Source: Acidimicrobiales bacterium
Lineage (GTDB): Bacteria > Actinomycetota > Acidimicrobiia > Acidimicrobiales > GCA-2861595
Direction: 5' to 3'
DNA: 49,327 nucleotides
Assembly: GCA_036262515.1 (NCBI GenBank)
Contig: DATAIT010000039.1
Coordinates: 1-49,327, forward strand
Both the position numbers and the translations under genes were made by a program. This document shows, one piece after another, positions 1 through 49,327 of the stretch (within the stretch, counting starts at the first letter, position 1; every line of letters starts with the position of its first letter). The notes below the pieces were generated by a model that was not told the DNA's origin, searched no databases, and worked only from the letters and a program-made list of their open reading frames with translations.

Positions 1-1
1 C

Positions 2-1510
2 CAGGGCGAGGTCCCGATGTACCGGGACCTCCGGCCCGGCGACACGGGCGCCGACGTGCGGCAGCTGGAGGAGGCGCTCGTCCGGCTCGGTTTCCCACCG
101 GGCAGGGTCGACGGCACCTACGACGTGTCGACGGAGGCGGCGGTCGACGCGTGGTACGACGCGGCCGGCTACGCCGCCCAAGGGCCGACGGACGAGCAGC
201 GCGACGCGCTCCGGGCGGCCCGGGCGGCCCTGAGCTCGGCCGAGGACCGCTCCTTGCAGGCAGAGGAGAGCCTGGAGAAGGCGTCGCAGGGCGTGACGCC
301 CAAGGACGTGGCCATGGCGGAGGCCGAGGTCAGGGCCGCCCAGCGGGAGCGGGCCCGGGCGGGCGACGAGCTCGATGCGGCCAGAGCCGACGCGGCATCG
401 GCGGCGGCGGCGGCCGTCGCGGCCACGGCCGAGGAGGACGCCACCCGGCGGCGCGCCGAGGAGCAGGTGGCCGCGGCCCAGGCGGCGGTGGCCGATGCCG
501 AGCGAGTGGTCGAGGCCGCCGCCGACGGCCCCGACAAGGATGCCGCCGAGTCGGCCCTTCAGCAGGCCCGGCGCGCCCTCGACGAGGCCCGGCGGTCCGG
601 GGAGGGGGCCCTGGCCAACGCCGCCGCCTCGACGCGCCAGGCGGAGGAGATTGCTCTGAAGGCGACCCGAGACGTGCCCGACGCGGCCCGGATGGTCGAA
701 GCGGCCGACGACAAGCTCACCCTCGCCCGTGTCTCCCTCGAGACCCTGCGGACGCCGCCCGACACGACGACCGCCCGCGCCATGGCGGCCAAGGCCGAGC
801 GCGACCTGGCCGACGCACGCCGACAGCTGAGCGAGCTCGACGGCGAGGTCGGCGTCGTGGTCCCCGCCGACGAGGTGCTGTTCTTCCCGGCCCTCCCTCT
901 CCGCGTCGACGAGCCCAAGGTGGTGCGCGGCGACGACGGGACGAAGGAGGTCATGGTGGCCAGCACGTCCCGCCTTGCCATCGACGCGTCGGTGTCGATC
1001 CCCGACGCCGCCCTCGTCAAGGTGGGCGACAGGGCCGCGGTCCGGTCGACCGAGCTCGGCATCGAGGTCACCGGCATCGTGAGCGAGCTGGCGTCCAAGC
1101 CGGGCACCGACGGGGTGGACGCGCAGAAGGTGTACATGGAGGTGGTCCCCGAGGAGCCGCCCGCCGAGCTGACCGGGTCGTCGGTGCGGCTCAGCATCGC
1201 CGTGCGGTCGACCGGGGGGGACGTGCTGGCCGTGCCCGTGGCTGCACTGTCGGTCGACTCGGACGGCGCGTCGAGGGTGCAGGTCGCGGAGGCGGGAGGG
1301 CGCACCCGGACGGTCGCCGTCGAGCCCGGTCTGTCGGCTCAGGGCTTCGTCGAGGTCACGCCGACCGGCGGGAAGCTCGCGGTCGGCGACCGTGTGGTGG
1401 TGGGCACGTCGAGCTCGGGTCGTTCCGGGAGCGGGTCGAGTGCAGCGCCCTCGACCGGCGACGGGGCCCGCACCTCGGCGCCGCCGGCGGGAGCGGTCGG
1501 GCGTGGCTGA
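2..1510 (+). CDS. Efflux periplasmic adaptor with peptidoglycan-binding domain (5' partial)
   Basis: The frame is open to the left edge, so the N-terminus, probably with the signal or membrane anchor, is missing; an internal ATG lies at 17. The visible part begins with a peptidoglycan-binding-type domain (D-x-G-x-D-V-R-Q-L-E-x-x-L, then a second L-G-F helix). An Ala/Glu/Arg-rich coiled coil of about 200 residues follows, then a beta-rich HlyD/MacA-like barrel (D-A-S-V-S-I-P-D-A-A-L-V-K-V-G-D) and a Gly/Ser-rich tail. Such adaptors link an inner-membrane ABC exporter to the envelope; the two genes behind it encode exactly that exporter. Its stop overlaps the GTG start of the ATPase by 8 bases, so the three form an operon. 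The exported substrate is unknown. Confidence 0.85.
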   Translation, partial: QGEVPMYRDLRPGDTGADVRQLEEALVRLGFPPGRVDGTYDVSTEAAVDAWYDAAGYAAQGPTDEQRDALRAARAALSSAEDRSLQAEESLEKASQGVTPKDVAMAEAEVRAAQRERARAGDELDAARADAASAAAAAVAATAEEDATRRRAEEQVAAAQAAVADAERVVEAAADGPDKDAAESALQQARRALDEARRSGEGALANAAASTRQAEEIALKATRDVPDAARMVEAADDKLTLARVSLETLRTPPDTTTARAMAAKAERDLADARRQLSELDGEVGVVVPADEVLFFPALPLRVDEPKVVRGDDGTKEVMVASTSRLAIDASVSIPDAALVKVGDRAAVRSTELGIEVTGIVSELASKPGTDGVDAQKVYMEVVPEEPPAELTGSSVRLSIAVRSTGGDVLAVPVAALSVDSDGASRVQVAEAGGRTRTVAVEPGLSAQGFVEVTPTGGKLAVGDRVVVGTSSSGRSGSGSSAAPSTGDGARTSAPPAGAVGRG

Positions 1511-2228
1511 GCACGCAGTGGCCGGGCTCCCGCCCGTGGCCGAGCTCCGGGACGTGTGGCGGACCTTCCCCAGCGAGCCCCCGGTGCACGCGCTGCAGGG
1601 AGTCGATCTGGTCGTGCGGCGCGGCGACTACGTGGCGGTGGTCGGTCCCTCGGGCTCCGGCAAGTCCACCCTGCTCAACATCCTCGGCTGCCTCGACCGG
1701 CCCACGGCCGGCAGCTACCTGCTCGACGGCATCGATGCGGCGACGCTGAGCGACGGTGCCCGGGCCGCCCTGCGGGGCCGGCGGATCGGGTTCGTGTTCC
1801 AGTCGTTCCACCTCCTCGCCCACCGCACGGTGGCCGAGAACGTGATGCTGGCCGAGCTGTACGCCCGCTCGGACCGCGGCGGCCGCCGGGCGCGGGCCGA
1901 GGCCGCGCTGCGCCGGGTGGGCCTGTCGCACCGGGTCGACTTCCTGCCGTCCCGGTTGTCCGGCGGCGAGCGCCAGCGGGTCGCCATCGCCCGTGCCCTG
2001 GTCGGTGGACCCAGCCTGCTGCTGTGCGACGAACCCACCGGCAACCTCGACACCCGCAACACCTCGGCCATCCTCGAGCTGTTCGACGAGCTGCGGGCGG
2101 ACGGGCTCACGCTGGTCGTCATCACCCACGACGAGCAGGTGAGCGGCCGGGCGGCCAGGACCGTCCACATCGTCGACGGCCGCCTGTCGGAGGTCGACCC
2201 GGCGGCCGCAGGGAGGGCGGTCCGATGA
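1503..2228 (+). CDS. MacB-type ABC transporter ATP-binding protein
   Basis: A 241-residue ABC ATPase of the MacB/LolD type, which powers export or mechanotransmission by an FtsX-like permease. Walker A is GPSGSGKS at about residues 48-55. The Q-loop is in FVFQSFHLL, the signature is LSGGERQR, Walker B is LLLCDEPTGNLD and the H-loop is VVITHD. GTG 1503 is preferred because it removes a meaningless Arg-rich extension and overlaps the adaptor stop as GTGGCTGA, a typical translational coupling. Its stop in turn overlaps the permease ATG (ATGA). It acts as a dimer on the cytoplasmic face with the permease at 2225-3613. Function at family level is sure; the substrate is not. Confidence 0.94.
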   Translation: MAEHAVAGLPPVAELRDVWRTFPSEPPVHALQGVDLVVRRGDYVAVVGPSGSGKSTLLNILGCLDRPTAGSYLLDGIDAATLSDGARAALRGRRIGFVFQSFHLLAHRTVAENVMLAELYARSDRGGRRARAEAALRRVGLSHRVDFLPSRLSGGERQRVAIARALVGGPSLLLCDEPTGNLDTRNTSAILELFDELRADGLTLVVITHDEQVSGRAARTVHIVDGRLSEVDPAAAGRAVR

Positions 2229-3613
2229 CGCGGTCTCCCGCCCCCGGCGACCAGGCGGACCGGTCGGCACAGGAGCGTCGCGACGGAACCGATCCGCCGG
2301 CCGGTCCGGTCCCTTCGGGCGGCGGGCTCCGGTCGGGCCCAAGACGGTTCGGCCGCCCGAGGCGGTCGGGGGTGGTGGTCAGCGGGCTGGCCGCTCCTCG
2401 TATGGCGGTCCGCGACCTGGGCGCCGAGGCGCTGGCCGGTCTGCTGGCCCGTCCCGGCCGCGCCCTGCTGACGGCGCTGGGCACGGTGCTCGGCATCGCC
2501 GCCCTGGTGGCGACGCTGGGCGTGTCCCGCACCGCCGGGAGCCAGATCGTGGGCCGCTTCGACGAGCTGGCCGCGACCCAGGTCGTGGTGAAGCCGGCCG
2601 GTGCCGACCAGCCCGGCGCAGGCAACTCCGGCATCACGTCGGTGATCCCCTGGGACGCCGGCGAGCGGCTGGTTCGCCTCAACGGGGTCGTGTCGGCGGC
2701 CACCCTGTCCGACGTCGACCTCGGCGGCGCGCTCGTCCGTGCGGTGCCGGTCAACGATCCCACCGGGCAGCGGGAGCTGGCCATGACGGTGCGATCGGCG
2801 TCACCGTCCATCCTCGACGCGCTGCGGGGCCGGCTGGCCACGGGGCGCACGTTCGACGCCGGCCACTCGGCCCGAGCCGACCGGATCGTCCTCCTCGGGC
2901 GGGGAGCGGCCGAGCGGCTCGGTATCTCACGCGTCGACAATGCGCCGGCCATCTACATCGGTGAGCACCTCTACACCGTCATCGGCATCGTGGAGGACGT
3001 GCGCCGGAATCCCGCCGTCCTCAACGGGCTCATCATTCCCGACGGGACGGCGCGCCATGAGTTCGGGCTGGAGGCACCGGCGGCCGTCTACGTCGACACG
3101 CGGGTCGGGGCGGCCACGCTTATCGGCAACCAGGCGCCGCTGGCCCTCAGCCCGAACAACCCCGACCTGCTGTCGGTGTCGGCTCCGGGTGAGCCGAGGC
3201 GGGTGCGCAGCGACGTCGAGGGGGACGTGAACTCGCTGTTCCTGGTGCTCGGCGGCGTGTCCCTGCTCGTCGGTGCGGTCGGTATCGCCAACGTGACGCT
3301 CGTCAGCGTCCTTGAGCGGGTGGGCGAGATCGGCCTGCGCCGGGCCATGGGCGCCGCCCGCCGGCACATCGCCGCCCAGTTCCTGACCGAGAGCATGGTG
3401 CTCGGACTGGTGGGCGGTGTGGTGGGGGCCAGCCTCGGCACGCTGATCATCGTGGGCATCTCGGCTGCCCGGTCGTGGACGCCCGTGTTGGACAGCTCGC
3501 TCGCCCTGGCCGCTCCGGTGGTGGGCGGCGTCGTCGGGCTCCTGGCCGGCGTCTACCCGTCGCTTCGCGCCGCGTCCCTGGAGCCGGTGGAGGCGCTCCG
3601 GTCGGGGACCTGA
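2225..3613 (+). CDS. MacB/FtsX-type ABC transporter permease
   Basis: A 462-residue permease. After a Pro/Arg-rich cytoplasmic stretch of about 60 residues comes a first membrane segment (ALLTALGTVLGIAALVATLG). A large extracytoplasmic MacB-PCD-like domain follows, then three membrane helices of the FtsX domain containing the family motif E-x-x-G-E-I-G-L-R-R-A-M-G-A. It ends in the usual S-L-x-P-V-E-A-L-R. ATG 2225 overlaps the ATPase stop (ATGA); ATG 2402 would remove the disordered N-terminus and is the alternative. With the adaptor and ATPase it makes a MacAB-like tripartite exporter adapted to an actinobacterial envelope. The gene ends 49 bases before the convergent NicO gene. Confidence 0.92.
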   Translation: MTRSPAPGDQADRSAQERRDGTDPPAGPVPSGGGLRSGPRRFGRPRRSGVVVSGLAAPRMAVRDLGAEALAGLLARPGRALLTALGTVLGIAALVATLGVSRTAGSQIVGRFDELAATQVVVKPAGADQPGAGNSGITSVIPWDAGERLVRLNGVVSAATLSDVDLGGALVRAVPVNDPTGQRELAMTVRSASPSILDALRGRLATGRTFDAGHSARADRIVLLGRGAAERLGISRVDNAPAIYIGEHLYTVIGIVEDVRRNPAVLNGLIIPDGTARHEFGLEAPAAVYVDTRVGAATLIGNQAPLALSPNNPDLLSVSAPGEPRRVRSDVEGDVNSLFLVLGGVSLLVGAVGIANVTLVSVLERVGEIGLRRAMGAARRHIAAQFLTESMVLGLVGGVVGASLGTLIIVGISAARSWTPVLDSSLALAAPVVGGVVGLLAGVYPSLRAASLEPVEALRSGT

Positions 3614-3661
3614 CCTTCTCCGCTGCCGGACCGCGGCCGCAGAGGTCGGGCCCGGCCGTGC

Positions 3662-5203
3662 TCAGAACCCGGACACGCCCCGGGCCACCACCGCCGTGCC
3701 GGCCAGCACGATCAGACCGGCCGTGGCCAGAGGGACGAGACGGCCGGCGGCGGCGGCCCCATTGCCGCGCCACCGCCAGCTCCGCCGCTCGAACAGGCCC
3801 CGGGCCCGGAGGAGAAGCAGGCCGGCGCCGGTCAGCGTGGCCGCCATGCCGACGCCGTAGGCCAGCACGAGAGCGACGCCGAGCCACACCCGACCCAGGG
3901 CGATGGCCCCCAGCAGCACGATGAGCGCCGACGGTGTGGGCACCATGCCGCCCGCCAGCCCCAGCACGAGCAGCGACCGCCAACCGACCTGTGCCCCGCC
4001 GGCGCCGGCGACGACGTGGCTGTGCACCATCCCGCCGTGCGCGTGCTCGTGCCCGTCGCCGGCGTGGGCGTGGGCGTGCTCGGTGTGGGCATGGGCGTCC
4101 GCCGGAGCAGGACGGTCGGCCACGGCCCGGCGCTGGCGAACAGCAGCGAGGAGGAGACGCATCCCGATCGACGCGAACAACACGCCGCTGGCGACGGTGA
4201 GCCACGGATAGAGCCGCTCGGGCGCGAGGATGCTCGACGCCGAGAGGATCAGGCCGAGGACCAACACCCCGAACGTGTGGGTGAGGGTGACGGAGGCCCC
4301 GATGAGCAGGGCCTGGCGCAGCGAGCCCCGTTGACCGACGAGGTAGGCGGCCATGACCGTCTTGCCGTGTCCGGGAGCGAAGGCGTGGATCGCGCCGAGC
4401 AGGGTCGCCAGCGCCAGGGCGAGGAGGACGAAGGGCGCGTCGACGTGCTGGCGACCGACCAGAGCCGTGAAGCGGGCCGTGAGCTGGTCGCCGGCCAGGG
4501 GCCGGGCGCCGCCCGGCACCGTCGAGTCGACGGCCGGGCCCGCGAGGGGGCCGCCAGGGGTCACGTGGAAGTCCGCTCGCGTGACGTGGAGCGGTGAGCT
4601 GAGCAGGTCGGTCGGATAGCGGGCGAGCCGGTGGCTCACGCTCACCGAGGGCACGTCCGAGCCCGCAACCGTGGTGCCGTCACCGATGGCGGTGATCTCG
4701 CGCCACCCGACCCGGCCGGGGAAGTTCATGTCCTCGTAGCGCACCGCGACCGGCTCGGAACCTGCGCGCCGCTGCGCCTCGAGCAGGCACGTGAGGCGCA
4801 GGGTGGGCAACCCGCCGGCGCCGTCGGCGTACGCCATCGCGCTCGATTGCACGGCGACCGCGGAACGTGCGCCCCCCACGTCGACACGCACGCCCGCGGC
4901 GAGGCGGGCGCACTCGCCGGCCGCCCACGCGTGCGTGCCGACGCGGCCCACTTCGCGCTTGGCCTGGACGGTCGGGAGCTCGGCGAGGTCGACCACGTAG
5001 TCGACGAGGACGTGGCGCGGCTGCACCCGCAGGCCGCTGTACACGTTGGTGCTGAAGTTCCCGAGGGGATGGGCCGACGCCGGCGCGGCTCCGGCCACGA
5101 GGACGACGAGCGCCATGGCCACGCCTGCACCGAAGCCGACGACATGCGAGAGGCGCCTGTGCCCGTCGCAGCGAAGGACGCGGCCGATCATCGGGGTCTG
5201 CAT
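3662..5203 (-). CDS. NicO/RcnA-type nickel/cobalt transporter with extracytoplasmic N-domain
   Basis: About 513 residues. A signal peptide ends in A-P-A-S-A, so the mature protein would begin H-P-L-G-N-F (His45). A beta-rich extracytoplasmic domain of about 200 residues follows, then a six-helix NicO membrane domain. The family motif H-A-F-A-P-G-H-G-K-T starts the membrane part, and a second is T-L-T-H-T-F-G-V. A cytoplasmic or loop stretch is very His-rich (about 13 His in 40 residues: HAHTEHAHAHAGDGHEHAHGG), the usual metal-binding loop. ATG 5203 follows GAAGAG; ATG 5191 is the alternative. It is divergent from the DUF4331 operon with 179 bases between them. NicO proteins export or import Ni/Co; the direction and metal here are not decided by sequence. 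Confidence 0.88.
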   Translation of the reverse strand: MQTPMIGRVLRCDGHRRLSHVVGFGAGVAMALVVLVAGAAPASAHPLGNFSTNVYSGLRVQPRHVLVDYVVDLAELPTVQAKREVGRVGTHAWAAGECARLAAGVRVDVGGARSAVAVQSSAMAYADGAGGLPTLRLTCLLEAQRRAGSEPVAVRYEDMNFPGRVGWREITAIGDGTTVAGSDVPSVSVSHRLARYPTDLLSSPLHVTRADFHVTPGGPLAGPAVDSTVPGGARPLAGDQLTARFTALVGRQHVDAPFVLLALALATLLGAIHAFAPGHGKTVMAAYLVGQRGSLRQALLIGASVTLTHTFGVLVLGLILSASSILAPERLYPWLTVASGVLFASIGMRLLLAAVRQRRAVADRPAPADAHAHTEHAHAHAGDGHEHAHGGMVHSHVVAGAGGAQVGWRSLLVLGLAGGMVPTPSALIVLLGAIALGRVWLGVALVLAYGVGMAATLTGAGLLLLRARGLFERRSWRWRGNGAAAAGRLVPLATAGLIVLAGTAVVARGVSGF

Positions 5204-5382
5204 GCGGCTCTTCTTCGGCGGCGAAGGCGCTGGCGGATGGCCCATTGTCGGCAGGAATCCGCCGTTTGCCCCATCCAATCCGCCGCCGTGCGCCGGACTC
5301 AGGGGAAAGCAACCACTCGACGTCCACGGATTAGTACACATCCCGGCCGAAGCCCGGCGTCGATCATCGAGAGGAGCACCAT

Positions 5383-7068
5383 ATGGTTCGACCAGTCGCG
5401 CCCGGCCATCCGAAGGCCGGGAAGAGAGCAGCTCGTGCAATGGCGGCGGCGGGCGTCGTGACACTGACGCTCGGCGGGCTGTCCACGCTCGGTCCCGATG
5501 TCAGCGGGGCCTCGAGCCACAGGGAGGCGCCACTCGTCGCCGGAGACCCTCGCGTGGACAACACCGACGTGTATGCGTTCGTCAGCCCGGACAAGCCTGA
5601 CACCGTCACCCTCGTCGCCAACTGGATTCCGTTCGAGGAGCCGAACGGCGGCCCGAACTTCTATCCGTTCGCGACCGACGCCCGCTACAACGTCAACATC
5701 GACAACAACGGCGACGGCAAGGCCGACGTGGCCTACTCCTGGGTCTTCGCCGACCACTACCGGGACGACGCCGGCCAGTTCCTCTACAACACCGGTCCGG
5801 TCAAGAAGCTCGACGACCCGAACCTGAACTTCTACCAGACCTACACGCTCACCCAGACGGTGGGCGGCGAGTCGAAGGAGCTGGTGAAGGACGCCATTGC
5901 CGCTCCGTCGCTGGTGGGCCCGGCGTCGGTGCCGGATTACGGGACCATCCGCAATGAGGCGATCAAGCAGCTGCCGGACGGCGGGCAGACCTACGTGGGT
6001 CAGGCCGACGACCCGTTCTTCCTCGACCTGCGCGTCTTCGACCTCCTGTACGGGACGAACCTCAAGGAGGCCGGGCAGGACACCCTGTCGGGCTACAACG
6101 TGAACACCATCGCCCTGCAGGTGCCCAAGGCCAAGCTGGCGGCCAAGGGCGATGCCGCCGGCAACCCGGTGATCGGCGTGTGGAGCACGACCGAGCGCAA
6201 GGGTGAAGACGTCAGCGGTGGCGGCGGCGCCGGCTTCAAGCAGGTGTCGCGGCTGGGCAACCCGCTGGTGAACGAGGTCGTCGTCCCGCTCAAGTTCAAG
6301 GACGCGTTCAACGGCCTCACACCGGACAAGGACCACACCGTCCAGCCGGTCGTCGACAAGGTCCTCGACCCCATCGTGCCGAAGCTGGTCGAGAAGATCT
6401 ACAGCCTGCCGGCGCCGGCCGCTCCTCGCGACGACCTGTTCGAGATCTTCCTCACCGGCATCTGCAAGGAGTGCAAGGCGCCTGACGGAAAGGTCGCTCT
6501 CCCGATCGACCTCAACTCCCAGAGCATGAACAAGGACGGGCTCAAGGGCGACGACTTCGTCCCGGCCGAGGAGCTGCGCCTCAACATGGCGATCGCCCCC
6601 ACGGCCAGCCCCAACCGCCTCGGCGTGCTGGCCAAGGACCTGGCCGGGTTCCCGAACGGACGTCGCCTCACCGACGACGTGGTCGACATCGCGCTCCAGG
6701 CCGTCGAAGGTGCCGCCCAGACCGGTCAGCTCGTCCCGGCTCTCGCCAAGGGCGACGTGGTGGACGGGAACGACGTCGGGTTCGGATCGTCGTTCCCCTA
6801 CGTCGCCCTGCCCCACAACGACGGCGTGAACGCCAAGAACTCGCAGTCCCGTTCGGCGAGCGTGGCCTCGGTCAACGCGTCTGCGGCCTCGGGCGCCGGG
6901 ACGGAGTCGGCGGCCCCTGCGCCTTCCGGTGGCGTGGCTGCCGGGTACGGCGGTGCCGCACGTGACGGGTCGCTCCCGCTCCTTCCGCTCTCGGCGGCGG
7001 TGGCCGGCATGCTGGTCGCCGGCGCAGGAGCCCTCACGATGCGCAGACGGCTGCCGCGCGACGCGTGA
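5383..7068 (+). CDS. DUF4331 family secreted, membrane-anchored protein
   Basis: A 561-residue protein. The N-terminal signal sequence ends near G-A-S-S-H-R-E-A-P, the conserved opening of DUF4331 proteins, followed by D-P-x-x-D-N-T-D-V-Y-A-F-V-S-P. An acidic D-N-N-G-D-G-K-A-D segment resembles a calcium loop. The last 60 residues are an Ala/Gly/Ser linker, a hydrophobic helix (LPLSAAVAGMLVAGAGALTM) and an Arg-rich tail, as in wall- or membrane-anchored proteins. ATG 5383 lies behind GAGAGGAG. The stop overlaps the sortase GTG (GTGA), so anchoring by that sortase is plausible, though no LPxTG is present. The biochemical function of DUF4331 is unknown to me; its neighbours suggest an envelope role, perhaps with metals. 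Confidence 0.9.
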   Translation: MVRPVAPGHPKAGKRAARAMAAAGVVTLTLGGLSTLGPDVSGASSHREAPLVAGDPRVDNTDVYAFVSPDKPDTVTLVANWIPFEEPNGGPNFYPFATDARYNVNIDNNGDGKADVAYSWVFADHYRDDAGQFLYNTGPVKKLDDPNLNFYQTYTLTQTVGGESKELVKDAIAAPSLVGPASVPDYGTIRNEAIKQLPDGGQTYVGQADDPFFLDLRVFDLLYGTNLKEAGQDTLSGYNVNTIALQVPKAKLAAKGDAAGNPVIGVWSTTERKGEDVSGGGGAGFKQVSRLGNPLVNEVVVPLKFKDAFNGLTPDKDHTVQPVVDKVLDPIVPKLVEKIYSLPAPAAPRDDLFEIFLTGICKECKAPDGKVALPIDLNSQSMNKDGLKGDDFVPAEELRLNMAIAPTASPNRLGVLAKDLAGFPNGRRLTDDVVDIALQAVEGAAQTGQLVPALAKGDVVDGNDVGFGSSFPYVALPHNDGVNAKNSQSRSASVASVNASAASGAGTESAAPAPSGGVAAGYGGAARDGSLPLLPLSAAVAGMLVAGAGALTMRRRLPRDA

Positions 7069-7829
7069 ACGCCGTCACAGCAGGGCCGGGGACGGACCGG
7101 GCAGCCAGCGCGCTGCCCGGTCCGCCGGGCACGGCGAGACGGGGCGCGTGGCGGGCACTCCTCGGTCTCCTCGTGGTCACTGCCGCCGGCGACGTCGGAG
7201 CGGTGCTGACCGTCGGCTCGGCCAGCGCACACGCCCGCACGGCGGGGGTCCCGGGCGGCGCCGTTGCGGGTGCCGGCGCCGGGGGGGCGCACGCCCGTAC
7301 CGAGGTCTCCGGGCCGGATGCGAGGACCCTTGCGGCAGGAGCGCCGGCCGGTCCGGCCGGCGGGTCGGCCCAGCCCGTCTCGCTGGAGATCCCGTCCATC
7401 GGTGTGCGGACCCCTCTCGTCGGGGTCACCCTCGGATCGAACCGTGAGCTGGCCGCGCCCGACCCCGGGACGGCGGGGTGGTGGTCGCAGGGCACCGTGC
7501 CCGGCGAGACCGGGCCAGCCGTGGTCGTCGGGCACGTCGACTCGAGAACGGGACCGGCGGTCTTCTTCCGCCTTCGGGAGCTCCGGCCCGACGATCTCAT
7601 CCGGGTGTCGAGGACCGACGGAAAGGTGGTGACGTTCACGGTGCAGAGCGTGCAGCAGTACCCCAAGCGAGACCTGCCCACGGCGACCGTCTACGGGCCG
7701 ACACGCACGCCATCCCTGCGCCTCGTCACCTGTGGCGGCCGCTTCGACAAGCGGCAGCACAGCTACGACGACAACGTCGTCGTGTTCGCCGGCGTGCCGG
7801 CGCCAGGCCCGGCAAGGGGTCGGGCGTGA
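7065..7829 (+). CDS. Class E/F-like sortase
   Basis: A 254-residue protein with a membrane helix at about residues 29-50, a long Ala/Gly/Pro linker to about 104, and then the sortase barrel. The catalytic His is in VVVGHVDS (His157) and the catalytic Cys in LRLVTCGG (Cys223), with Arg226 or Arg230 as the likely catalytic Arg; Y-x-x-N-V-V-V-F follows as expected. GTG 7065 overlaps the DUF4331 stop (GTGA), and its own stop overlaps the GTG of the TPR gene in the same way. Sortases cleave C-terminal sorting signals and attach proteins to the cell wall. Its placement suggests the DUF4331 protein as substrate. Assignment to class F rather than E rests on gene size and context. Confidence 0.9.
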   Translation: MNAVTAGPGTDRAASALPGPPGTARRGAWRALLGLLVVTAAGDVGAVLTVGSASAHARTAGVPGGAVAGAGAGGAHARTEVSGPDARTLAAGAPAGPAGGSAQPVSLEIPSIGVRTPLVGVTLGSNRELAAPDPGTAGWWSQGTVPGETGPAVVVGHVDSRTGPAVFFRLRELRPDDLIRVSRTDGKVVTFTVQSVQQYPKRDLPTATVYGPTRTPSLRLVTCGGRFDKRQHSYDDNVVVFAGVPAPGPARGRA

Positions 7830-9160
7830 CGGCGCGCACCAAACGGCGGTGGCTGCCGGTGGCGTTCTTCGTGCTGGCCCCGCTGCTCTTCCTCGCCGGC
7901 GCGATAGGAATGGCACCCCACACGAGGTCGTCCGGCGCCCCGGGCGGCGTCGAGGACCCGGTCGTGGTGTCGCCCGCCGGCGCCGGCATCGACGCCTCCA
8001 TCGCAGCCCTCCAGGCCCGGCTTCGCCGGGTTCCCGAGGACGCCGCTGGTCTCGCCTCGCTCGGGTTGGCGTATGTGCAGAAGGCCCGGGTGTCGGTCGA
8101 CCCCGCCTACTACGGCAAGGCCCAGGCCGTGCTCGATGCATCCCTGCGGATCGACGACCAGGACAACTTCGCCGCCGCGTCGGGAATGGCCGCGCTCGCC
8201 GCCGCCCGCCACGACTTCGAGCGAGCACGCCAGTGGGCGGAGCGCGGTCTCGCCGTCAACTCCTCGAACGCCACCCTCTACGGGGCGCTGGTCGATGCGC
8301 TCACCCAGTTGGGTCGCTACGACGAGGCCCTTGCCGCGACGCAGCGAATGGTCGACCTGCGCCCGGACAGCGCGTCACTGGCGCGGGTGTCGTACTCCTG
8401 GGAACTGCGAGGTGACGGCGACCGCGCTCGAGCCGCCATGCAACGAGCCCTCGACGATGCCACCACGCCCGCCGACCGCGCATTCGCGCGATATCACCTC
8501 GGTGCGCTGGCTCTGGCCAGGGGTGACGCCGACGAAGCCATCCGCCAGTACGACGCAGGGCTGCGTGCCGATGCGGCGTATCTCGCGCTGTACGAGGGTC
8601 GTGCGAGAGCCGAGGCCGCCCTGGGCCGGAATGACGACGCGCTGCGGGACTTCGCCCGCGTGACGGATGCGATCCCCGAGCCGAGCTACCTGATCGAGCA
8701 CGGCGAGCTTCTCGAGTCGCTCGGTCGGGTCGACGAGGCGCAGGCGCAGTACGCGCTGTTCAATGCCGAGGAACAGCTCTTCCGAGCGAATGGGGTGACC
8801 CTCGACGTGGAATCAGCCCTGTTCCATGCCGATCACGGCGACCCGAAGTCGGCACTGGCGGCAGCCGAGGCGGGCATCAGGTCCCGGCCCTTCCTCGACA
8901 TGGAGGACGCCTATGCCTGGGCGCTGCACGTGAACGGGAACGACACCGAGGCGCTCGAGTGGTCGACGAAGGCCCGCCGCCTCGGGACCCGGAGCGCTCT
9001 GTTCCTCTACCACGCCGGCATGATCGGGGAGGCGCTCGGCCAGTTCGACCAGGCCCGCACCGATCTGTCCGCTGCGCTCGGGATCGACCCCCACTTCAGC
9101 CCCCTGCACGCACCGGTGGCCAGGCGCGTGCTGGCCGCCCTCGTCGCGCGACCAGGGTGA
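7826..9160 (+). CDS. Membrane-anchored TPR protein
   Basis: About 444 residues from GTG 7826, which overlaps the sortase stop (GTGA). An N-terminal membrane helix (WLPVAFFVLAPLLFLAGAIG) is followed by a linker. About nine helical-hairpin repeats of TPR type come next, with the pattern A-x-x-L-x-x-x-x-R-x-D-x-A-x-x-x (for example near G-R-Y-D-E-A-L-A-A-T-Q-R-M-V-D-L-R-P and G-D-A-D-E-A-I-R-Q-Y-D-A-G-L). The repeats would face outside, so it is probably a scaffold for the DUF4331 protein or the sortase. It is the last gene of the coupled operon and ends 7 bases before a convergent gene. No enzymatic motif is seen. Confidence 0.88.
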   Translation: MTARTKRRWLPVAFFVLAPLLFLAGAIGMAPHTRSSGAPGGVEDPVVVSPAGAGIDASIAALQARLRRVPEDAAGLASLGLAYVQKARVSVDPAYYGKAQAVLDASLRIDDQDNFAAASGMAALAAARHDFERARQWAERGLAVNSSNATLYGALVDALTQLGRYDEALAATQRMVDLRPDSASLARVSYSWELRGDGDRARAAMQRALDDATTPADRAFARYHLGALALARGDADEAIRQYDAGLRADAAYLALYEGRARAEAALGRNDDALRDFARVTDAIPEPSYLIEHGELLESLGRVDEAQAQYALFNAEEQLFRANGVTLDVESALFHADHGDPKSALAAAEAGIRSRPFLDMEDAYAWALHVNGNDTEALEWSTKARRLGTRSALFLYHAGMIGEALGQFDQARTDLSAALGIDPHFSPLHAPVARRVLAALVARPG

Positions 9161-9167
9161 TCCTGCG

Positions 9168-10433
9168 TCAGCTCGCGGCGAGGACGTAGGACGCGGGCGC
9201 CGGAAGCTCCACGGAGGAGGATGCGCCCGGGAAGTAGGCGCGCATCGACCCGCCGTGGCCGGCGAAGAAGAGCCAGCCGGATGTCACCGACCAGGTCGCT
9301 GCGGCAACCGGCTCTCCGTAGGGGACGCCCGACCCGGGAATCTGCATTCCCTCGGAGGTGGCGACGTTCACGATGACGAGCGTCGCCACCTGTTGGCCGG
9401 GAGGACGCTCCGGCGTCGTCGGTGCGACGAATGCGGCCAACCGGTTCCCGTCGGGGGAGATGGCGCCGCCGCGTATCCAGCCCGTGCCGGGCGGCGGTTC
9501 GACGACGCGATCGAGGCCGCTGGCCACATCGGTGAGGTGCAGCACGCAGTCGCCGGCGCACTCACCGCCAGGTGTCGAGTACCAGGCCAGCAGCGAGCCG
9601 CGACCGTCGGCAACTTCGCCGGCCACACCGAGGAACCGGGCGGTGGTGAGCCTTTCGAGGTCGTACAGCTCGAGGACGCGGTCATCGGGCCGCTGGAGCA
9701 CCAGAAGCGCGCCCACGTTGGCCACGAGACGAGCGCCTTTCGGCAGCGCGATGCGCGAGCTGCGAGCCAGGCCGTCCAGTGCGAAGAGTTGCACCTCGGC
9801 ACCGGCCGGCGAGCCGGCGACCACCCACAACAGAGCCCGGTCGGCGCTGGCGACCACGGCGTCCGCGGCCCCGAGTGGTTGGCGGATCAGGCCTCCGTCT
9901 TGCAGCGTGACGCTCCAGGCTGTCCCGCCGTCGGCGACCACGAACGAACCCGCCACCGAGATCACCCTGGACGGGTAGGCGTCCACCGGGCCGTCGACCA
10001 GGGCCGGCCCGTCCTGCCCGAGGTCCACGACGGCCAGTCGGCCATCACCGTCGCGATAGGCGAGCTTGCCTCGCCGCGGGCCCGCCGGGACGGGGGACGG
10101 CGGCTGCGACGAGACGACTGGCGAGTCGCGGGTCGTCGTCGTCGTGCCGTCGTCGGCGAGCTGAGAGCGGTCCGGAGAGGTCATGGTCACGGCAACGATC
10201 GACACGACGACCACGCCGGCGGCGACGATTGCCGTTCGCACCCCGGGTCGACCGATCGATCTGGACGCCGATCGAACCGGCGCGACCGGCGGCGCGGCGT
10301 CGAGCGGGGCGCCGCACTCCGGGCACCGGGCCGCCCATTCCGACACCACCGTCGTGCAGCCTGGACACTGGACCACGACACCGTTGTACCCGAGCGTCAC
10401 GACGACAGGTCGGACGCGATGCGCGATTGCCAT
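9168..10433 (-). CDS. Zinc-ribbon, single-TM protein with extracytoplasmic propeller-like domain
   Basis: About 421 residues. The N-terminus carries a zinc ribbon (C-P-G-C, 14 residues, C-P-E-C), followed by a Pro/Ala linker, one membrane helix (VRTAIVAAGVVVVSIVAVTM), a Thr-rich stalk, and a C-terminal domain of repeating beta strands like a TolB/WD40 propeller (for example R-G-G-A-I-S-P-D-G-N-R-L-A-A-F). The topology would place the zinc ribbon inside the cell and the propeller outside. The start is uncertain: ATG 10433 is the first sensible ATG, but a GTG just before the ribbon (V-V-Q-C-P-G-C) is also likely. It is convergent with the TPR gene. No specific function can be assigned. Confidence 0.78.
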   Translation of the reverse strand: MAIAHRVRPVVVTLGYNGVVVQCPGCTTVVSEWAARCPECGAPLDAAPPVAPVRSASRSIGRPGVRTAIVAAGVVVVSIVAVTMTSPDRSQLADDGTTTTTRDSPVVSSQPPSPVPAGPRRGKLAYRDGDGRLAVVDLGQDGPALVDGPVDAYPSRVISVAGSFVVADGGTAWSVTLQDGGLIRQPLGAADAVVASADRALLWVVAGSPAGAEVQLFALDGLARSSRIALPKGARLVANVGALLVLQRPDDRVLELYDLERLTTARFLGVAGEVADGRGSLLAWYSTPGGECAGDCVLHLTDVASGLDRVVEPPPGTGWIRGGAISPDGNRLAAFVAPTTPERPPGQQVATLVIVNVATSEGMQIPGSGVPYGEPVAAATWSVTSGWLFFAGHGGSMRAYFPGASSSVELPAPASYVLAAS

Positions 10434-10632
10434 TCGCCGTCTGCGAATTGAGCGACCGGCGGCTCGACGCCGTTCACAGGAAGCTCCGCGTCGGCACACA
10501 GCCAATCCGACGCCCGCAAACGCAAGACTCTCGATGTGCCCGACCCGCCACGTTTCCCGCCGGCGTAGGAGCACGACCTCCAGCGCCAGACCCTTGTTCC
10601 CGACGATCGATGTTCCGCGAGAGGAAAGAGCG

Positions 10633-11526
10633 ATGACACGCTTCGACGTTTCCGGCGACGGTCCCCACGACCACGACCTCGGACTGGCCCACGATCTGTC
10701 GACGCTGCTGGGGCGCAGGCATGCCCTGAAGCTGCTCGCCGGTGCCGCCCTCGTGACGGTCGGCGCGTGTGGGAGCGACGGCAAGAACGACAAGACGGCG
10801 TCGAGCGCGACGTCCACCACGTCGGACGGCTCCTCGTCCTCGTCGACGGTGTCGGGTAGCAGCGGATCGACGTCGTCCACGCCCTCCGCCACCGGCGCAA
10901 GTTGCGAGACGATCCCCGACGAGACGGCCGGCCCGTATCCCGGTGACGGGTCCAACGGTCCCGACGTCCTGAGCGAGACCGGCATCGTCCGCAGCGACAT
11001 CACCAGGAGCTTCGGTGGCTCCACAACCAGGCCAGAGGGAGTCCCGCTGACGGTGAACCTGGTGATCCTCGGCCGGAGCGGCGGGTGCAAGGCGATGGCC
11101 GGCGCCGCCGTGTACCTGTGGCACTGCGATCGCGAGGGCCGGTACTCGCGCTACTCGCAGGGTGTCACCGGCGAGAACTACCTGCGGGGCGTGCAGGAGG
11201 CCGATGCCGGCGGTCGGGTGACGTTCGAGACGATCTTCCCCGCCGCCTACTCCGGACGCTGGCCCCACATCCATTTCGAGGTCTATCCGACCTTGGCACA
11301 GGCCACGTCGCAGCGGAACAAGCTGGCTACCTCGCAGCTGGCTCTTCCCGAGGACGCCTGCAAGGCGGTGTATGCGACGGCGGGGTACGAGCAGAGCGTC
11401 CGCAACCTGGCCCAGACGTCCTTGGCGCGCGACCTCGTCTTCGGCGACGGGAGCTCCCAGCAGCTCGCCACCATGTCCGGCGGCGTCGGTGCCGGGTTCA
11501 CGGCCGAGCTCTCCGTACCGGTCTAG
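10633..11526 (+). CDS. Exported lipoprotein intradiol ring-cleavage dioxygenase
   Basis: A 297-residue protein. ATG 10633 sits right behind a strong GAGGAAAGAG ribosome site. The N-terminus has a twin-arginine stretch (R-R-H-A-L-K-L-L-A-G) and a lipobox-like V-G-A-C, then a Ser/Thr-rich linker of about 50 residues. The dioxygenase domain shows the expected iron ligands: a Tyr in T-A-G-P-Y-P, a Tyr in R-Y-S-R-Y-S, and two His in W-P-H-I-H-F-E-V-Y. Intradiol dioxygenases use non-haem Fe(III) to open catechol or hydroxyquinol rings; extracytoplasmic lipoprotein members are known, but their substrates are mostly undefined. It has no neighbouring catabolic gene, so it probably acts alone at the cell surface. 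Confidence 0.9.
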   Translation: MTRFDVSGDGPHDHDLGLAHDLSTLLGRRHALKLLAGAALVTVGACGSDGKNDKTASSATSTTSDGSSSSSTVSGSSGSTSSTPSATGASCETIPDETAGPYPGDGSNGPDVLSETGIVRSDITRSFGGSTTRPEGVPLTVNLVILGRSGGCKAMAGAAVYLWHCDREGRYSRYSQGVTGENYLRGVQEADAGGRVTFETIFPAAYSGRWPHIHFEVYPTLAQATSQRNKLATSQLALPEDACKAVYATAGYEQSVRNLAQTSLARDLVFGDGSSQQLATMSGGVGAGFTAELSVPV

Positions 11527-11542
11527 AGGTCTAGAGATAGGA

Positions 11543-11579
11543 AGCGGCGGCCCTCGGCGCGAGGCGGCACCCCGCCGCT
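11543..11579. terminator. Inverted repeat between convergent genes
   Basis: AGCGGCGG (11543-11550) pairs perfectly with CCGCCGCT (11572-11579) around a 21-base loop. It follows the dioxygenase stop and touches the end of the leftward gene, so it may act as a terminator in both directions. There is no U-tract, and the loop is long. Confidence 0.4.
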
Positions 11580-11878
11580 CAGGACGGGAGCTCCCCCGCA
11601 CCGTCGAACAGTTCGAGCCCGAGCGCGGCGATATCGGCCAGCGCGTCGCGGTAGTCGCCTCCCCACTCGTCCCGGCTCGATGCCAACAACATGGCGGCGG
11701 CCATCAACGACGCAGCGACGTCGGGCGTCACCGCCACTCCGATCTCGGCCAGCCGGTCCCGCAACGCGCCGGCGCGCACGGCGGTTTCGGCGCGCTCCCA
11801 GCACTGGGCGTCGGCCACCTGCGTGCGAAGGATGGCAACGAGCCGCTCGCGCCCCTGCTGCGAATCGCGTCCAGACAC
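11579..11878 (-). CDS. Small helical hypothetical protein
   Basis: An open frame of about 99 residues from GTG 11878, or up to 139 residues from ATG 11998, which would overlap the divergent YceI start. The body is rich in Ala, Leu, Glu and Arg with a helical periodicity (R-E-R-L-V-A-I-L-R-T, then A-A-S-L-M-A-A-A-M-L-L-A-S-S-R-D-E-W). It ends with L-G-L-E-L-F-D-G-A-G. The last part somewhat resembles the C-terminal helices of TetR-like ligand domains, but no HTH is present. The upstream extension is Arg/Gly-rich and not convincing, so the GTG start is preferred. Coding on this strand is more plausible than on the other, but the call is moderate. Confidence 0.5.
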   Translation of the reverse strand: MSGRDSQQGRERLVAILRTQVADAQCWERAETAVRAGALRDRLAEIGVAVTPDVAASLMAAAMLLASSRDEWGGDYRDALADIAALGLELFDGAGELPS

Positions 11879-11996
11879 CGCCCACCGTCCAGCGTTTTGT
11901 CGATCTGCGCGGAGGGTACCACGGACACGACGTGTCGCAGCTCCTGCTTCGGCGTCGTACCTCCTACGCCCACCGCCTCGAGTCAGGATGCCACCC

Positions 11997-12581
11997 ATGA
12001 CCAACCAGACGCGTGTTTCCATTCCCGGCTACGTCACAGGCACGTGGTCCATCGATCCCGTGCACAGCGACGTGTCGTTCACGGTCCGCCACATGATGGT
12101 CTCGAAGGTTCGCGGCAAGTTCCACGGTGTGAACGGCTCGATCGTGCTCGCAGCGGATCCCCTCGAGTCCGAGGTGACCGCCGAGATCGACATGGCGAGC
12201 ATCGACACCGGCAACGAGCAGCGCGACGAGCACATCCGCTCGGCCGACTTCTTCGAGGTCACGAGATACCCGACGATGACCTTCCGATCCACCGCCCTTC
12301 GCGCCGAGGGCGACGGCTTCGTCGTCACGGGTGACCTCACCCTGCGCGGCGTGACGAGGCAGGTCGATCTGCAGCTGGAGATGAACGGGTTCACCAAGGA
12401 TCCCTTCGGCGGCACGCGCGCCGGGTTCACGGCTGTGGGCCAGATCAACCGACGCGACTTCGGCATCACGATCGACATGCCGATGGACGGCGGCGGCGCC
12501 GTGGTGGGCGACAGGATCCAGGTCCTCCTCGAGATCGAGGCCGTGCTGGCCCAGCCCGCTCCGGAAGCGATGGCCAGCTAA
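11997..12581 (+). CDS. YceI family protein
   Basis: A 194-residue lipocalin-like YceI protein. It opens with G-T-W-S-I-D-P-V-H-S-D-V-S-F-T-V-R-H-M-M and has the family pattern D-P-L-x-S-x-V-T-A-E-I-D, D-E-H-I-R-S-A-D-F-F-E-V, Y-P-T-M-T-F and G-D-L-T-L-R-G-V-T-R. It includes F-G-G-T-R-A-G-F near the end. YceI proteins bind long isoprenoid or lipid molecules; no signal peptide is visible, so this one is likely cytoplasmic. ATG 11997 is chosen because AGGA (11985-11988) lies 8 bases before it; ATG 11988 is the alternative. It is followed by the palindrome and promoter region of the methyltransferase. Confidence 0.92.
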   Translation: MTNQTRVSIPGYVTGTWSIDPVHSDVSFTVRHMMVSKVRGKFHGVNGSIVLAADPLESEVTAEIDMASIDTGNEQRDEHIRSADFFEVTRYPTMTFRSTALRAEGDGFVVTGDLTLRGVTRQVDLQLEMNGFTKDPFGGTRAGFTAVGQINRRDFGITIDMPMDGGGAVVGDRIQVLLEIEAVLAQPAPEAMAS

Positions 12582-12603
12582 GAGCGGAAGGACGCCCGGC
12601 CCT

Positions 12604-12621
12604 GGGGAACAAGTGTTCCCC
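12604..12621. promoter_or_regulatory. LexA/SOS-box-like palindrome
   Basis: A perfect 8-base inverted repeat, GGGGAACA-AG-TGTTCCCC, has the core GAAC-AAGT-GTTC (12607-12618). The Gram-positive LexA box, CGAACRNRYGTTYC, is matched at 13 of 14 positions (only the first base differs). It lies 69 bases before the methyltransferase GTG and about 20 bases before a possible -10 (TACACT, 12642-12647). An operator is more likely than a terminator because the loop would be only 2 bases. LexA binding is inferred from the motif only. Confidence 0.55.
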
Positions 12622-12689
12622 AACTCACCGGTCCCCCCGGGTACACTCGGCATTGCCTACGCTCCAGCAGGGCGCGAGGGGACCGCACA

Positions 12690-14180
12690 GTGGCCGAGCA
12701 GAGACGCACGTCGACATCCAACTTCGGGGTGAGCCGGCGCGAGGCGCACGACGCCTCGCAGTTCTACGCCCGGTTCCGAGCGCCCGAGATCACCGACGAC
12801 GACATCGTGGCGGCTGCTCCCGAGGTCGATGACGGGTGTTTCGAAGGAGACATCCGCCAGCGTGACGATCTGCCCGACCGCTCCGTGGCGCTGGTCGTCA
12901 CGTCCCCCCCGTACTTCGCCGGGAAGGAGTACGAGGAGGCCCTCGGACAGGGCGAGATCCCCGCCTCCTACGGCGAATTCCTGGCCATGCTGCGTGACGT
13001 GTTCTCCGTGTGCGTCCGCAAGCTCGAACCGGGTGGGCGCATCGCGGTGAACGTAGCGAACCTCGGTCGCAAGCCCTACCGGAGTCTGTCGGCAGACGTC
13101 ATAGGCATCCTCCAGGACGACCTCGGATTGCTGCTCCGAGGAGAAGTCTTGTGGCAGAAGGGCGAAGGGGCGACCGGGAACTGCGCGTGGGGTTCGTTCC
13201 GAAGCGCAGCCAATCCCGTGTTGCGTGACATCACCGAGCGCGTGGTCATCGCCAGCAAGGGCCGGTTCGACCGCGCCAAGTCCACCCGGCAACGGGCTGC
13301 GGAGGGGTTCCCGCACGAGAACACCCTCACCAGCGACGAGTTCATGTCGGCCACGCTGGACGTCTGGCACATCGAGCCGGAGAGCGCTCGGCGGGTCAAC
13401 CATCCGGCGCCGTTTCCGGTGCAGCTGCCGGAGCGCCTCATCCACCTCTACACGTTCCGCGGCGACATCGTCCTCGACCCGTTCATGGGTTCGGGTTCCA
13501 CGCTGGTCGCCGCCTCGCGGACCGGTCGTCGGGGTGTCGGGTACGACACGGATCCCTCGTATGTCGCCACGGCGCGGCAGCGGATCCGGCAGGCGGCCGA
13601 CCATCAGGCGCAGCGCCCGGCGCCGGGCGACGCACCGGTCGGGACGCTGAACGTCCAGACGTCCGATCTCGACGAGGCCGACCACTTCCAGGCGCGCGCC
13701 ACCAAGGAAGGGAAGGCGTCACAGGCGATTGCGTCCAAGGTGCTCGAGGACGCCGGATTCCGCATCACCCACCGCAACTCGAAGTTGCGGGGGACGGGAG
13801 TGTTGATGAACCTCATCGCTGTCGACGCGGATGAGCGTCCCTGGTACTTCGACGTCACCGGTGCGTTCACCACCACTCGCGGTGGCCTGCTGCGCACCGA
13901 CTCCGTCTGGAAATGCCTCGGGCGAGCGCATGTGGTGCAGAACAAGGTGAACGCGGGGCAGGTGGAGAACACCCCACTGGTGTTCCTCACGTCCCACCTT
14001 CCCAAGAAGGGCAGCGAGGGTGACGTGGCGCTCCGCGCTGCCGGCCCCGACGCGTTCTTCGACGCCGTCGCCATGCTGTCCGACGACGGTCGACGCCGCC
14101 TGGCTGCCTACGCAGGGGGAGGATGTCTCCGCCCCCTTCCCGGGTTCTGGAGCGGCCGCGACATCGAACGGTTGGGATAG
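12690..14180 (+). CDS. Beta-class DNA methyltransferase (N4C/N6A type) with extra C-terminal domain
   Basis: A 496-residue protein starting at GTG 12690, eight bases after GAGGGG. Motif IV is T-S-P-P-Y (71-75) and motif I, D-P-F-M-G-S-G-S-T, comes later (263-271), the order of beta-class enzymes. Y-D-T-D-P and H-P-A-P-F-P also fit. The T-S-P-P-Y form suggests N4-cytosine methylation, but N6-adenine is possible. Residues about 315-480 form a domain not needed for methylation, with a V-D-A-D-x-x-P-W-Y-F-D-V-T-G core that recalls a PD-(D/E)xK nuclease core but lacks a clear E-x-K. No separate restriction gene lies next to it, so it is either an orphan methylase or a single-chain restriction-modification enzyme. 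The palindrome at 12604 may control it. Confidence 0.9.
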   Translation: MAEQRRTSTSNFGVSRREAHDASQFYARFRAPEITDDDIVAAAPEVDDGCFEGDIRQRDDLPDRSVALVVTSPPYFAGKEYEEALGQGEIPASYGEFLAMLRDVFSVCVRKLEPGGRIAVNVANLGRKPYRSLSADVIGILQDDLGLLLRGEVLWQKGEGATGNCAWGSFRSAANPVLRDITERVVIASKGRFDRAKSTRQRAAEGFPHENTLTSDEFMSATLDVWHIEPESARRVNHPAPFPVQLPERLIHLYTFRGDIVLDPFMGSGSTLVAASRTGRRGVGYDTDPSYVATARQRIRQAADHQAQRPAPGDAPVGTLNVQTSDLDEADHFQARATKEGKASQAIASKVLEDAGFRITHRNSKLRGTGVLMNLIAVDADERPWYFDVTGAFTTTRGGLLRTDSVWKCLGRAHVVQNKVNAGQVENTPLVFLTSHLPKKGSEGDVALRAAGPDAFFDAVAMLSDDGRRRLAAYAGGGCLRPLPGFWSGRDIERLG

Positions 14181-14201
14181 GCCCAGACGTACGCTCGCGG
14201 C

Positions 14202-14519
14202 ATGGACCTTGCCTACGCAGTGGTTCACGACGAGCCACCCCAGGTCTACGCAGCTGAGAATGCCGACGTCCTCCAGTTGGTGATCGCCTTCGAGGCCGTC
14301 GCTCGGACACCGGCTGCCACGCTCGCCCCCGACACCTTGCAGGCGCTGCGTGACGCGCTCCTCGAAGAGCGATGGGGTGACGCCGTCGAGCTGTGGATGC
14401 GGACGTCCGGCACGGTCGTGGACGTGTACCCCGACGGGCTCAAGGTCTGGACGGCCGGGCTGATCCAGGCCGACATCGCGAACGTCCGCCTCCAGTTCAC
14501 GCCACTGTTCGCAGACTGA
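14202..14519 (+). CDS. Hypothetical protein, 105 residues
   Basis: This short frame starts at ATG 14202, 21 bases after the methyltransferase stop. It is soluble and mixed alpha/beta: L-A-Y-A-V-V-H-D-E-P-P near the start, then two helices (T-L-Q-A-L-R-D-A-L-L-E-E-R-W-G-D-A-V-E-L) and two strands (T-V-V-D-V-Y-P-D-G-L-K-V-W). No signal peptide, membrane helix or known motif was recognised. Its stop overlaps the next possible ATG (TGATG at 14517-14521), suggesting coupling to whatever is encoded there. It may belong functionally with the methyltransferase, but only position suggests it. Confidence 0.7.
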   Translation: MDLAYAVVHDEPPQVYAAENADVLQLVIAFEAVARTPAATLAPDTLQALRDALLEERWGDAVELWMRTSGTVVDVYPDGLKVWTAGLIQADIANVRLQFTPLFAD

Positions 14520-14824
14520 TGCCCCGGTCACTTCGCGAGCTGGACGTCGAGGAACGCCTCGCCATCATCGCCGCGATCCACATCGAGGCCGAGGCCGCCG
14601 GCTGGCACACCCTCGGTCGGGGACAGCCGCACGATGCCGTAGACCGACTGCCGGCAGGGGTCGACGCGGCCTCGCCGCCGCACACTCGCCGGCTGCTTCT
14701 TTTCCGGGTTGGCGACACCCCGTGTCGTGTGGCCGACGAAGAAGGGACCGCCTGTTCCAAGGGTGCGCGGCCGAGGCTGCATCCTCAATGCCGATCCGCC
14801 CTCCCTGATGGTGCCGCAGCTGCC

Positions 14825-15244
14825 ATGCTGGCGCGCGTGGGCCTCATCGGGACGCATCACGCAGCATTGTCCGTGAAGGACATCGACGCGAGCATCGATT
14901 GGTATCGCCGCGTGCTCGGCCTGGAAGAGACGTTCCGCCAGGAGTCGGACACCCGCCGCGCCGTGGTCATGCGGTTCCCGGGCCTTCGGGGGACCCTGGG
15001 ACTGGTGCAGCATACGGACGCCGGCATCGGTTTCAGCCCGCGCAACGTCGGCCTCGACCACCTCGCTTTCGCCGTGGAGTCCGCGGAGGAGCTCTGGGCA
15101 TGGCCGGACAGACTTGAGCAGCTCGGTGTCTCACACGCGCCGGCGGTGGAGACGCCCTTCGGGGGCATGCTGCACTTCCAGGACCCCGATGGGATTGCCC
15201 TCGCGCTGTTCTGGGAGCGTGGCCTGACGGGCGCCCCGGGCTGA
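14825..15244 (+). CDS. VOC/glyoxalase-fold protein
   Basis: A 139-residue VOC-superfamily protein: G-T-H-H-A-A-L-S-V-K-D-I-D-A-S-I-D-W-Y opens the first beta-alpha-beta-beta-beta unit, and G-L-D-H-L-A-F-A-V opens the second. Near the end is F-Q-D-P-D-G-I-A-L-A-L-F. Metal ligand candidates are His in the first strand, His in L-D-H-L and a Glu late in the chain. VOC enzymes include glyoxalases, ring dioxygenases and fosfomycin-resistance proteins; the substrate cannot be named. The same frame is open back to ATG 14519, which overlaps the upstream gene. That 102-residue extension begins protein-like but then turns into low-quality sequence, so ATG 14825 (or GTG 14837) is preferred. Confidence 0.85.
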   Translation: MLARVGLIGTHHAALSVKDIDASIDWYRRVLGLEETFRQESDTRRAVVMRFPGLRGTLGLVQHTDAGIGFSPRNVGLDHLAFAVESAEELWAWPDRLEQLGVSHAPAVETPFGGMLHFQDPDGIALALFWERGLTGAPG

Positions 15245-15291
15245 GGTTCCCTGGGACGGCCGGGCGGGTTCGTCTCTGCCAGCATGGCGCC

Positions 15292-16665
15292 TTGACTTCC
15301 CTCGAGGAACCCGAGCCCGCCCCGGCCGCCCACACCACCCCGACCGTGCTCGTGCTCGCCGGCGTCCCCACGTCGCCGGGCGTGGGCAGCGGTCCGGTCG
15401 CGCACCTTCCGGCCGGGGGACCGCCGGGGCGCCCGGGCAGTGTCGTCGTGGCGGCCGACGTGACCCCGGCGCAGATGGCGGTTCTCACCCCGGCGACGGT
15501 GGCGGCGGTGGCGACGGCGGCAGGCGCTCCCCTGTCGCACGCCGCCATCCTGGCCCGGTCCCTGGGCCTGCCCGTCGTGACCGGTCTGGGTCCCGATCTC
15601 ATGGCCATACGTCCGGGGACACCCGTTCTGGTGGACGGCGACGCCGGGACGGTGCACGTCGACCCGCCTGTCGCGCTGGTCCAGGCAGCCGCGGCCCGCG
15701 CCGTCGCCGACCGAAGACACCTGGAGGACGCCGTCCGCCGGGCGATGGCGCCCGCCGTCACCTGTGAGGGGTGCACGGTCCCCGTGCTCGTCAACGTGGG
15801 CGACGCCGCCGAAGCCCGGACCGCCGTCGCCGGCGGGGCTGACGGCGTCGGCATGCTCCGCACGGAGTTCACCTTCCTGGACCGCGCCGACGCGCCCGCC
15901 GAGGACGAGCAGTACCGCGCATACCACGCGGTCGCCGACGCCATCGGCGTCCGCCCGCTGGTCGTCCGCACGCTCGACCTGGGCGCCGACATCCCGGCGT
16001 GGGGCAGCGCCGACGAGCCCAACCCGGCACTGGGCAATCGCGGCGTCCGCTTCAGCCTCGCCACGCCCCGACTGCTGGAGACGCAGCTGCGGGCCATCGC
16101 CCGCCTCGCCGCCGACCGACCGGTTCGGGTCATGTTCCCGATGGTCACCACCGTGGACGAGGTGCACGCGGCCCGCGCTTGCCTCGACCGCATCGCCGGC
16201 GTCGCCGGCACCCGGTCGCGCATCGAGGTCGGGATCACCGTGGAGGTGCCGGCCGCCGCCCTCACCGCCGATGCACTCGCGCCGCTCGTGGACTTCTTCG
16301 CCATCGGCACCAACGACCTGACCCAGTACACACTGGCGGCCGACCGGGCCAACGCGGCCGTGGCCGGCCTCGCCGACGGCATGCACCCGGCGGTGCTGCG
16401 CCTGATCTCCGAGGTCACCGCTGCCGGCGACCGCCACGGCCGGGCCGTCGAGGTGGTGGGCGAACTGGCATGCGATCCCCTCGCCGTCGGCTTGCTCATC
16501 GGCCTCGGCGTGACCGAGCTCTCCGTGCGGCCCAACGCCGTGCCCGTCGTGAAGCAGGCGGTCCGCACCATCCGCCTCGACGGGGCGCGAGCCCTGGCAA
16601 AGACGGCTCTCGACGCCACGTCGGCCACCGCCGTGCGGCGGCTGTGCCTCGACGCTAAGGGATGA
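15292..16665 (+). CDS. PEP-utilising enzyme I-like protein without HPr-binding domain
   Basis: A 457-residue protein (TTG start) homologous to PtsI but about 110 residues shorter. The phosphohistidine domain has G-A-P-L-S-H-A-A-I-L-A-R-S-L-G-L-P-V-V with His83 as the phosphorylated residue. The PEP-binding barrel shows G-V-G-M-L-R-T-E-F, the family signature D-F-F-A-I-G-T-N-D-L-T-Q-Y (334-346) and the catalytic Cys394 in V-G-E-L-A-C-D-P. Absent is the helical insert that binds HPr in PtsI, and there is no HPr or EII gene nearby. It could therefore transfer phosphate to an unknown acceptor, or be a relic. The TTG lies near no clear ribosome site, so the first 20 residues are uncertain. The stop overlaps the cupin ATG. 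Confidence 0.88.
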   Translation: MTSLEEPEPAPAAHTTPTVLVLAGVPTSPGVGSGPVAHLPAGGPPGRPGSVVVAADVTPAQMAVLTPATVAAVATAAGAPLSHAAILARSLGLPVVTGLGPDLMAIRPGTPVLVDGDAGTVHVDPPVALVQAAAARAVADRRHLEDAVRRAMAPAVTCEGCTVPVLVNVGDAAEARTAVAGGADGVGMLRTEFTFLDRADAPAEDEQYRAYHAVADAIGVRPLVVRTLDLGADIPAWGSADEPNPALGNRGVRFSLATPRLLETQLRAIARLAADRPVRVMFPMVTTVDEVHAARACLDRIAGVAGTRSRIEVGITVEVPAAALTADALAPLVDFFAIGTNDLTQYTLAADRANAAVAGLADGMHPAVLRLISEVTAAGDRHGRAVEVVGELACDPLAVGLLIGLGVTELSVRPNAVPVVKQAVRTIRLDGARALAKTALDATSATAVRRLCLDAKG

Positions 16666-17003
16666 TCAGGAGCGGCCGCCCCGGTCGTAGGGTGGCCGCC
16701 ATCGCCGCCACCCTGCACTCATGGACAGGCCCGTCGCCGGCCGCCGACCAGCTGCGAGACCTGCTCGATGACGCAGGTGCAAGGTCCGTGAGCACGTGGG
16801 CCAACGACGCAGGATTCCGGTACGACTGGCACTCGCACGGCTATCACAAGGTGCTGTTCTGCGTCTCCGGGTCGATCGTCTTCCACACGCGCGACGGCGA
16901 CCTCGCGCTCGGCCCCGGCGACCGCCTGGACGTCGAACCCGGCACCGACCACGCCGCCACGGTCGGACCCGACGGCGTCCGGTGCATCGAAGGAAGCCGA
17001 TAG
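16662..17003 (+). CDS. Small cupin protein
   Basis: A 113-residue single-domain cupin. The core runs Y-D-W-H-S-H-G-Y-H-K-V-L-F-C-V-S-G-S-I-V, with two or three metal-ligand His, to L-G-P-G-D-R-L-D-V-E-P-G-T-D-H-A-A with the late His. ATG 16662 overlaps the stop of the PEP enzyme (ATGA), so the two are co-translated. Cupins bind metal and small molecules or sugars; a sensory or isomerase role beside a phosphotransferase-like enzyme is conceivable but unproven. The first 25 residues may be extra, since a GTG or later start would also fit. Confidence 0.85.
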   Translation: MIRSGRPGRRVAAIAATLHSWTGPSPAADQLRDLLDDAGARSVSTWANDAGFRYDWHSHGYHKVLFCVSGSIVFHTRDGDLALGPGDRLDVEPGTDHAATVGPDGVRCIEGSR

Positions 17004-17027
17004 TCAGCTCGTCTACATGGAAGCCGG

Positions 17028-17501
17028 CTACGGCGTACATGGATCGTCGTCGGTCTCCGGTGCAGGGTCGGCTCCGCCTCGACCAGCCGTAGCGGCCGCC
17101 TCGCACGCGGCGCGATCCTCTGCCGTGGTGGCCGGCGGCGCGTTGGGCTCCGTTGTCGCCGTTTCGCCTTCGGCGGGATTGACGAGGACCGCGGTGGTTC
17201 CACCCGCTGCGGCTGGCGGCACAGCCGTCGGGGGACTCGCCGCAGCAGGCCCCGTGGTCGAGGACCTCGGCGGAGCGGTGACAGCGTCGGTGACGGCGCC
17301 CTGCCTCTCATCCCATTCTGCTGCCGGCGCCGCCACCGTGGAGGTCGTCGTGGCTTCGACGTCGGATCCCTTCTCATCGTTGACCGACCCGGCGAGACCG
17401 ATAGCCACGCCCGTCAAGAGGAACGCAATCGCCAGCCCAGTCACCACTGCGGTGGTCCGCCTTCGAGTTCCCTCATTCGCGAATCGCCCGCTCGCGTGCA
17501 T
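17028..17501 (-). CDS. Membrane-anchored Thr/Ala/Pro-rich protein
   Basis: About 157 residues from ATG 17501, preceded by GGGGGGAG at 5 bases. A short basic N-terminus is followed by one membrane helix (TTAVVTGLAIAFLLTGVAIG) and then a disordered extracytoplasmic chain rich in Thr, Ala, Pro and Glu that ends with D-D-D-P-C-T-P. No folded domain is visible. It is transcribed away from the BNR propeller gene at 17594 and converges on the cupin. Two Cys in the tail (E-A-A and D-P-C) could form a disulfide. Function is unknown; a surface stalk or linker protein is the simplest reading. Confidence 0.72.
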   Translation of the reverse strand: MHASGRFANEGTRRRTTAVVTGLAIAFLLTGVAIGLAGSVNDEKGSDVEATTTSTVAAPAAEWDERQGAVTDAVTAPPRSSTTGPAAASPPTAVPPAAAGGTTAVLVNPAEGETATTEPNAPPATTAEDRAACEAAATAGRGGADPAPETDDDPCTP

Positions 17502-17593
17502 GGCATCTCCCCCCACATAGCGCCCGCCAACCGCAGGTCGAACCATAGACGCTGCGGGTCTCTGTCCGTTCGCCTGACTAGGCTCGCCGGCTC

Positions 17594-19207
17594 ATGGTGC
17601 AAGAGGGGCGGCGCCGGCCCGTACGCCGAGCGTGGGCCCGCAAGCTCGCCGTCCTCGTCGTGTGCGCCGTGCTCGTCGGAGTGGGCGCCACCCTTGCGTT
17701 CGGCACGCTTCCCCGTGATCGCCCTCCCGACGCACACGTCGTCGGCGGCAATGCCCCGGTCAACCCACCGTCGAGCGTTGCGACCGGATATGTCGCGCAG
17801 AACTCCCCGGCCCTGGTGCTCAACCCGCGGGATCCGGCGAACCTGGCCGTGGCCAGCAGGATCGACCTGCCCCGGTTCTCCTGTGGCGTGCACGTCTCGT
17901 TCGATGGAGGCGGCACGTGGAGGCAGGCGCCGCTCGCGACTCCGCCCGACCAGACGATCGGCTGCTTCGCACCGGACGCCACCTTCGGCGCCGACGGAAC
18001 GCTCTACGTGGCATTTTCCACCTTCGGGACTGTCCCCGGCCACGGCGTCGTGCAGAGTGGCGTCTGGCTGGTCACCTCGCGCGACGGCGGGCGCTCGTTC
18101 GCCGCACCCACCAGGGCAGCGGGTCCCCTGGCGTTCCAGGTCCGTGTGGCTGCGGACCCGAGCCGCCCTGCGCGCCTCTACTTGACGTGGCTCCAGGCGA
18201 AACGGGCGAGTCCTTGGGGTTTGGCGAGCGCCGGGAACCCGATCATGGTGTCACGCTCCGACGACGGGGGCGAGACCTGGAACGAGCCTGTTCAGGCCAG
18301 CGGGCCGCAACACCGGCGAGCAGTTGCGCCCGTTCTGGCGGTCGCCGGCGGTGACGACGTGCTCCTCGGTTACGTCGACGTCGGCGACGACCGGCTCGAC
18401 TACGAAGGCGCGCACGAAGGACGGGGCGGCAATCCGTATGCGGGTCACTGGTCGATCGTGACCGCTCGGTCCTCGGACGGCGGAGCGACGTGGGGCGAGC
18501 GAGTGCTCAGCGACCGCCTCGTGCCCGTCGGCCGGTTCCTGCAGCTCTTCCCGCCGGTGCCCGCCCTCGCCGTCGACGCGACGCGGCGCCGGGCGTACAT
18601 GGCGTTTCACGATGGCTCCCTCGGGGACCCCGATGTCCTGGTCTGGGCGTCGCCGGACGGTGGGCGGCATTGGGCACCCCCGACGCGTGCGAACGACACG
18701 CCGGCGAGGGACGGAACATCCCAGGTCCTTCCAGGTCTGGCCGTTGCCCCGAACGGCCGCCTCGACCTCGTGTACTACGACCGCCGGGACGACCCGCACG
18801 ACCTTCTCAGCCAAGTGTCGTTCCAGTCGTCATTCGACGGTGGAAGGGAATTCGTACGAAGCGTTCCGTTGGCCGACAGACCGTTCGACAGTCGCATTGG
18901 TCTCGGCGCCGATCGGGACATGCCCGAGCTCGGTACCCGCCTCGGGATCGTAGCCACAGCGGCGGGGGCTCTCGCCGTGTGGAGCGACACCCGGGCCGGC
19001 ACGGCGGCGACCGGAGAGCAGGATCTGGCGCGGGCGCTGCTGGCCGTTCGCGCTCCTCTGCAGGCCTCGATCGCCTGGCGTATCGCCGGATTTCTCGTTC
19101 TGACCGGCTTGGTCGCGGGGACGGTTTCCGCCCTCCGTCGCCAGTACTTTCGGCGCACGCGAAGAGCTGGGAATAGGTGGAGGGCCACACCTATCAGTTC
19201 TGCTTGA
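17594..19207 (+). CDS. Secreted Asp-box (BNR) beta-propeller, paralogue A
   Basis: A 537-residue exported protein with an N-terminal signal anchor (KLAVLVVCAVLVGVGATLAF), a propeller with repeated Asp-boxes (V-S-F-D-G-G-G-T-W; S-R-D-G-G-R-S-F; S-D-D-G-G-E-T-W; S-S-D-G-G-A-T-W; S-P-D-G-G-R-H-W) and a C-terminal membrane helix followed by Arg-rich residues. It shares with the genes at 21240 and 31809 an opening block Q-N-S-P-A-L, a Cys in F-S-C-G-V-H-V-S, a second in I-G-C-F-A-P-D and an ending W-S/A-D-T-R. These proteins belong to the sialidase fold, but no FRIP motif is seen, so sialidase activity is not supported. It is the most divergent of the three. Confidence 0.85.
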   Translation: MVQEGRRRPVRRAWARKLAVLVVCAVLVGVGATLAFGTLPRDRPPDAHVVGGNAPVNPPSSVATGYVAQNSPALVLNPRDPANLAVASRIDLPRFSCGVHVSFDGGGTWRQAPLATPPDQTIGCFAPDATFGADGTLYVAFSTFGTVPGHGVVQSGVWLVTSRDGGRSFAAPTRAAGPLAFQVRVAADPSRPARLYLTWLQAKRASPWGLASAGNPIMVSRSDDGGETWNEPVQASGPQHRRAVAPVLAVAGGDDVLLGYVDVGDDRLDYEGAHEGRGGNPYAGHWSIVTARSSDGGATWGERVLSDRLVPVGRFLQLFPPVPALAVDATRRRAYMAFHDGSLGDPDVLVWASPDGGRHWAPPTRANDTPARDGTSQVLPGLAVAPNGRLDLVYYDRRDDPHDLLSQVSFQSSFDGGREFVRSVPLADRPFDSRIGLGADRDMPELGTRLGIVATAAGALAVWSDTRAGTAATGEQDLARALLAVRAPLQASIAWRIAGFLVLTGLVAGTVSALRRQYFRRTRRAGNRWRATPISSA

Positions 19208-19232
19208 CGCGACGGCTCCCCACCGGTACGGT
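19204..19232 (+). promoter_or_regulatory. Sigma-70-like promoter
   Basis: TTGACG (19204-19209) and TACGGT (19227-19232) are separated by 17 bases, a housekeeping-type arrangement. It starts at the stop of the propeller A gene and lies 87 bases before the GTG of the next gene, so the secreted Ig-like gene and probably 20296 downstream have their own promoter. Confidence 0.5.
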
Positions 19233-19318
19233 TTCCAGTAAGGCTCGGCGGGCCGGAGATTGTCGGTACGCCCGTGGCTCGCTCGAGCCGACGGGGTCCG
19301 CTCGAGAGGGGGCAGTCG

Positions 19319-20248
19319 GTGAGGCTGCGGAAGATGCTGGTCCTCGGGTCGCTCGGCGGAGCCGCCGTCTTGGGCGTGGCCAGTTCCGCCTGGGCCTGTG
19401 GCGAGGTTGCCGGGGTCCACGCCAGCATCAGCGTGACGCCGGCCCGAGGGCCCGCCACCACGCTCGTCCACGTCACGGGCGCCACATTCGACGCTGAAGG
19501 GAACGTCGCCATCCGGTTCGACGACACGCCTCTGGGAATGTCGACGATCGACGACGATGGGCGGTTCGTGAGCGAGGTTCGGATCCCGACCGCATCCATC
19601 GGCCAGCACGCCATCGTCGCGGTATCCGGAGATCAAACGGCCGCTTTCCCCTTCGACGTCACGGAACCGGCCACGACCAGCACCGGTGCTCCCGGCGAGA
19701 CAATCGACGATGGTGGGATCTCCGAGACCCGCACGAGCGGGCGTCTCGGACCGGTGGTGTCGGCCGTCGACCCACCGGCGCTGGCCGCCCCTGTGGCGGC
19801 GGCAGACGCGAGAGCTGCAGGACAGACCTCCGACCCCGCGCCGACAGGCGCGATCATCGCCGAGCAGGACACTGCTCGTTCACGACAGGACGGAGGCCTA
19901 GTGGCCGGTACCGGACCGCGAGGCGGGGGCGAAAGTGGCGACGCCGCCGGTGGCGGGCCACCGGATGGCGGCGGCGGGGTCGGGGCGGAGATCCGAACGA
20001 GCGTGAGTCCTCCTGCGGGCAGTGCCGAGGGCGACCTTTGGAGTGCGTTCGCTTCCGTGCGGGACGGCGACGCCCCGGCACGTGGGCTGGCGGGCCTGAA
20101 CACGCCGGGCCGTGGCGCGGAGCCGTTCCCGCTCGCCGTTGGAGCCGGCATCGGCCTCATCGGGCTGCTCGCCCTCCTGGGCGGCTTTGCCACCGCGATG
20201 CTGGGCCGGCGGCCCGTCACCGCTCGTCACGACGGGAGCGGGCAGTGA
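19319..20248 (+). CDS. Secreted Ig-like protein with disordered linker and C-terminal anchor
   Basis: A 309-residue protein from GTG 19319, behind GAGAGGGGG. The signal peptide ends S-S-A-W-A before Cys. An Ig/IPT-like domain of about 100 residues follows (I-S-V-T-P-A-R-G-P, then F-D-A-E-G-N-V-A-I-R-F-D-D). Next comes a 150-residue Gly/Pro/Asp/Ala linker, a membrane helix (AVGAGIGLIGLLALLGGFAT) and a short basic tail. The start of its mature part matches that of the small proteins at 20296 and 31329. It is probably anchored by its C-terminus, with the Cys end free outside. Function is unknown; the context is the propeller/cupredoxin island. Confidence 0.8.
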   Translation: MRLRKMLVLGSLGGAAVLGVASSAWACGEVAGVHASISVTPARGPATTLVHVTGATFDAEGNVAIRFDDTPLGMSTIDDDGRFVSEVRIPTASIGQHAIVAVSGDQTAAFPFDVTEPATTSTGAPGETIDDGGISETRTSGRLGPVVSAVDPPALAAPVAAADARAAGQTSDPAPTGAIIAEQDTARSRQDGGLVAGTGPRGGGESGDAAGGGPPDGGGGVGAEIRTSVSPPAGSAEGDLWSAFASVRDGDAPARGLAGLNTPGRGAEPFPLAVGAGIGLIGLLALLGGFATAMLGRRPVTARHDGSGQ

Positions 20249-20295
20249 GCGCGACGACGCGATGTTCGGTTGGCCAACGACACAAGGGGGATGGG

Positions 20296-20757
20296 ATGCA
20301 CACGGAACGACGTCTTCGGCGGACCGGCCGGATGTGGGTCTCTGCCGCTGCCGTGCTCGCGGTCGGCGTCCTCGCGGCCAGCGGTGCTTTTGCGTGCACT
20401 GGGACGCAGAACATCCCCACCAAGATCGTGAAGCCCCTGAGCAAGTCCGGGCCGTCCGGCACCCTCATCAAGGCGAAGGCGCCTCAGAGCAGCCTCATGC
20501 CCGTTGGGTGGAAGTTCGACCTGCTCTTCGCCGACTCGGCCCACCTCGCCGTCGACCAGGAATGCCACCATTCCGGCGTTCCCATCGGAGGACCGACGAC
20601 ATCGACCGCCGGCACCGTCGCCAACACGGGCAAGATCCCGGGGACTACCGGAAACGTCCCAGCCCTGACACCGGTCGGCCAGGCGGCCGTCTGCTTCGCC
20701 AGGACCGGGAACTACGGCGCGCTGAACACGCTTCCCGACTTCTTCACGGTCACCTGA
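20296..20757 (+). CDS. Small secreted protein, A-F-A-Cys N-terminus (family with 31329)
   Basis: A 153-residue exported protein from ATG 20296 (AGGGGG upstream). The signal peptide ends S-G-A-F-A before Cys. The mature domain shares a pattern with the protein at 31329: G-P-x-G-x-x-I, then K-F-D-L-L-F-A-D-S with L and a Cys about ten residues on, A-x-x-x-G-Q-A-A-V-C-F-A, and a final F-x-T-V-T. Two internal Cys are conserved between the two paralogues. The fold looks like a short Ig/IPT domain. It sits 48 bases behind the Ig-like gene and converges on a cupredoxin lipoprotein gene. No function is known. Confidence 0.78.
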   Translation: MHTERRLRRTGRMWVSAAAVLAVGVLAASGAFACTGTQNIPTKIVKPLSKSGPSGTLIKAKAPQSSLMPVGWKFDLLFADSAHLAVDQECHHSGVPIGGPTTSTAGTVANTGKIPGTTGNVPALTPVGQAAVCFARTGNYGALNTLPDFFTVT

Positions 20758-20762
20758 CGCGG

Positions 20763-20779
20763 CGTCGCCGAAGGCGACG
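20763..20779. terminator. Short hairpin between convergent genes
   Basis: CGTCGCC (20763-20769) pairs with GGCGACG (20773-20779) around GAA. It lies 6 bases after the stop of the rightward small secreted gene and 9 bases before the end of the leftward cupredoxin gene, so it could serve both. No U-run is present. Confidence 0.5.
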
Positions 20780-20787
20780 GGTGGGCA

Positions 20788-21243
20788 CTAGCCGACCCGC
20801 AGCTCGGAGCTCATCCCGAGCCGCGCGTGCTCGCGACCCGCGCCATCCTTGACGAAGCAGATGAAGGCGTAACGCCCGGGGGTGAGGTCGATGGCAAAGG
20901 AGCCTGTGGTGTCGGGCGGATGGACCGGTAGGTAGGCGACGCTCGGAAAGCCCATGCGCTCGGGACCCCGGAGCTGCTCGTCGATGCTGCGGGGCAGGTC
21001 CTCGGGGAGTTCCACGAGCACGATCTCGTGCGGTGACCGGCCGACGTTGCGGGCCCGCACCACGATCCTGCCTGCCACAGCGGCCGGAGTGTGGCCGAAG
21101 GCGAAGTCGCTCATGTCGACGTCGACGACGCTGGCCGGCACCGGCAGCTCGGGTGCCCGGACAGGACCACCGCAGGCAGCCACGCCGGCCGTGGTCGCCA
21201 TCGCCACCAGTCGACGCGCCCGGCGACCGCCGGTCGGTGTCAC
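20788..21243 (-). CDS. Cupredoxin-like lipoprotein, paralogue 1
   Basis: A 151-residue protein from GTG 21243, which overlaps the stop of the upstream propeller B gene (GTGA), so both are coupled. The signal peptide ends in a lipobox, G-V-A-A-C (Cys24). The domain has the copper-ligand pattern of cupredoxins: His72 in S-P-H-E-I, then Cys129, His139 and Met144 in C-F-V-K-D-G-A-G-R-E-H-A-R-L-G-M. Cys-His spacing is longer than in plastocyanin (C-x9-H-x4-M) but identical in the paralogue at 27782. Both also share E-Q-L-R and P-G-R-Y-A. A type 1 copper or electron-transfer role is inferred. Confidence 0.83.
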   Translation of the reverse strand: MTPTGGRRARRLVAMATTAGVAACGGPVRAPELPVPASVVDVDMSDFAFGHTPAAVAGRIVVRARNVGRSPHEIVLVELPEDLPRSIDEQLRGPERMGFPSVAYLPVHPPDTTGSFAIDLTPGRYAFICFVKDGAGREHARLGMSSELRVG

Positions 21244-22838
21244 GCCTCGGTCTCGGTGCTCTTGGCCGGGCGGCGGGAACGCCACAGCACGGCGCCGCCC
21301 AGCGCCGCAACGGTGCCGGCCGAGCCCAGCCAGGTGGCGAGCGGCCGGCCAGACGAGCGAGGCGCCGGGTTCCCCTCGTCGTCGAATACCACCCGGGTGG
21401 AGAACACATCCTGTTGGATCGTCTTGGCGAATGGCTTCACGCGGGTGTCCGTCCAGGCCGCTACGGCGCCCGACGCCTGGGCCAGCAGGCCCGTCCGCGA
21501 CCCCCACTCGACCAGGCCGGCGGCGGCCGGCCCGACGTATGTCTGGCCCAGACGGGTGTCGGACATTTCGGTCGTGAGCTTGAGGTTCGGCGCGAAGGTG
21601 CGGCCGGCATCGGTGGAATACGTCAGGTACACGTCGTTCGAGACGTTGGCGGGATCATTCCGGCGGTCGTAGAAGACTGCGTCCACCCGGCCGCCCGGCG
21701 ACACGTCGAGCCTCGGCTGGTACTGGTGGCGGCCGTCGCCGGCCCGGTCGTCGTTGAGACGGACGGGAGAGGCGAATCGCCCGCCGCCATCGGTCGATCG
21801 GGCGAAGAGGGCGTCCCAGTCGCCGTTGCGCGCATCGGTCCAAGCCGCGTACACCCGGTCGGCGCCGTCGACGGCCAGCGCCGGCGGTGGCATCGTGAAG
21901 ATGAGCATCACCCGCTCGTTCGGCGTCACCTCGCCGTCGACCACCGTCTCACGTGCATAGCGCCGTCCGCCGTCGGCCGACGTGGAGAGAACGAGCGACC
22001 AGGATCCCTCGTAGGTCGGGCCTTCGAGTCCGTGATAGTCGCGGGCGTCGTCGCCCAGGTCGTAGAACAGCACATGCACGACGTGGTCGGGTCCGACGGC
22101 CACCGAAGGGGCCACGGGCCGGCGGCGGTCCCGTCCGCTCACCGGCACCGGCTTGGAGAAGGTCTCGCCGCCGTCGTCGGAGTATGCGGCGACGATGGGG
22201 TTGGGGCCCTCGGGGAGGCTCCCCAGGGTCGCCGGTTCCCGGGTCTGCAACCAGACCAGGTGCAGCCTGCCTCTCGATCCCGACTCGGCATCGACAACGA
22301 GTCGCACCATGTACTGGTCGGGCCCGAGCACTCTGCGCGGCGCGCTGAACGTGCGGGCCCGGTCCGTCGACACTGTGAGGAAGGCACCCATGGGCATGTT
22401 TCCGGTGCCATGGAGGCCGACGAAGAGGTAGTAGAGGCGGCCTTCCCCGTCGAAGGCGATCTCGGGGGCATAACACTTCTCCGCACCGGGCGGCAGCTTG
22501 CTCACCGGCTGGGCTGGGGCCCAGACGCGCCCGCCGTCGGCCGAGACGTGCAGCGAGCAACCGAAGTCCGGTCCGTCCACCCGACTGGCCAGCGCGACGA
22601 ACCGACCATCGGTCGGGTCAGCCACCATCATCGGCGAGTTGTGGGCCATCTTGAGGCGCAGGTCGGACGCGGTCACCGGCATCTCCGGTAGTACCGAGGG
22701 CGGCTCGGTCACGGTGGCCACCGCACCCGCCGTCAGCGACATCCCGGCCGCAACCGCCGCCGCCCCGACCCCGAGCCAGCGGCGGCACGAGGGCGGCCGT
22801 TCGGGCAACCCGGCCTCCCGGTGCCCTCTCCATACCAC
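21240..22838 (-). CDS. Secreted Asp-box (BNR) beta-propeller, paralogue B
   Basis: A 532-residue exported protein very like the one at 31809: A-H-N-S-P-M, D-F-G-C-S-L-H-V-S-A-D-G-G, G-A-E-K-C-Y-A-P-E, L-Y-Y-L-F-V-G-L-H-G, I-F-T-M-P-P-P-A-L-A-V, A-W-T-D-A-R-N-G-D-W-D and F-Y-D-R-R-N-D-P. Asp-boxes recur through the chain. It has an N-terminal signal sequence and a C-terminal membrane helix with a basic tail. GTG 22838 is the longest start. TTG 22808, placed after GGGAGG, is a better-spaced alternative. It is the first gene of a leftward pair with a cupredoxin lipoprotein. No sialidase FRIP motif is seen; a binding or redox-partner role is more likely. Confidence 0.86.
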   Translation of the reverse strand: MVWRGHREAGLPERPPSCRRWLGVGAAAVAAGMSLTAGAVATVTEPPSVLPEMPVTASDLRLKMAHNSPMMVADPTDGRFVALASRVDGPDFGCSLHVSADGGRVWAPAQPVSKLPPGAEKCYAPEIAFDGEGRLYYLFVGLHGTGNMPMGAFLTVSTDRARTFSAPRRVLGPDQYMVRLVVDAESGSRGRLHLVWLQTREPATLGSLPEGPNPIVAAYSDDGGETFSKPVPVSGRDRRRPVAPSVAVGPDHVVHVLFYDLGDDARDYHGLEGPTYEGSWSLVLSTSADGGRRYARETVVDGEVTPNERVMLIFTMPPPALAVDGADRVYAAWTDARNGDWDALFARSTDGGGRFASPVRLNDDRAGDGRHQYQPRLDVSPGGRVDAVFYDRRNDPANVSNDVYLTYSTDAGRTFAPNLKLTTEMSDTRLGQTYVGPAAAGLVEWGSRTGLLAQASGAVAAWTDTRVKPFAKTIQQDVFSTRVVFDDEGNPAPRSSGRPLATWLGSAGTVAALGGAVLWRSRRPAKSTETEA

Positions 22839-22943
22839 CCTCCTGACAATAGGCGCGACAGACTTCTAACATGGCCTCACGAGGGAGCGGCGGCATGCCG
22901 AGGGGGAACCGCTTCGGATGCACGGGAACGCGTAGCAGGCGAG

Positions 22944-25900
22944 GTGAAAGCGAGCCAGCGGCGTCGGTCACGTGCGCTCACGGCTTGGTCCATCCTGGCG
23001 ATCGTCGCCGCGGCCACGGTGCACCCTGTCGGAGGCGTGTCCACGGCGCTCGCCGGCGACGTCGGACCCGGCACGTGGACCCCCGTTGCACCGATGGGTG
23101 AAGCGCGGTCAGGCCACACGGCGACCACACTCGACGGTCCGCAGTGCCGGCGGACGCCGCCGGTGCCCGAGTACTGCGGCAAGGTGCTCGTGATCGGGGG
23201 GGCGTCGGCTGCGGCCGGAGCGTCGGCCGAGCTGTACGACCCGGTTGCACGTTCCTGGTCGGCGATCTCCGAGCCTGCTCACGCCCGCACCGGCCACACG
23301 GCCACGCTCCTCGATGGGCCACCGTGCCGTGTGGAACCGGCGCCTTCCTACTGCGGCCGGGTGTTGGTCGTCGGCTCGAGCACCACCGACAAGGCGGAGC
23401 TGTTCGACCCGGCGGGCGGCGCCGACCCCTGGCTTCCGGCCGGCCGGCTCGGCGCTCCACGCCAACATCACGCCGCGGCACCACTGATGGACGGGCGGGT
23501 GCTCGTCATGGGCGGCGTGTCGACGGGAGCCAGCATCCTCAGCTCGGCAGAGATCTACGACCCGACGGCGGATGCCGGAGCCCAGTGGACCGCGGCCGCC
23601 GACATGCTGACACCGCGGTCGCAGTTCACCGCCACAGCGCTCGACGGTGCTGATTGCCACGGTTCACCACCGGTTCCAGCGTGGTGTGGAGACGTCCTCG
23701 TTGCGGGCGGCGACACGGCCGGTGTTCCTGGGACCGGTATCGACGGCGCAGAGCTGTTCGACGCGACCGCCGAAGGTGGGTTCGGTGCCTGGCGACCCGC
23801 CGCCGCCTTGACGACGGCGCGGCTGAACCACACGGCCACCCTGCTCGGCGGAGGCCGTGTCCTCGTCGCAGGCGACGGCCAGTCGGATTTCAGGGCCAAG
23901 ACCGCGGAAGTCTTCGATCCCGCTGTCCCCCCTGTGGACGGGGCGCTGGGGGAGGGCTCCTGGGTGCCGACCGCCGACCTCGTCGAATCAAGGCGCTTCC
24001 ACACGGCCACGCTCCTCGACGGGCCGGCCTGTCGTAGTGGCGCGCCGCCCTCGTCGTGCGGCAAGGTGCTCTTGGCCGGTGGCTCCACGACGCTCGCCTT
24101 CCGGAGCTCGGCCGAGCTCTACGACCCCGCGTCCGGAGCGTGGGTCCTGACCGAGCCCATGGGATCGCCGCGCCGGGACGGCGCCGCCTCGATGCTGGCC
24201 GACGGCACCGTGCTGGTCGCCGGCGGAGCGAACGCGTCGTCGGTCACCGAGGGAATCGCCTCGGCGGAGGTGTTCGACGCCACGTCGCTCGTGAAGCCGC
24301 CGCATGTCGCGAACGTCTGCGTGCCGGACGGAGCTGCATGCCGGACCCCCGCCAGCGGCGCCACGACCGGCGGCACCGCGGTGCGGATCACGGGTCTGGC
24401 ACTCGGCGACACCACCGCCGTCCACTTCGGCGGAACAGCAGCCTTTCACTTTGAGGTGCAGTCGCCGACAGTCGTGGTGGCCACCGCACCGGAGCATCCG
24501 GCGGCCGGAACGGTCGACGTCACCGTCACTGCTGGGGGCGGGACGTCGGCACGGTTCCCGTCCGCCACTTTCACATACGAGGAGGAAGACATTTCGGCGC
24601 TGGAGGTCACGGACGTCCAACCGGCAAGTGGCGCGGCAGGCGAGCAGACTCCCGTGCGCATCCGGGGCACGGGATTCTTTCCGGGCGTGACCGCCGTCAC
24701 CTTCGGCGACGTCGCCGCCTCAGACGTTGTCGTCATATCCGACACCGAGGTACGCGCCAGTGCTCCCGCGCTGGCCAAGGGCGCCGTCGTCGTCGGCGTG
24801 AGGACGCCGGCCGCCACGTCGCCACCGCCGGGCGCGGTCTTCACCTACGGGTCCGGTCGGTGGGTCGACGCCGGTGCGGCACGCCAGGCCCGGTACCTCC
24901 ACGTCGCCGTGCTCATCGACGGCGAACCATGCCGTCGCGCCCCGCCACCAGCGGCCTGCGGAAAGGTGCTGGTCGCCGGGGGCACGACCGACTTCGTCTC
25001 CGGCACGACCCCGTCGCTCCGCTCGGCAGAGCTGTACGACCCGGGGACGGGGGAGACGGGTTCGTTCGACGCTACCGGCGACATGGGTGCCGTCGCCGGC
25101 CGGATGGACTTCACGGCAACGCTGCTCGACGGCCCGGCCTGCCGCGCCGCAGCGCTCCCGCCGTACTGCGGTCAGGTCCTGGTCGTCGGGGGCCGCGGCC
25201 GCCACGATGATCCCGGTCTCGCGTCAGCCGAGCTGTACGACCCCGTCGAAGGGCTCTGGAAGGGGGTCGGATCCCTCCAGACCGGCCGCATGTCCCATAC
25301 CGCCACGCTTCTCGACGACGGCCGCGTCCTCGTCGTCGGTGGTGTCCCGATCGAGCAGCGGCGAAGCGAGCCGATGTCGTCGGCCGAGATCTACGACCCG
25401 GCGACGAGATCCTGGACAGCAGTCTCGTCCCTGGATTCGTGCGCGGGCCGACCGACCTCGTGTCGAGCACGAGCCAACCACACGGCCACGCTCCTGGCGG
25501 ACGGTCGTGTCCTGGTCGTCGGCGGTACAGGGGACGGCGCCGGAGCTTCGCTGAAGCCGTTGGCGTCCGCCCAGGTCTACGACCCGCGTCTCGACGAGTG
25601 GTCGCCGGTCGAGAGCCTGACCACGAACCGCTTCTCGCACACGGCCACCATGCTCGATACGCCGCCGTGCGCGCCACATTGCGGATGGGTCCTCGTGGCT
25701 GGAGGCATCGCGTCGTCCGACGATTCGGTGTTCGGCGAGGCACGTCCGGTCTACGTGCAAACAGCGGAGCTGTTCGACCCCGCGAGCGGGCACTGGGCGT
25801 CGGCGCCGTTGACCGTCGCCAGGGGCGGCCACACGGCCACGGCGCTTTCCGACGGCACGGTGCTCGTGGCCGGCGCCGACCCGACCTTCCCGTCCGCGGC

Positions 25901-27236
25901 TGCCTCGACCCCCGGCGTCCCCACCGACACAGCGGAGCTGTTCGACCCGACGGTTGGTTCGTGGCGCTCGGCGACGCCGATGACGCAGGAGCGCGGCATC
26001 CATACGGCCACTCTGCTCGACGGCCTGAAGTGCCGTGGCCCCGCTCCTCCGGCCACCTGGTGCGGGACGGTGCTCGTGGTCGGCGGGGCGGCTGCGGGTG
26101 GGAACGGGCCACCGGCGCTGGCGTCCGCCGAGCGCTACGTACCGTCGCCCGACCTCGACGCCGTCACGCCGTCCTCTGGTGCGAGCGCGGGAGGGGAGGC
26201 GATCGAGCTCTCCGGCCACGGGTTCAGCGACGCCACCACCATCACCTTCGGCGGCGTGCCAGCGGCGGCCGTCACCGTGAAGTCGTCGCAGCGGGTCGCC
26301 GCCGTGACCCCGAAGCACACGCGAGGGATGCTGCAGATCGAGGTGCTCAACCCCGGCGGCAGCTCGGCCACGACACCGCCTGCGCTTGCCCACCGGTTCA
26401 GCTTCGAGATCTCCAACCCGCCCCCTGCCATCACGGACCTGGCTGCCCGGGTGGTGGACGGCTCCGATGTCGAGTTGACCTTCTCTGCGCCGCCTTCCGA
26501 TGGCGACCTGGGTCCACCAGCGCGGGCCTTCGTCATCAAGCAGGCGGAGGCGCCCATCGAGGACAACGACGCCTTCGAACGGGCTCGAACCCTCTGCGAT
26601 CCTTGCCGCGAGTACATCCTTCCAGCAGCCGTCGGTGACCATCTCAGCCTCACCGTCCCGGGCCTCCCCCCAGGTCGCACGCACCATTTCGCCATCCGAG
26701 CGGTGAACGAGGCCGACATGATGGGAGACCTGTCGAACCCGGCCTCTGCCACGCTCGCCGATTCGGGCGAATGCGGAGCATCGCCGGCGCCGGGACCGGG
26801 GCGGGCGGTGTACCCGGCCGGTTACTCGATCGTCGGCGTGCCCGGCGGAAGCGGGGTAGCGGCCCAGTCGCCGTTGTACGGCTGGTTCGACCAGGGCGCC
26901 GGGGGCAACTACTCGATCGAGGGCGGGCAGACCCCCGTCTCCGGCGGTCGCGGCTATTACGCCTGGTTCGCCTGCCCGACCGCCGTCGAGCTCCGACCGG
27001 CGAGCCCGTCGGCCAGTTTCGGCCTCGGGGCGTATCACGCCACACTGGTGGGCAACCCGTCGGACAGGCCGGTCAACGTCACCGGCCACGACTACGCCGC
27101 CCGATGGGACCCGATGCTCGACGGTGGGACCGGCGGATACCGCGTGTCGGGCTACCGGGAGCCTCAGCGACTCGCCGTCGGTGAGGGGATCTGGGTGTTC
27201 TCCTTCACCGACACGACCGTGCGGATAGGGCCCTGA
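22944..27236 (+). CDS. Giant Kelch-repeat secreted protein with IPT and FN3-like domains
   Basis: About 1430 residues from GTG 22944, followed by a signal sequence (ALTAWSILAIVAAATVHPVG). Fourteen Kelch motifs (R-x-x-H-T-A-T-L-L-D-G, V-L-V-x-G-G, S-A-E-L-Y-D-P, W) are split into two groups of seven. Two IPT/TIG domains lie between them and one after the second. An FN3-like domain (A-I-T-D-L-A-A-R-V) and a C-terminal domain rich in Gly, Tyr and Trp end the chain. Many repeats carry an insert with two Cys (D-G-x-x-C-R-x-x-P-x-P-x-x-C-G-K-V-L-V), probably a disulfide loop. The frame is open back to 22821, but that part is not protein-like. Probably an extracellular binding or adhesion protein. 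Divergent from propeller B. Confidence 0.9.
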   Translation: MKASQRRRSRALTAWSILAIVAAATVHPVGGVSTALAGDVGPGTWTPVAPMGEARSGHTATTLDGPQCRRTPPVPEYCGKVLVIGGASAAAGASAELYDPVARSWSAISEPAHARTGHTATLLDGPPCRVEPAPSYCGRVLVVGSSTTDKAELFDPAGGADPWLPAGRLGAPRQHHAAAPLMDGRVLVMGGVSTGASILSSAEIYDPTADAGAQWTAAADMLTPRSQFTATALDGADCHGSPPVPAWCGDVLVAGGDTAGVPGTGIDGAELFDATAEGGFGAWRPAAALTTARLNHTATLLGGGRVLVAGDGQSDFRAKTAEVFDPAVPPVDGALGEGSWVPTADLVESRRFHTATLLDGPACRSGAPPSSCGKVLLAGGSTTLAFRSSAELYDPASGAWVLTEPMGSPRRDGAASMLADGTVLVAGGANASSVTEGIASAEVFDATSLVKPPHVANVCVPDGAACRTPASGATTGGTAVRITGLALGDTTAVHFGGTAAFHFEVQSPTVVVATAPEHPAAGTVDVTVTAGGGTSARFPSATFTYEEEDISALEVTDVQPASGAAGEQTPVRIRGTGFFPGVTAVTFGDVAASDVVVISDTEVRASAPALAKGAVVVGVRTPAATSPPPGAVFTYGSGRWVDAGAARQARYLHVAVLIDGEPCRRAPPPAACGKVLVAGGTTDFVSGTTPSLRSAELYDPGTGETGSFDATGDMGAVAGRMDFTATLLDGPACRAAALPPYCGQVLVVGGRGRHDDPGLASAELYDPVEGLWKGVGSLQTGRMSHTATLLDDGRVLVVGGVPIEQRRSEPMSSAEIYDPATRSWTAVSSLDSCAGRPTSCRARANHTATLLADGRVLVVGGTGDGAGASLKPLASAQVYDPRLDEWSPVESLTTNRFSHTATMLDTPPCAPHCGWVLVAGGIASSDDSVFGEARPVYVQTAELFDPASGHWASAPLTVARGGHTATALSDGTVLVAGADPTFPSAAASTPGVPTDTAELFDPTVGSWRSATPMTQERGIHTATLLDGLKCRGPAPPATWCGTVLVVGGAAAGGNGPPALASAERYVPSPDLDAVTPSSGASAGGEAIELSGHGFSDATTITFGGVPAAAVTVKSSQRVAAVTPKHTRGMLQIEVLNPGGSSATTPPALAHRFSFEISNPPPAITDLAARVVDGSDVELTFSAPPSDGDLGPPARAFVIKQAEAPIEDNDAFERARTLCDPCREYILPAAVGDHLSLTVPGLPPGRTHHFAIRAVNEADMMGDLSNPASATLADSGECGASPAPGPGRAVYPAGYSIVGVPGGSGVAAQSPLYGWFDQGAGGNYSIEGGQTPVSGGRGYYAWFACPTAVELRPASPSASFGLGAYHATLVGNPSDRPVNVTGHDYAARWDPMLDGGTGGYRVSGYREPQRLAVGEGIWVFSFTDTTVRIGP

Positions 27237-27245
27237 ACGGCCCTA
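27226..27245. terminator. Hairpin spanning both stop codons of convergent genes
   Basis: TAGGGCC (27226-27232) pairs perfectly with GGCCCTA (27239-27245) around CTGAAC. It contains the TGA of the Kelch gene in its loop and the TAG of the leftward gene in its right arm, so one structure may end both transcripts. Confidence 0.6.
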
Positions 27246-27695
27246 CCGGAGCTGACCTGCGCCCCGCCGGCGGCCGAGCCAGAGACCCACGACGAACAGG
27301 TTGCCGGCGATCGACACGATGAGCAGGGCGGTCAACCACCCCGGGACACCGTGACCCGCGGTGGCGGGATCCACGGCCAGCGGCGCCGTCGTCGAAGGGG
27401 CAGCTGTCGAGATGGTGGTCGTCGAGGCGACGGTGCTCGACGTTGTGCTCGACGACGTCGTCAGAACCGACGTGGGCACGGCCGCCGTGGTTCGAGGGCG
27501 GACGGTCGCTTGCGATGTCGCCGCCGTGGTCGGCGCGATCGCGGACGTGGTAGGTGGAGCCGTGGGGAACACGGGCGGTGGCGGTGGCGGCGGCGGCGTC
27601 TGAGCCCAGGCCGGACCGCCGGCGAAAAGGATGACGCCGACGATCGCGATTCCCCATCTGCGGGTTCGCCCCGACTGCCGTCCAGCGCAATCCAC
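27243..27695 (-). CDS. Thr/Pro-rich surface stalk protein with C-terminal anchor
   Basis: A 150-residue protein from GTG 27695. The signal peptide ends A-W-A before Q-T-P and an eight-proline run. A mucin-like stretch of about 80 residues rich in Thr, Ser, Ala and Val follows, then a membrane helix (WLTALLIVSIAGNLFVVGLWLG) and a short tail R-R-R-G-A-G. No folded domain is visible. Composition suggests an extended, perhaps glycosylated spacer that holds something off the membrane. It ends within the hairpin it shares with the Kelch gene, and the cupredoxin gene on the same strand lies 86 bases upstream, so the two may be co-transcribed. Confidence 0.75.
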   Translation of the reverse strand: MDCAGRQSGRTRRWGIAIVGVILFAGGPAWAQTPPPPPPPPVFPTAPPTTSAIAPTTAATSQATVRPRTTAAVPTSVLTTSSSTTSSTVASTTTISTAAPSTTAPLAVDPATAGHGVPGWLTALLIVSIAGNLFVVGLWLGRRRGAGQLR

Positions 27696-27781
27696 GTCTT
27701 CTACTCCCCGCCATTTTCGCCCCCAAAGCGAGGATAGCCGCCGGATTGGGATGATTCATGTCCGACGAGCCAAGGCGCGAG

Positions 27782-28198
27782 CTATCGGACGACGACCTCC
27801 GACGCCATGCCCTTGCGCGCATGAGTCTCCCCGTCGTCGGCCACGAGGAAGCACAAGAGCGCGTACCGGCCGGGCTGGAGATCCAGGGCGAAACGGCGTT
27901 CGGCCCCGGGTTGGCGGGACACGTTGGCCATGGCCGGGAGGGGCCGACGCACCGACGACCGCAGCTGCTCCGCGATGGGCGGAAAGTCAGGCGGCAAGGG
28001 AACGATCGACAGCTCGTGCGTCAGGGCGCCGCCGTTCCTGACGTCCACGACCACCCGTCCGGCGGCCATTGATGCCCGATGATCGAAGGCGAATTCGCGC
28101 ATTGTCACGTGCAACTCCGCCGGCGTCCGTCTCACCGGTGTCGCTCCCTTTCCGCCGCACGAAGCAGAAATGACCGCGGTGGGGAGTATTCCAACCAC
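27782..28198 (-). CDS. Cupredoxin-like exported protein, paralogue 2
   Basis: A 138-residue paralogue of the protein at 20788. Ligand candidates are His61 in L-T-H-E-L and Cys116, His126 and Met131 in C-F-L-V-A-D-D-G-E-T-H-A-R-K-G-M, with the same C-x9-H-x4-M spacing. I-A-E-Q-L-R and P-G-R-Y-A also match. The N-terminus (M-V-G-I-L-P-T-A-V-I-S-A-S-C-G-G) is short, with a Cys as in a lipoprotein, but the lipobox is imperfect. GTG 28198 is the first start in the frame; a longer signal peptide may be lost. The gene faces away from the LVIVD/PA-domain gene. Copper binding is inferred. Confidence 0.78.
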   Translation of the reverse strand: MVGILPTAVISASCGGKGATPVRRTPAELHVTMREFAFDHRASMAAGRVVVDVRNGGALTHELSIVPLPPDFPPIAEQLRSSVRRPLPAMANVSRQPGAERRFALDLQPGRYALLCFLVADDGETHARKGMASEVVVR

Positions 28199-28235
28199 CC
28201 AATGAGAAGAACGGCCTACTAAGTGACGGAAGCAC

Positions 28236-28264
28236 TTACGTTTCGTTTTCAGGCTCGCTAGAGT
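28236..28264 (+). promoter_or_regulatory. Sigma-70-like promoter of the LVIVD/PA gene
   Basis: TTACGT (28236-28241) and TAGAGT (28259-28264) are 17 bases apart, in a locally AT-richer stretch between two divergent genes. The start codon is 166 bases further on, leaving a long leader (28270-28429) in which I see no riboswitch or gene. Confidence 0.45.
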
Positions 28265-28429
28265 ACCTGGGCATCGGGTTCGAGGGGGCTGCGATTCGCT
28301 AGCGGTTTCTGGGGGGATCGGCGCATTTACTTTTCGCTGCGCGCCGCAATCTTCATCGGATCGCTGTCAGCTGCGCTTGCGCTCGAGCGCGTGCGACCGC
28401 ACGACGCGAGTGAAAATAGGGGGAGACCA

Positions 28430-31054
28430 ATGAGGTCCGGTCGTCTTGGACGAAGCTCCGATCCAGTCGCGCGCAACTCGTCGAGAGGGAGTCGCCGGCG
28501 GCGTTGGGGGATCGCTTCCGTCGGAGCCGTTGCTGCGGCCGTGAGCGTGTCAGCGCTCTCGCTGCCCGCGGTGGCCCATCCGGTGGGAGCTCCGCTCCCC
28601 CCAGATCCCCTGACCACCAGCGCCGAGCTCAAGCTCCTCGGTCACAACGACCTCGGAGGCAAGGGCAACCACGGCGAGGTTGCCGTGCTCGGCACCACCG
28701 CCATCGTGGCCGGAGGCATCCAGGGGTCCGGCGGTCTCCGCACGCACATGTACACCCCGTACCCGTGCGCAGGAAACAAGGTGCGCCTCGTCGACATCAG
28801 CAATCCCTACAACCCGACCCAGGTCGCCAAGATCAGTGTCCCCCTCAACCAGACTGCGCGGGACGTGGCCGCCATCAAGGTGAAGGCCATGGGCGTGTCG
28901 CCCACCACCTACAAGCTGCTCGCCGTCGCGCTCACCACGTGCGGCGCCACGGGGAGTGCGCAGGACCGTGGCCTCGAGTTCTACAACATCACCAATCCAG
29001 CGGCACCGGTGTTCCTCGGCCGGTACGTCGCCGACAAGGAGCAGTTCGCCGCCGTGGCCGCAACAGGCGTGCCCGGTCCCACCAGCAACGGCCTCCTGTA
29101 CGAGAGCAACTACGACACGAACTTCAAGTCGGCGTCGATCGAGCTGCTCGATCCCGGCGTGGCGAATTCGCCCCTCACGGTGAACGTCTCGAACCCAGGC
29201 CCGACCAACCCGCCCAGTGCGGTGGTCGTCAGCCTTGCCACCGACGCCGGCGGCGCCATCACGTCGACCGCAGCGCAGGTGCGGACGGCGATCAACGCGA
29301 ACCTGGCAGCCAAGTCGCTGCTCTTGGTGAGCATCAGCCCGACGACTGGTAGCGGCAGCGGGGTGGTCACCGCCACGGCTGCGCAGACGCTGGCCGTCCC
29401 GGCCAACTCCTGCGCCGTCCAGGGTGACTGCGCCTCGTCGATGGACTCGGTGTCCCTGGCCCAGATGCCCGACGGTCGGGTGATCGCGACCGGCACGGAG
29501 CCCTTCGCGTCGGCAAGCAACGCCGCTTCGTGCGACAACGGCCCGCTGACGTTCGCCAACGGGACCGGGACGTTTCCCAACTGCCCGTTCCCGTCGGGGG
29601 ACCTGCGCATCGTCGACGCCACCGATCCCACCAACCCGGTCCAGGTCGGTGACTTCACCCCCCGTCGCTCCGATCCTGCCGGCGCCGCGCCGATCTCCTC
29701 GGAGAACCCGGCCGTCAACGGTGGCTTCTCCCGGAACGGGTGCCGCACCTTCACCGGCATCATGAGCGCCGAGCTCAACAAGGACGGCTCGAAGGCGGTG
29801 GCCGCCGACATGGACGACGGCCTCATCAGCCTCGCCGTTCCGGCCCGGCCTGCCGGTCCTGCGCAGTTCAGCGAGGGTTCGGCGGCCAACCTGAACGCCT
29901 ATGTCGACCCGGCGCCTGCCGCCGATCGCGACACCGAGGGCAACTCGTCGTTCGCCACCTTCGCCGACAACGACAACCTCGCCCTCCTTTCCGATCAGGA
30001 CTGGATCGGTGCCGAGAGCTCCGTGGTGGTCGCCAGCAGCACCGGCGGGCCTGTCACTCCGGGGTCGTACAAGGCGTGCGAGGCGCACTTCACGCTGTTC
30101 GCTCCGAACGACACCACCCAGGTCTACCGGCATCTCGACAGCCAGGTCCCCGGCGGGCTGGGCAACAATGCTCAGTTCGTGTATGCCGGGCGCGGCTGCC
30201 CGAGCGATCCCCTGCCCAAGACCTGGACCGACACCAACGCCAACAACATCCAGGATCCCGGTGAGACGCAGTTCGTCGATCTGACCGGCAAGATCGCGGT
30301 GGTGGACCGCAACCGCTCGCCGCTCCGCTTCGGCGGCACCGGCCCGACACCCGCCAGCTGCGGGGCGTCGGACAAGACGGTGCAGATGGCGATCAACGGC
30401 GCCATCGCCGTGGTGGTCGACGCCCAGCAGGCCGGTGGCTATGCGTTCGCCTTCGACGGCGCCCCGGCCGGTCAGACCATTCCGATGGTCACCATGGACC
30501 GCCCGGCGGCCGACAACCTGATCGTCAGCCTGTGCCGGGACGTCGTCCAGACGGGCGCCTCGGGAACGACGGGCAACGGCGTGTGCGTCACGTCCGACAC
30601 CGTCACCGGAAGGCTCGTCGACAGCGCTCCCACCGGCGGACGCAGCCTCTGGGGCGCCATGCACGTCATCGACCTGAACACCAACGCCCAGGTCGGCGAG
30701 TACCGAACGCCTCGGTCGCAGCAGTTCCCGCCGCCGGACCTCGGTGTCTACTCCGTGCACCACGCGGTGGCCAAGGGCAAGCGGGCGTACGTGGCGTGGA
30801 ACTCCGACGGCCTGCGTGTGCTCGACCTGACGAACCCGTCATCGCCAGTGGAGACCGGCCACTTCATCGCCGCCGCCCCGCCGTACCCGGGCGGGCTCGT
30901 CGACCCGAACGGGATCCTGCCGACGCAGTCCTACGTCGTCGGGGTCGCCATCGCCGGGCCGAATCCCTACGGGGGATGCAACATCGCTGTCACCGACATA
31001 CACGCAGGCCTGTGGATCGTCCGGGACGCCGGCGCACCGGCCGGCACGTGCTGA
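28430..31054 (+). CDS. Large secreted LVIVD-repeat protein with PA domain
   Basis: An 874-residue protein from ATG 28430, behind GGGGGAGA. The signal peptide ends P-A-V-A before H-P-V-G, so the mature protein may start with His. The body has LVIVD-type propeller strands (V-R-L-V-D-I-S-N-P-Y-N-P-T-Q-V; L-R-I-V-D-A-T-D-P-T-N-P-V; L-R-V-L-D-L-T-N-P-S-S-P-V). A protease-associated domain lies near D-L-T-G-K-I-A-V-V-D-R-N, and just before it is a calcium-type loop D-T-N-A-N-N-I-Q-D-P-G-E. No C-terminal anchor is seen: it ends G-A-P-A-G-T-C. It is probably released. Several Cys are scattered. No catalytic site was recognised. Confidence 0.87.
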   Translation: MRSGRLGRSSDPVARNSSRGSRRRRWGIASVGAVAAAVSVSALSLPAVAHPVGAPLPPDPLTTSAELKLLGHNDLGGKGNHGEVAVLGTTAIVAGGIQGSGGLRTHMYTPYPCAGNKVRLVDISNPYNPTQVAKISVPLNQTARDVAAIKVKAMGVSPTTYKLLAVALTTCGATGSAQDRGLEFYNITNPAAPVFLGRYVADKEQFAAVAATGVPGPTSNGLLYESNYDTNFKSASIELLDPGVANSPLTVNVSNPGPTNPPSAVVVSLATDAGGAITSTAAQVRTAINANLAAKSLLLVSISPTTGSGSGVVTATAAQTLAVPANSCAVQGDCASSMDSVSLAQMPDGRVIATGTEPFASASNAASCDNGPLTFANGTGTFPNCPFPSGDLRIVDATDPTNPVQVGDFTPRRSDPAGAAPISSENPAVNGGFSRNGCRTFTGIMSAELNKDGSKAVAADMDDGLISLAVPARPAGPAQFSEGSAANLNAYVDPAPAADRDTEGNSSFATFADNDNLALLSDQDWIGAESSVVVASSTGGPVTPGSYKACEAHFTLFAPNDTTQVYRHLDSQVPGGLGNNAQFVYAGRGCPSDPLPKTWTDTNANNIQDPGETQFVDLTGKIAVVDRNRSPLRFGGTGPTPASCGASDKTVQMAINGAIAVVVDAQQAGGYAFAFDGAPAGQTIPMVTMDRPAADNLIVSLCRDVVQTGASGTTGNGVCVTSDTVTGRLVDSAPTGGRSLWGAMHVIDLNTNAQVGEYRTPRSQQFPPPDLGVYSVHHAVAKGKRAYVAWNSDGLRVLDLTNPSSPVETGHFIAAAPPYPGGLVDPNGILPTQSYVVGVAIAGPNPYGGCNIAVTDIHAGLWIVRDAGAPAGTC

Positions 31055-31075
31055 CCTGGAGAGCATGATGGTTCG

Positions 31076-31114
31076 GGGGTGAAGGACCGGCTGGCTCCTC
31101 CGGTTCTTCACCCC
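31076..31114 (+). terminator. Strong rho-independent-like hairpin
   Basis: GGGGTGAAGGACCGG (31076-31090) pairs with CCGGTTCTTCACCCC (31100-31114), 15 pairs with one G-T wobble, around a 9-base loop, and is followed by GATTTCCC. It lies 21 bases after the stop of the LVIVD/PA gene and separates it from the next promoter. Confidence 0.85.
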
Positions 31115-31222
31115 GATTTCCCATATCGCAGACGTCATGACGACAACAATGAGGCGAGATCTTCGATCCTCTATTTTCTTTATTCTGTCTCGTCTTCTCC
31201 ACGGTATTTTGATTTCCAGCTC

Positions 31223-31252
31223 TTGACGTACCTGGGCTGCTACGGCTAAAAT
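31223..31252 (+). promoter_or_regulatory. Strong sigma-70-like promoter
   Basis: TTGACG (31223-31228) and TAAAAT (31247-31252) are 18 bases apart, in the most AT-rich stretch of the window. Transcription would start near 31259, before the gene at 31329, and could continue into propeller C. This also argues against a start at 31257 for that gene. Confidence 0.65.
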
Positions 31253-31328
31253 CGGCATGGATCGCCAGTTCTCCGCCGGGCCGGTCCAGGGGGCGTTTCG
31301 GGCTCCGTCAACGGAAGGATGGAGGACC

Positions 31329-31754
31329 ATGAGAGAAGTTTCCATGCCGGGCCGCGGACGACGGAGGCTGGTGGTGTCGTCGGCGGCAGTCGCAGCCGTA
31401 CTCAGCGCGGCGTCCGCCGCCTGGGCGTGCACCTTCTCCGGCGGCAGCCAGACCTACGTCGGGCCCACCTGGGGCCCGCCGGGCTCGAACATAGTTGCCA
31501 GCGGCGCGGGCGCAACCCCCGGAGTGAAGTACCAGCTGCGATTCGCCGACTCCGTCGTCTTGGCGAACACGTCCAACCTGTGCCGGATGAACGGCGTCAT
31601 CCTCGTCAACAAGCTGGCCGGATCCAGTGGATACATCCCGAACACAGCGGCCGTCATCCCCCTCGCTGCGGCACAGGGGAACGGGCAGGTGTGCTGGGCG
31701 CAGAAGCTGAACCCGAACAGCGCACTCACACCGGCGCTCTGGACCGTCACCTGA
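31329..31754 (+). CDS. Small secreted protein, A-W-A-Cys N-terminus (family with 20296)
   Basis: A 141-residue exported protein. ATG 31329 is 3 bases behind GGAGG; ATG 31344 is the alternative, and 31257 is excluded by the promoter position. The signal peptide ends S-A-A-W-A before Cys. The mature part has W-G-P-P-G-S-N-I, then K-Y-Q-L-R-F-A-D-S with L and a Cys about ten residues later, A-A-x-G-N-G-Q-V-C-W-A, and it ends L-W-T-V-T. These positions match the paralogue at 20296. It precedes propeller C by 54 bases and is likely in one transcript with it. An Ig-like secreted accessory protein is the best description. Confidence 0.8.
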   Translation: MREVSMPGRGRRRLVVSSAAVAAVLSAASAAWACTFSGGSQTYVGPTWGPPGSNIVASGAGATPGVKYQLRFADSVVLANTSNLCRMNGVILVNKLAGSSGYIPNTAAVIPLAAAQGNGQVCWAQKLNPNSALTPALWTVT

Positions 31755-31808
31755 TCCGGTCGTCCTGATCGCCTGGCCGGCTGGCGGCGGCCAACGTCGG
31801 GACGAGTC

Positions 31809-33383
31809 GTGAACGCCACGATGACCGCGGTGCTCACTGCGGTCATCGTCGCGTTCGGCGTTCCCGCGGCCGGCGTCGCCCGGGCGCCGGCGGAGATCCG
31901 ACTCCACCCGGACGTCCCCGTGACGGCCGTCGACATCCGATTGCCGGCATCGCAGAACTCCCCGGCACTCGCAGCCGATCCCACGGACCCGAGCTTCGTC
32001 GTCCTCGCCAATCGGATCGACGCCCCGGACTACTCGTGCGCGCTCCAGCTCTCACACGACGGCGGGATGACGTGGCTGCCGGCCAGGCCCGTGCCAGTGC
32101 TTCCGGCGGGAGCCGAGAAGTGCTATGCCCCCGAGGTCGCTTTCGACGATGCGGGCGTTCTCCACTATCTCTTCGTGGGGCTGCATGGGCGGGGCAACGT
32201 CCCCATGGGCGCTTTCCTCGTCACGTCCCGGAACGGCGGGGTCCGCTTCAGCGAGCCGCGCGAGGTTCTCGGGCCGTTCTCGTTCGCCGTCCGCATGGCG
32301 ATCGATCGCTCTCTCGGGAAGCACGGACGTCTCCACCTGGTGTGGCTGGCGGCTAGCGGCCCTCCTCCCACGGGCGGCCTTCCATCGGGCGACAATCCGA
32401 TCCTCACCGCATTTTCCGACGACGGCGGCCGGACGCTGTCCAAGCCACAGAGACTGAGCGATCCGTCACGGCCACGAGCGGTTGCCCCGGCCATCGCCAT
32501 TGGGCCTGATCACGCCGTTCACGTCGCGTATTACGACCTCGTCGACGACGCGGTCGACTACCAGGGCCTCGAGGGCCCGACATGGGGAGGAACGTGGTCC
32601 CTCGTCGTCTCCACCTCGCGCGATGGCGGCGTGTCCTTCGACCCGGGAACGGTTGTCGATGCGGAGATCACTCCGCCTGAGCGGGTCATCCTGATCTTCA
32701 CCATGCCGCCGCCGGCACTTGCCGCCGGCCCTGCCGGTGATGTGTACGTTGCCTGGACCGACGGACGCAACGGCGACTGGGACGTGCTGCTGCGGAGGTC
32801 CGCCGACGGCAGCCGCTGGAGCGATCTCGTCAGGGTCAACGATGATCTCCAGGGCAACGGCCGCCATCAGTACCTTCCCCGCTTGGCCGTCGCCCCGGGT
32901 GGTCGGCTCGACGTCGTTTTCCACGACCGGCGAACCGATCCGGAGAACCTGCGCTACGACGCGTACTTCACGACATCCGACGACGCGGGGCGGACGTTTT
33001 CGGCGAACGTGCGTCTCAGTGCCGAGAGCTCTGACTCGCGGACGGGCGCCCGGTACCTCGTGCCCTCGGCCAAGGACCTCGTCGACGTCGGCTCACGCGT
33101 GGGTCTCATCGCCAGCGACGACCGGACCGTGGCCGCTTGGGCCGACACGCGCAACACCTTCGGTCCCCCGGATCTCGTCGCTGGCCCGGTTGGCCAGGAC
33201 ATCTACGCCGCCACCGTGACGTTCGGCAGCGCGCCGGTCTCTCCGTCCGCCGGCGCCGCGAACCGAGAACGCGGGGGGAACGCATTGGCACCGCTCGTCG
33301 GCGTCGGCGCGGCCATCGTCGCCGTCGCCCTCGTGTCCCTCGCATGGCGCCGCCGAGCGCACGCCCGTCGACCGACCGGCTGA
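31809..33383 (+). CDS. Secreted Asp-box (BNR) beta-propeller, paralogue C
   Basis: A 524-residue protein closely similar to paralogue B over its whole length (Q-N-S-P-A-L, D-Y-S-C-A-L-Q-L-S-H-D-G-G, G-A-E-K-C-Y-A-P-E, H-Y-L-F-V-G-L-H-G, I-F-T-M-P-P-P-A-L-A, A-W-T-D-G-R-N-G-D-W-D, F-H-D-R-R-T-D-P). GTG 31809 gives a signal peptide (LTAVIVAFGVPAAGVA). The C-terminus is a membrane helix (APLVGVGAAIVAVALVSLAW) followed by a basic tail. Two Cys in the opening blades are kept in all three paralogues. It is encoded directly behind a small secreted protein. Sialidase activity is not supported by the motifs seen. Confidence 0.86.
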   Translation: MNATMTAVLTAVIVAFGVPAAGVARAPAEIRLHPDVPVTAVDIRLPASQNSPALAADPTDPSFVVLANRIDAPDYSCALQLSHDGGMTWLPARPVPVLPAGAEKCYAPEVAFDDAGVLHYLFVGLHGRGNVPMGAFLVTSRNGGVRFSEPREVLGPFSFAVRMAIDRSLGKHGRLHLVWLAASGPPPTGGLPSGDNPILTAFSDDGGRTLSKPQRLSDPSRPRAVAPAIAIGPDHAVHVAYYDLVDDAVDYQGLEGPTWGGTWSLVVSTSRDGGVSFDPGTVVDAEITPPERVILIFTMPPPALAAGPAGDVYVAWTDGRNGDWDVLLRRSADGSRWSDLVRVNDDLQGNGRHQYLPRLAVAPGGRLDVVFHDRRTDPENLRYDAYFTTSDDAGRTFSANVRLSAESSDSRTGARYLVPSAKDLVDVGSRVGLIASDDRTVAAWADTRNTFGPPDLVAGPVGQDIYAATVTFGSAPVSPSAGAANRERGGNALAPLVGVGAAIVAVALVSLAWRRRAHARRPTG

Positions 33384-33406
33384 TACATTCATCTCGCGTC
33401 GCCGGC

Positions 33407-33523
33407 GTGGCGGCCGTTGCGGCGCAGGCCCTGCACGCCGCCCTGGAGGCGCTCGAGGAGCTGTCGCCCCTGCGGGAGCCGTTCACCTCGCTGTGGGACG
33501 ATCTTCCGGCACCGTCGCTGTGA
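33407..33523 (+). CDS. Possible 38-residue helical peptide
   Basis: A short frame from GTG 33407 reads as one amphipathic helix rich in Ala, Leu and Glu (A-L-H-A-A-L-E-A-L-E-E-L-S-P-L-R-E-P), ending D-D-L-P-A-P-S-L. It lies between propeller C and the thioredoxin gene. No ribosome site is convincing, so it may be a remnant or chance. Confidence 0.25.
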   Translation: MAAVAAQALHAALEALEELSPLREPFTSLWDDLPAPSL

Positions 33524-33566
33524 GGCTGGAGATGCTCGGGGCGGAGCCGGGGTAGAGATTGCTCCA

Positions 33567-33995
33567 ATGGGCGACGTCGTGGCCTGCCTGCTGTGCGGCA
33601 AGAGGAATCGCGTCCCGGCGGCGTCGGCCGGGCGGCCTCGCTGCGGCAGCTGCCGGTCCGACCTGCCCTGGTTGGTGAGCGCCGGGGACCACGACTTCGA
33701 CGCCGTCACCACCACGTCGCTCCCGGTGCTGGTCGACCTCTGGGCGCCGTGGTGCGGTCCCTGCCTTCGCATGGCGCCGGGAATCGAGGTGGCGGCCGAG
33801 CAGCTGGCCGGGCAGGTGAAGGTCGTGAAGGTGAACGTGGACGAGGCGGTCGACATCGCGTCGCGCTACGACGCACGGAGCATCCCCACACTCGTGATGC
33901 TCCGCGGCGGCCACGTGCTCGCCCGCAAGGTCGGCGCCATGCCGACCGAGCGTCTGCTCTCGTGGGTCCGCAGCGTCCTGCGCAGCAGCGCCTAG
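33567..33995 (+). CDS. Thioredoxin 2-type protein with N-terminal zinc ribbon
   Basis: A 142-residue thioredoxin. The N-terminal ribbon has C-L-L-C (7-10) and C-G-S-C (26-29), as in TrxC. The active site is W-C-G-P-C (62-66), and the cis-Pro is in S-I-P-T-L. The rest follows the family: V-L-V-D-L-W-A, V-K-V-N-V-D-E, A-R-S-I-P-T-L-V-M-L-R-G-G. It has no signal peptide, so it acts in the cytoplasm, reducing disulfides, possibly under zinc-dependent redox control. Its place at the edge of the island of Cys-containing secreted proteins may be accidental. ATG 33567 is chosen because it begins right before the ribbon. Confidence 0.95.
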   Translation: MGDVVACLLCGKRNRVPAASAGRPRCGSCRSDLPWLVSAGDHDFDAVTTTSLPVLVDLWAPWCGPCLRMAPGIEVAAEQLAGQVKVVKVNVDEAVDIASRYDARSIPTLVMLRGGHVLARKVGAMPTERLLSWVRSVLRSSA

Positions 33996-34038
33996 TGAGC
34001 CAGACTTGTCTCGATGCGGTGACGGAAGGCCAGGCTCC

Positions 34039-37000
34039 TCAGGACGTGATCTCGACGACCGTGCGGTCGACCTCCGACGACCCGTTCGTGTAGCGGACGA
34101 CGCCGAGGAAGCGAGTGGCGGGCGCCAGGCCGCTCCACGCGACGTCGACCGTCCCCACCTGGCCCGTCGTGGCCGTGCTCGGCGCGACCACCGTCATGTT
34201 CCCGGCCGCAGCCTGCGGCACCAGCCAGCGGGACAGCGTGTAGTTGGCGTCGGGGCCGTCCGTCTGCCAGCCGTGCACGATGACCTTCCACGTGCCGGCC
34301 ACCGGGTTGGCCACCTCGACCTGCTCGGCTGACGTTGCGCTTCCGCTCAGCGCTACCAGGTTCCCGCTCGGGTCGAACAGGTACAGGTCGAGATCGTCCG
34401 CGCCGTCGGTGGCATCCTCGAAGAGCGCCGCCCGGAGGTGCACCGTCCCGGCCGGGACCTGGATGGTGTGCTCCCGGATGCCGACCCCGGTCGCCAGGGC
34501 GATGTCGATGTCATTCGCCGGGTCATCCACCACCGAGCCGCTCTCGAGGACCGCCGGCACCAGTCCGAGTGGGTCGGCGGTGAAGGGGCCCGTGTACCCG
34601 AAGACGACATCCCACGACGTGGAGCCCGACGAGCCCGTGCCGGCGAAGGCGTCAGGCGCCGCCAGCGCCACGGGCCGCACGGCCAGCGGACTGCGGGCCG
34701 CGTGCCCGGCGCCGTCGGACCACGTCAAGGACCCGAACGACCACTCGTCCAAGGCGGCGCCGGCCATGCTCGTGAAGGTGACCCTGTAGCTCGCCTTCTG
34801 CCCGGCCGCCAGTGTCAGGACCGACGGCTCGACGAGTGCGGAGACGCCCGGCGGAGCATCGACGGATACGGAATAGGTGTCCGCCCCTCCCACGTTCTCG
34901 ACCGTCCGGGTGACCGATTGGATACCGGCCAGTTGGCTGATCCCGATCGAGGCCAGGTTGAGGTCGCTCGGGTCGATGGGCTCGACCCCGAAGCCGTCGG
35001 GCGCGGGCGTCGTGCACACGGTCTCCGCCAGCGCCCCGGTGCCGCACAGGAACGCGACGTAGTCGGGGAAGTCGGCGTCGTAGGCCAGTCCCGGGTCGGT
35101 GGCGGGGTTCGGCCGGATGTGGCCGGCGCCGAAGTCGAACGGATCGGCCGGCGTGACCGTGTCGTGCTTGGCGACGTCCTGCGAAGCAGTCGTCATCAGG
35201 GCCGATCGGATTACGCCCGGTGTCCAGTTCCGGTGGACCTGCACGAGCAGCGCCGCCACGCCGGCCAAGTGCGGGCTCGACATCGATGTCCCGCTGATGG
35301 CCTGGAACAGCTGTCCGGGCGCCGACCCCAGCGCCACGGGGGTGTTGGCGCCCAGGACCTGCATGCCAGGGGCGGTGACGTCGGGCTTGATGACGTCGGG
35401 CGCGGCGCCGTTCGGGCCCCGCGACGAGAAGTGGGTCATGCTCGGGGCGGTCGGGTCGGCGACCGCACCACCCGCCTCGATGCCGGCGGTGGGACTGCTG
35501 GCACGGGCGATGTACGCCTTCACGGCCAGGCCGCTGTCGCGGGGCAGGTGGACGGCCGGGACGTAGTGGTTGTCGCTGAAGGTCATCATGGGCGAGTCGA
35601 CGTTGTAGAGGACCATGCCCACGCCGCCTGCGTCGGCGACCGCCTTGCTGCGGGCCGCTCGCAGCCGGCTGCCCTCGCACAGGACGATCGCGCCCTTCAC
35701 CTTCGCCGGATCCAGCTTGCCCTCGTCGCAACCGATCGACCCGGCCGCTTCACCGTCCACCAGCGGCCGTGACCCCAAACCGGGCGTGACGGATGCCCCC
35801 TTGTAGGTCGCGTTGCTCCCGAGCCGGACGGTGCCCTCGAAGAACCGGTCGTGCGTGCTGGCACCGACGGCGGTGAGCCAGGGCGCCGAGGCCGGAGAGC
35901 CGACCGTGCCGGCGTCGGGACCGGCGTTGCCGGCTGAGGCAGCGACGAAGACGTTGGCGTCGGCGGCGAAGAGGAAGGCGATGGCGTCGGGCGAGAGCAG
36001 GCTCGGAGTGTCCGAGCCGATCGAGTAGTTGATGACGTCGACGCCGTCGGCCACCGCCCAGTCGATGGCGGAGACGAGGTCGCTCAGGGCGCACCCGCCC
36101 TCCCAGCAGGCCTTGTAGGCGGCGATGCGCGCCCTCGGAGCCATGCCGGAGATCGTGCCGACCCCGAGGTCGCGTCCGAAGATGCTCGGGTCCACACCGG
36201 CGTTGCCGCCGGCCGTCGACGCCGTGTGCGAGCCGTGGCCCTCCGAGTCGCGAGGCGATCCGTACTCGTCCTTGAGGATGCCGGCGTGTGTGAAGCCGGC
36301 CAGGAAGTAGCGGGCACCGATGAGCTTGTTGTTGCAGTCGTCCTTCGACCACCGCTCGCCCGCCTGGCACGTGCCGTGCCAAGAGGACGGGGGCGCGCCG
36401 TAGACGCGCGTGGCGGCGCCCGAGCGTCCCGGCCGGTCAGAAAGGTCGGACTGGTCCGAGAAGCTCGGATGCTCGGGCCAGACGCCAGTGTCGATCACGC
36501 CGATGACGACGTCCTCGCCCGCGTGCGCCTGGCCACCGGCCTGGCTCCAGATGCCCCCAGGGGCGTCGAGGCCGAGGAACGACGGCGTGTTGTCGGTCAT
36601 CGGGTGGTCCAGGCGGTCCTGCGTCACGCGCACGACGGCAGGATCCCTCTGGAGGCGGGCCGCCTGCGCCGGTGTCAGCGTGGCGGCGACGCCGTTGAAG
36701 CTGTACCGGTAGCGGTAGAGGACGGCGGTCGGCGCGACGCCCGCGGCGTCGAGGACCACCGTCTGCCGGGAGTCGAGGTAGGCGGCGTAGCGGCGGGCGC
36801 TTGCGCTGGACGGGTCGAGCTTCTGGCCCGGCCTGGGCTTCGTGGCAGCCAGTCCCGCCCGACCACCCCGGTAGGCCGCGGCCGGCTCGTCGAGCATCTG
36901 GACGATGTAGACGCCCGCCTTCCCCACGGCGGCGGAGCCACTTCCGGCCGACTCGCCGGCAGCCGACCCACCGGCTGGTTGGGCCAGCGTCGACACGACG

Positions 37001-37065
37001 ATCCCGACAACGGCGAGAGCCCATCGGGCTCGCCGGCCGGACGCAAACGCGTCACAAGCGCCCAT
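34039..37065 (-). CDS. Secreted subtilisin-like serine protease (S8) with PA and PPC-like domains
   Basis: A 1008-residue protease from ATG 37065 (GGGGGTGG upstream). After the signal peptide (to about 36) comes an I9-type propeptide (about 50-150). The catalytic residues are Asp192 (V-I-D-T-G), His277 (S-E-G-H-G-S-H), Asn380 (S-A-G-N-A-G) and Ser594 (S-G-T-S-M-S-S-P-H). A PA domain is inserted at about 430-540 (K-G-A-I-V-L-C-E-G-S). It is followed by an FN3-like domain and a PPC-like domain (D-D-L-D-L-Y-L-F-D-P-S-G). This is the plant-subtilase-like layout. It has no anchor and is probably released. It converges on the thioredoxin gene. Activity is expected, since all catalytic residues are in place. 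Confidence 0.95.
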   Translation of the reverse strand: MGACDAFASGRRARWALAVVGIVVSTLAQPAGGSAAGESAGSGSAAVGKAGVYIVQMLDEPAAAYRGGRAGLAATKPRPGQKLDPSSASARRYAAYLDSRQTVVLDAAGVAPTAVLYRYRYSFNGVAATLTPAQAARLQRDPAVVRVTQDRLDHPMTDNTPSFLGLDAPGGIWSQAGGQAHAGEDVVIGVIDTGVWPEHPSFSDQSDLSDRPGRSGAATRVYGAPPSSWHGTCQAGERWSKDDCNNKLIGARYFLAGFTHAGILKDEYGSPRDSEGHGSHTASTAGGNAGVDPSIFGRDLGVGTISGMAPRARIAAYKACWEGGCALSDLVSAIDWAVADGVDVINYSIGSDTPSLLSPDAIAFLFAADANVFVAASAGNAGPDAGTVGSPASAPWLTAVGASTHDRFFEGTVRLGSNATYKGASVTPGLGSRPLVDGEAAGSIGCDEGKLDPAKVKGAIVLCEGSRLRAARSKAVADAGGVGMVLYNVDSPMMTFSDNHYVPAVHLPRDSGLAVKAYIARASSPTAGIEAGGAVADPTAPSMTHFSSRGPNGAAPDVIKPDVTAPGMQVLGANTPVALGSAPGQLFQAISGTSMSSPHLAGVAALLVQVHRNWTPGVIRSALMTTASQDVAKHDTVTPADPFDFGAGHIRPNPATDPGLAYDADFPDYVAFLCGTGALAETVCTTPAPDGFGVEPIDPSDLNLASIGISQLAGIQSVTRTVENVGGADTYSVSVDAPPGVSALVEPSVLTLAAGQKASYRVTFTSMAGAALDEWSFGSLTWSDGAGHAARSPLAVRPVALAAPDAFAGTGSSGSTSWDVVFGYTGPFTADPLGLVPAVLESGSVVDDPANDIDIALATGVGIREHTIQVPAGTVHLRAALFEDATDGADDLDLYLFDPSGNLVALSGSATSAEQVEVANPVAGTWKVIVHGWQTDGPDANYTLSRWLVPQAAAGNMTVVAPSTATTGQVGTVDVAWSGLAPATRFLGVVRYTNGSSEVDRTVVEITS

Positions 37066-37231
37066 GTTTCGTACCACCCCCTGCGGCCCCACGACCGCGC
37101 AACTGGTGAGGAAATCCTACAGGTGGGACGTTCCGATTCCTATGGGCGATTCGGCTGGGCCATGAAGAAGGGTGCCACGTGCGCAGCGCTCGGGCCTCCA
37201 GCGGGCGGGCGCCACATGCAACGATGCACGG

Positions 37232-37753
37232 GTGGAGGAGAAGCCGGAGCCGAAGCAGTCGACCTGGCAGCGCCTGCTCGACAACAAGACGAGTTGGCAA
37301 CGTTTCGTGCTGGCGGCCGGCGCCCTGGCCGCCGCCTTGGCAGCCATCGGTGGACTCGTCGCCGGCATCGGCGCGCTGCTCGGCGACGATGCGGATCGCA
37401 CGAGCTCGGCGACCAGCACGACCCAGCCGACCGGAGTCACCGTGGTCACGAGCCAGGACCCCGACGCCGACGAGTTCGTGCGCTTCCTCCTGGGCACCGA
37501 GGGGGCACCTGTCCAGCTGGACCACAAGGTCTTCGCAACTGACGAAGGCGCATTCATCCGATTGGAGTACGACTGCGCCAAGCACACCGGGTGCAGCTTC
37601 ACCCGGCTGGAAGCGGCCGCATTCATCCCCGACCGCATCGAGGGCGGGGTCTGGTACCAGGGCTGCTTCAGTGTCGTTCGGGACGGGCCGGGCTATGGAG
37701 CCGAACATCTCGACCTGGAGTTCACGAGGAACGGCGACACCTGCCCGTCGTGA
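37232..37753 (+). CDS. Single-pass membrane protein, hypothetical
   Basis: A 173-residue protein from GTG 37232. A charged N-terminus (V-E-E-K-P-E-P-K-Q) and an amphipathic stretch precede a membrane helix (FVLAAGALAAALAAIGGLVA). A Thr/Ser linker follows, then an extracytoplasmic domain of about 100 residues containing four Cys (Y-D-C, T-G-C, Q-G-C and the last D-T-C), probably in two disulfides. The domain has alternating strands and ends N-G-D-T-C-P-S. No known family was recognised. The start is uncertain because no clear ribosome site precedes it. Confidence 0.7.
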   Translation: MEEKPEPKQSTWQRLLDNKTSWQRFVLAAGALAAALAAIGGLVAGIGALLGDDADRTSSATSTTQPTGVTVVTSQDPDADEFVRFLLGTEGAPVQLDHKVFATDEGAFIRLEYDCAKHTGCSFTRLEAAAFIPDRIEGGVWYQGCFSVVRDGPGYGAEHLDLEFTRNGDTCPS

Positions 37754-37905
37754 CCCGTGGGCTGGTCGGCTGGGCTCCGCAGGGAAAGCGATCGCCAGCG
37801 CCTCCGGCGGCCGATCGCGCTCCCGACCTGCCGACCCGGCACTGCCTCTGGCAGAATGCGGCGGGCTCTCTGCAGGGTGCGCCGAGCCCGAAGGGGGCTT
37901 GCGTC

Positions 37906-38745
37906 ATGACCACGTTTTCACCAATCGCACCGACCATTCGCGTCGCGCCGGTGCAGATCGCAGCCGACACCTGGACCATCCACTCCGTCCAGCAAGCGCT
38001 CGGCCAGCCGCTGTTCATCCATTTGAACTCGATGGTCATCCGGGGCTCGGAACCGATGATCGTCGACACGGGAACGGTGGCCAATCGCGCCCAATGGCTC
38101 GAGGACGTGTTCTCACTGGTGGAGCCGGAGGACGTCCGGTGGATCTTCCTGTCCCACGACGACGTCGACCACACCGGGAACCTCGACGAGACGCTCACCG
38201 CCTGTCCCAACGCGACACTCGTGTGCGAGTGGTCGATGGTGGAGCGCCACACGAACTGCTTCGAGTTCCCGCATCACCGGTGCCGGTGGGTCGCAGACGG
38301 CGGGACGCTCGACATCGGTGACCGGACACTGCAGGCGATGCGACCTCCCGTCTATGACTCGCCGACGACCCGCGGGCTGTTCGACTCGAAGACGGGTGTC
38401 TATTGGTCTGCGGACTCCTTCGCCACACCGCTGCCGACCGCCGAGACACCAGTCGCCGATCTCGACGGCGAGTTCTGGAGCTTCGGCCTCATGCTGTTCG
38501 CCATGGGCGCGGTAAGTCCGTGGCTGTCGCTCGTCGACGAGACGAAGTATGGCCGGTTCGTCGACCGCGTCCAGAACCTCGACATCAAGACCATTGCCGG
38601 TTGCCACACGCCGATCATCGAGGGGCCCTACATCGATCGAGCCTTCGCCCGCATCCGGGAGTTGCCCTCGCTGGATCCGCCCCAGCTGCCCGACCAGTCC
38701 GTGCTGGATCAGGTCATCGCCGCCACGGCCCAGGCCAAGGCCTGA
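37906..38745 (+). CDS. Metallo-beta-lactamase-fold protein (flavodiiron/ODP-like)
   Basis: A 279-residue protein from ATG 37906 (AGGGGG upstream). The fold is shown by I-V-D-T-G, the metal motif S-H-D-D-V-D-H-T-G (His84, Asp86, Asp88, His89), the bridging-Asp region Y-W-S-A-D-S-F-A and the late His in G-C-H-T-P-I. The canonical H-x-H-x-D-H is changed to H-x-D-x-D-H, as in ODP/flavodiiron-like proteins, where an acidic residue replaces the second His and iron is usual. It has no flavodoxin domain, so it is a stand-alone oxygen- or diiron-binding homologue rather than a full flavodiiron reductase. It is soluble. The role may be oxygen sensing, but that is a guess. Confidence 0.88.
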   Translation: MTTFSPIAPTIRVAPVQIAADTWTIHSVQQALGQPLFIHLNSMVIRGSEPMIVDTGTVANRAQWLEDVFSLVEPEDVRWIFLSHDDVDHTGNLDETLTACPNATLVCEWSMVERHTNCFEFPHHRCRWVADGGTLDIGDRTLQAMRPPVYDSPTTRGLFDSKTGVYWSADSFATPLPTAETPVADLDGEFWSFGLMLFAMGAVSPWLSLVDETKYGRFVDRVQNLDIKTIAGCHTPIIEGPYIDRAFARIRELPSLDPPQLPDQSVLDQVIAATAQAKA

Positions 38746-38940
38746 GCGCCCCGCTCGCTCGCGGGCGTCAGGGGAACCGCGTCGCCCGCCGGACACCGGC
38801 CTTCGGCGCGCCGCCTGCGACCCGGGGCGCGCGATCTGCTCGGTCCGGGCGGCTGGTGCGGGTATTGCGTTCGCCGAATGGGCTGCTTAACGTCGCGCCT
38901 GCGGCTGGAGAGGCGCTCCGGCCGGGCAAGGGGTATGGAA

Positions 38941-39339
38941 ATGCCACAGCACCAAGGCTTCGGACACGTCACGCTCACCGTCACCGACCTCGAACGCAGC
39001 GCCGACTTCTACAACCGGGTGTTCTCCGCGCAGACCGTCGACTCCTCGACGGACGACGTGGGGCCCTACACCATCTGCATGGGACCGAGCTTCATGCTCG
39101 GCCTCCGCACCCACGCGTCGACCGAGAGCGGCGACGCCTTCAGCTTCGCCCGGGTGGGGTTGGACCACATGGGCGTGCACGTGGAGAGCCCGGAGGACCT
39201 CGAGAAATGGCGCGCCCATCTCGACGAGCAGGGCATCGAGAGCTCGGGCCCGGTGTCGAGCCCCTACGGCACGCACCTCCACATCAAGGATCCGGACGGC
39301 ATCGCCACCGAGTTCTTCGCCGCCAACCCGCAGGGTTGA
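38941..39339 (+). CDS. VOC/glyoxalase-fold protein (extradiol dioxygenase-like)
   Basis: A 132-residue VOC protein. ATG 38941 is chosen because AAGGGG lies 8 bases upstream; ATG 38935 is too near. The pattern is G-F-G-H-V-T-L-T-V-T-D-L-E-R-S-A-D-F-Y, then V-G-L-D-H-M-G-V-H-V and H-L-H-I-K-D-P-D-G-I-A-T-E-F-F. The candidate metal ligands are the first-strand His, the His in L-D-H-M and the final Glu, as in glyoxalase I and extradiol enzymes. Substrate unknown. It resembles the gene at 14825 in fold only. It ends before a strong bidirectional hairpin. Confidence 0.88.
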   Translation: MPQHQGFGHVTLTVTDLERSADFYNRVFSAQTVDSSTDDVGPYTICMGPSFMLGLRTHASTESGDAFSFARVGLDHMGVHVESPEDLEKWRAHLDEQGIESSGPVSSPYGTHLHIKDPDGIATEFFAANPQG

Positions 39340-39420
39340 CCAGGGTCACGCCCACCTCGGCTCGACGACGCTGAAGGGACGAAGGGCCGGGAACGGCACT
39401 CCGTCGGTGGGCCGGACTGC

Positions 39421-39452
39421 TCCGGTGGCGCGGCAACTGCCGCGCCACCGGA
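39421..39452. terminator. Perfect 15-bp hairpin between convergent genes
   Basis: TCCGGTGGCGCGGCA (39421-39435) is the exact reverse complement of TGCCGCGCCACCGGA (39438-39452), with two bases between. It lies 81 bases after the VOC gene and 25 before the end of the leftward secreted gene, so a bidirectional terminator is the natural reading. Confidence 0.8.
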
Positions 39453-39477
39453 CCGTATCCGGGATGACCTCTGCCGA

Positions 39478-39855
39478 TCAGCCCCTGACCGGGGTGTAGG
39501 ACACCCATGCGGAGCCGCTGAAGGTGCCCTCTTCGTCGGTACCACCGAAGGTGCAGAAGTCGAGCCGGCCGTTCTTCGGCGCCGGCTTCACCTGGTCGAA
39601 TGCCTCGGTGGTGCCGCCCACGGGCGTGAACTCGAAGTGGAACCGGTAGGGGACGAGGACGCGCGTGCTGTCCGTGGCATGGGCGGGCGTCCACGCGCCG
39701 TTGCCGTTGGTGGCGATGTCGAACGTGCCCAGCTCGTCGCATGTCACGGTATCGGGCGGGTACTTCGACGGATCGGCGTGCGCGGGTCCCGCCAGCACGG
39801 TTCCGAGTGGCGTGGCCACCACGGCGGCCGTGATCGCAAGTCGTCTCAGGTTCAT
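39478..39855 (-). CDS. Small secreted beta-rich protein
   Basis: A 125-residue protein from ATG 39855, with GGAGAGA upstream. The signal peptide (LRRLAITAAVVATPLGTVLA) ends G-P-A-H-A before D-P-S. The mature 97 residues have alternating strands (V-P-Y-R-F-H-F-E-F-T-P-V-G-G-T-T) and two Cys (V-T-C-D-E-L and F-C-T-F-G-G) that can form one disulfide. It resembles small actinobacterial exported proteins of unknown function. It has no anchor, so it should be released. The rest of the upstream frame is not protein-like. Confidence 0.8.
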   Translation of the reverse strand: MNLRRLAITAAVVATPLGTVLAGPAHADPSKYPPDTVTCDELGTFDIATNGNGAWTPAHATDSTRVLVPYRFHFEFTPVGGTTEAFDQVKPAPKNGRLDFCTFGGTDEEGTFSGSAWVSYTPVRG

Positions 39856-40157
39856 GTCGTCTCTCCAATTCCCCACTCCGGTGTGGGGCGCGTCCCCGGC
39901 AGTTCCGCCGATCGGTGGGCTGACCCGCACCGACGCTCCCTAGTGTCGCAAATCGGGGCCACGGCGTTCAAGAGGGCGGCGGCGGTCGTCCACTCCGGGC
40001 ACTGCCGGATGCTTCGACCGCCTCGACCGGGAGGGTCGACATCGAGCCCTTACCCGTCATCGGTCGTGCCGGGCGAACTGCGGCGAGATCCGGAGACCCT
40101 CCGTCCGGCCCGGGCACCTAGGTTCGCGTGCGGCAAACGACCCGATCGGAGAGCACC
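39856..40157. other. Intergenic region between divergent genes
   Basis: Holds the leaders of the leftward secreted gene and the rightward ABC operon. A weak -10-like TAGGTT occurs about 45 bases before the ATPase gene, without a clear -35. No RNA gene, repeat or operator was found. Confidence 0.5.
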
Positions 40158-40919
40158 ATGACCGGAACCCTCGCATCGCCGGCGCCCGGCCTGCACGCCG
40201 TGGCCGCCCGCGCCGAGGGCGCCACCAAGCGCTACGGCTCTGGGGCCACCGCCGTGACTGCGCTCGACGACGTGACGGTCGGGTTCGCAGCCCAGGAGTT
40301 CACCGCCATCATGGGCCCGAGCGGGTCGGGCAAGAGCACGCTCATGCACGTCATGGCCGGGCTCGACACCCTCACGTCGGGCCGGGTGTTCGTGGGGGAC
40401 ACGGACCTGTCGGCTCTCGACGACCGCCGCCTCACCCAGCTGCGGCGGGACAGCATCGGGTTCATCTTCCAGTCCTACAACCTGGTGCCCACGCTGACCG
40501 CGCTGGAGAACATCACCCTCCCCTCCGCCCTGGCCGGCCGCAAGCCGGACGCGGCGTGGCTCGACTCCGTGATCGCCACCGTGGGTCTCGGCGACCGCCT
40601 GAGCCACCGGCCGAGCGAGCTCTCCGGCGGCCAGCAGCAGCGCGTGGCCGTGGCCAGAGCGCTGGCCGGTAGGCCGGCGATCATCTTCGGCGACGAGCCC
40701 ACTGGCAATCTCGACTCTCGTGCCGGTGCCGAGATCCTCGACTTCATGCGCCGGGCCGTGGCCGACCTCGGCCAGACCATCGTGATGGTCACCCACGACC
40801 CGGTCGCCGCCAGCTACGCCCAGCGGGTGGTGTTCCTCGCCGACGGACGCATCGTCGACGAGATGGAAGCCCCCACGGCCGAGCGCGTGCTCGACCGGCT
40901 CAAGAGCTTCGGCGAGTAG
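40158..40919 (+). CDS. ABC transporter ATP-binding protein (LolD/MacB type)
   Basis: A 253-residue ATPase from ATG 40158 with GGAGAG upstream. Walker A is GPSGSGKS (53-60), followed by F-I-F-Q-S-Y-N-L-V (Q-loop), L-S-G-G-Q-Q-Q-R (signature), I-I-F-G-D-E-P-T-G-N-L-D (Walker B) and M-V-T-H-D (H-loop). It partners the permease 5 bases downstream. Such pairs export peptides or lipids or act on the cell wall as mechanotransmitters. No adaptor or two-component gene is nearby to point to antibiotic resistance, so the substrate stays open. Confidence 0.95.
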   Translation: MTGTLASPAPGLHAVAARAEGATKRYGSGATAVTALDDVTVGFAAQEFTAIMGPSGSGKSTLMHVMAGLDTLTSGRVFVGDTDLSALDDRRLTQLRRDSIGFIFQSYNLVPTLTALENITLPSALAGRKPDAAWLDSVIATVGLGDRLSHRPSELSGGQQQRVAVARALAGRPAIIFGDEPTGNLDSRAGAEILDFMRRAVADLGQTIVMVTHDPVAASYAQRVVFLADGRIVDEMEAPTAERVLDRLKSFGE

Positions 40920-40924
40920 GCGCC

Positions 40925-43462
40925 ATGTTCCGCACCACGGTCAAGAACCTGGCCGCCCGCAAATTGCGCCTCCTCACCACCAGCCTGGCCGTCCTGCTCG
41001 GTGTGGCCTTCATGGCCGGCACCCTCGTGCTCACCGACACCATCAGCCGCACGTTCGACGGCCTCTTCACGGAGGTCAACGCCGGCACCGATGCCTACGT
41101 GCGCGGCAAGACCGCCTTCGACAGCGACTTCGGCGACCAGCGCCAGCGACTCGACGCCTCGGTGGTCGACGCCGTGCGAGGCGTTGAGGGGGTCGCCGTG
41201 GCCGAAGGCAGCGTCCAGGGCTTCGCCCAGGTGGTCGACAAGAAGGGCAACCCGATCGGCGACCCGAACATGGGCGCGCCCACGTTCGGGGCCAACTGGG
41301 GTGACGACGACGACCTCAACCCGTTCGAGCTGGCCGAGGGCCGGGCGCCGAAGGCGGACGACGAGGTGGTCATCGACCGGGCCACGGCGAAGGCCGGGAA
41401 GTTCTCGCTGGGCGACGCCGCGACCGTCCTCACCCAGGCCGGCCCGATCCGGGAGCACGTCGTCGGCATCGCCACCTTCGGCGGCGCGGACAGCCCGGCC
41501 GGCGCCTCGTTCGCCCTGTTCACCGAGGAGGCAGCCCAGAAGTACGTCACCGAGCCTGGCAAGGTCGACGCCGTCAAGGTGGTGGGCGAGCACGGCGTCG
41601 ACGACGCGGAGCTGGTGACCCGCATCCAGGCCGTCGTCCCTTACGGGGCCGAGGTGCTCACCGGAGCCGAGATCACGGCCGAGGACCAGAGCAGCGTGGA
41701 GGAGGGCCTCGGGTTCTTCAACACGTTCATGCTGGCCTTCGCCTTCATCGCCCTGTTCGTCGGCTCGTTCATCATCTACAACTCGTTCTCGATCCTCGTG
41801 GCGCAGCGCGGCCGCGAGATGGCCCTCCTGCGGGCCATCGGGGCCAGCCGCCGCCAGGTCCTCGGCTCGGTGCTGATCGAGGCGATCGTCGTCGGCACCA
41901 TCGCCTCATTGGTGGGCCTCGGCGCGGGCATCGGCGTGGCCGCCCTCCTGAAGGCGCTCCTGGCCCACCTCGGGATCGACATCCCTGCCGGCGGGGTGGT
42001 CCTCGGCGCGCGCACCGTCGTGATGTCGTTCGTCGCCGGCCTGGGCGTCACGGTGGCGGCGGCGTTCTTCCCGGCGCGGAGGGCGTCGAAGGTGCCGCCC
42101 ATCGCGGCCATGCGCGACCTGGCGGTGGACGAATCCGGTGGAAGTCGGCGGCGGGCGGTGGCCGGCTTGGCCGTCACCGGGCTCGGTGCGCTGCTCATGG
42201 CCAGCGGCCTGTTCGCGGGCGGCGCCATCTCGTCGGTGGGCATCGGCGCCACCCTCGTGTTCGTGGGCGTCGCCGTCCTCGGGCCCATCCTCGCCCGGCC
42301 CCTCAGTCGCGTCATCGGCGCGCCGCTCCCCCGCCTGCGGGGCATGCCCGGCACGCTGGCCCGGGAGAACGCGCTGCGCAATCCCAAGCGGACCTCGGCC
42401 ACGGCCGCCGCCCTCATGATCGGCGTGGCCCTGGTGGGCTTCATCACCATCCTGGCCTCGTCGACGAAGTCGTCGGTGGCGGCCGCCGTCGAGAGCTCGT
42501 TCACCGGTGACCTCGTGGTGGACTCCGGCAGCTTCGGCATCGGCGGGCTCGACCCCGACCTGGCCGGGCAACTGGCCGGCCTGCCCGAGCTCGCCGCCGT
42601 TTCGGGCCTGCGCATGGCGCCCGTCAAGGTCGACGGCAGCGGCGTCCTCCTGCCCGCGGTGGACCCGACGACGATCGAGCGGATCATCGACCTCGGCGTC
42701 ACCGGAGGGTCGGTGGAGGATCTCGGCGCGAACGAGATCGCCGTGCTCGACGACACGGCGAAGGACAAGGGATGGCGCCTGGGCACCACCGTGCCGGTCC
42801 TGTTCGCCGAGACCGGCGAGCAGCCGATGACCGTGGCCGCGATCTACACCGAGAAGGAGCTGGCCGGCGAATACCTCGTCGGGCTGCCCGCCTTCGAGGC
42901 CAACGTGGCCGACCAGTTCGACATCCAGGTGCTGATGACGGCGGCGGACGGTGTGAGCCTCGACGAGGCCCGTGCCGCGGTGGAACGGGTGACGGCCGGC
43001 TACCCGCAGGCGGAGGTGCGGGACCGCCAGGAGTACGTGGACGGCCAGACCGAGGAGGTCGACGCCATCCTCAACCTGATCTACGCCCTGCTGTCGCTCG
43101 CCGTGATCATCGCCCTCCTCGGCATCGCCAACACCCTGGCCCTGTCGCTCTTCGAGCGCACCAGGGAGCTCGGCCTCCTGCGGGCCGTGGGCATGACGCG
43201 CCGCCAGCTGCGCACGACCGTGCGGTGGGAGTCGGTGATCATCGCCCTGCTGGGGACGACGCTCGGGCTGGTCATCGGCATCGGCTTCGGGTGGGCCATC
43301 GTGAAGGCCCTGGAGGACGAGGGGCTCACCGAGTTCACCGTCCCCGGCGGCCAGCTCCTGGTGGTTGCGGGAATCGCGGCGGTAGCCGGCGTGGTGGCGG
43401 CCATCCTCCCCGCCCGCCGGGCGGCCAGGCTCGACGTGCTCAACGCCATCGTCGCTGTGTAG
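40925..43462 (+). CDS. Double-FtsX ABC transporter permease
   Basis: An 845-residue permease with two FtsX domains. The N-terminal helix (K-L-R-L-L-T-T-S-L-A-V-L-L-G-V-A-F-M-A-G) is followed by an extracytoplasmic domain, then three helices with G-R-E-M-A-L-L-R-A-I-G-A-S. After a linker with further helices comes a second extracytoplasmic domain, and then three helices with R-E-L-G-L-L-R-A-V-G-M-T. The last stretch (P-A-R-R-A-A-R-L-D-V-L-N-A-I) is typical. This ten-helix form is common in actinobacteria and is fed by the single ATPase just upstream. It converges on the frameshifted repeat gene, with 64 bases between. Confidence 0.94.
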   Translation: MFRTTVKNLAARKLRLLTTSLAVLLGVAFMAGTLVLTDTISRTFDGLFTEVNAGTDAYVRGKTAFDSDFGDQRQRLDASVVDAVRGVEGVAVAEGSVQGFAQVVDKKGNPIGDPNMGAPTFGANWGDDDDLNPFELAEGRAPKADDEVVIDRATAKAGKFSLGDAATVLTQAGPIREHVVGIATFGGADSPAGASFALFTEEAAQKYVTEPGKVDAVKVVGEHGVDDAELVTRIQAVVPYGAEVLTGAEITAEDQSSVEEGLGFFNTFMLAFAFIALFVGSFIIYNSFSILVAQRGREMALLRAIGASRRQVLGSVLIEAIVVGTIASLVGLGAGIGVAALLKALLAHLGIDIPAGGVVLGARTVVMSFVAGLGVTVAAAFFPARRASKVPPIAAMRDLAVDESGGSRRRAVAGLAVTGLGALLMASGLFAGGAISSVGIGATLVFVGVAVLGPILARPLSRVIGAPLPRLRGMPGTLARENALRNPKRTSATAAALMIGVALVGFITILASSTKSSVAAAVESSFTGDLVVDSGSFGIGGLDPDLAGQLAGLPELAAVSGLRMAPVKVDGSGVLLPAVDPTTIERIIDLGVTGGSVEDLGANEIAVLDDTAKDKGWRLGTTVPVLFAETGEQPMTVAAIYTEKELAGEYLVGLPAFEANVADQFDIQVLMTAADGVSLDEARAAVERVTAGYPQAEVRDRQEYVDGQTEEVDAILNLIYALLSLAVIIALLGIANTLALSLFERTRELGLLRAVGMTRRQLRTTVRWESVIIALLGTTLGLVIGIGFGWAIVKALEDEGLTEFTVPGGQLLVVAGIAAVAGVVAAILPARRAARLDVLNAIVAV

Positions 43463-43526
43463 TGACCTCGACGCACGAGAAGCCCGCGCCCGGCCAACCG
43501 ATCAGCACGAGCCCGCGGGACGGCTC

Positions 43527-45907
43527 CTACGCAGGCGCCATCCCCACGATCGGCTGGTTGAGCCGGACGGCTCCGGCCGAACCGTGGAAGGCGGCATCGA
43601 AGGCGAAGATGCCGCCGTCGGAGGCGACCAGCCAGTACCCCCGGCCATCGGGATCGGCGGCCATGCCGACGATGGGCTGGTTCAGGGCGATGGCACCGGT
43701 GGAACCCGAGAACGGCGCATCGAAGGCGAAGATGCCGCCGTCCGACGCGACCAGCCAGTAGCCGGTGCGGTCGGGGTCGGCGGCCATGCCGACCACCGGA
43801 CGGTTGAGCCTGATGGCCCCGGTCGAGCCGGCGAAGCGGGCGTCGAACGCGAACACACCACCGTCGCGGGCGACCAGCCAGTAGCCCCGTCCATCGGGAT
43901 CGGCGGCCATGCCGACGATGGGCTGGTTGAGCGTGATGGCCCCCGTCGAGCCTGCGAACACGGCGTCGCCGAAGGCGAAGATGCCGCCGTCGCGGGCGAC
44001 CAGCCAATAGCCCCTGCCGGTTGCCGTCGCCGCCATGCCCACGATCGGCTGGTTGAGCCGGGTCCCGCCCATGGAGCCGTAGAACCCGGCCTCGAAGGCG
44101 AAGATCCCGCCGTCGGCCGCCACGAACCAGTAGCCCCGGCCGTCGGGATCGCCCGCCACGCCGACGATCGGCTGATTCAGTGGCGTCCCGCCCGCCGAGC
44201 CCGAGAAGGGGGCGTCGAAGGCGAAGATGCCGCCGTCGCGAGCGGCCAGCCAGTAGCCCGGTTCGACGACTGCGAACCCCTGACCCACCGTCGCGTCACC
44301 GGCCGGGTTGGTGACGGCGACGCTGCGGGGCCCCAGGGCGGCGTCGGTGGCCACCGTCACCGTCACGTCGAGGCGGCCGGGGGCGACCAGGCGCACCTTG
44401 GTGACCGAGACGCCGGCGCCGAAGGCCACCTCGGGGGTGGCGGTGAAGTCGCTGCCCGTCACGGTGACCGTCCGGATCTCGCCACGCCGCAGCGTCGGCG
44501 GGTCGACGCCCGTCAGCTCGGGCAGCGCAAGGGTGCGCACGTAGGCGTCGATGGCGCTGTCCTGGTCCGCCACGTCGAGGCGGGCGAAGGTGGGGAAGGA
44601 CACGTAACGCCCGTCGCCGTTCAACGACGGCGCCCCGTTCGTGTCATCGGCCCCCTTGGCGCCCGCCTCCCCGGTGGCCCTGCTGGCCAGGACGGTCGTC
44701 TCGGCGACGAGGTCGCGCACGTACACGTCCCGGAAGCCGTCGTGGTCTGCGGGGTCGAGGTTGGCGGCGGCGGTCGTGAACCCCACCCGCCGGCCGTCGG
44801 CGCTGATGGCGGCCGAGTAGGTGGCCCCGAGCGCCTTGGCCCCCGTCGGCCCCGTCGCCCGGGTGACCAGCGTCGTGGTGTTGGCGACGAGGTCGCGGAC
44901 GTAGACGTCGCTCGTGGCGTCGACGTCGGTGCCGTGCAGGTTGGTGGCGAAGGTGGCGAAGGCGACGCGCGTGCCATCGCCGCTCAGCGCCCGCACGTCC
45001 AGGAAGCTGATGTCGTTCGCCTTGGCCCCCGTGATGCCGTTGGCCCGGGTGGCCAGCGTGATGGTGTTGGCGACGAGGTCCCGTACGTAGACGTCCTGCA
45101 CGGTGTCCGTGTCGGCCGGGTCCAGGTTGGTCGAGACCGAGAGGAAGGCCACGCGCCGGCCGTCGGCGCTGATGGCCGCCGGCGTCCCCCCGGCGTTCCC
45201 CTTGGCGCCGTTGGCTCCCGCGGCCCGGCTCACCAGGGTCGTGGTGTTGGCCACCATGTCGCGGACGTAGACGTCGGAGCCCGAGAGGGTGTCGGCCGGG
45301 TCGATGTTGGTGGCCGCGACACGAAGCTCACCATGCGCCCGTCGCCGCTGATCGCCGGGTCGTCGCCGCCGAAGTCGGACTTGACCCCCGCCGCCCCTGT
45401 CGCCCGGCTGGCCAGCGTGGTCGTGTTCGCCACCAGGTCGCGGACGTAGATGTCGGCGTTGCCGTCGGTGTCGACCGGGTCGAGCATGGCGCGGGACCGG
45501 AACGCGACCCACCGCCCGTCGGCACTGATGGCGGGCTCGTCGCTCGTGTCGTTCCCCTTGGCCCCAGTCGCCCCCGTCGCCCGGCTCACCAGCGTGTTCA
45601 CCCCGGTTCGTCGGTCGCGCAGGAAGATGTCCGGCGTCGTGTCGCCGTCGGCGGGGCTGAGGTTGGTGGCGGTGGACTGGAACGCAATGAAGCGCCCGTC
45701 GGCACTGATCGACGTCGTGCCAGTGGACCCATTGGCCTTGGCGCCAGCCAGCCCCGGCGCCCTGCTCTCGAGGGAGGTCGTCGGGGCGCCCACCGCCTGT
45801 GCCGGATCCGGGAGCGCGATGCCGGAGAACCCGAGGCCGAGCGCCAGCACGACGATCAGGGCGTGCCGGCCGGCCGCCGGACGACGGCCCGGCCGGGGGC
45901 GTCGCAT
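43527..45907 (-). CDS. Secreted two-part repeat propeller protein, broken by a one-base frameshift
   Basis: Read as one gene from ATG 45907 (signal peptide ending A-Q-A). Seven or so TolB/PD40-like repeats (S-A-D-G-R-x-V-A-F-x-S-x-A-T-N-L-D-P-A-D; D-V-Y-V-R-D-L-V-A-N-T-T-T-L) come first. An Ig-like domain follows (near T-V-T-G-S-D-F-T-A), then six GYW repeats. At about 45316-45319 the frame shifts: G-R-M-V-S-F-V-S continues in the original frame as junk, while A-A-T-N-I-D-P-A-D continues in another. One lost base restores the repeat exactly. Restored length is about 793 residues. A sequencing or assembly error is likely, though a real mutation is not excluded. It is last in a three-gene leftward operon and ends near a convergent permease. 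Confidence 0.8.
43530..44258 (-). repeat. Six tandem GYW-DGG-FAF repeats of 41-42 codons
   Basis: Each unit reads G-Y-W-L-V-A-x-D-G-G-I-F-A-F-D-A-x-F-x-G-S-x-G, then L-N-Q-P-I-V-G-M-A-x-D-P-D-G-R. Units are 41, 41, 42, 41, 41 and 37 residues long. The same unit, more diverged, occurs in the neighbouring amidase gene. Probably blades of a propeller. Confidence 0.88.
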
Positions 45908-45919
45908 CGGGTGCGCCGC

Positions 45920-47215
45920 CTACCGCTTCCGGCCGGGTTCGAATCGATAGCGCTCGACCGGCAGCCGGTCGCTGTAGAGGACGTACCCCCAGGTCGAGCG
46001 GTCAGCAGGGTCGCCCGTGCACTCGCCCCCGATGATGCGGCGCCGGCCCTGCTCCCACTCCCGGGACAGGGCGGCGTACACGCCCCGGAAGGGCGCATCG
46101 CCGAAGGCGAACACGCCGCCGTCCTCGGCGAACAGCCAGTACCCCTCGCCCGTGGGCGTGGCCGCGACGCCGACCACCGGCGCGTGGAGCACCACGTCGC
46201 CCATGGAGCCGTGGGCGCCCTTGTCCGGGAAGGCGAATGCCCCGCCGTCGCCGGCGGCCATGAGGTAGCCGAGCCTCCCGGCGGCCTGGACGGCGCAGCC
46301 GGCCCGGATGTCGGCCTGCAGGGACAGGCTGCTCACCGAGTCGTGGAAGGGCGCCGAACCGAAATTGAAGACACCGCCGTCGGCCCCGAAGAGCCAGTAA
46401 CCCCTGCCGTCGGGTGTGGCGGCCATGGCGGTGATCGGCCGGTTGAGGGTGAGCTGCCCGAACGGCCCCTGGAACTCGGCGTCGCCGAAGGTGAAGACGT
46501 GACCCTCCACGTCGACCAGCCAGTACCCCATGCCCGAAGGCGTGGAGGCGCCGCCGGCGACCGTCGGACCCCCCTTTCCGGCGCGGGAGCCGAAGAACTG
46601 CGTGCCGGTCGCGAACACCCCGCCGTCGGAGGCGACGACCCAGCCGCCCCCGCCGGGGCGGGGCATGAAGCTGACCGCGCCCGGAATACCGCCGGGCTCG
46701 AGCTGGGGCGTGACCTGCTGGAGGAACTGTGGCTTGTCCTGGATGAAGCCGAGCAGCGGGTCGCCCGGGCACTCGGTGCTGTGCCAGAACTGGTGCGGCC
46801 TGAGCTGGTCGCCCGACCCGTTGGCCCGGAAGTAGGCCAGCACGTCGTGCATGGCGGCCCGGGCCTCGTCGGTGAGGGGATCGCCCTTGCCGCTGAGGTA
46901 GCAGTGTGCGTAGTGGGTGCGGTTCCCCTCGTTGGTGCCCTGAGCGGCTGTGCGGACGCCCAGCCAGCGACCCTCGAACACCGACCCGTGCGGACAGACG
47001 ACGCTTGTATAGGCGATGTCGGCCCATCCACGCTTGTTCATGTGGAACTGCTGGATCCCCCGGACCTTGGCCGCACACGTGGAATGGGCGAAGGAGCCCA
47101 TCTGCGGGCCCTCGTAGTGAATGGTGTTGCCGAGCGTGGACTTGATGGCGGTGCGGGCGCGGGCGCCGGCCGCGCCCCACTCCTTCCTGGTGACGAGTCG
47201 ATCGGGCAGGGTCAT
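45920..47215 (-). CDS. PGRP/N-acetylmuramoyl-L-alanine amidase with GYW-type repeats
   Basis: A 431-residue protein from ATG 47215, which overlaps the stop of a 40-residue peptide gene (ATGA). Residues 1-165 form an Amidase_2/PGRP domain (V-T-R-K-E-W-G-A; N-T-I-H-Y-E-G with the first zinc His; F-H-M-N-K-R-G-W-A-D-I-A-Y; H-Q-F-W-H-S-T-E-C-P-G with later ligands). Repeats like those of the next gene follow (G-Y-W-L-V-D-V-E-G-H-V-F-T-F; G-Y-W-L-F-A-E-D-G-G-V-F-A-F). It would cleave the amide between MurNAc and the stem peptide. No signal peptide is visible, which is odd for a wall enzyme; another route or a missed start is possible. The downstream gene begins 12 bases later. Confidence 0.87.
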   Translation of the reverse strand: MTLPDRLVTRKEWGAAGARARTAIKSTLGNTIHYEGPQMGSFAHSTCAAKVRGIQQFHMNKRGWADIAYTSVVCPHGSVFEGRWLGVRTAAQGTNEGNRTHYAHCYLSGKGDPLTDEARAAMHDVLAYFRANGSGDQLRPHQFWHSTECPGDPLLGFIQDKPQFLQQVTPQLEPGGIPGAVSFMPRPGGGGWVVASDGGVFATGTQFFGSRAGKGGPTVAGGASTPSGMGYWLVDVEGHVFTFGDAEFQGPFGQLTLNRPITAMAATPDGRGYWLFGADGGVFNFGSAPFHDSVSSLSLQADIRAGCAVQAAGRLGYLMAAGDGGAFAFPDKGAHGSMGDVVLHAPVVGVAATPTGEGYWLFAEDGGVFAFGDAPFRGVYAALSREWEQGRRRIIGGECTGDPADRSTWGYVLYSDRLPVERYRFEPGRKR

Positions 47216-47334
47216 TGCTCGACCTCCTCGATCACGTCGTCCACGTGGTCCTCGAACGCCTCGTCGGGACCCTCCTCCTCGACCACCTCGGCGCCATCCC
47301 CGACGTCGGTGACCACAACAGGTCCATCGCCCAT
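47212..47334 (-). CDS. 40-residue, strongly acidic peptide
   Basis: From ATG 47334, placed 8 bases after GGGGGT (ATG 47349 is the alternative). The chain has 16 Asp/Glu and no Lys or Arg, with a Val-rich first half (G-P-V-V-V-T-D-V-G-D-G) and an acidic helix (E-D-H-V-D-D-V-I-E-E-V-E-Q) at the end. The stop overlaps the amidase ATG, so the two are translated together. A role as a partner or inhibitor of the amidase is possible, but no family was recognised. Confidence 0.6.
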   Translation of the reverse strand: MGDGPVVVTDVGDGAEVVEEEGPDEAFEDHVDDVIEEVEQ

Positions 47335-47643
47335 CACTGCTACCCCCATTCTCGAGCGCCGTCTGCAACGTAGAACGTCGCGCTTGGCGGCTTTGGGGTC
47401 AATGGGGGTGGCCCACCGGTTGTCGGGGGTGCCAGCTGCACCTCCACCTCGCGGGCGTCGGCGACGTCGGCGACGAGTTGTCTGCGGTGACCGACTCCGT
47501 TCGGTCATCGCTGCTCGGGCCGCTCCGTCACTTTGATCTGCCGGCAGCGCACGATGTGCTGCAGGAGCGCCATCGATGAGAACGTTCCTCTCGGGTCAAC
47601 CGTTCCGACCGTGCCGACGCCTAACAAGACGGCGGTCGCGGAA
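47335..47643. other. Intergenic region with a possible gene remnant
   Basis: No complete gene is seen. On the + strand a frame ending in TGA at 47577-47579 reads protein-like for about 40 codons (G-D-E-L-S-A-V-T-D-S-V-R-S-S-L-L-G-P-L, then L-P-A-A-H-D-V-L-Q-E-R-H-R) but has no start. It may be the tail of a decayed gene. The promoter of the leftward operon should lie near 47350-47420. Confidence 0.35.
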
Positions 47644-47907
47644 TCAGGCGTGAGCTACCACCTCACGTACCTCGACGGCTTCCAACGCAACCCCTTCCGG
47701 CACGGTCCCCGCGATCCGTTCGCTGGCAGCCCGGGCGGCGTCCTCGGACTCGAAAACGATCATGGAGAGCCCGGTGTTGTCCGCACGCGTCCAATAACCC
47801 GCTACGAACCCTGGTGCCTGTGAGACCTGAGGCACGACCTCATCTCGCAGGGCGGCCACTGCAGCCCCTTCTTCGGTGATCCTGACTTTGACGACAATCG
47901 CATGCAT
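47644..47907 (-). CDS. Small ABM/dimeric alpha-beta barrel protein
   Basis: An 87-residue protein from ATG 47907 (GAGGGGG upstream). The pattern suits a ferredoxin-like dimeric alpha-beta barrel: M-H-A-I-V-V-K-V-R-I, a helix (A-V-A-A-L-R-D-E-V-V-P-Q-V), G-F-V-A-G-Y-W, S-M-I-V-F-E-S-E-D-A-A-R-A-A-S-E-R-I, and a final strand A-L-E-A-V-E-V-R-E-V-V. Such proteins include antibiotic-biosynthesis monooxygenases and stress-response barrels. No catalytic residue decides between them. It is soluble and stands alone. Confidence 0.85.
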   Translation of the reverse strand: MHAIVVKVRITEEGAAVAALRDEVVPQVSQAPGFVAGYWTRADNTGLSMIVFESEDAARAASERIAGTVPEGVALEAVEVREVVAHA

Positions 47908-47970
47908 GACGCCCCCTCAGCTTCTGGATAGGAAGGTCCGCGAAGAGTAGCCCCGCCCCGAGGGAGGCCG

Positions 47971-48319
47971 TCATGACAGAGGTCCGCCGGTTCGCCGGTT
48001 CCAAGCTTTGGTGAGCAGCACCCTGCGGTTCGGCGCGCCGGACTTTGCGAAGATGGCCTTCAGGTGGTTCTGGACCGTGTGTGTTCCGAGACAACATGCT
48101 CTCGGCGATCCGGCGCGTGTCGGCGCCGGCGGCCAGGTAGACGAGGAGCTTACTGGCCACCTCGGGCCAGCCCACACCGGCCCACGACCGAGTAGCACCG
48201 GGCATGGATCGATGAGACCGTGCGCATACGGCCCGGCTCGTCGGCATGTCCACGCCGGCGTCGGCCCACAGCCGGGCGGCGTCGGCCTCGAGGCCGTGGA
48301 GTTCGTACTCGATGCGCAA
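47971..48319 (-). pseudogene. Frameshifted LuxR-type HTH regulator fragment
   Basis: Two overlapping frames combine into a LuxR HTH. One frame gives L-L-V-Y-L-A-A-G-A-D-T-R-R-I-A-E-S-M, and the other gives L-G-T-H-T-V-Q-N-H-L-K-A-I-F-A-K-S-G, which is the recognition half. Removing one base near 48088-48097 joins them as I-A-E-S-M-C-L-G-T-H-T-V-Q-N-H-L with the spacing of a normal LuxR domain. Upstream of the HTH only about 45 residues are readable (from TTG 48319), with no receiver domain. It is therefore a broken fragment or a site of sequencing errors. Confidence 0.65.
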
Positions 48320-48400
48320 AGGAGCCCCAGCCGTGGGTCACAAGGGTATGCCGGCCCACGCGGCGGCGACAGGGCCCGCGTACTCGCCCTCCTCGGTTCT

Positions 48401-48673
48401 TTGGAGGCGCCCCACGCGACGACCTTCACCGTCGAGAACTCTTTCGTGTTCGTTCCAGACGATGCGAGCGGCCCGTCGTACTCGGGGCACTCGCAAACAC
48501 ATATCAGCGATAGGTTCATCGACGTGCCTGGCGTGCTCCAGTTCGAGAACACGATCATCGCCAAGGGCGACGACGGCTCTGTACTCCGGGTTCACGAGGT
48601 GGCCCGCGCGCTGATAGCCGAGGACGGAACACTCACCATCGTGTTCGATCGGGCCCGCTGCGAATCTGGTTAG
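48401..48673 (+). pseudogene. 5'-truncated fragment of a secreted-type protein
   Basis: A 3' coding piece of about 90 residues reads well: F-T-V-E-N-S-F-V-F-V-P-D-D, then S-D-R-F-I-D-V-P-G-V-L-Q-F-E-N-T-I and V-L-R-V-H-E-V-A-R-A-L. It ends I-V-F-D-R-A-R-C-E-S-G. No good start or signal peptide exists: TTG 48401 has no ribosome site, and upstream lies the antisense LuxR fragment. The missing 5' half suggests decay, rearrangement or errors. Confidence 0.5.
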
Positions 48674-48697
48674 CACCCCGCCGGGCGCTGCGGTCGG

Positions 48698-49162
48698 TCA
48701 TCGCGCAGCCGAAGCGCCCGCAGGCGGGCACCTGCCTACGGGAAGACGTTCCCTGATTCGAGAACCTTCCCAGCCCCGCGCCGACCGGGCCATCACCAGG
48801 TACACGGACCATCCGGGTCGGGCCAGGGAACTGGCCTCCTTGCCGATCTTCACGGGCCCGACGTCTCCGGACAGCCACAAGGCGCCGGGCTCCACCCGCT
48901 CGATCGTGAAGTAGTCCTCCACGATGTCGTCGTCGGCCAGATCCCCGTCATCCTTGGCGGCGCGCTGGGCCTGGTCGAACAGGAGCCGGGACAGCCGCTC
49001 GGCCCTCGGCAGGTCCCGGGCGGCGCTCGATCCGCGCTCGACCGCCTCGCCGGCGGCCGCCGCATCGAGGAAGCCGTTGGCCGCCATCCACTTGGCCAGC
49101 TTCTTGGTCACCGTGCCCGCCGCCCGCAGGAGATCCTCGCCCGCCATCACCTTGCGCACCAT
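48698..49162 (-). CDS. Hypothetical soluble protein
   Basis: A 154-residue frame from ATG 49162. The first 75 residues are helical (L-L-R-A-A-G-T-V-T-K-K-L-A-K-W-M-A-A-N-G; E-R-L-S-R-L-L-F-D-Q-A-Q). A beta part follows (Y-F-T-I-E-R-V-E-P-G-A-L-W-L; W-S-V-Y-L-V-M-A-R). The frame is open upstream and still reads L-G-E-F-L-G-Y-F before M-V-R-K, as if the true start lay further up but were lost, perhaps by a frameshift. The last 25 residues are Arg/Pro-rich and may be out of frame. No family was recognised. Confidence 0.6.
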   Translation of the reverse strand: MVRKVMAGEDLLRAAGTVTKKLAKWMAANGFLDAAAAGEAVERGSSAARDLPRAERLSRLLFDQAQRAAKDDGDLADDDIVEDYFTIERVEPGALWLSGDVGPVKIGKEASSLARPGWSVYLVMARSARGWEGSRIRERLPVGRCPPAGASAAR

Positions 49163-49235
49163 GAAGTAGCCGAGGAACTCGCCAAGGCCGAGGGTGTCAC
49201 GCCTTCTGTTGAAGTTCGGCGGTGGCCACTGCTGT

Positions 49236-49255
49236 GATCAGGCAGCAGCCTGATC
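49236..49255. terminator. Small hairpin at a stop codon
   Basis: GATCAGG (49236-49242) pairs with CCTGATC (49249-49255) around CAGCAG. It contains the stop codon of the leftward partial gene, so it may be its terminator, though no U-run follows on that strand. Confidence 0.35.
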
Positions 49256-49327
49256 GTACGTGGGTGCTGTGACAGCCTCCTTCGACGCCCTTCGGGCGAC
49301 TTCGGCACGGAGGGCGGCGACGAGTTC
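49238..49327 (-). CDS. C-terminal end of a gene cut by the window edge
   Basis: The last 29 codons of a leftward gene that enters from the right edge (E-L-V-A-A-L-R-A-E-V-A-R-R-A-S-K-E-A-V-T, ending Y-D-Q-A-A-A). The frame is open to the last base. Too little remains to name it. Confidence 0.4.
   Translation of the reverse strand, partial: ELVAALRAEVARRASKEAVTAPTYDQAAA

Follow-up and report, generated by a model that had tools for sequence, protein, structure and literature searches.

Cupredoxins usually either serve respiratory or photosynthetic chains as partners or act as metal chaperones. Auracyanin is also membrane-associated, and NosZ combines a seven-bladed, His-rich CuZ propeller with a CuA domain. 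Binding of both Cu and Fe has been reported for the cupredoxins of EfeO, and in Streptomyces copper is delivered by the lipoprotein ECuC to Sco and from there to GlxA (PMC4736821). In our literature search no paper was found in which cupredoxin, Asp-box and propeller appeared together, and none on the gene set described below; the single match concerns iron oxidation (PMC10654088).

The DNA analysed here (the window) is a stretch of 49,327 nucleotides from contig DATAIT010000039.1 of an Acidimicrobiales bacterium. The original prediction had described in it three paralogous propellers, two paralogous cupredoxins and two small secreted paralogues, lying with a giant Kelch and an LVIVD protein. 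All of these were recovered, and codon composition was coding-like for the genes in Table 1. The three propellers all matched BNR_2/BNR. The cupredoxins were 45% identical, and their fold call was upheld by an AlphaFold model and conserved ligands. The small proteins were 39% identical, each with three Cys, the first directly after the AxA end of the signal peptide, while domain matches bore out the Kelch/TIG and LVIVD/PA assignments. The predicted GTGA coupling is present, with the start codon of cupredoxin 1 lying over the stop of propeller B (GCGTGACACC), and the predicted 54-base gap separates small2 from propeller C. Next to propeller A we found a third Cys-first protein, additional to the two small ones already described; its only Cys directly follows AWA at the signal-peptide end, and it has a C-terminal TM segment. 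A four-part module (small protein, propeller, cupredoxin and giant propeller) is present twice in the window, as diverged copies, beside the pair formed by propeller A and this PGS-type protein.

Table 1. Genes of the two modules and of the adjoining propeller A pair, in window coordinates.
Feature	Position	Strand	Characteristics
Propeller A	17594..19207	+	BNR_2 7.4e-12; six Asp-boxes; N- and C-terminal hydrophobic segments
PGS/TIG-type protein	19334..20248	+	GxPGS_dom 5.8e-5 and TIG 0.0019, both below cut-off
small1 (module B)	20296..20757	+	Secreted three-Cys protein; genome-wide match 1.1e-38
Cupredoxin 1 (module B)	20788..21243	-	Lipoprotein, lipobox VAAC; ligand set H..C-x9-H-x4-M; AF2 and PDB matches
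Propeller B (module B)	21240..22838	-	BNR_2/BNR match; cupredoxin-clade Asp-box propeller; AF2 C-terminal TM helix 499-520
Giant Kelch/TIG secreted protein (module B)	22821..27236	+	Kelch_1 1.2e-46; TIG 1.9e-28; 25 Cys
Cupredoxin 2 (module C)	27782..28198	-	Lipoprotein-like start SASC; H-C-H-M ligands
Giant LVIVD-repeat protein with PA domain (module C)	28391..31054	+	LVIVD 7.9e-11; PA 3.1e-4; 14 Cys
small2 (module C)	31329..31754	+	Secreted three-Cys protein; genome-wide match 1.7e-31
Propeller C (module C)	31809..33383	+	BNR_2/BNR match; cupredoxin-clade Asp-box propeller; C-terminal TM helix

The best explanation, to which we give a probability of roughly 0.45, is a conserved surface module in which the propeller docks a secreted client and the cupredoxin exchanges electrons or copper with that client.

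Neither cupredoxin matched Pfam, and the cupredoxin profile found no relative among PDB sequences. The AlphaFold (AF2) model of cupredoxin 1 (pLDDT 89, pTM 0.78) matched the EfeO cupredoxin domain best (Z 12.5), and also auracyanin and rusticyanin (Foldseek probability 1.00 for these two); VIA Z values were 10-12.5. On this predicted Greek-key fold, cupredoxins 1 and 2 are placed in the cupredoxin superfamily, with a putative type 1-like site. Residues H71, C128, H138 and M143 were invariant in the alignment (A1), and the H-C-H-M set was kept in all intact propeller-linked cupredoxins at overall identities down to about 45%; a degraded copy (G199 C73) carries Gln in place of the first His. The spacing between Cys, second His and Met is longer than in plastocyanin, azurin and rusticyanin, and near that of NirK. 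Copper binding and redox chemistry are putative functions of these proteins. Both are stand-alone domains of 138-151 aa with a signal peptide. A lipobox Cys was assigned by inspection in cupredoxin 1 (VAAC) and in the relatives from L018 (VASC) and L178 (MGGC), SASC of cupredoxin 2 being weaker.

These features also bear on a doubtful alternative, capture or trafficking of copper or ferrous iron, in which the cupredoxin would be a metal chaperone that the propeller and the small protein keep close to a metalloprotein or importer at the surface, in the manner of EfeO or ECuC in other bacteria. The best structural match is a metal-binding domain, the metal binding of EfeO and the role of ECuC have been reported (PMC4736821), the lipoprotein topology fits, and an ArsP_1/Cu-Zn efflux-like permease adjoins a relative of propeller A. 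However, neither EfeU/EfeB nor Sco, a P-type ATPase or an M75 domain was seen in the module loci, and a complete set of T1-type ligands speaks more for electron transfer than for storage.

The alignment of the small family showed an invariant A-x-A-C and two further invariant Cys. The giant partner is exchangeable between loci, being of the Kelch, LVIVD, SBBP/DUF7948 or DUF5122 type, and three SLH domains are present in that of L176. The giant Kelch and LVIVD proteins, which had been noted only as neighbours, are present as described and look like exchangeable fourth members of the module rather than bystanders. A GlxA-type copper oxidase was considered for the window Kelch and rejected, its NCBIfam NF052501 score being 61.8 against a cut-off of 800. 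Since the Cys content of the giant partners was uneven (0-2.4%, background 0.73%), oxidative folding is not specially favoured. We regard as unlikely a structural or adhesive role, in which the cupredoxin and small all-beta domains would serve stable packing, with copper incidental, and an S-layer-like coat of giant propellers would be built or anchored. Every part is exported, the giant partners vary freely, and both the SLH domains and the invariant Cys of the small proteins agree with such a coat, but a purely structural domain is not expected to retain four invariant copper ligands at about 45% identity.

Propellers B and C were 53% identical to each other and 40% identical to propeller A. 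In the tree, B and C fell into one 14-member clade (support 100/98) spanning three bacterial families, while propeller A belonged to a separate 14-member clade. The usual partners of the propeller A clade are FtsH-like proteases, SBP and PGS proteins, and the protein at 19334-20248 is such a PGS-type partner. The three propellers, described in the original prediction as triplicated, are not one set. Its proposal of repeated duplication of one module held for the repetition itself but neither for the inclusion of propeller A nor for B and C as recent local duplicates; recent tandem duplication of these two is not supported by the tree, where the closest group of B comprises copies from contig C24 and from another genus (97/87) and C branches elsewhere.

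Each propeller has five to six Asp-boxes and a six-bladed fold. Foldseek with the propeller B model gave bacterial sialidases and related GH/PL propellers as top matches, the model being poor (pLDDT 66.5, built from three sequences) and used for fold class only. A GH33 sialidase has an Arg triad, a Tyr/Glu nucleophile pair and an Asp acid/base; at the level of alignment columns, Arg and Asp positions were invariant in the family, and no His was. A role of the cluster in degrading surface glycans, with the propellers as sialidases or another kind of glycoside hydrolase, is very improbable. The BNR_2 and Foldseek matches point that way, as do PDB profile matches, which reach 4e-10 for sialidases, but the latter are local, covering Asp-box blades, the N-terminal FRIP motif ([FY]R[ILVM]P) was absent from every main-clade propeller among 43 screened and present only in two divergent outliers, and no NCBIfam glycosidase model was reached at its cut-off. 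This reading was rejected for the missing FRIP and the lack of a curated glycosidase match.

Genome-wide counts were obtained by sequence search of genomes. A close cupredoxin was found within three genes of 13 of the 14 clade propellers, usually adjacent and co-oriented; conversely, 13 of 16 close cupredoxins lay within 4 kb of a clade propeller or were fused to one. The three without a propeller were G000 C57, G199 C66 and the degraded G199 C73. The window's own genome (3.4 Mb) encodes 10 propellers of the family and four such cupredoxins, three of them no more than 4 kb from a B/C-clade propeller, although these neighbourhoods make up 0.8% of its sequence (p ~2e-6). Linkage p values for the three richest genomes were 2e-6, 1e-7 and 4e-7. 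Close cupredoxins (>80 bits) occurred in 5/5 genomes with the B/C clade versus 0/7 with other clades only (p 0.0013). For the small three-Cys family, 8/10 strong genomic matches were likewise placed within 5 kb of a B/C-clade propeller, and the order small protein, propeller, cupredoxin was kept in G331 (L176) and G200 C56. Two propeller-cupredoxin pairs overlap by GTGA (window and L142) and one by TGATG (L140). In L150 (G200 C69, 15329-17416) both are encoded as a single protein, with the propeller at 3-483, TM segments at 462-480 and 519-537 separated by an Arg-rich loop, and the cupredoxin at 542-662. The TM hairpin places both domains outside, and the fusion has a TM helix in place of the lipobox. 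This natural fusion lends indirect support to a possible contact of the two proteins. Paired divergence of propellers and cupredoxins gave a weak signal (Mantel r 0.35, p 0.039).

The propeller-cupredoxin linkage is not a local accident. The repeated module of propeller, cupredoxin and small Cys-first protein that had been proposed recurs in three families, and the neighbourhood search, which could have shown that these proteins rarely occur together, failed to refute it. Although the genome is propeller-rich and MAG contigs are short, accidental piling up of secreted-protein paralogues in a single island, through duplication and hitch-hiking, is effectively refuted by the recurrence in three families, the overlaps, the fusion and the linkage p values.

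As a unit, the module is found again in a small number of distant relatives within one phylum. It is rare, with 8/396 phylum genomes matching the clade profile at 1e-30. At class level, 193 of 198 sampled genomes had no propeller of the family at 1e-20; the other five were the genome of the window itself and four weak matches. In the search outside the phylum, no family propeller was found up to 10 kb to either side of 21 cupredoxin loci from genome_contigs (Gemmatimonadota, Nitrospirota, Chloroflexota, Actinomycetota).

The module seems to be a surface machine of a kind not yet characterised, which probably moves electrons or copper. In the favoured docking and exchange reading, the six-bladed Asp-box propeller would be held at the outer membrane face by its C-terminal TM helix, with the lipoprotein cupredoxin anchored beside it. 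The propeller may have no enzymatic role and instead be a platform where a secreted client, the small and/or the giant protein, docks, and the cupredoxin would pass single electrons, or hand over copper, to or from this client, possibly for its oxidative maturation, as an example. The 14-propeller clade, overlaps, fusion, retained ligands, missing FRIP, Mantel signal and small-family linkage count in favour. Counting against are the missing electron-path partners (the module has no cytochrome, no oxidase and no dehydrogenase to complete it), uneven Cys, the weak Mantel value, solitary cupredoxins and rarity. A bolder version, a new class of surface redox machine in which the tethered propeller receives a three-Cys or giant client and a T1-type domain, lipoprotein or fused, oxidises or reduces it, appears rather unlikely to us; if true, it would be a copper-based route for maturing or wiring surface proteins of these bacteria.

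Here gene order, overlap and fusion tie a cupredoxin firmly to a secreted three-Cys protein and to a surface propeller that does not look enzymatic. The host bacteria carry many propellers of unassigned use, one clade going with a copper protein and another with FtsH-like proteases, and a concrete, testable partner set results. If the copper site is real, this would be a new kind of cell-surface copper chemistry.

Compared with EfeUOB, the window has an exported cupredoxin of the same fold class as EfeO, but EfeO joins its cupredoxin to M75 and goes with EfeU and EfeB; no such neighbours were recognised in the loci, where the cupredoxins are lipoproteins without M75 and the partner is an Asp-box propeller. 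The Streptomyces GlxA/CslA pathway (Sco, ECuC, DtpA) likewise has a surface Kelch-fold protein and an extracytoplasmic copper lipoprotein in an actinobacterium (PMC4736821), whereas here the giant partner is exchangeable with LVIVD or SBBP types, Sco and DtpA are absent, and the conserved partner is the six-bladed propeller. NosZ resembles the G200 C69 fusion in having propeller and cupredoxin in one protein. Unlike the His-rich CuZ propeller and CuA CxxxC of NosZ, the present proteins have six Asp-box blades without invariant His and a T1-like site with a single Cys, and their two domains are separated by a TM hairpin. Auracyanin, rusticyanin and plastocyanin share the fold and the H-C-H-M ligand set, but no respiratory partner lies near the window cupredoxins. 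With the Asp-box/BNR sialidase-like propellers (GH33 fold, sortilin, Ycf48) our propellers share the Asp-box repeats and six-bladed fold; they differ in lacking FRIP and in having a C-terminal helix tether and a fixed cupredoxin partner.

The genome carrying the window is a draft of 3.41 Mb in 129 contigs (97.8% complete), of which the window is contig C39; genes on draft genomes were called with the analysis's own gene caller. All genes named in the original prediction were present at 17.6-33.4 kb, and a PGS/TIG protein was added to them. BNR_2 was matched by all three Asp-box propellers, the two small secreted proteins carry three Cys apiece, and both a Kelch/TIG and an LVIVD/PA giant lie in the island. 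No counterpart of the thioredoxin 2-like gene was seen beside other modules.

Features of the propeller-cupredoxin island in the window
Feature	Position	Strand	Remarks
propA	17594-19207	+	Asp-box propeller
PGS/TIG protein	19334-20248		single Cys directly after signal peptide (AWA|C); TM segment at end
small1	20296-20757	+	three-Cys secreted protein
cup1	20788-21243	-	cupredoxin
propB	21240-22838	-	Asp-box propeller
Kelch/TIG giant	22821-27236	+	repeats with Cys-pair insertions, type DGPxCRxxPxPxYCGKVLVxGG; 25 Cys in total
cup2	27782-28198	-	cupredoxin
LVIVD/PA giant	28391-31054	+	
small2	31329-31754	+	three-Cys secreted protein
propC	31809-33383	+	Asp-box propeller
Thioredoxin 2-like gene	33567-33995	+	183 bases downstream of propC; no signal peptide
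Module B	20296-27236		small1, cup1, propB, Kelch giant
Module C	27782-33383		cup2, LVIVD giant, small2, propC

Profile searches of cup1 and cup2 against Pfam, NCBIfam and PDB sequences gave no match, so the cupredoxin call was made from structure. With nine relatives in the input, AlphaFold2 modelled cup1 at pLDDT 89, and the top PDB matches of the model were the EfeO cupredoxin domain (Z 12.5), a Cu-bound B. anthracis cupredoxin, auracyanin and rusticyanin. In structure modelling the two small lipoproteins come out as cupredoxins, as had been proposed. His-Cys-His-Met was invariant in an alignment of the four cupredoxin copies of the source genome and was also retained in intact propeller-linked cupredoxins of other genomes. 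The ligand spacing, C-x9-H-x4-M, exceeds that of plastocyanin and azurin and is near that of copper nitrite reductase.

Linkage was searched in the source genome, its family (6 genomes), class (198) and phylum (396). The source genome encodes 10 propellers of the propA/B/C family and four cupredoxins, with a second island on contig C24 (propeller, cupredoxin, Kelch giant, three-Cys protein, SBBP/DUF7948 giant and PGS protein). Many propeller-cupredoxin pairs were found in G199 and G200, genomes of the same family, and the phylum search added pairs in G307 and G331, from other families. In a maximum-likelihood tree of 51 rows, propB, propC and 12 others formed one clade (support 100/98); 13 of these 14 propellers have a close cupredoxin fused or at most three genes away, and the 14th, without one, lies on an 8 kb contig (G331 C46). 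Close cupredoxins match at >80 bits, a threshold chosen after the scores were seen, at a gap parting them from distant ones (<=65 bits). Thirteen of the 16 are fused to a clade propeller or lie <=4 kb from one, and in nine clade loci propeller and cupredoxin are immediate neighbours in the same orientation, separated by -4 to 173 bases. The probability of such linkage by chance was 2e-6, 1e-7 and 4e-7 in the three richest genomes taken separately, and a close cupredoxin occurred in 0/7 genomes with other propeller clades only (p 0.0013, under the same post hoc threshold). We put the probability that the propeller-cupredoxin module is a real conserved unit at about 0.9.

The predicted joint occurrence extended to the small proteins, whose family alignment shows A-x-A-C and two more Cys, all invariant. 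A genome-wide profile search gave 10 strong members. Nine of them were already in the profile, but the result indicates that the family has few further members. Eight lie <=5 kb from a clade propeller, one shares a contig with such a propeller at 15 kb, and the last is a 91%-identical copy on a 5.5 kb contig. Giant secreted propeller proteins are also part of most module loci. Six loci have the DUF7948/SBBP type; the window, C24, G199 C61 and G331 have a Kelch type, which in G331 carries three SLH domains; and the giant beside propC is of the LVIVD type.

The GTGA coupling noted in the window is an overlap of propB and cup1; G199 has an independent GTGA overlap on C34 and a TGATG overlap on C61. 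In G200 C69 both domains form a single 695-residue protein, in the order propeller, TM helix, Arg-rich loop, second TM helix, cupredoxin. By the positive-inside rule this loop places both domains outside the cell, and the fusion tells the predicted topology of the unfused pairs, whose domains would likewise both be outside. A Mantel test on the distances among paired propellers and cupredoxins gave r 0.35 (p 0.039, n=10), modest evidence of co-divergence.

The proposal that the three propellers are one repeated set held for propB and propC but not for propA, which falls in a separate 14-member clade (100/99). Neighbours in that clade are FtsH-like proteases, SBP_bac_5 peptide-binding proteins and PGS proteins, the last being the sole such neighbour left to propA. 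FtsH-like proteases adjoin propellers outside the cupredoxin clade (loci L157 4810-8349, L121 6922-9591, L120, L147 and L150 1479-4886), several with two or three tandem AAA domains ahead of the M41 peptidase, an unusual arrangement for an FtsH protein. In PGS-type proteins (window; L016, L018, L120-L123, L144 and others) there is usually exactly one Cys, at the position following a signal peptide that ends in A-[WFY]-A, and a C-terminal TM is present in most. Judged from sequence, this lone N-terminal Cys, with an aromatic residue at -2, looks unlike an ordinary lipobox. An ArsP_1-type permease and a DM13 (electron-transfer domain) protein lie directly downstream of propellers in L147 11739-13753 and L183 2774-4731, and a DM13-type gene is near propellers in four further loci, including L176 5783-6589, after the cupredoxin. 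Another propeller group (L017 3662-7153, L131, L135, L154) lies within a conserved block that also contains an SPW protein and three genes for MinD/NifH-like ATPases; in L017 and L154 the block is followed by a Tad-pilus-like cluster. Tandem propellers of the same family occur as two overlapping genes on contig C36 of the source genome and three consecutive ones in G466 (L019 4734-7639, L184 10084-15052).

The analysis shows that propeller and cupredoxin are exported, membrane-anchored and belong together, and that the copper-ligand residues are conserved. The structure model of propB was poor. The propeller may be a docking platform at which the cupredoxin would hand electrons or copper to a docked protein, with the three-Cys and giant proteins as likely clients. 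Electron relay by the cupredoxin at the propeller is what we tentatively infer from computational evidence, at somewhat under even odds. That the role of the module is copper trafficking seems unlikely, and a purely structural role a little less likely again. A motif screen found no FRIP motif in main-clade propellers; they therefore do not look like standard sialidases, and that reading was rejected as very unlikely.

A literature search, with subscription papers mostly outside its reach, found no described system with this propeller, cupredoxin, three-Cys and giant set. The components of the module are of known kinds, and their fixed combination appears to be new.
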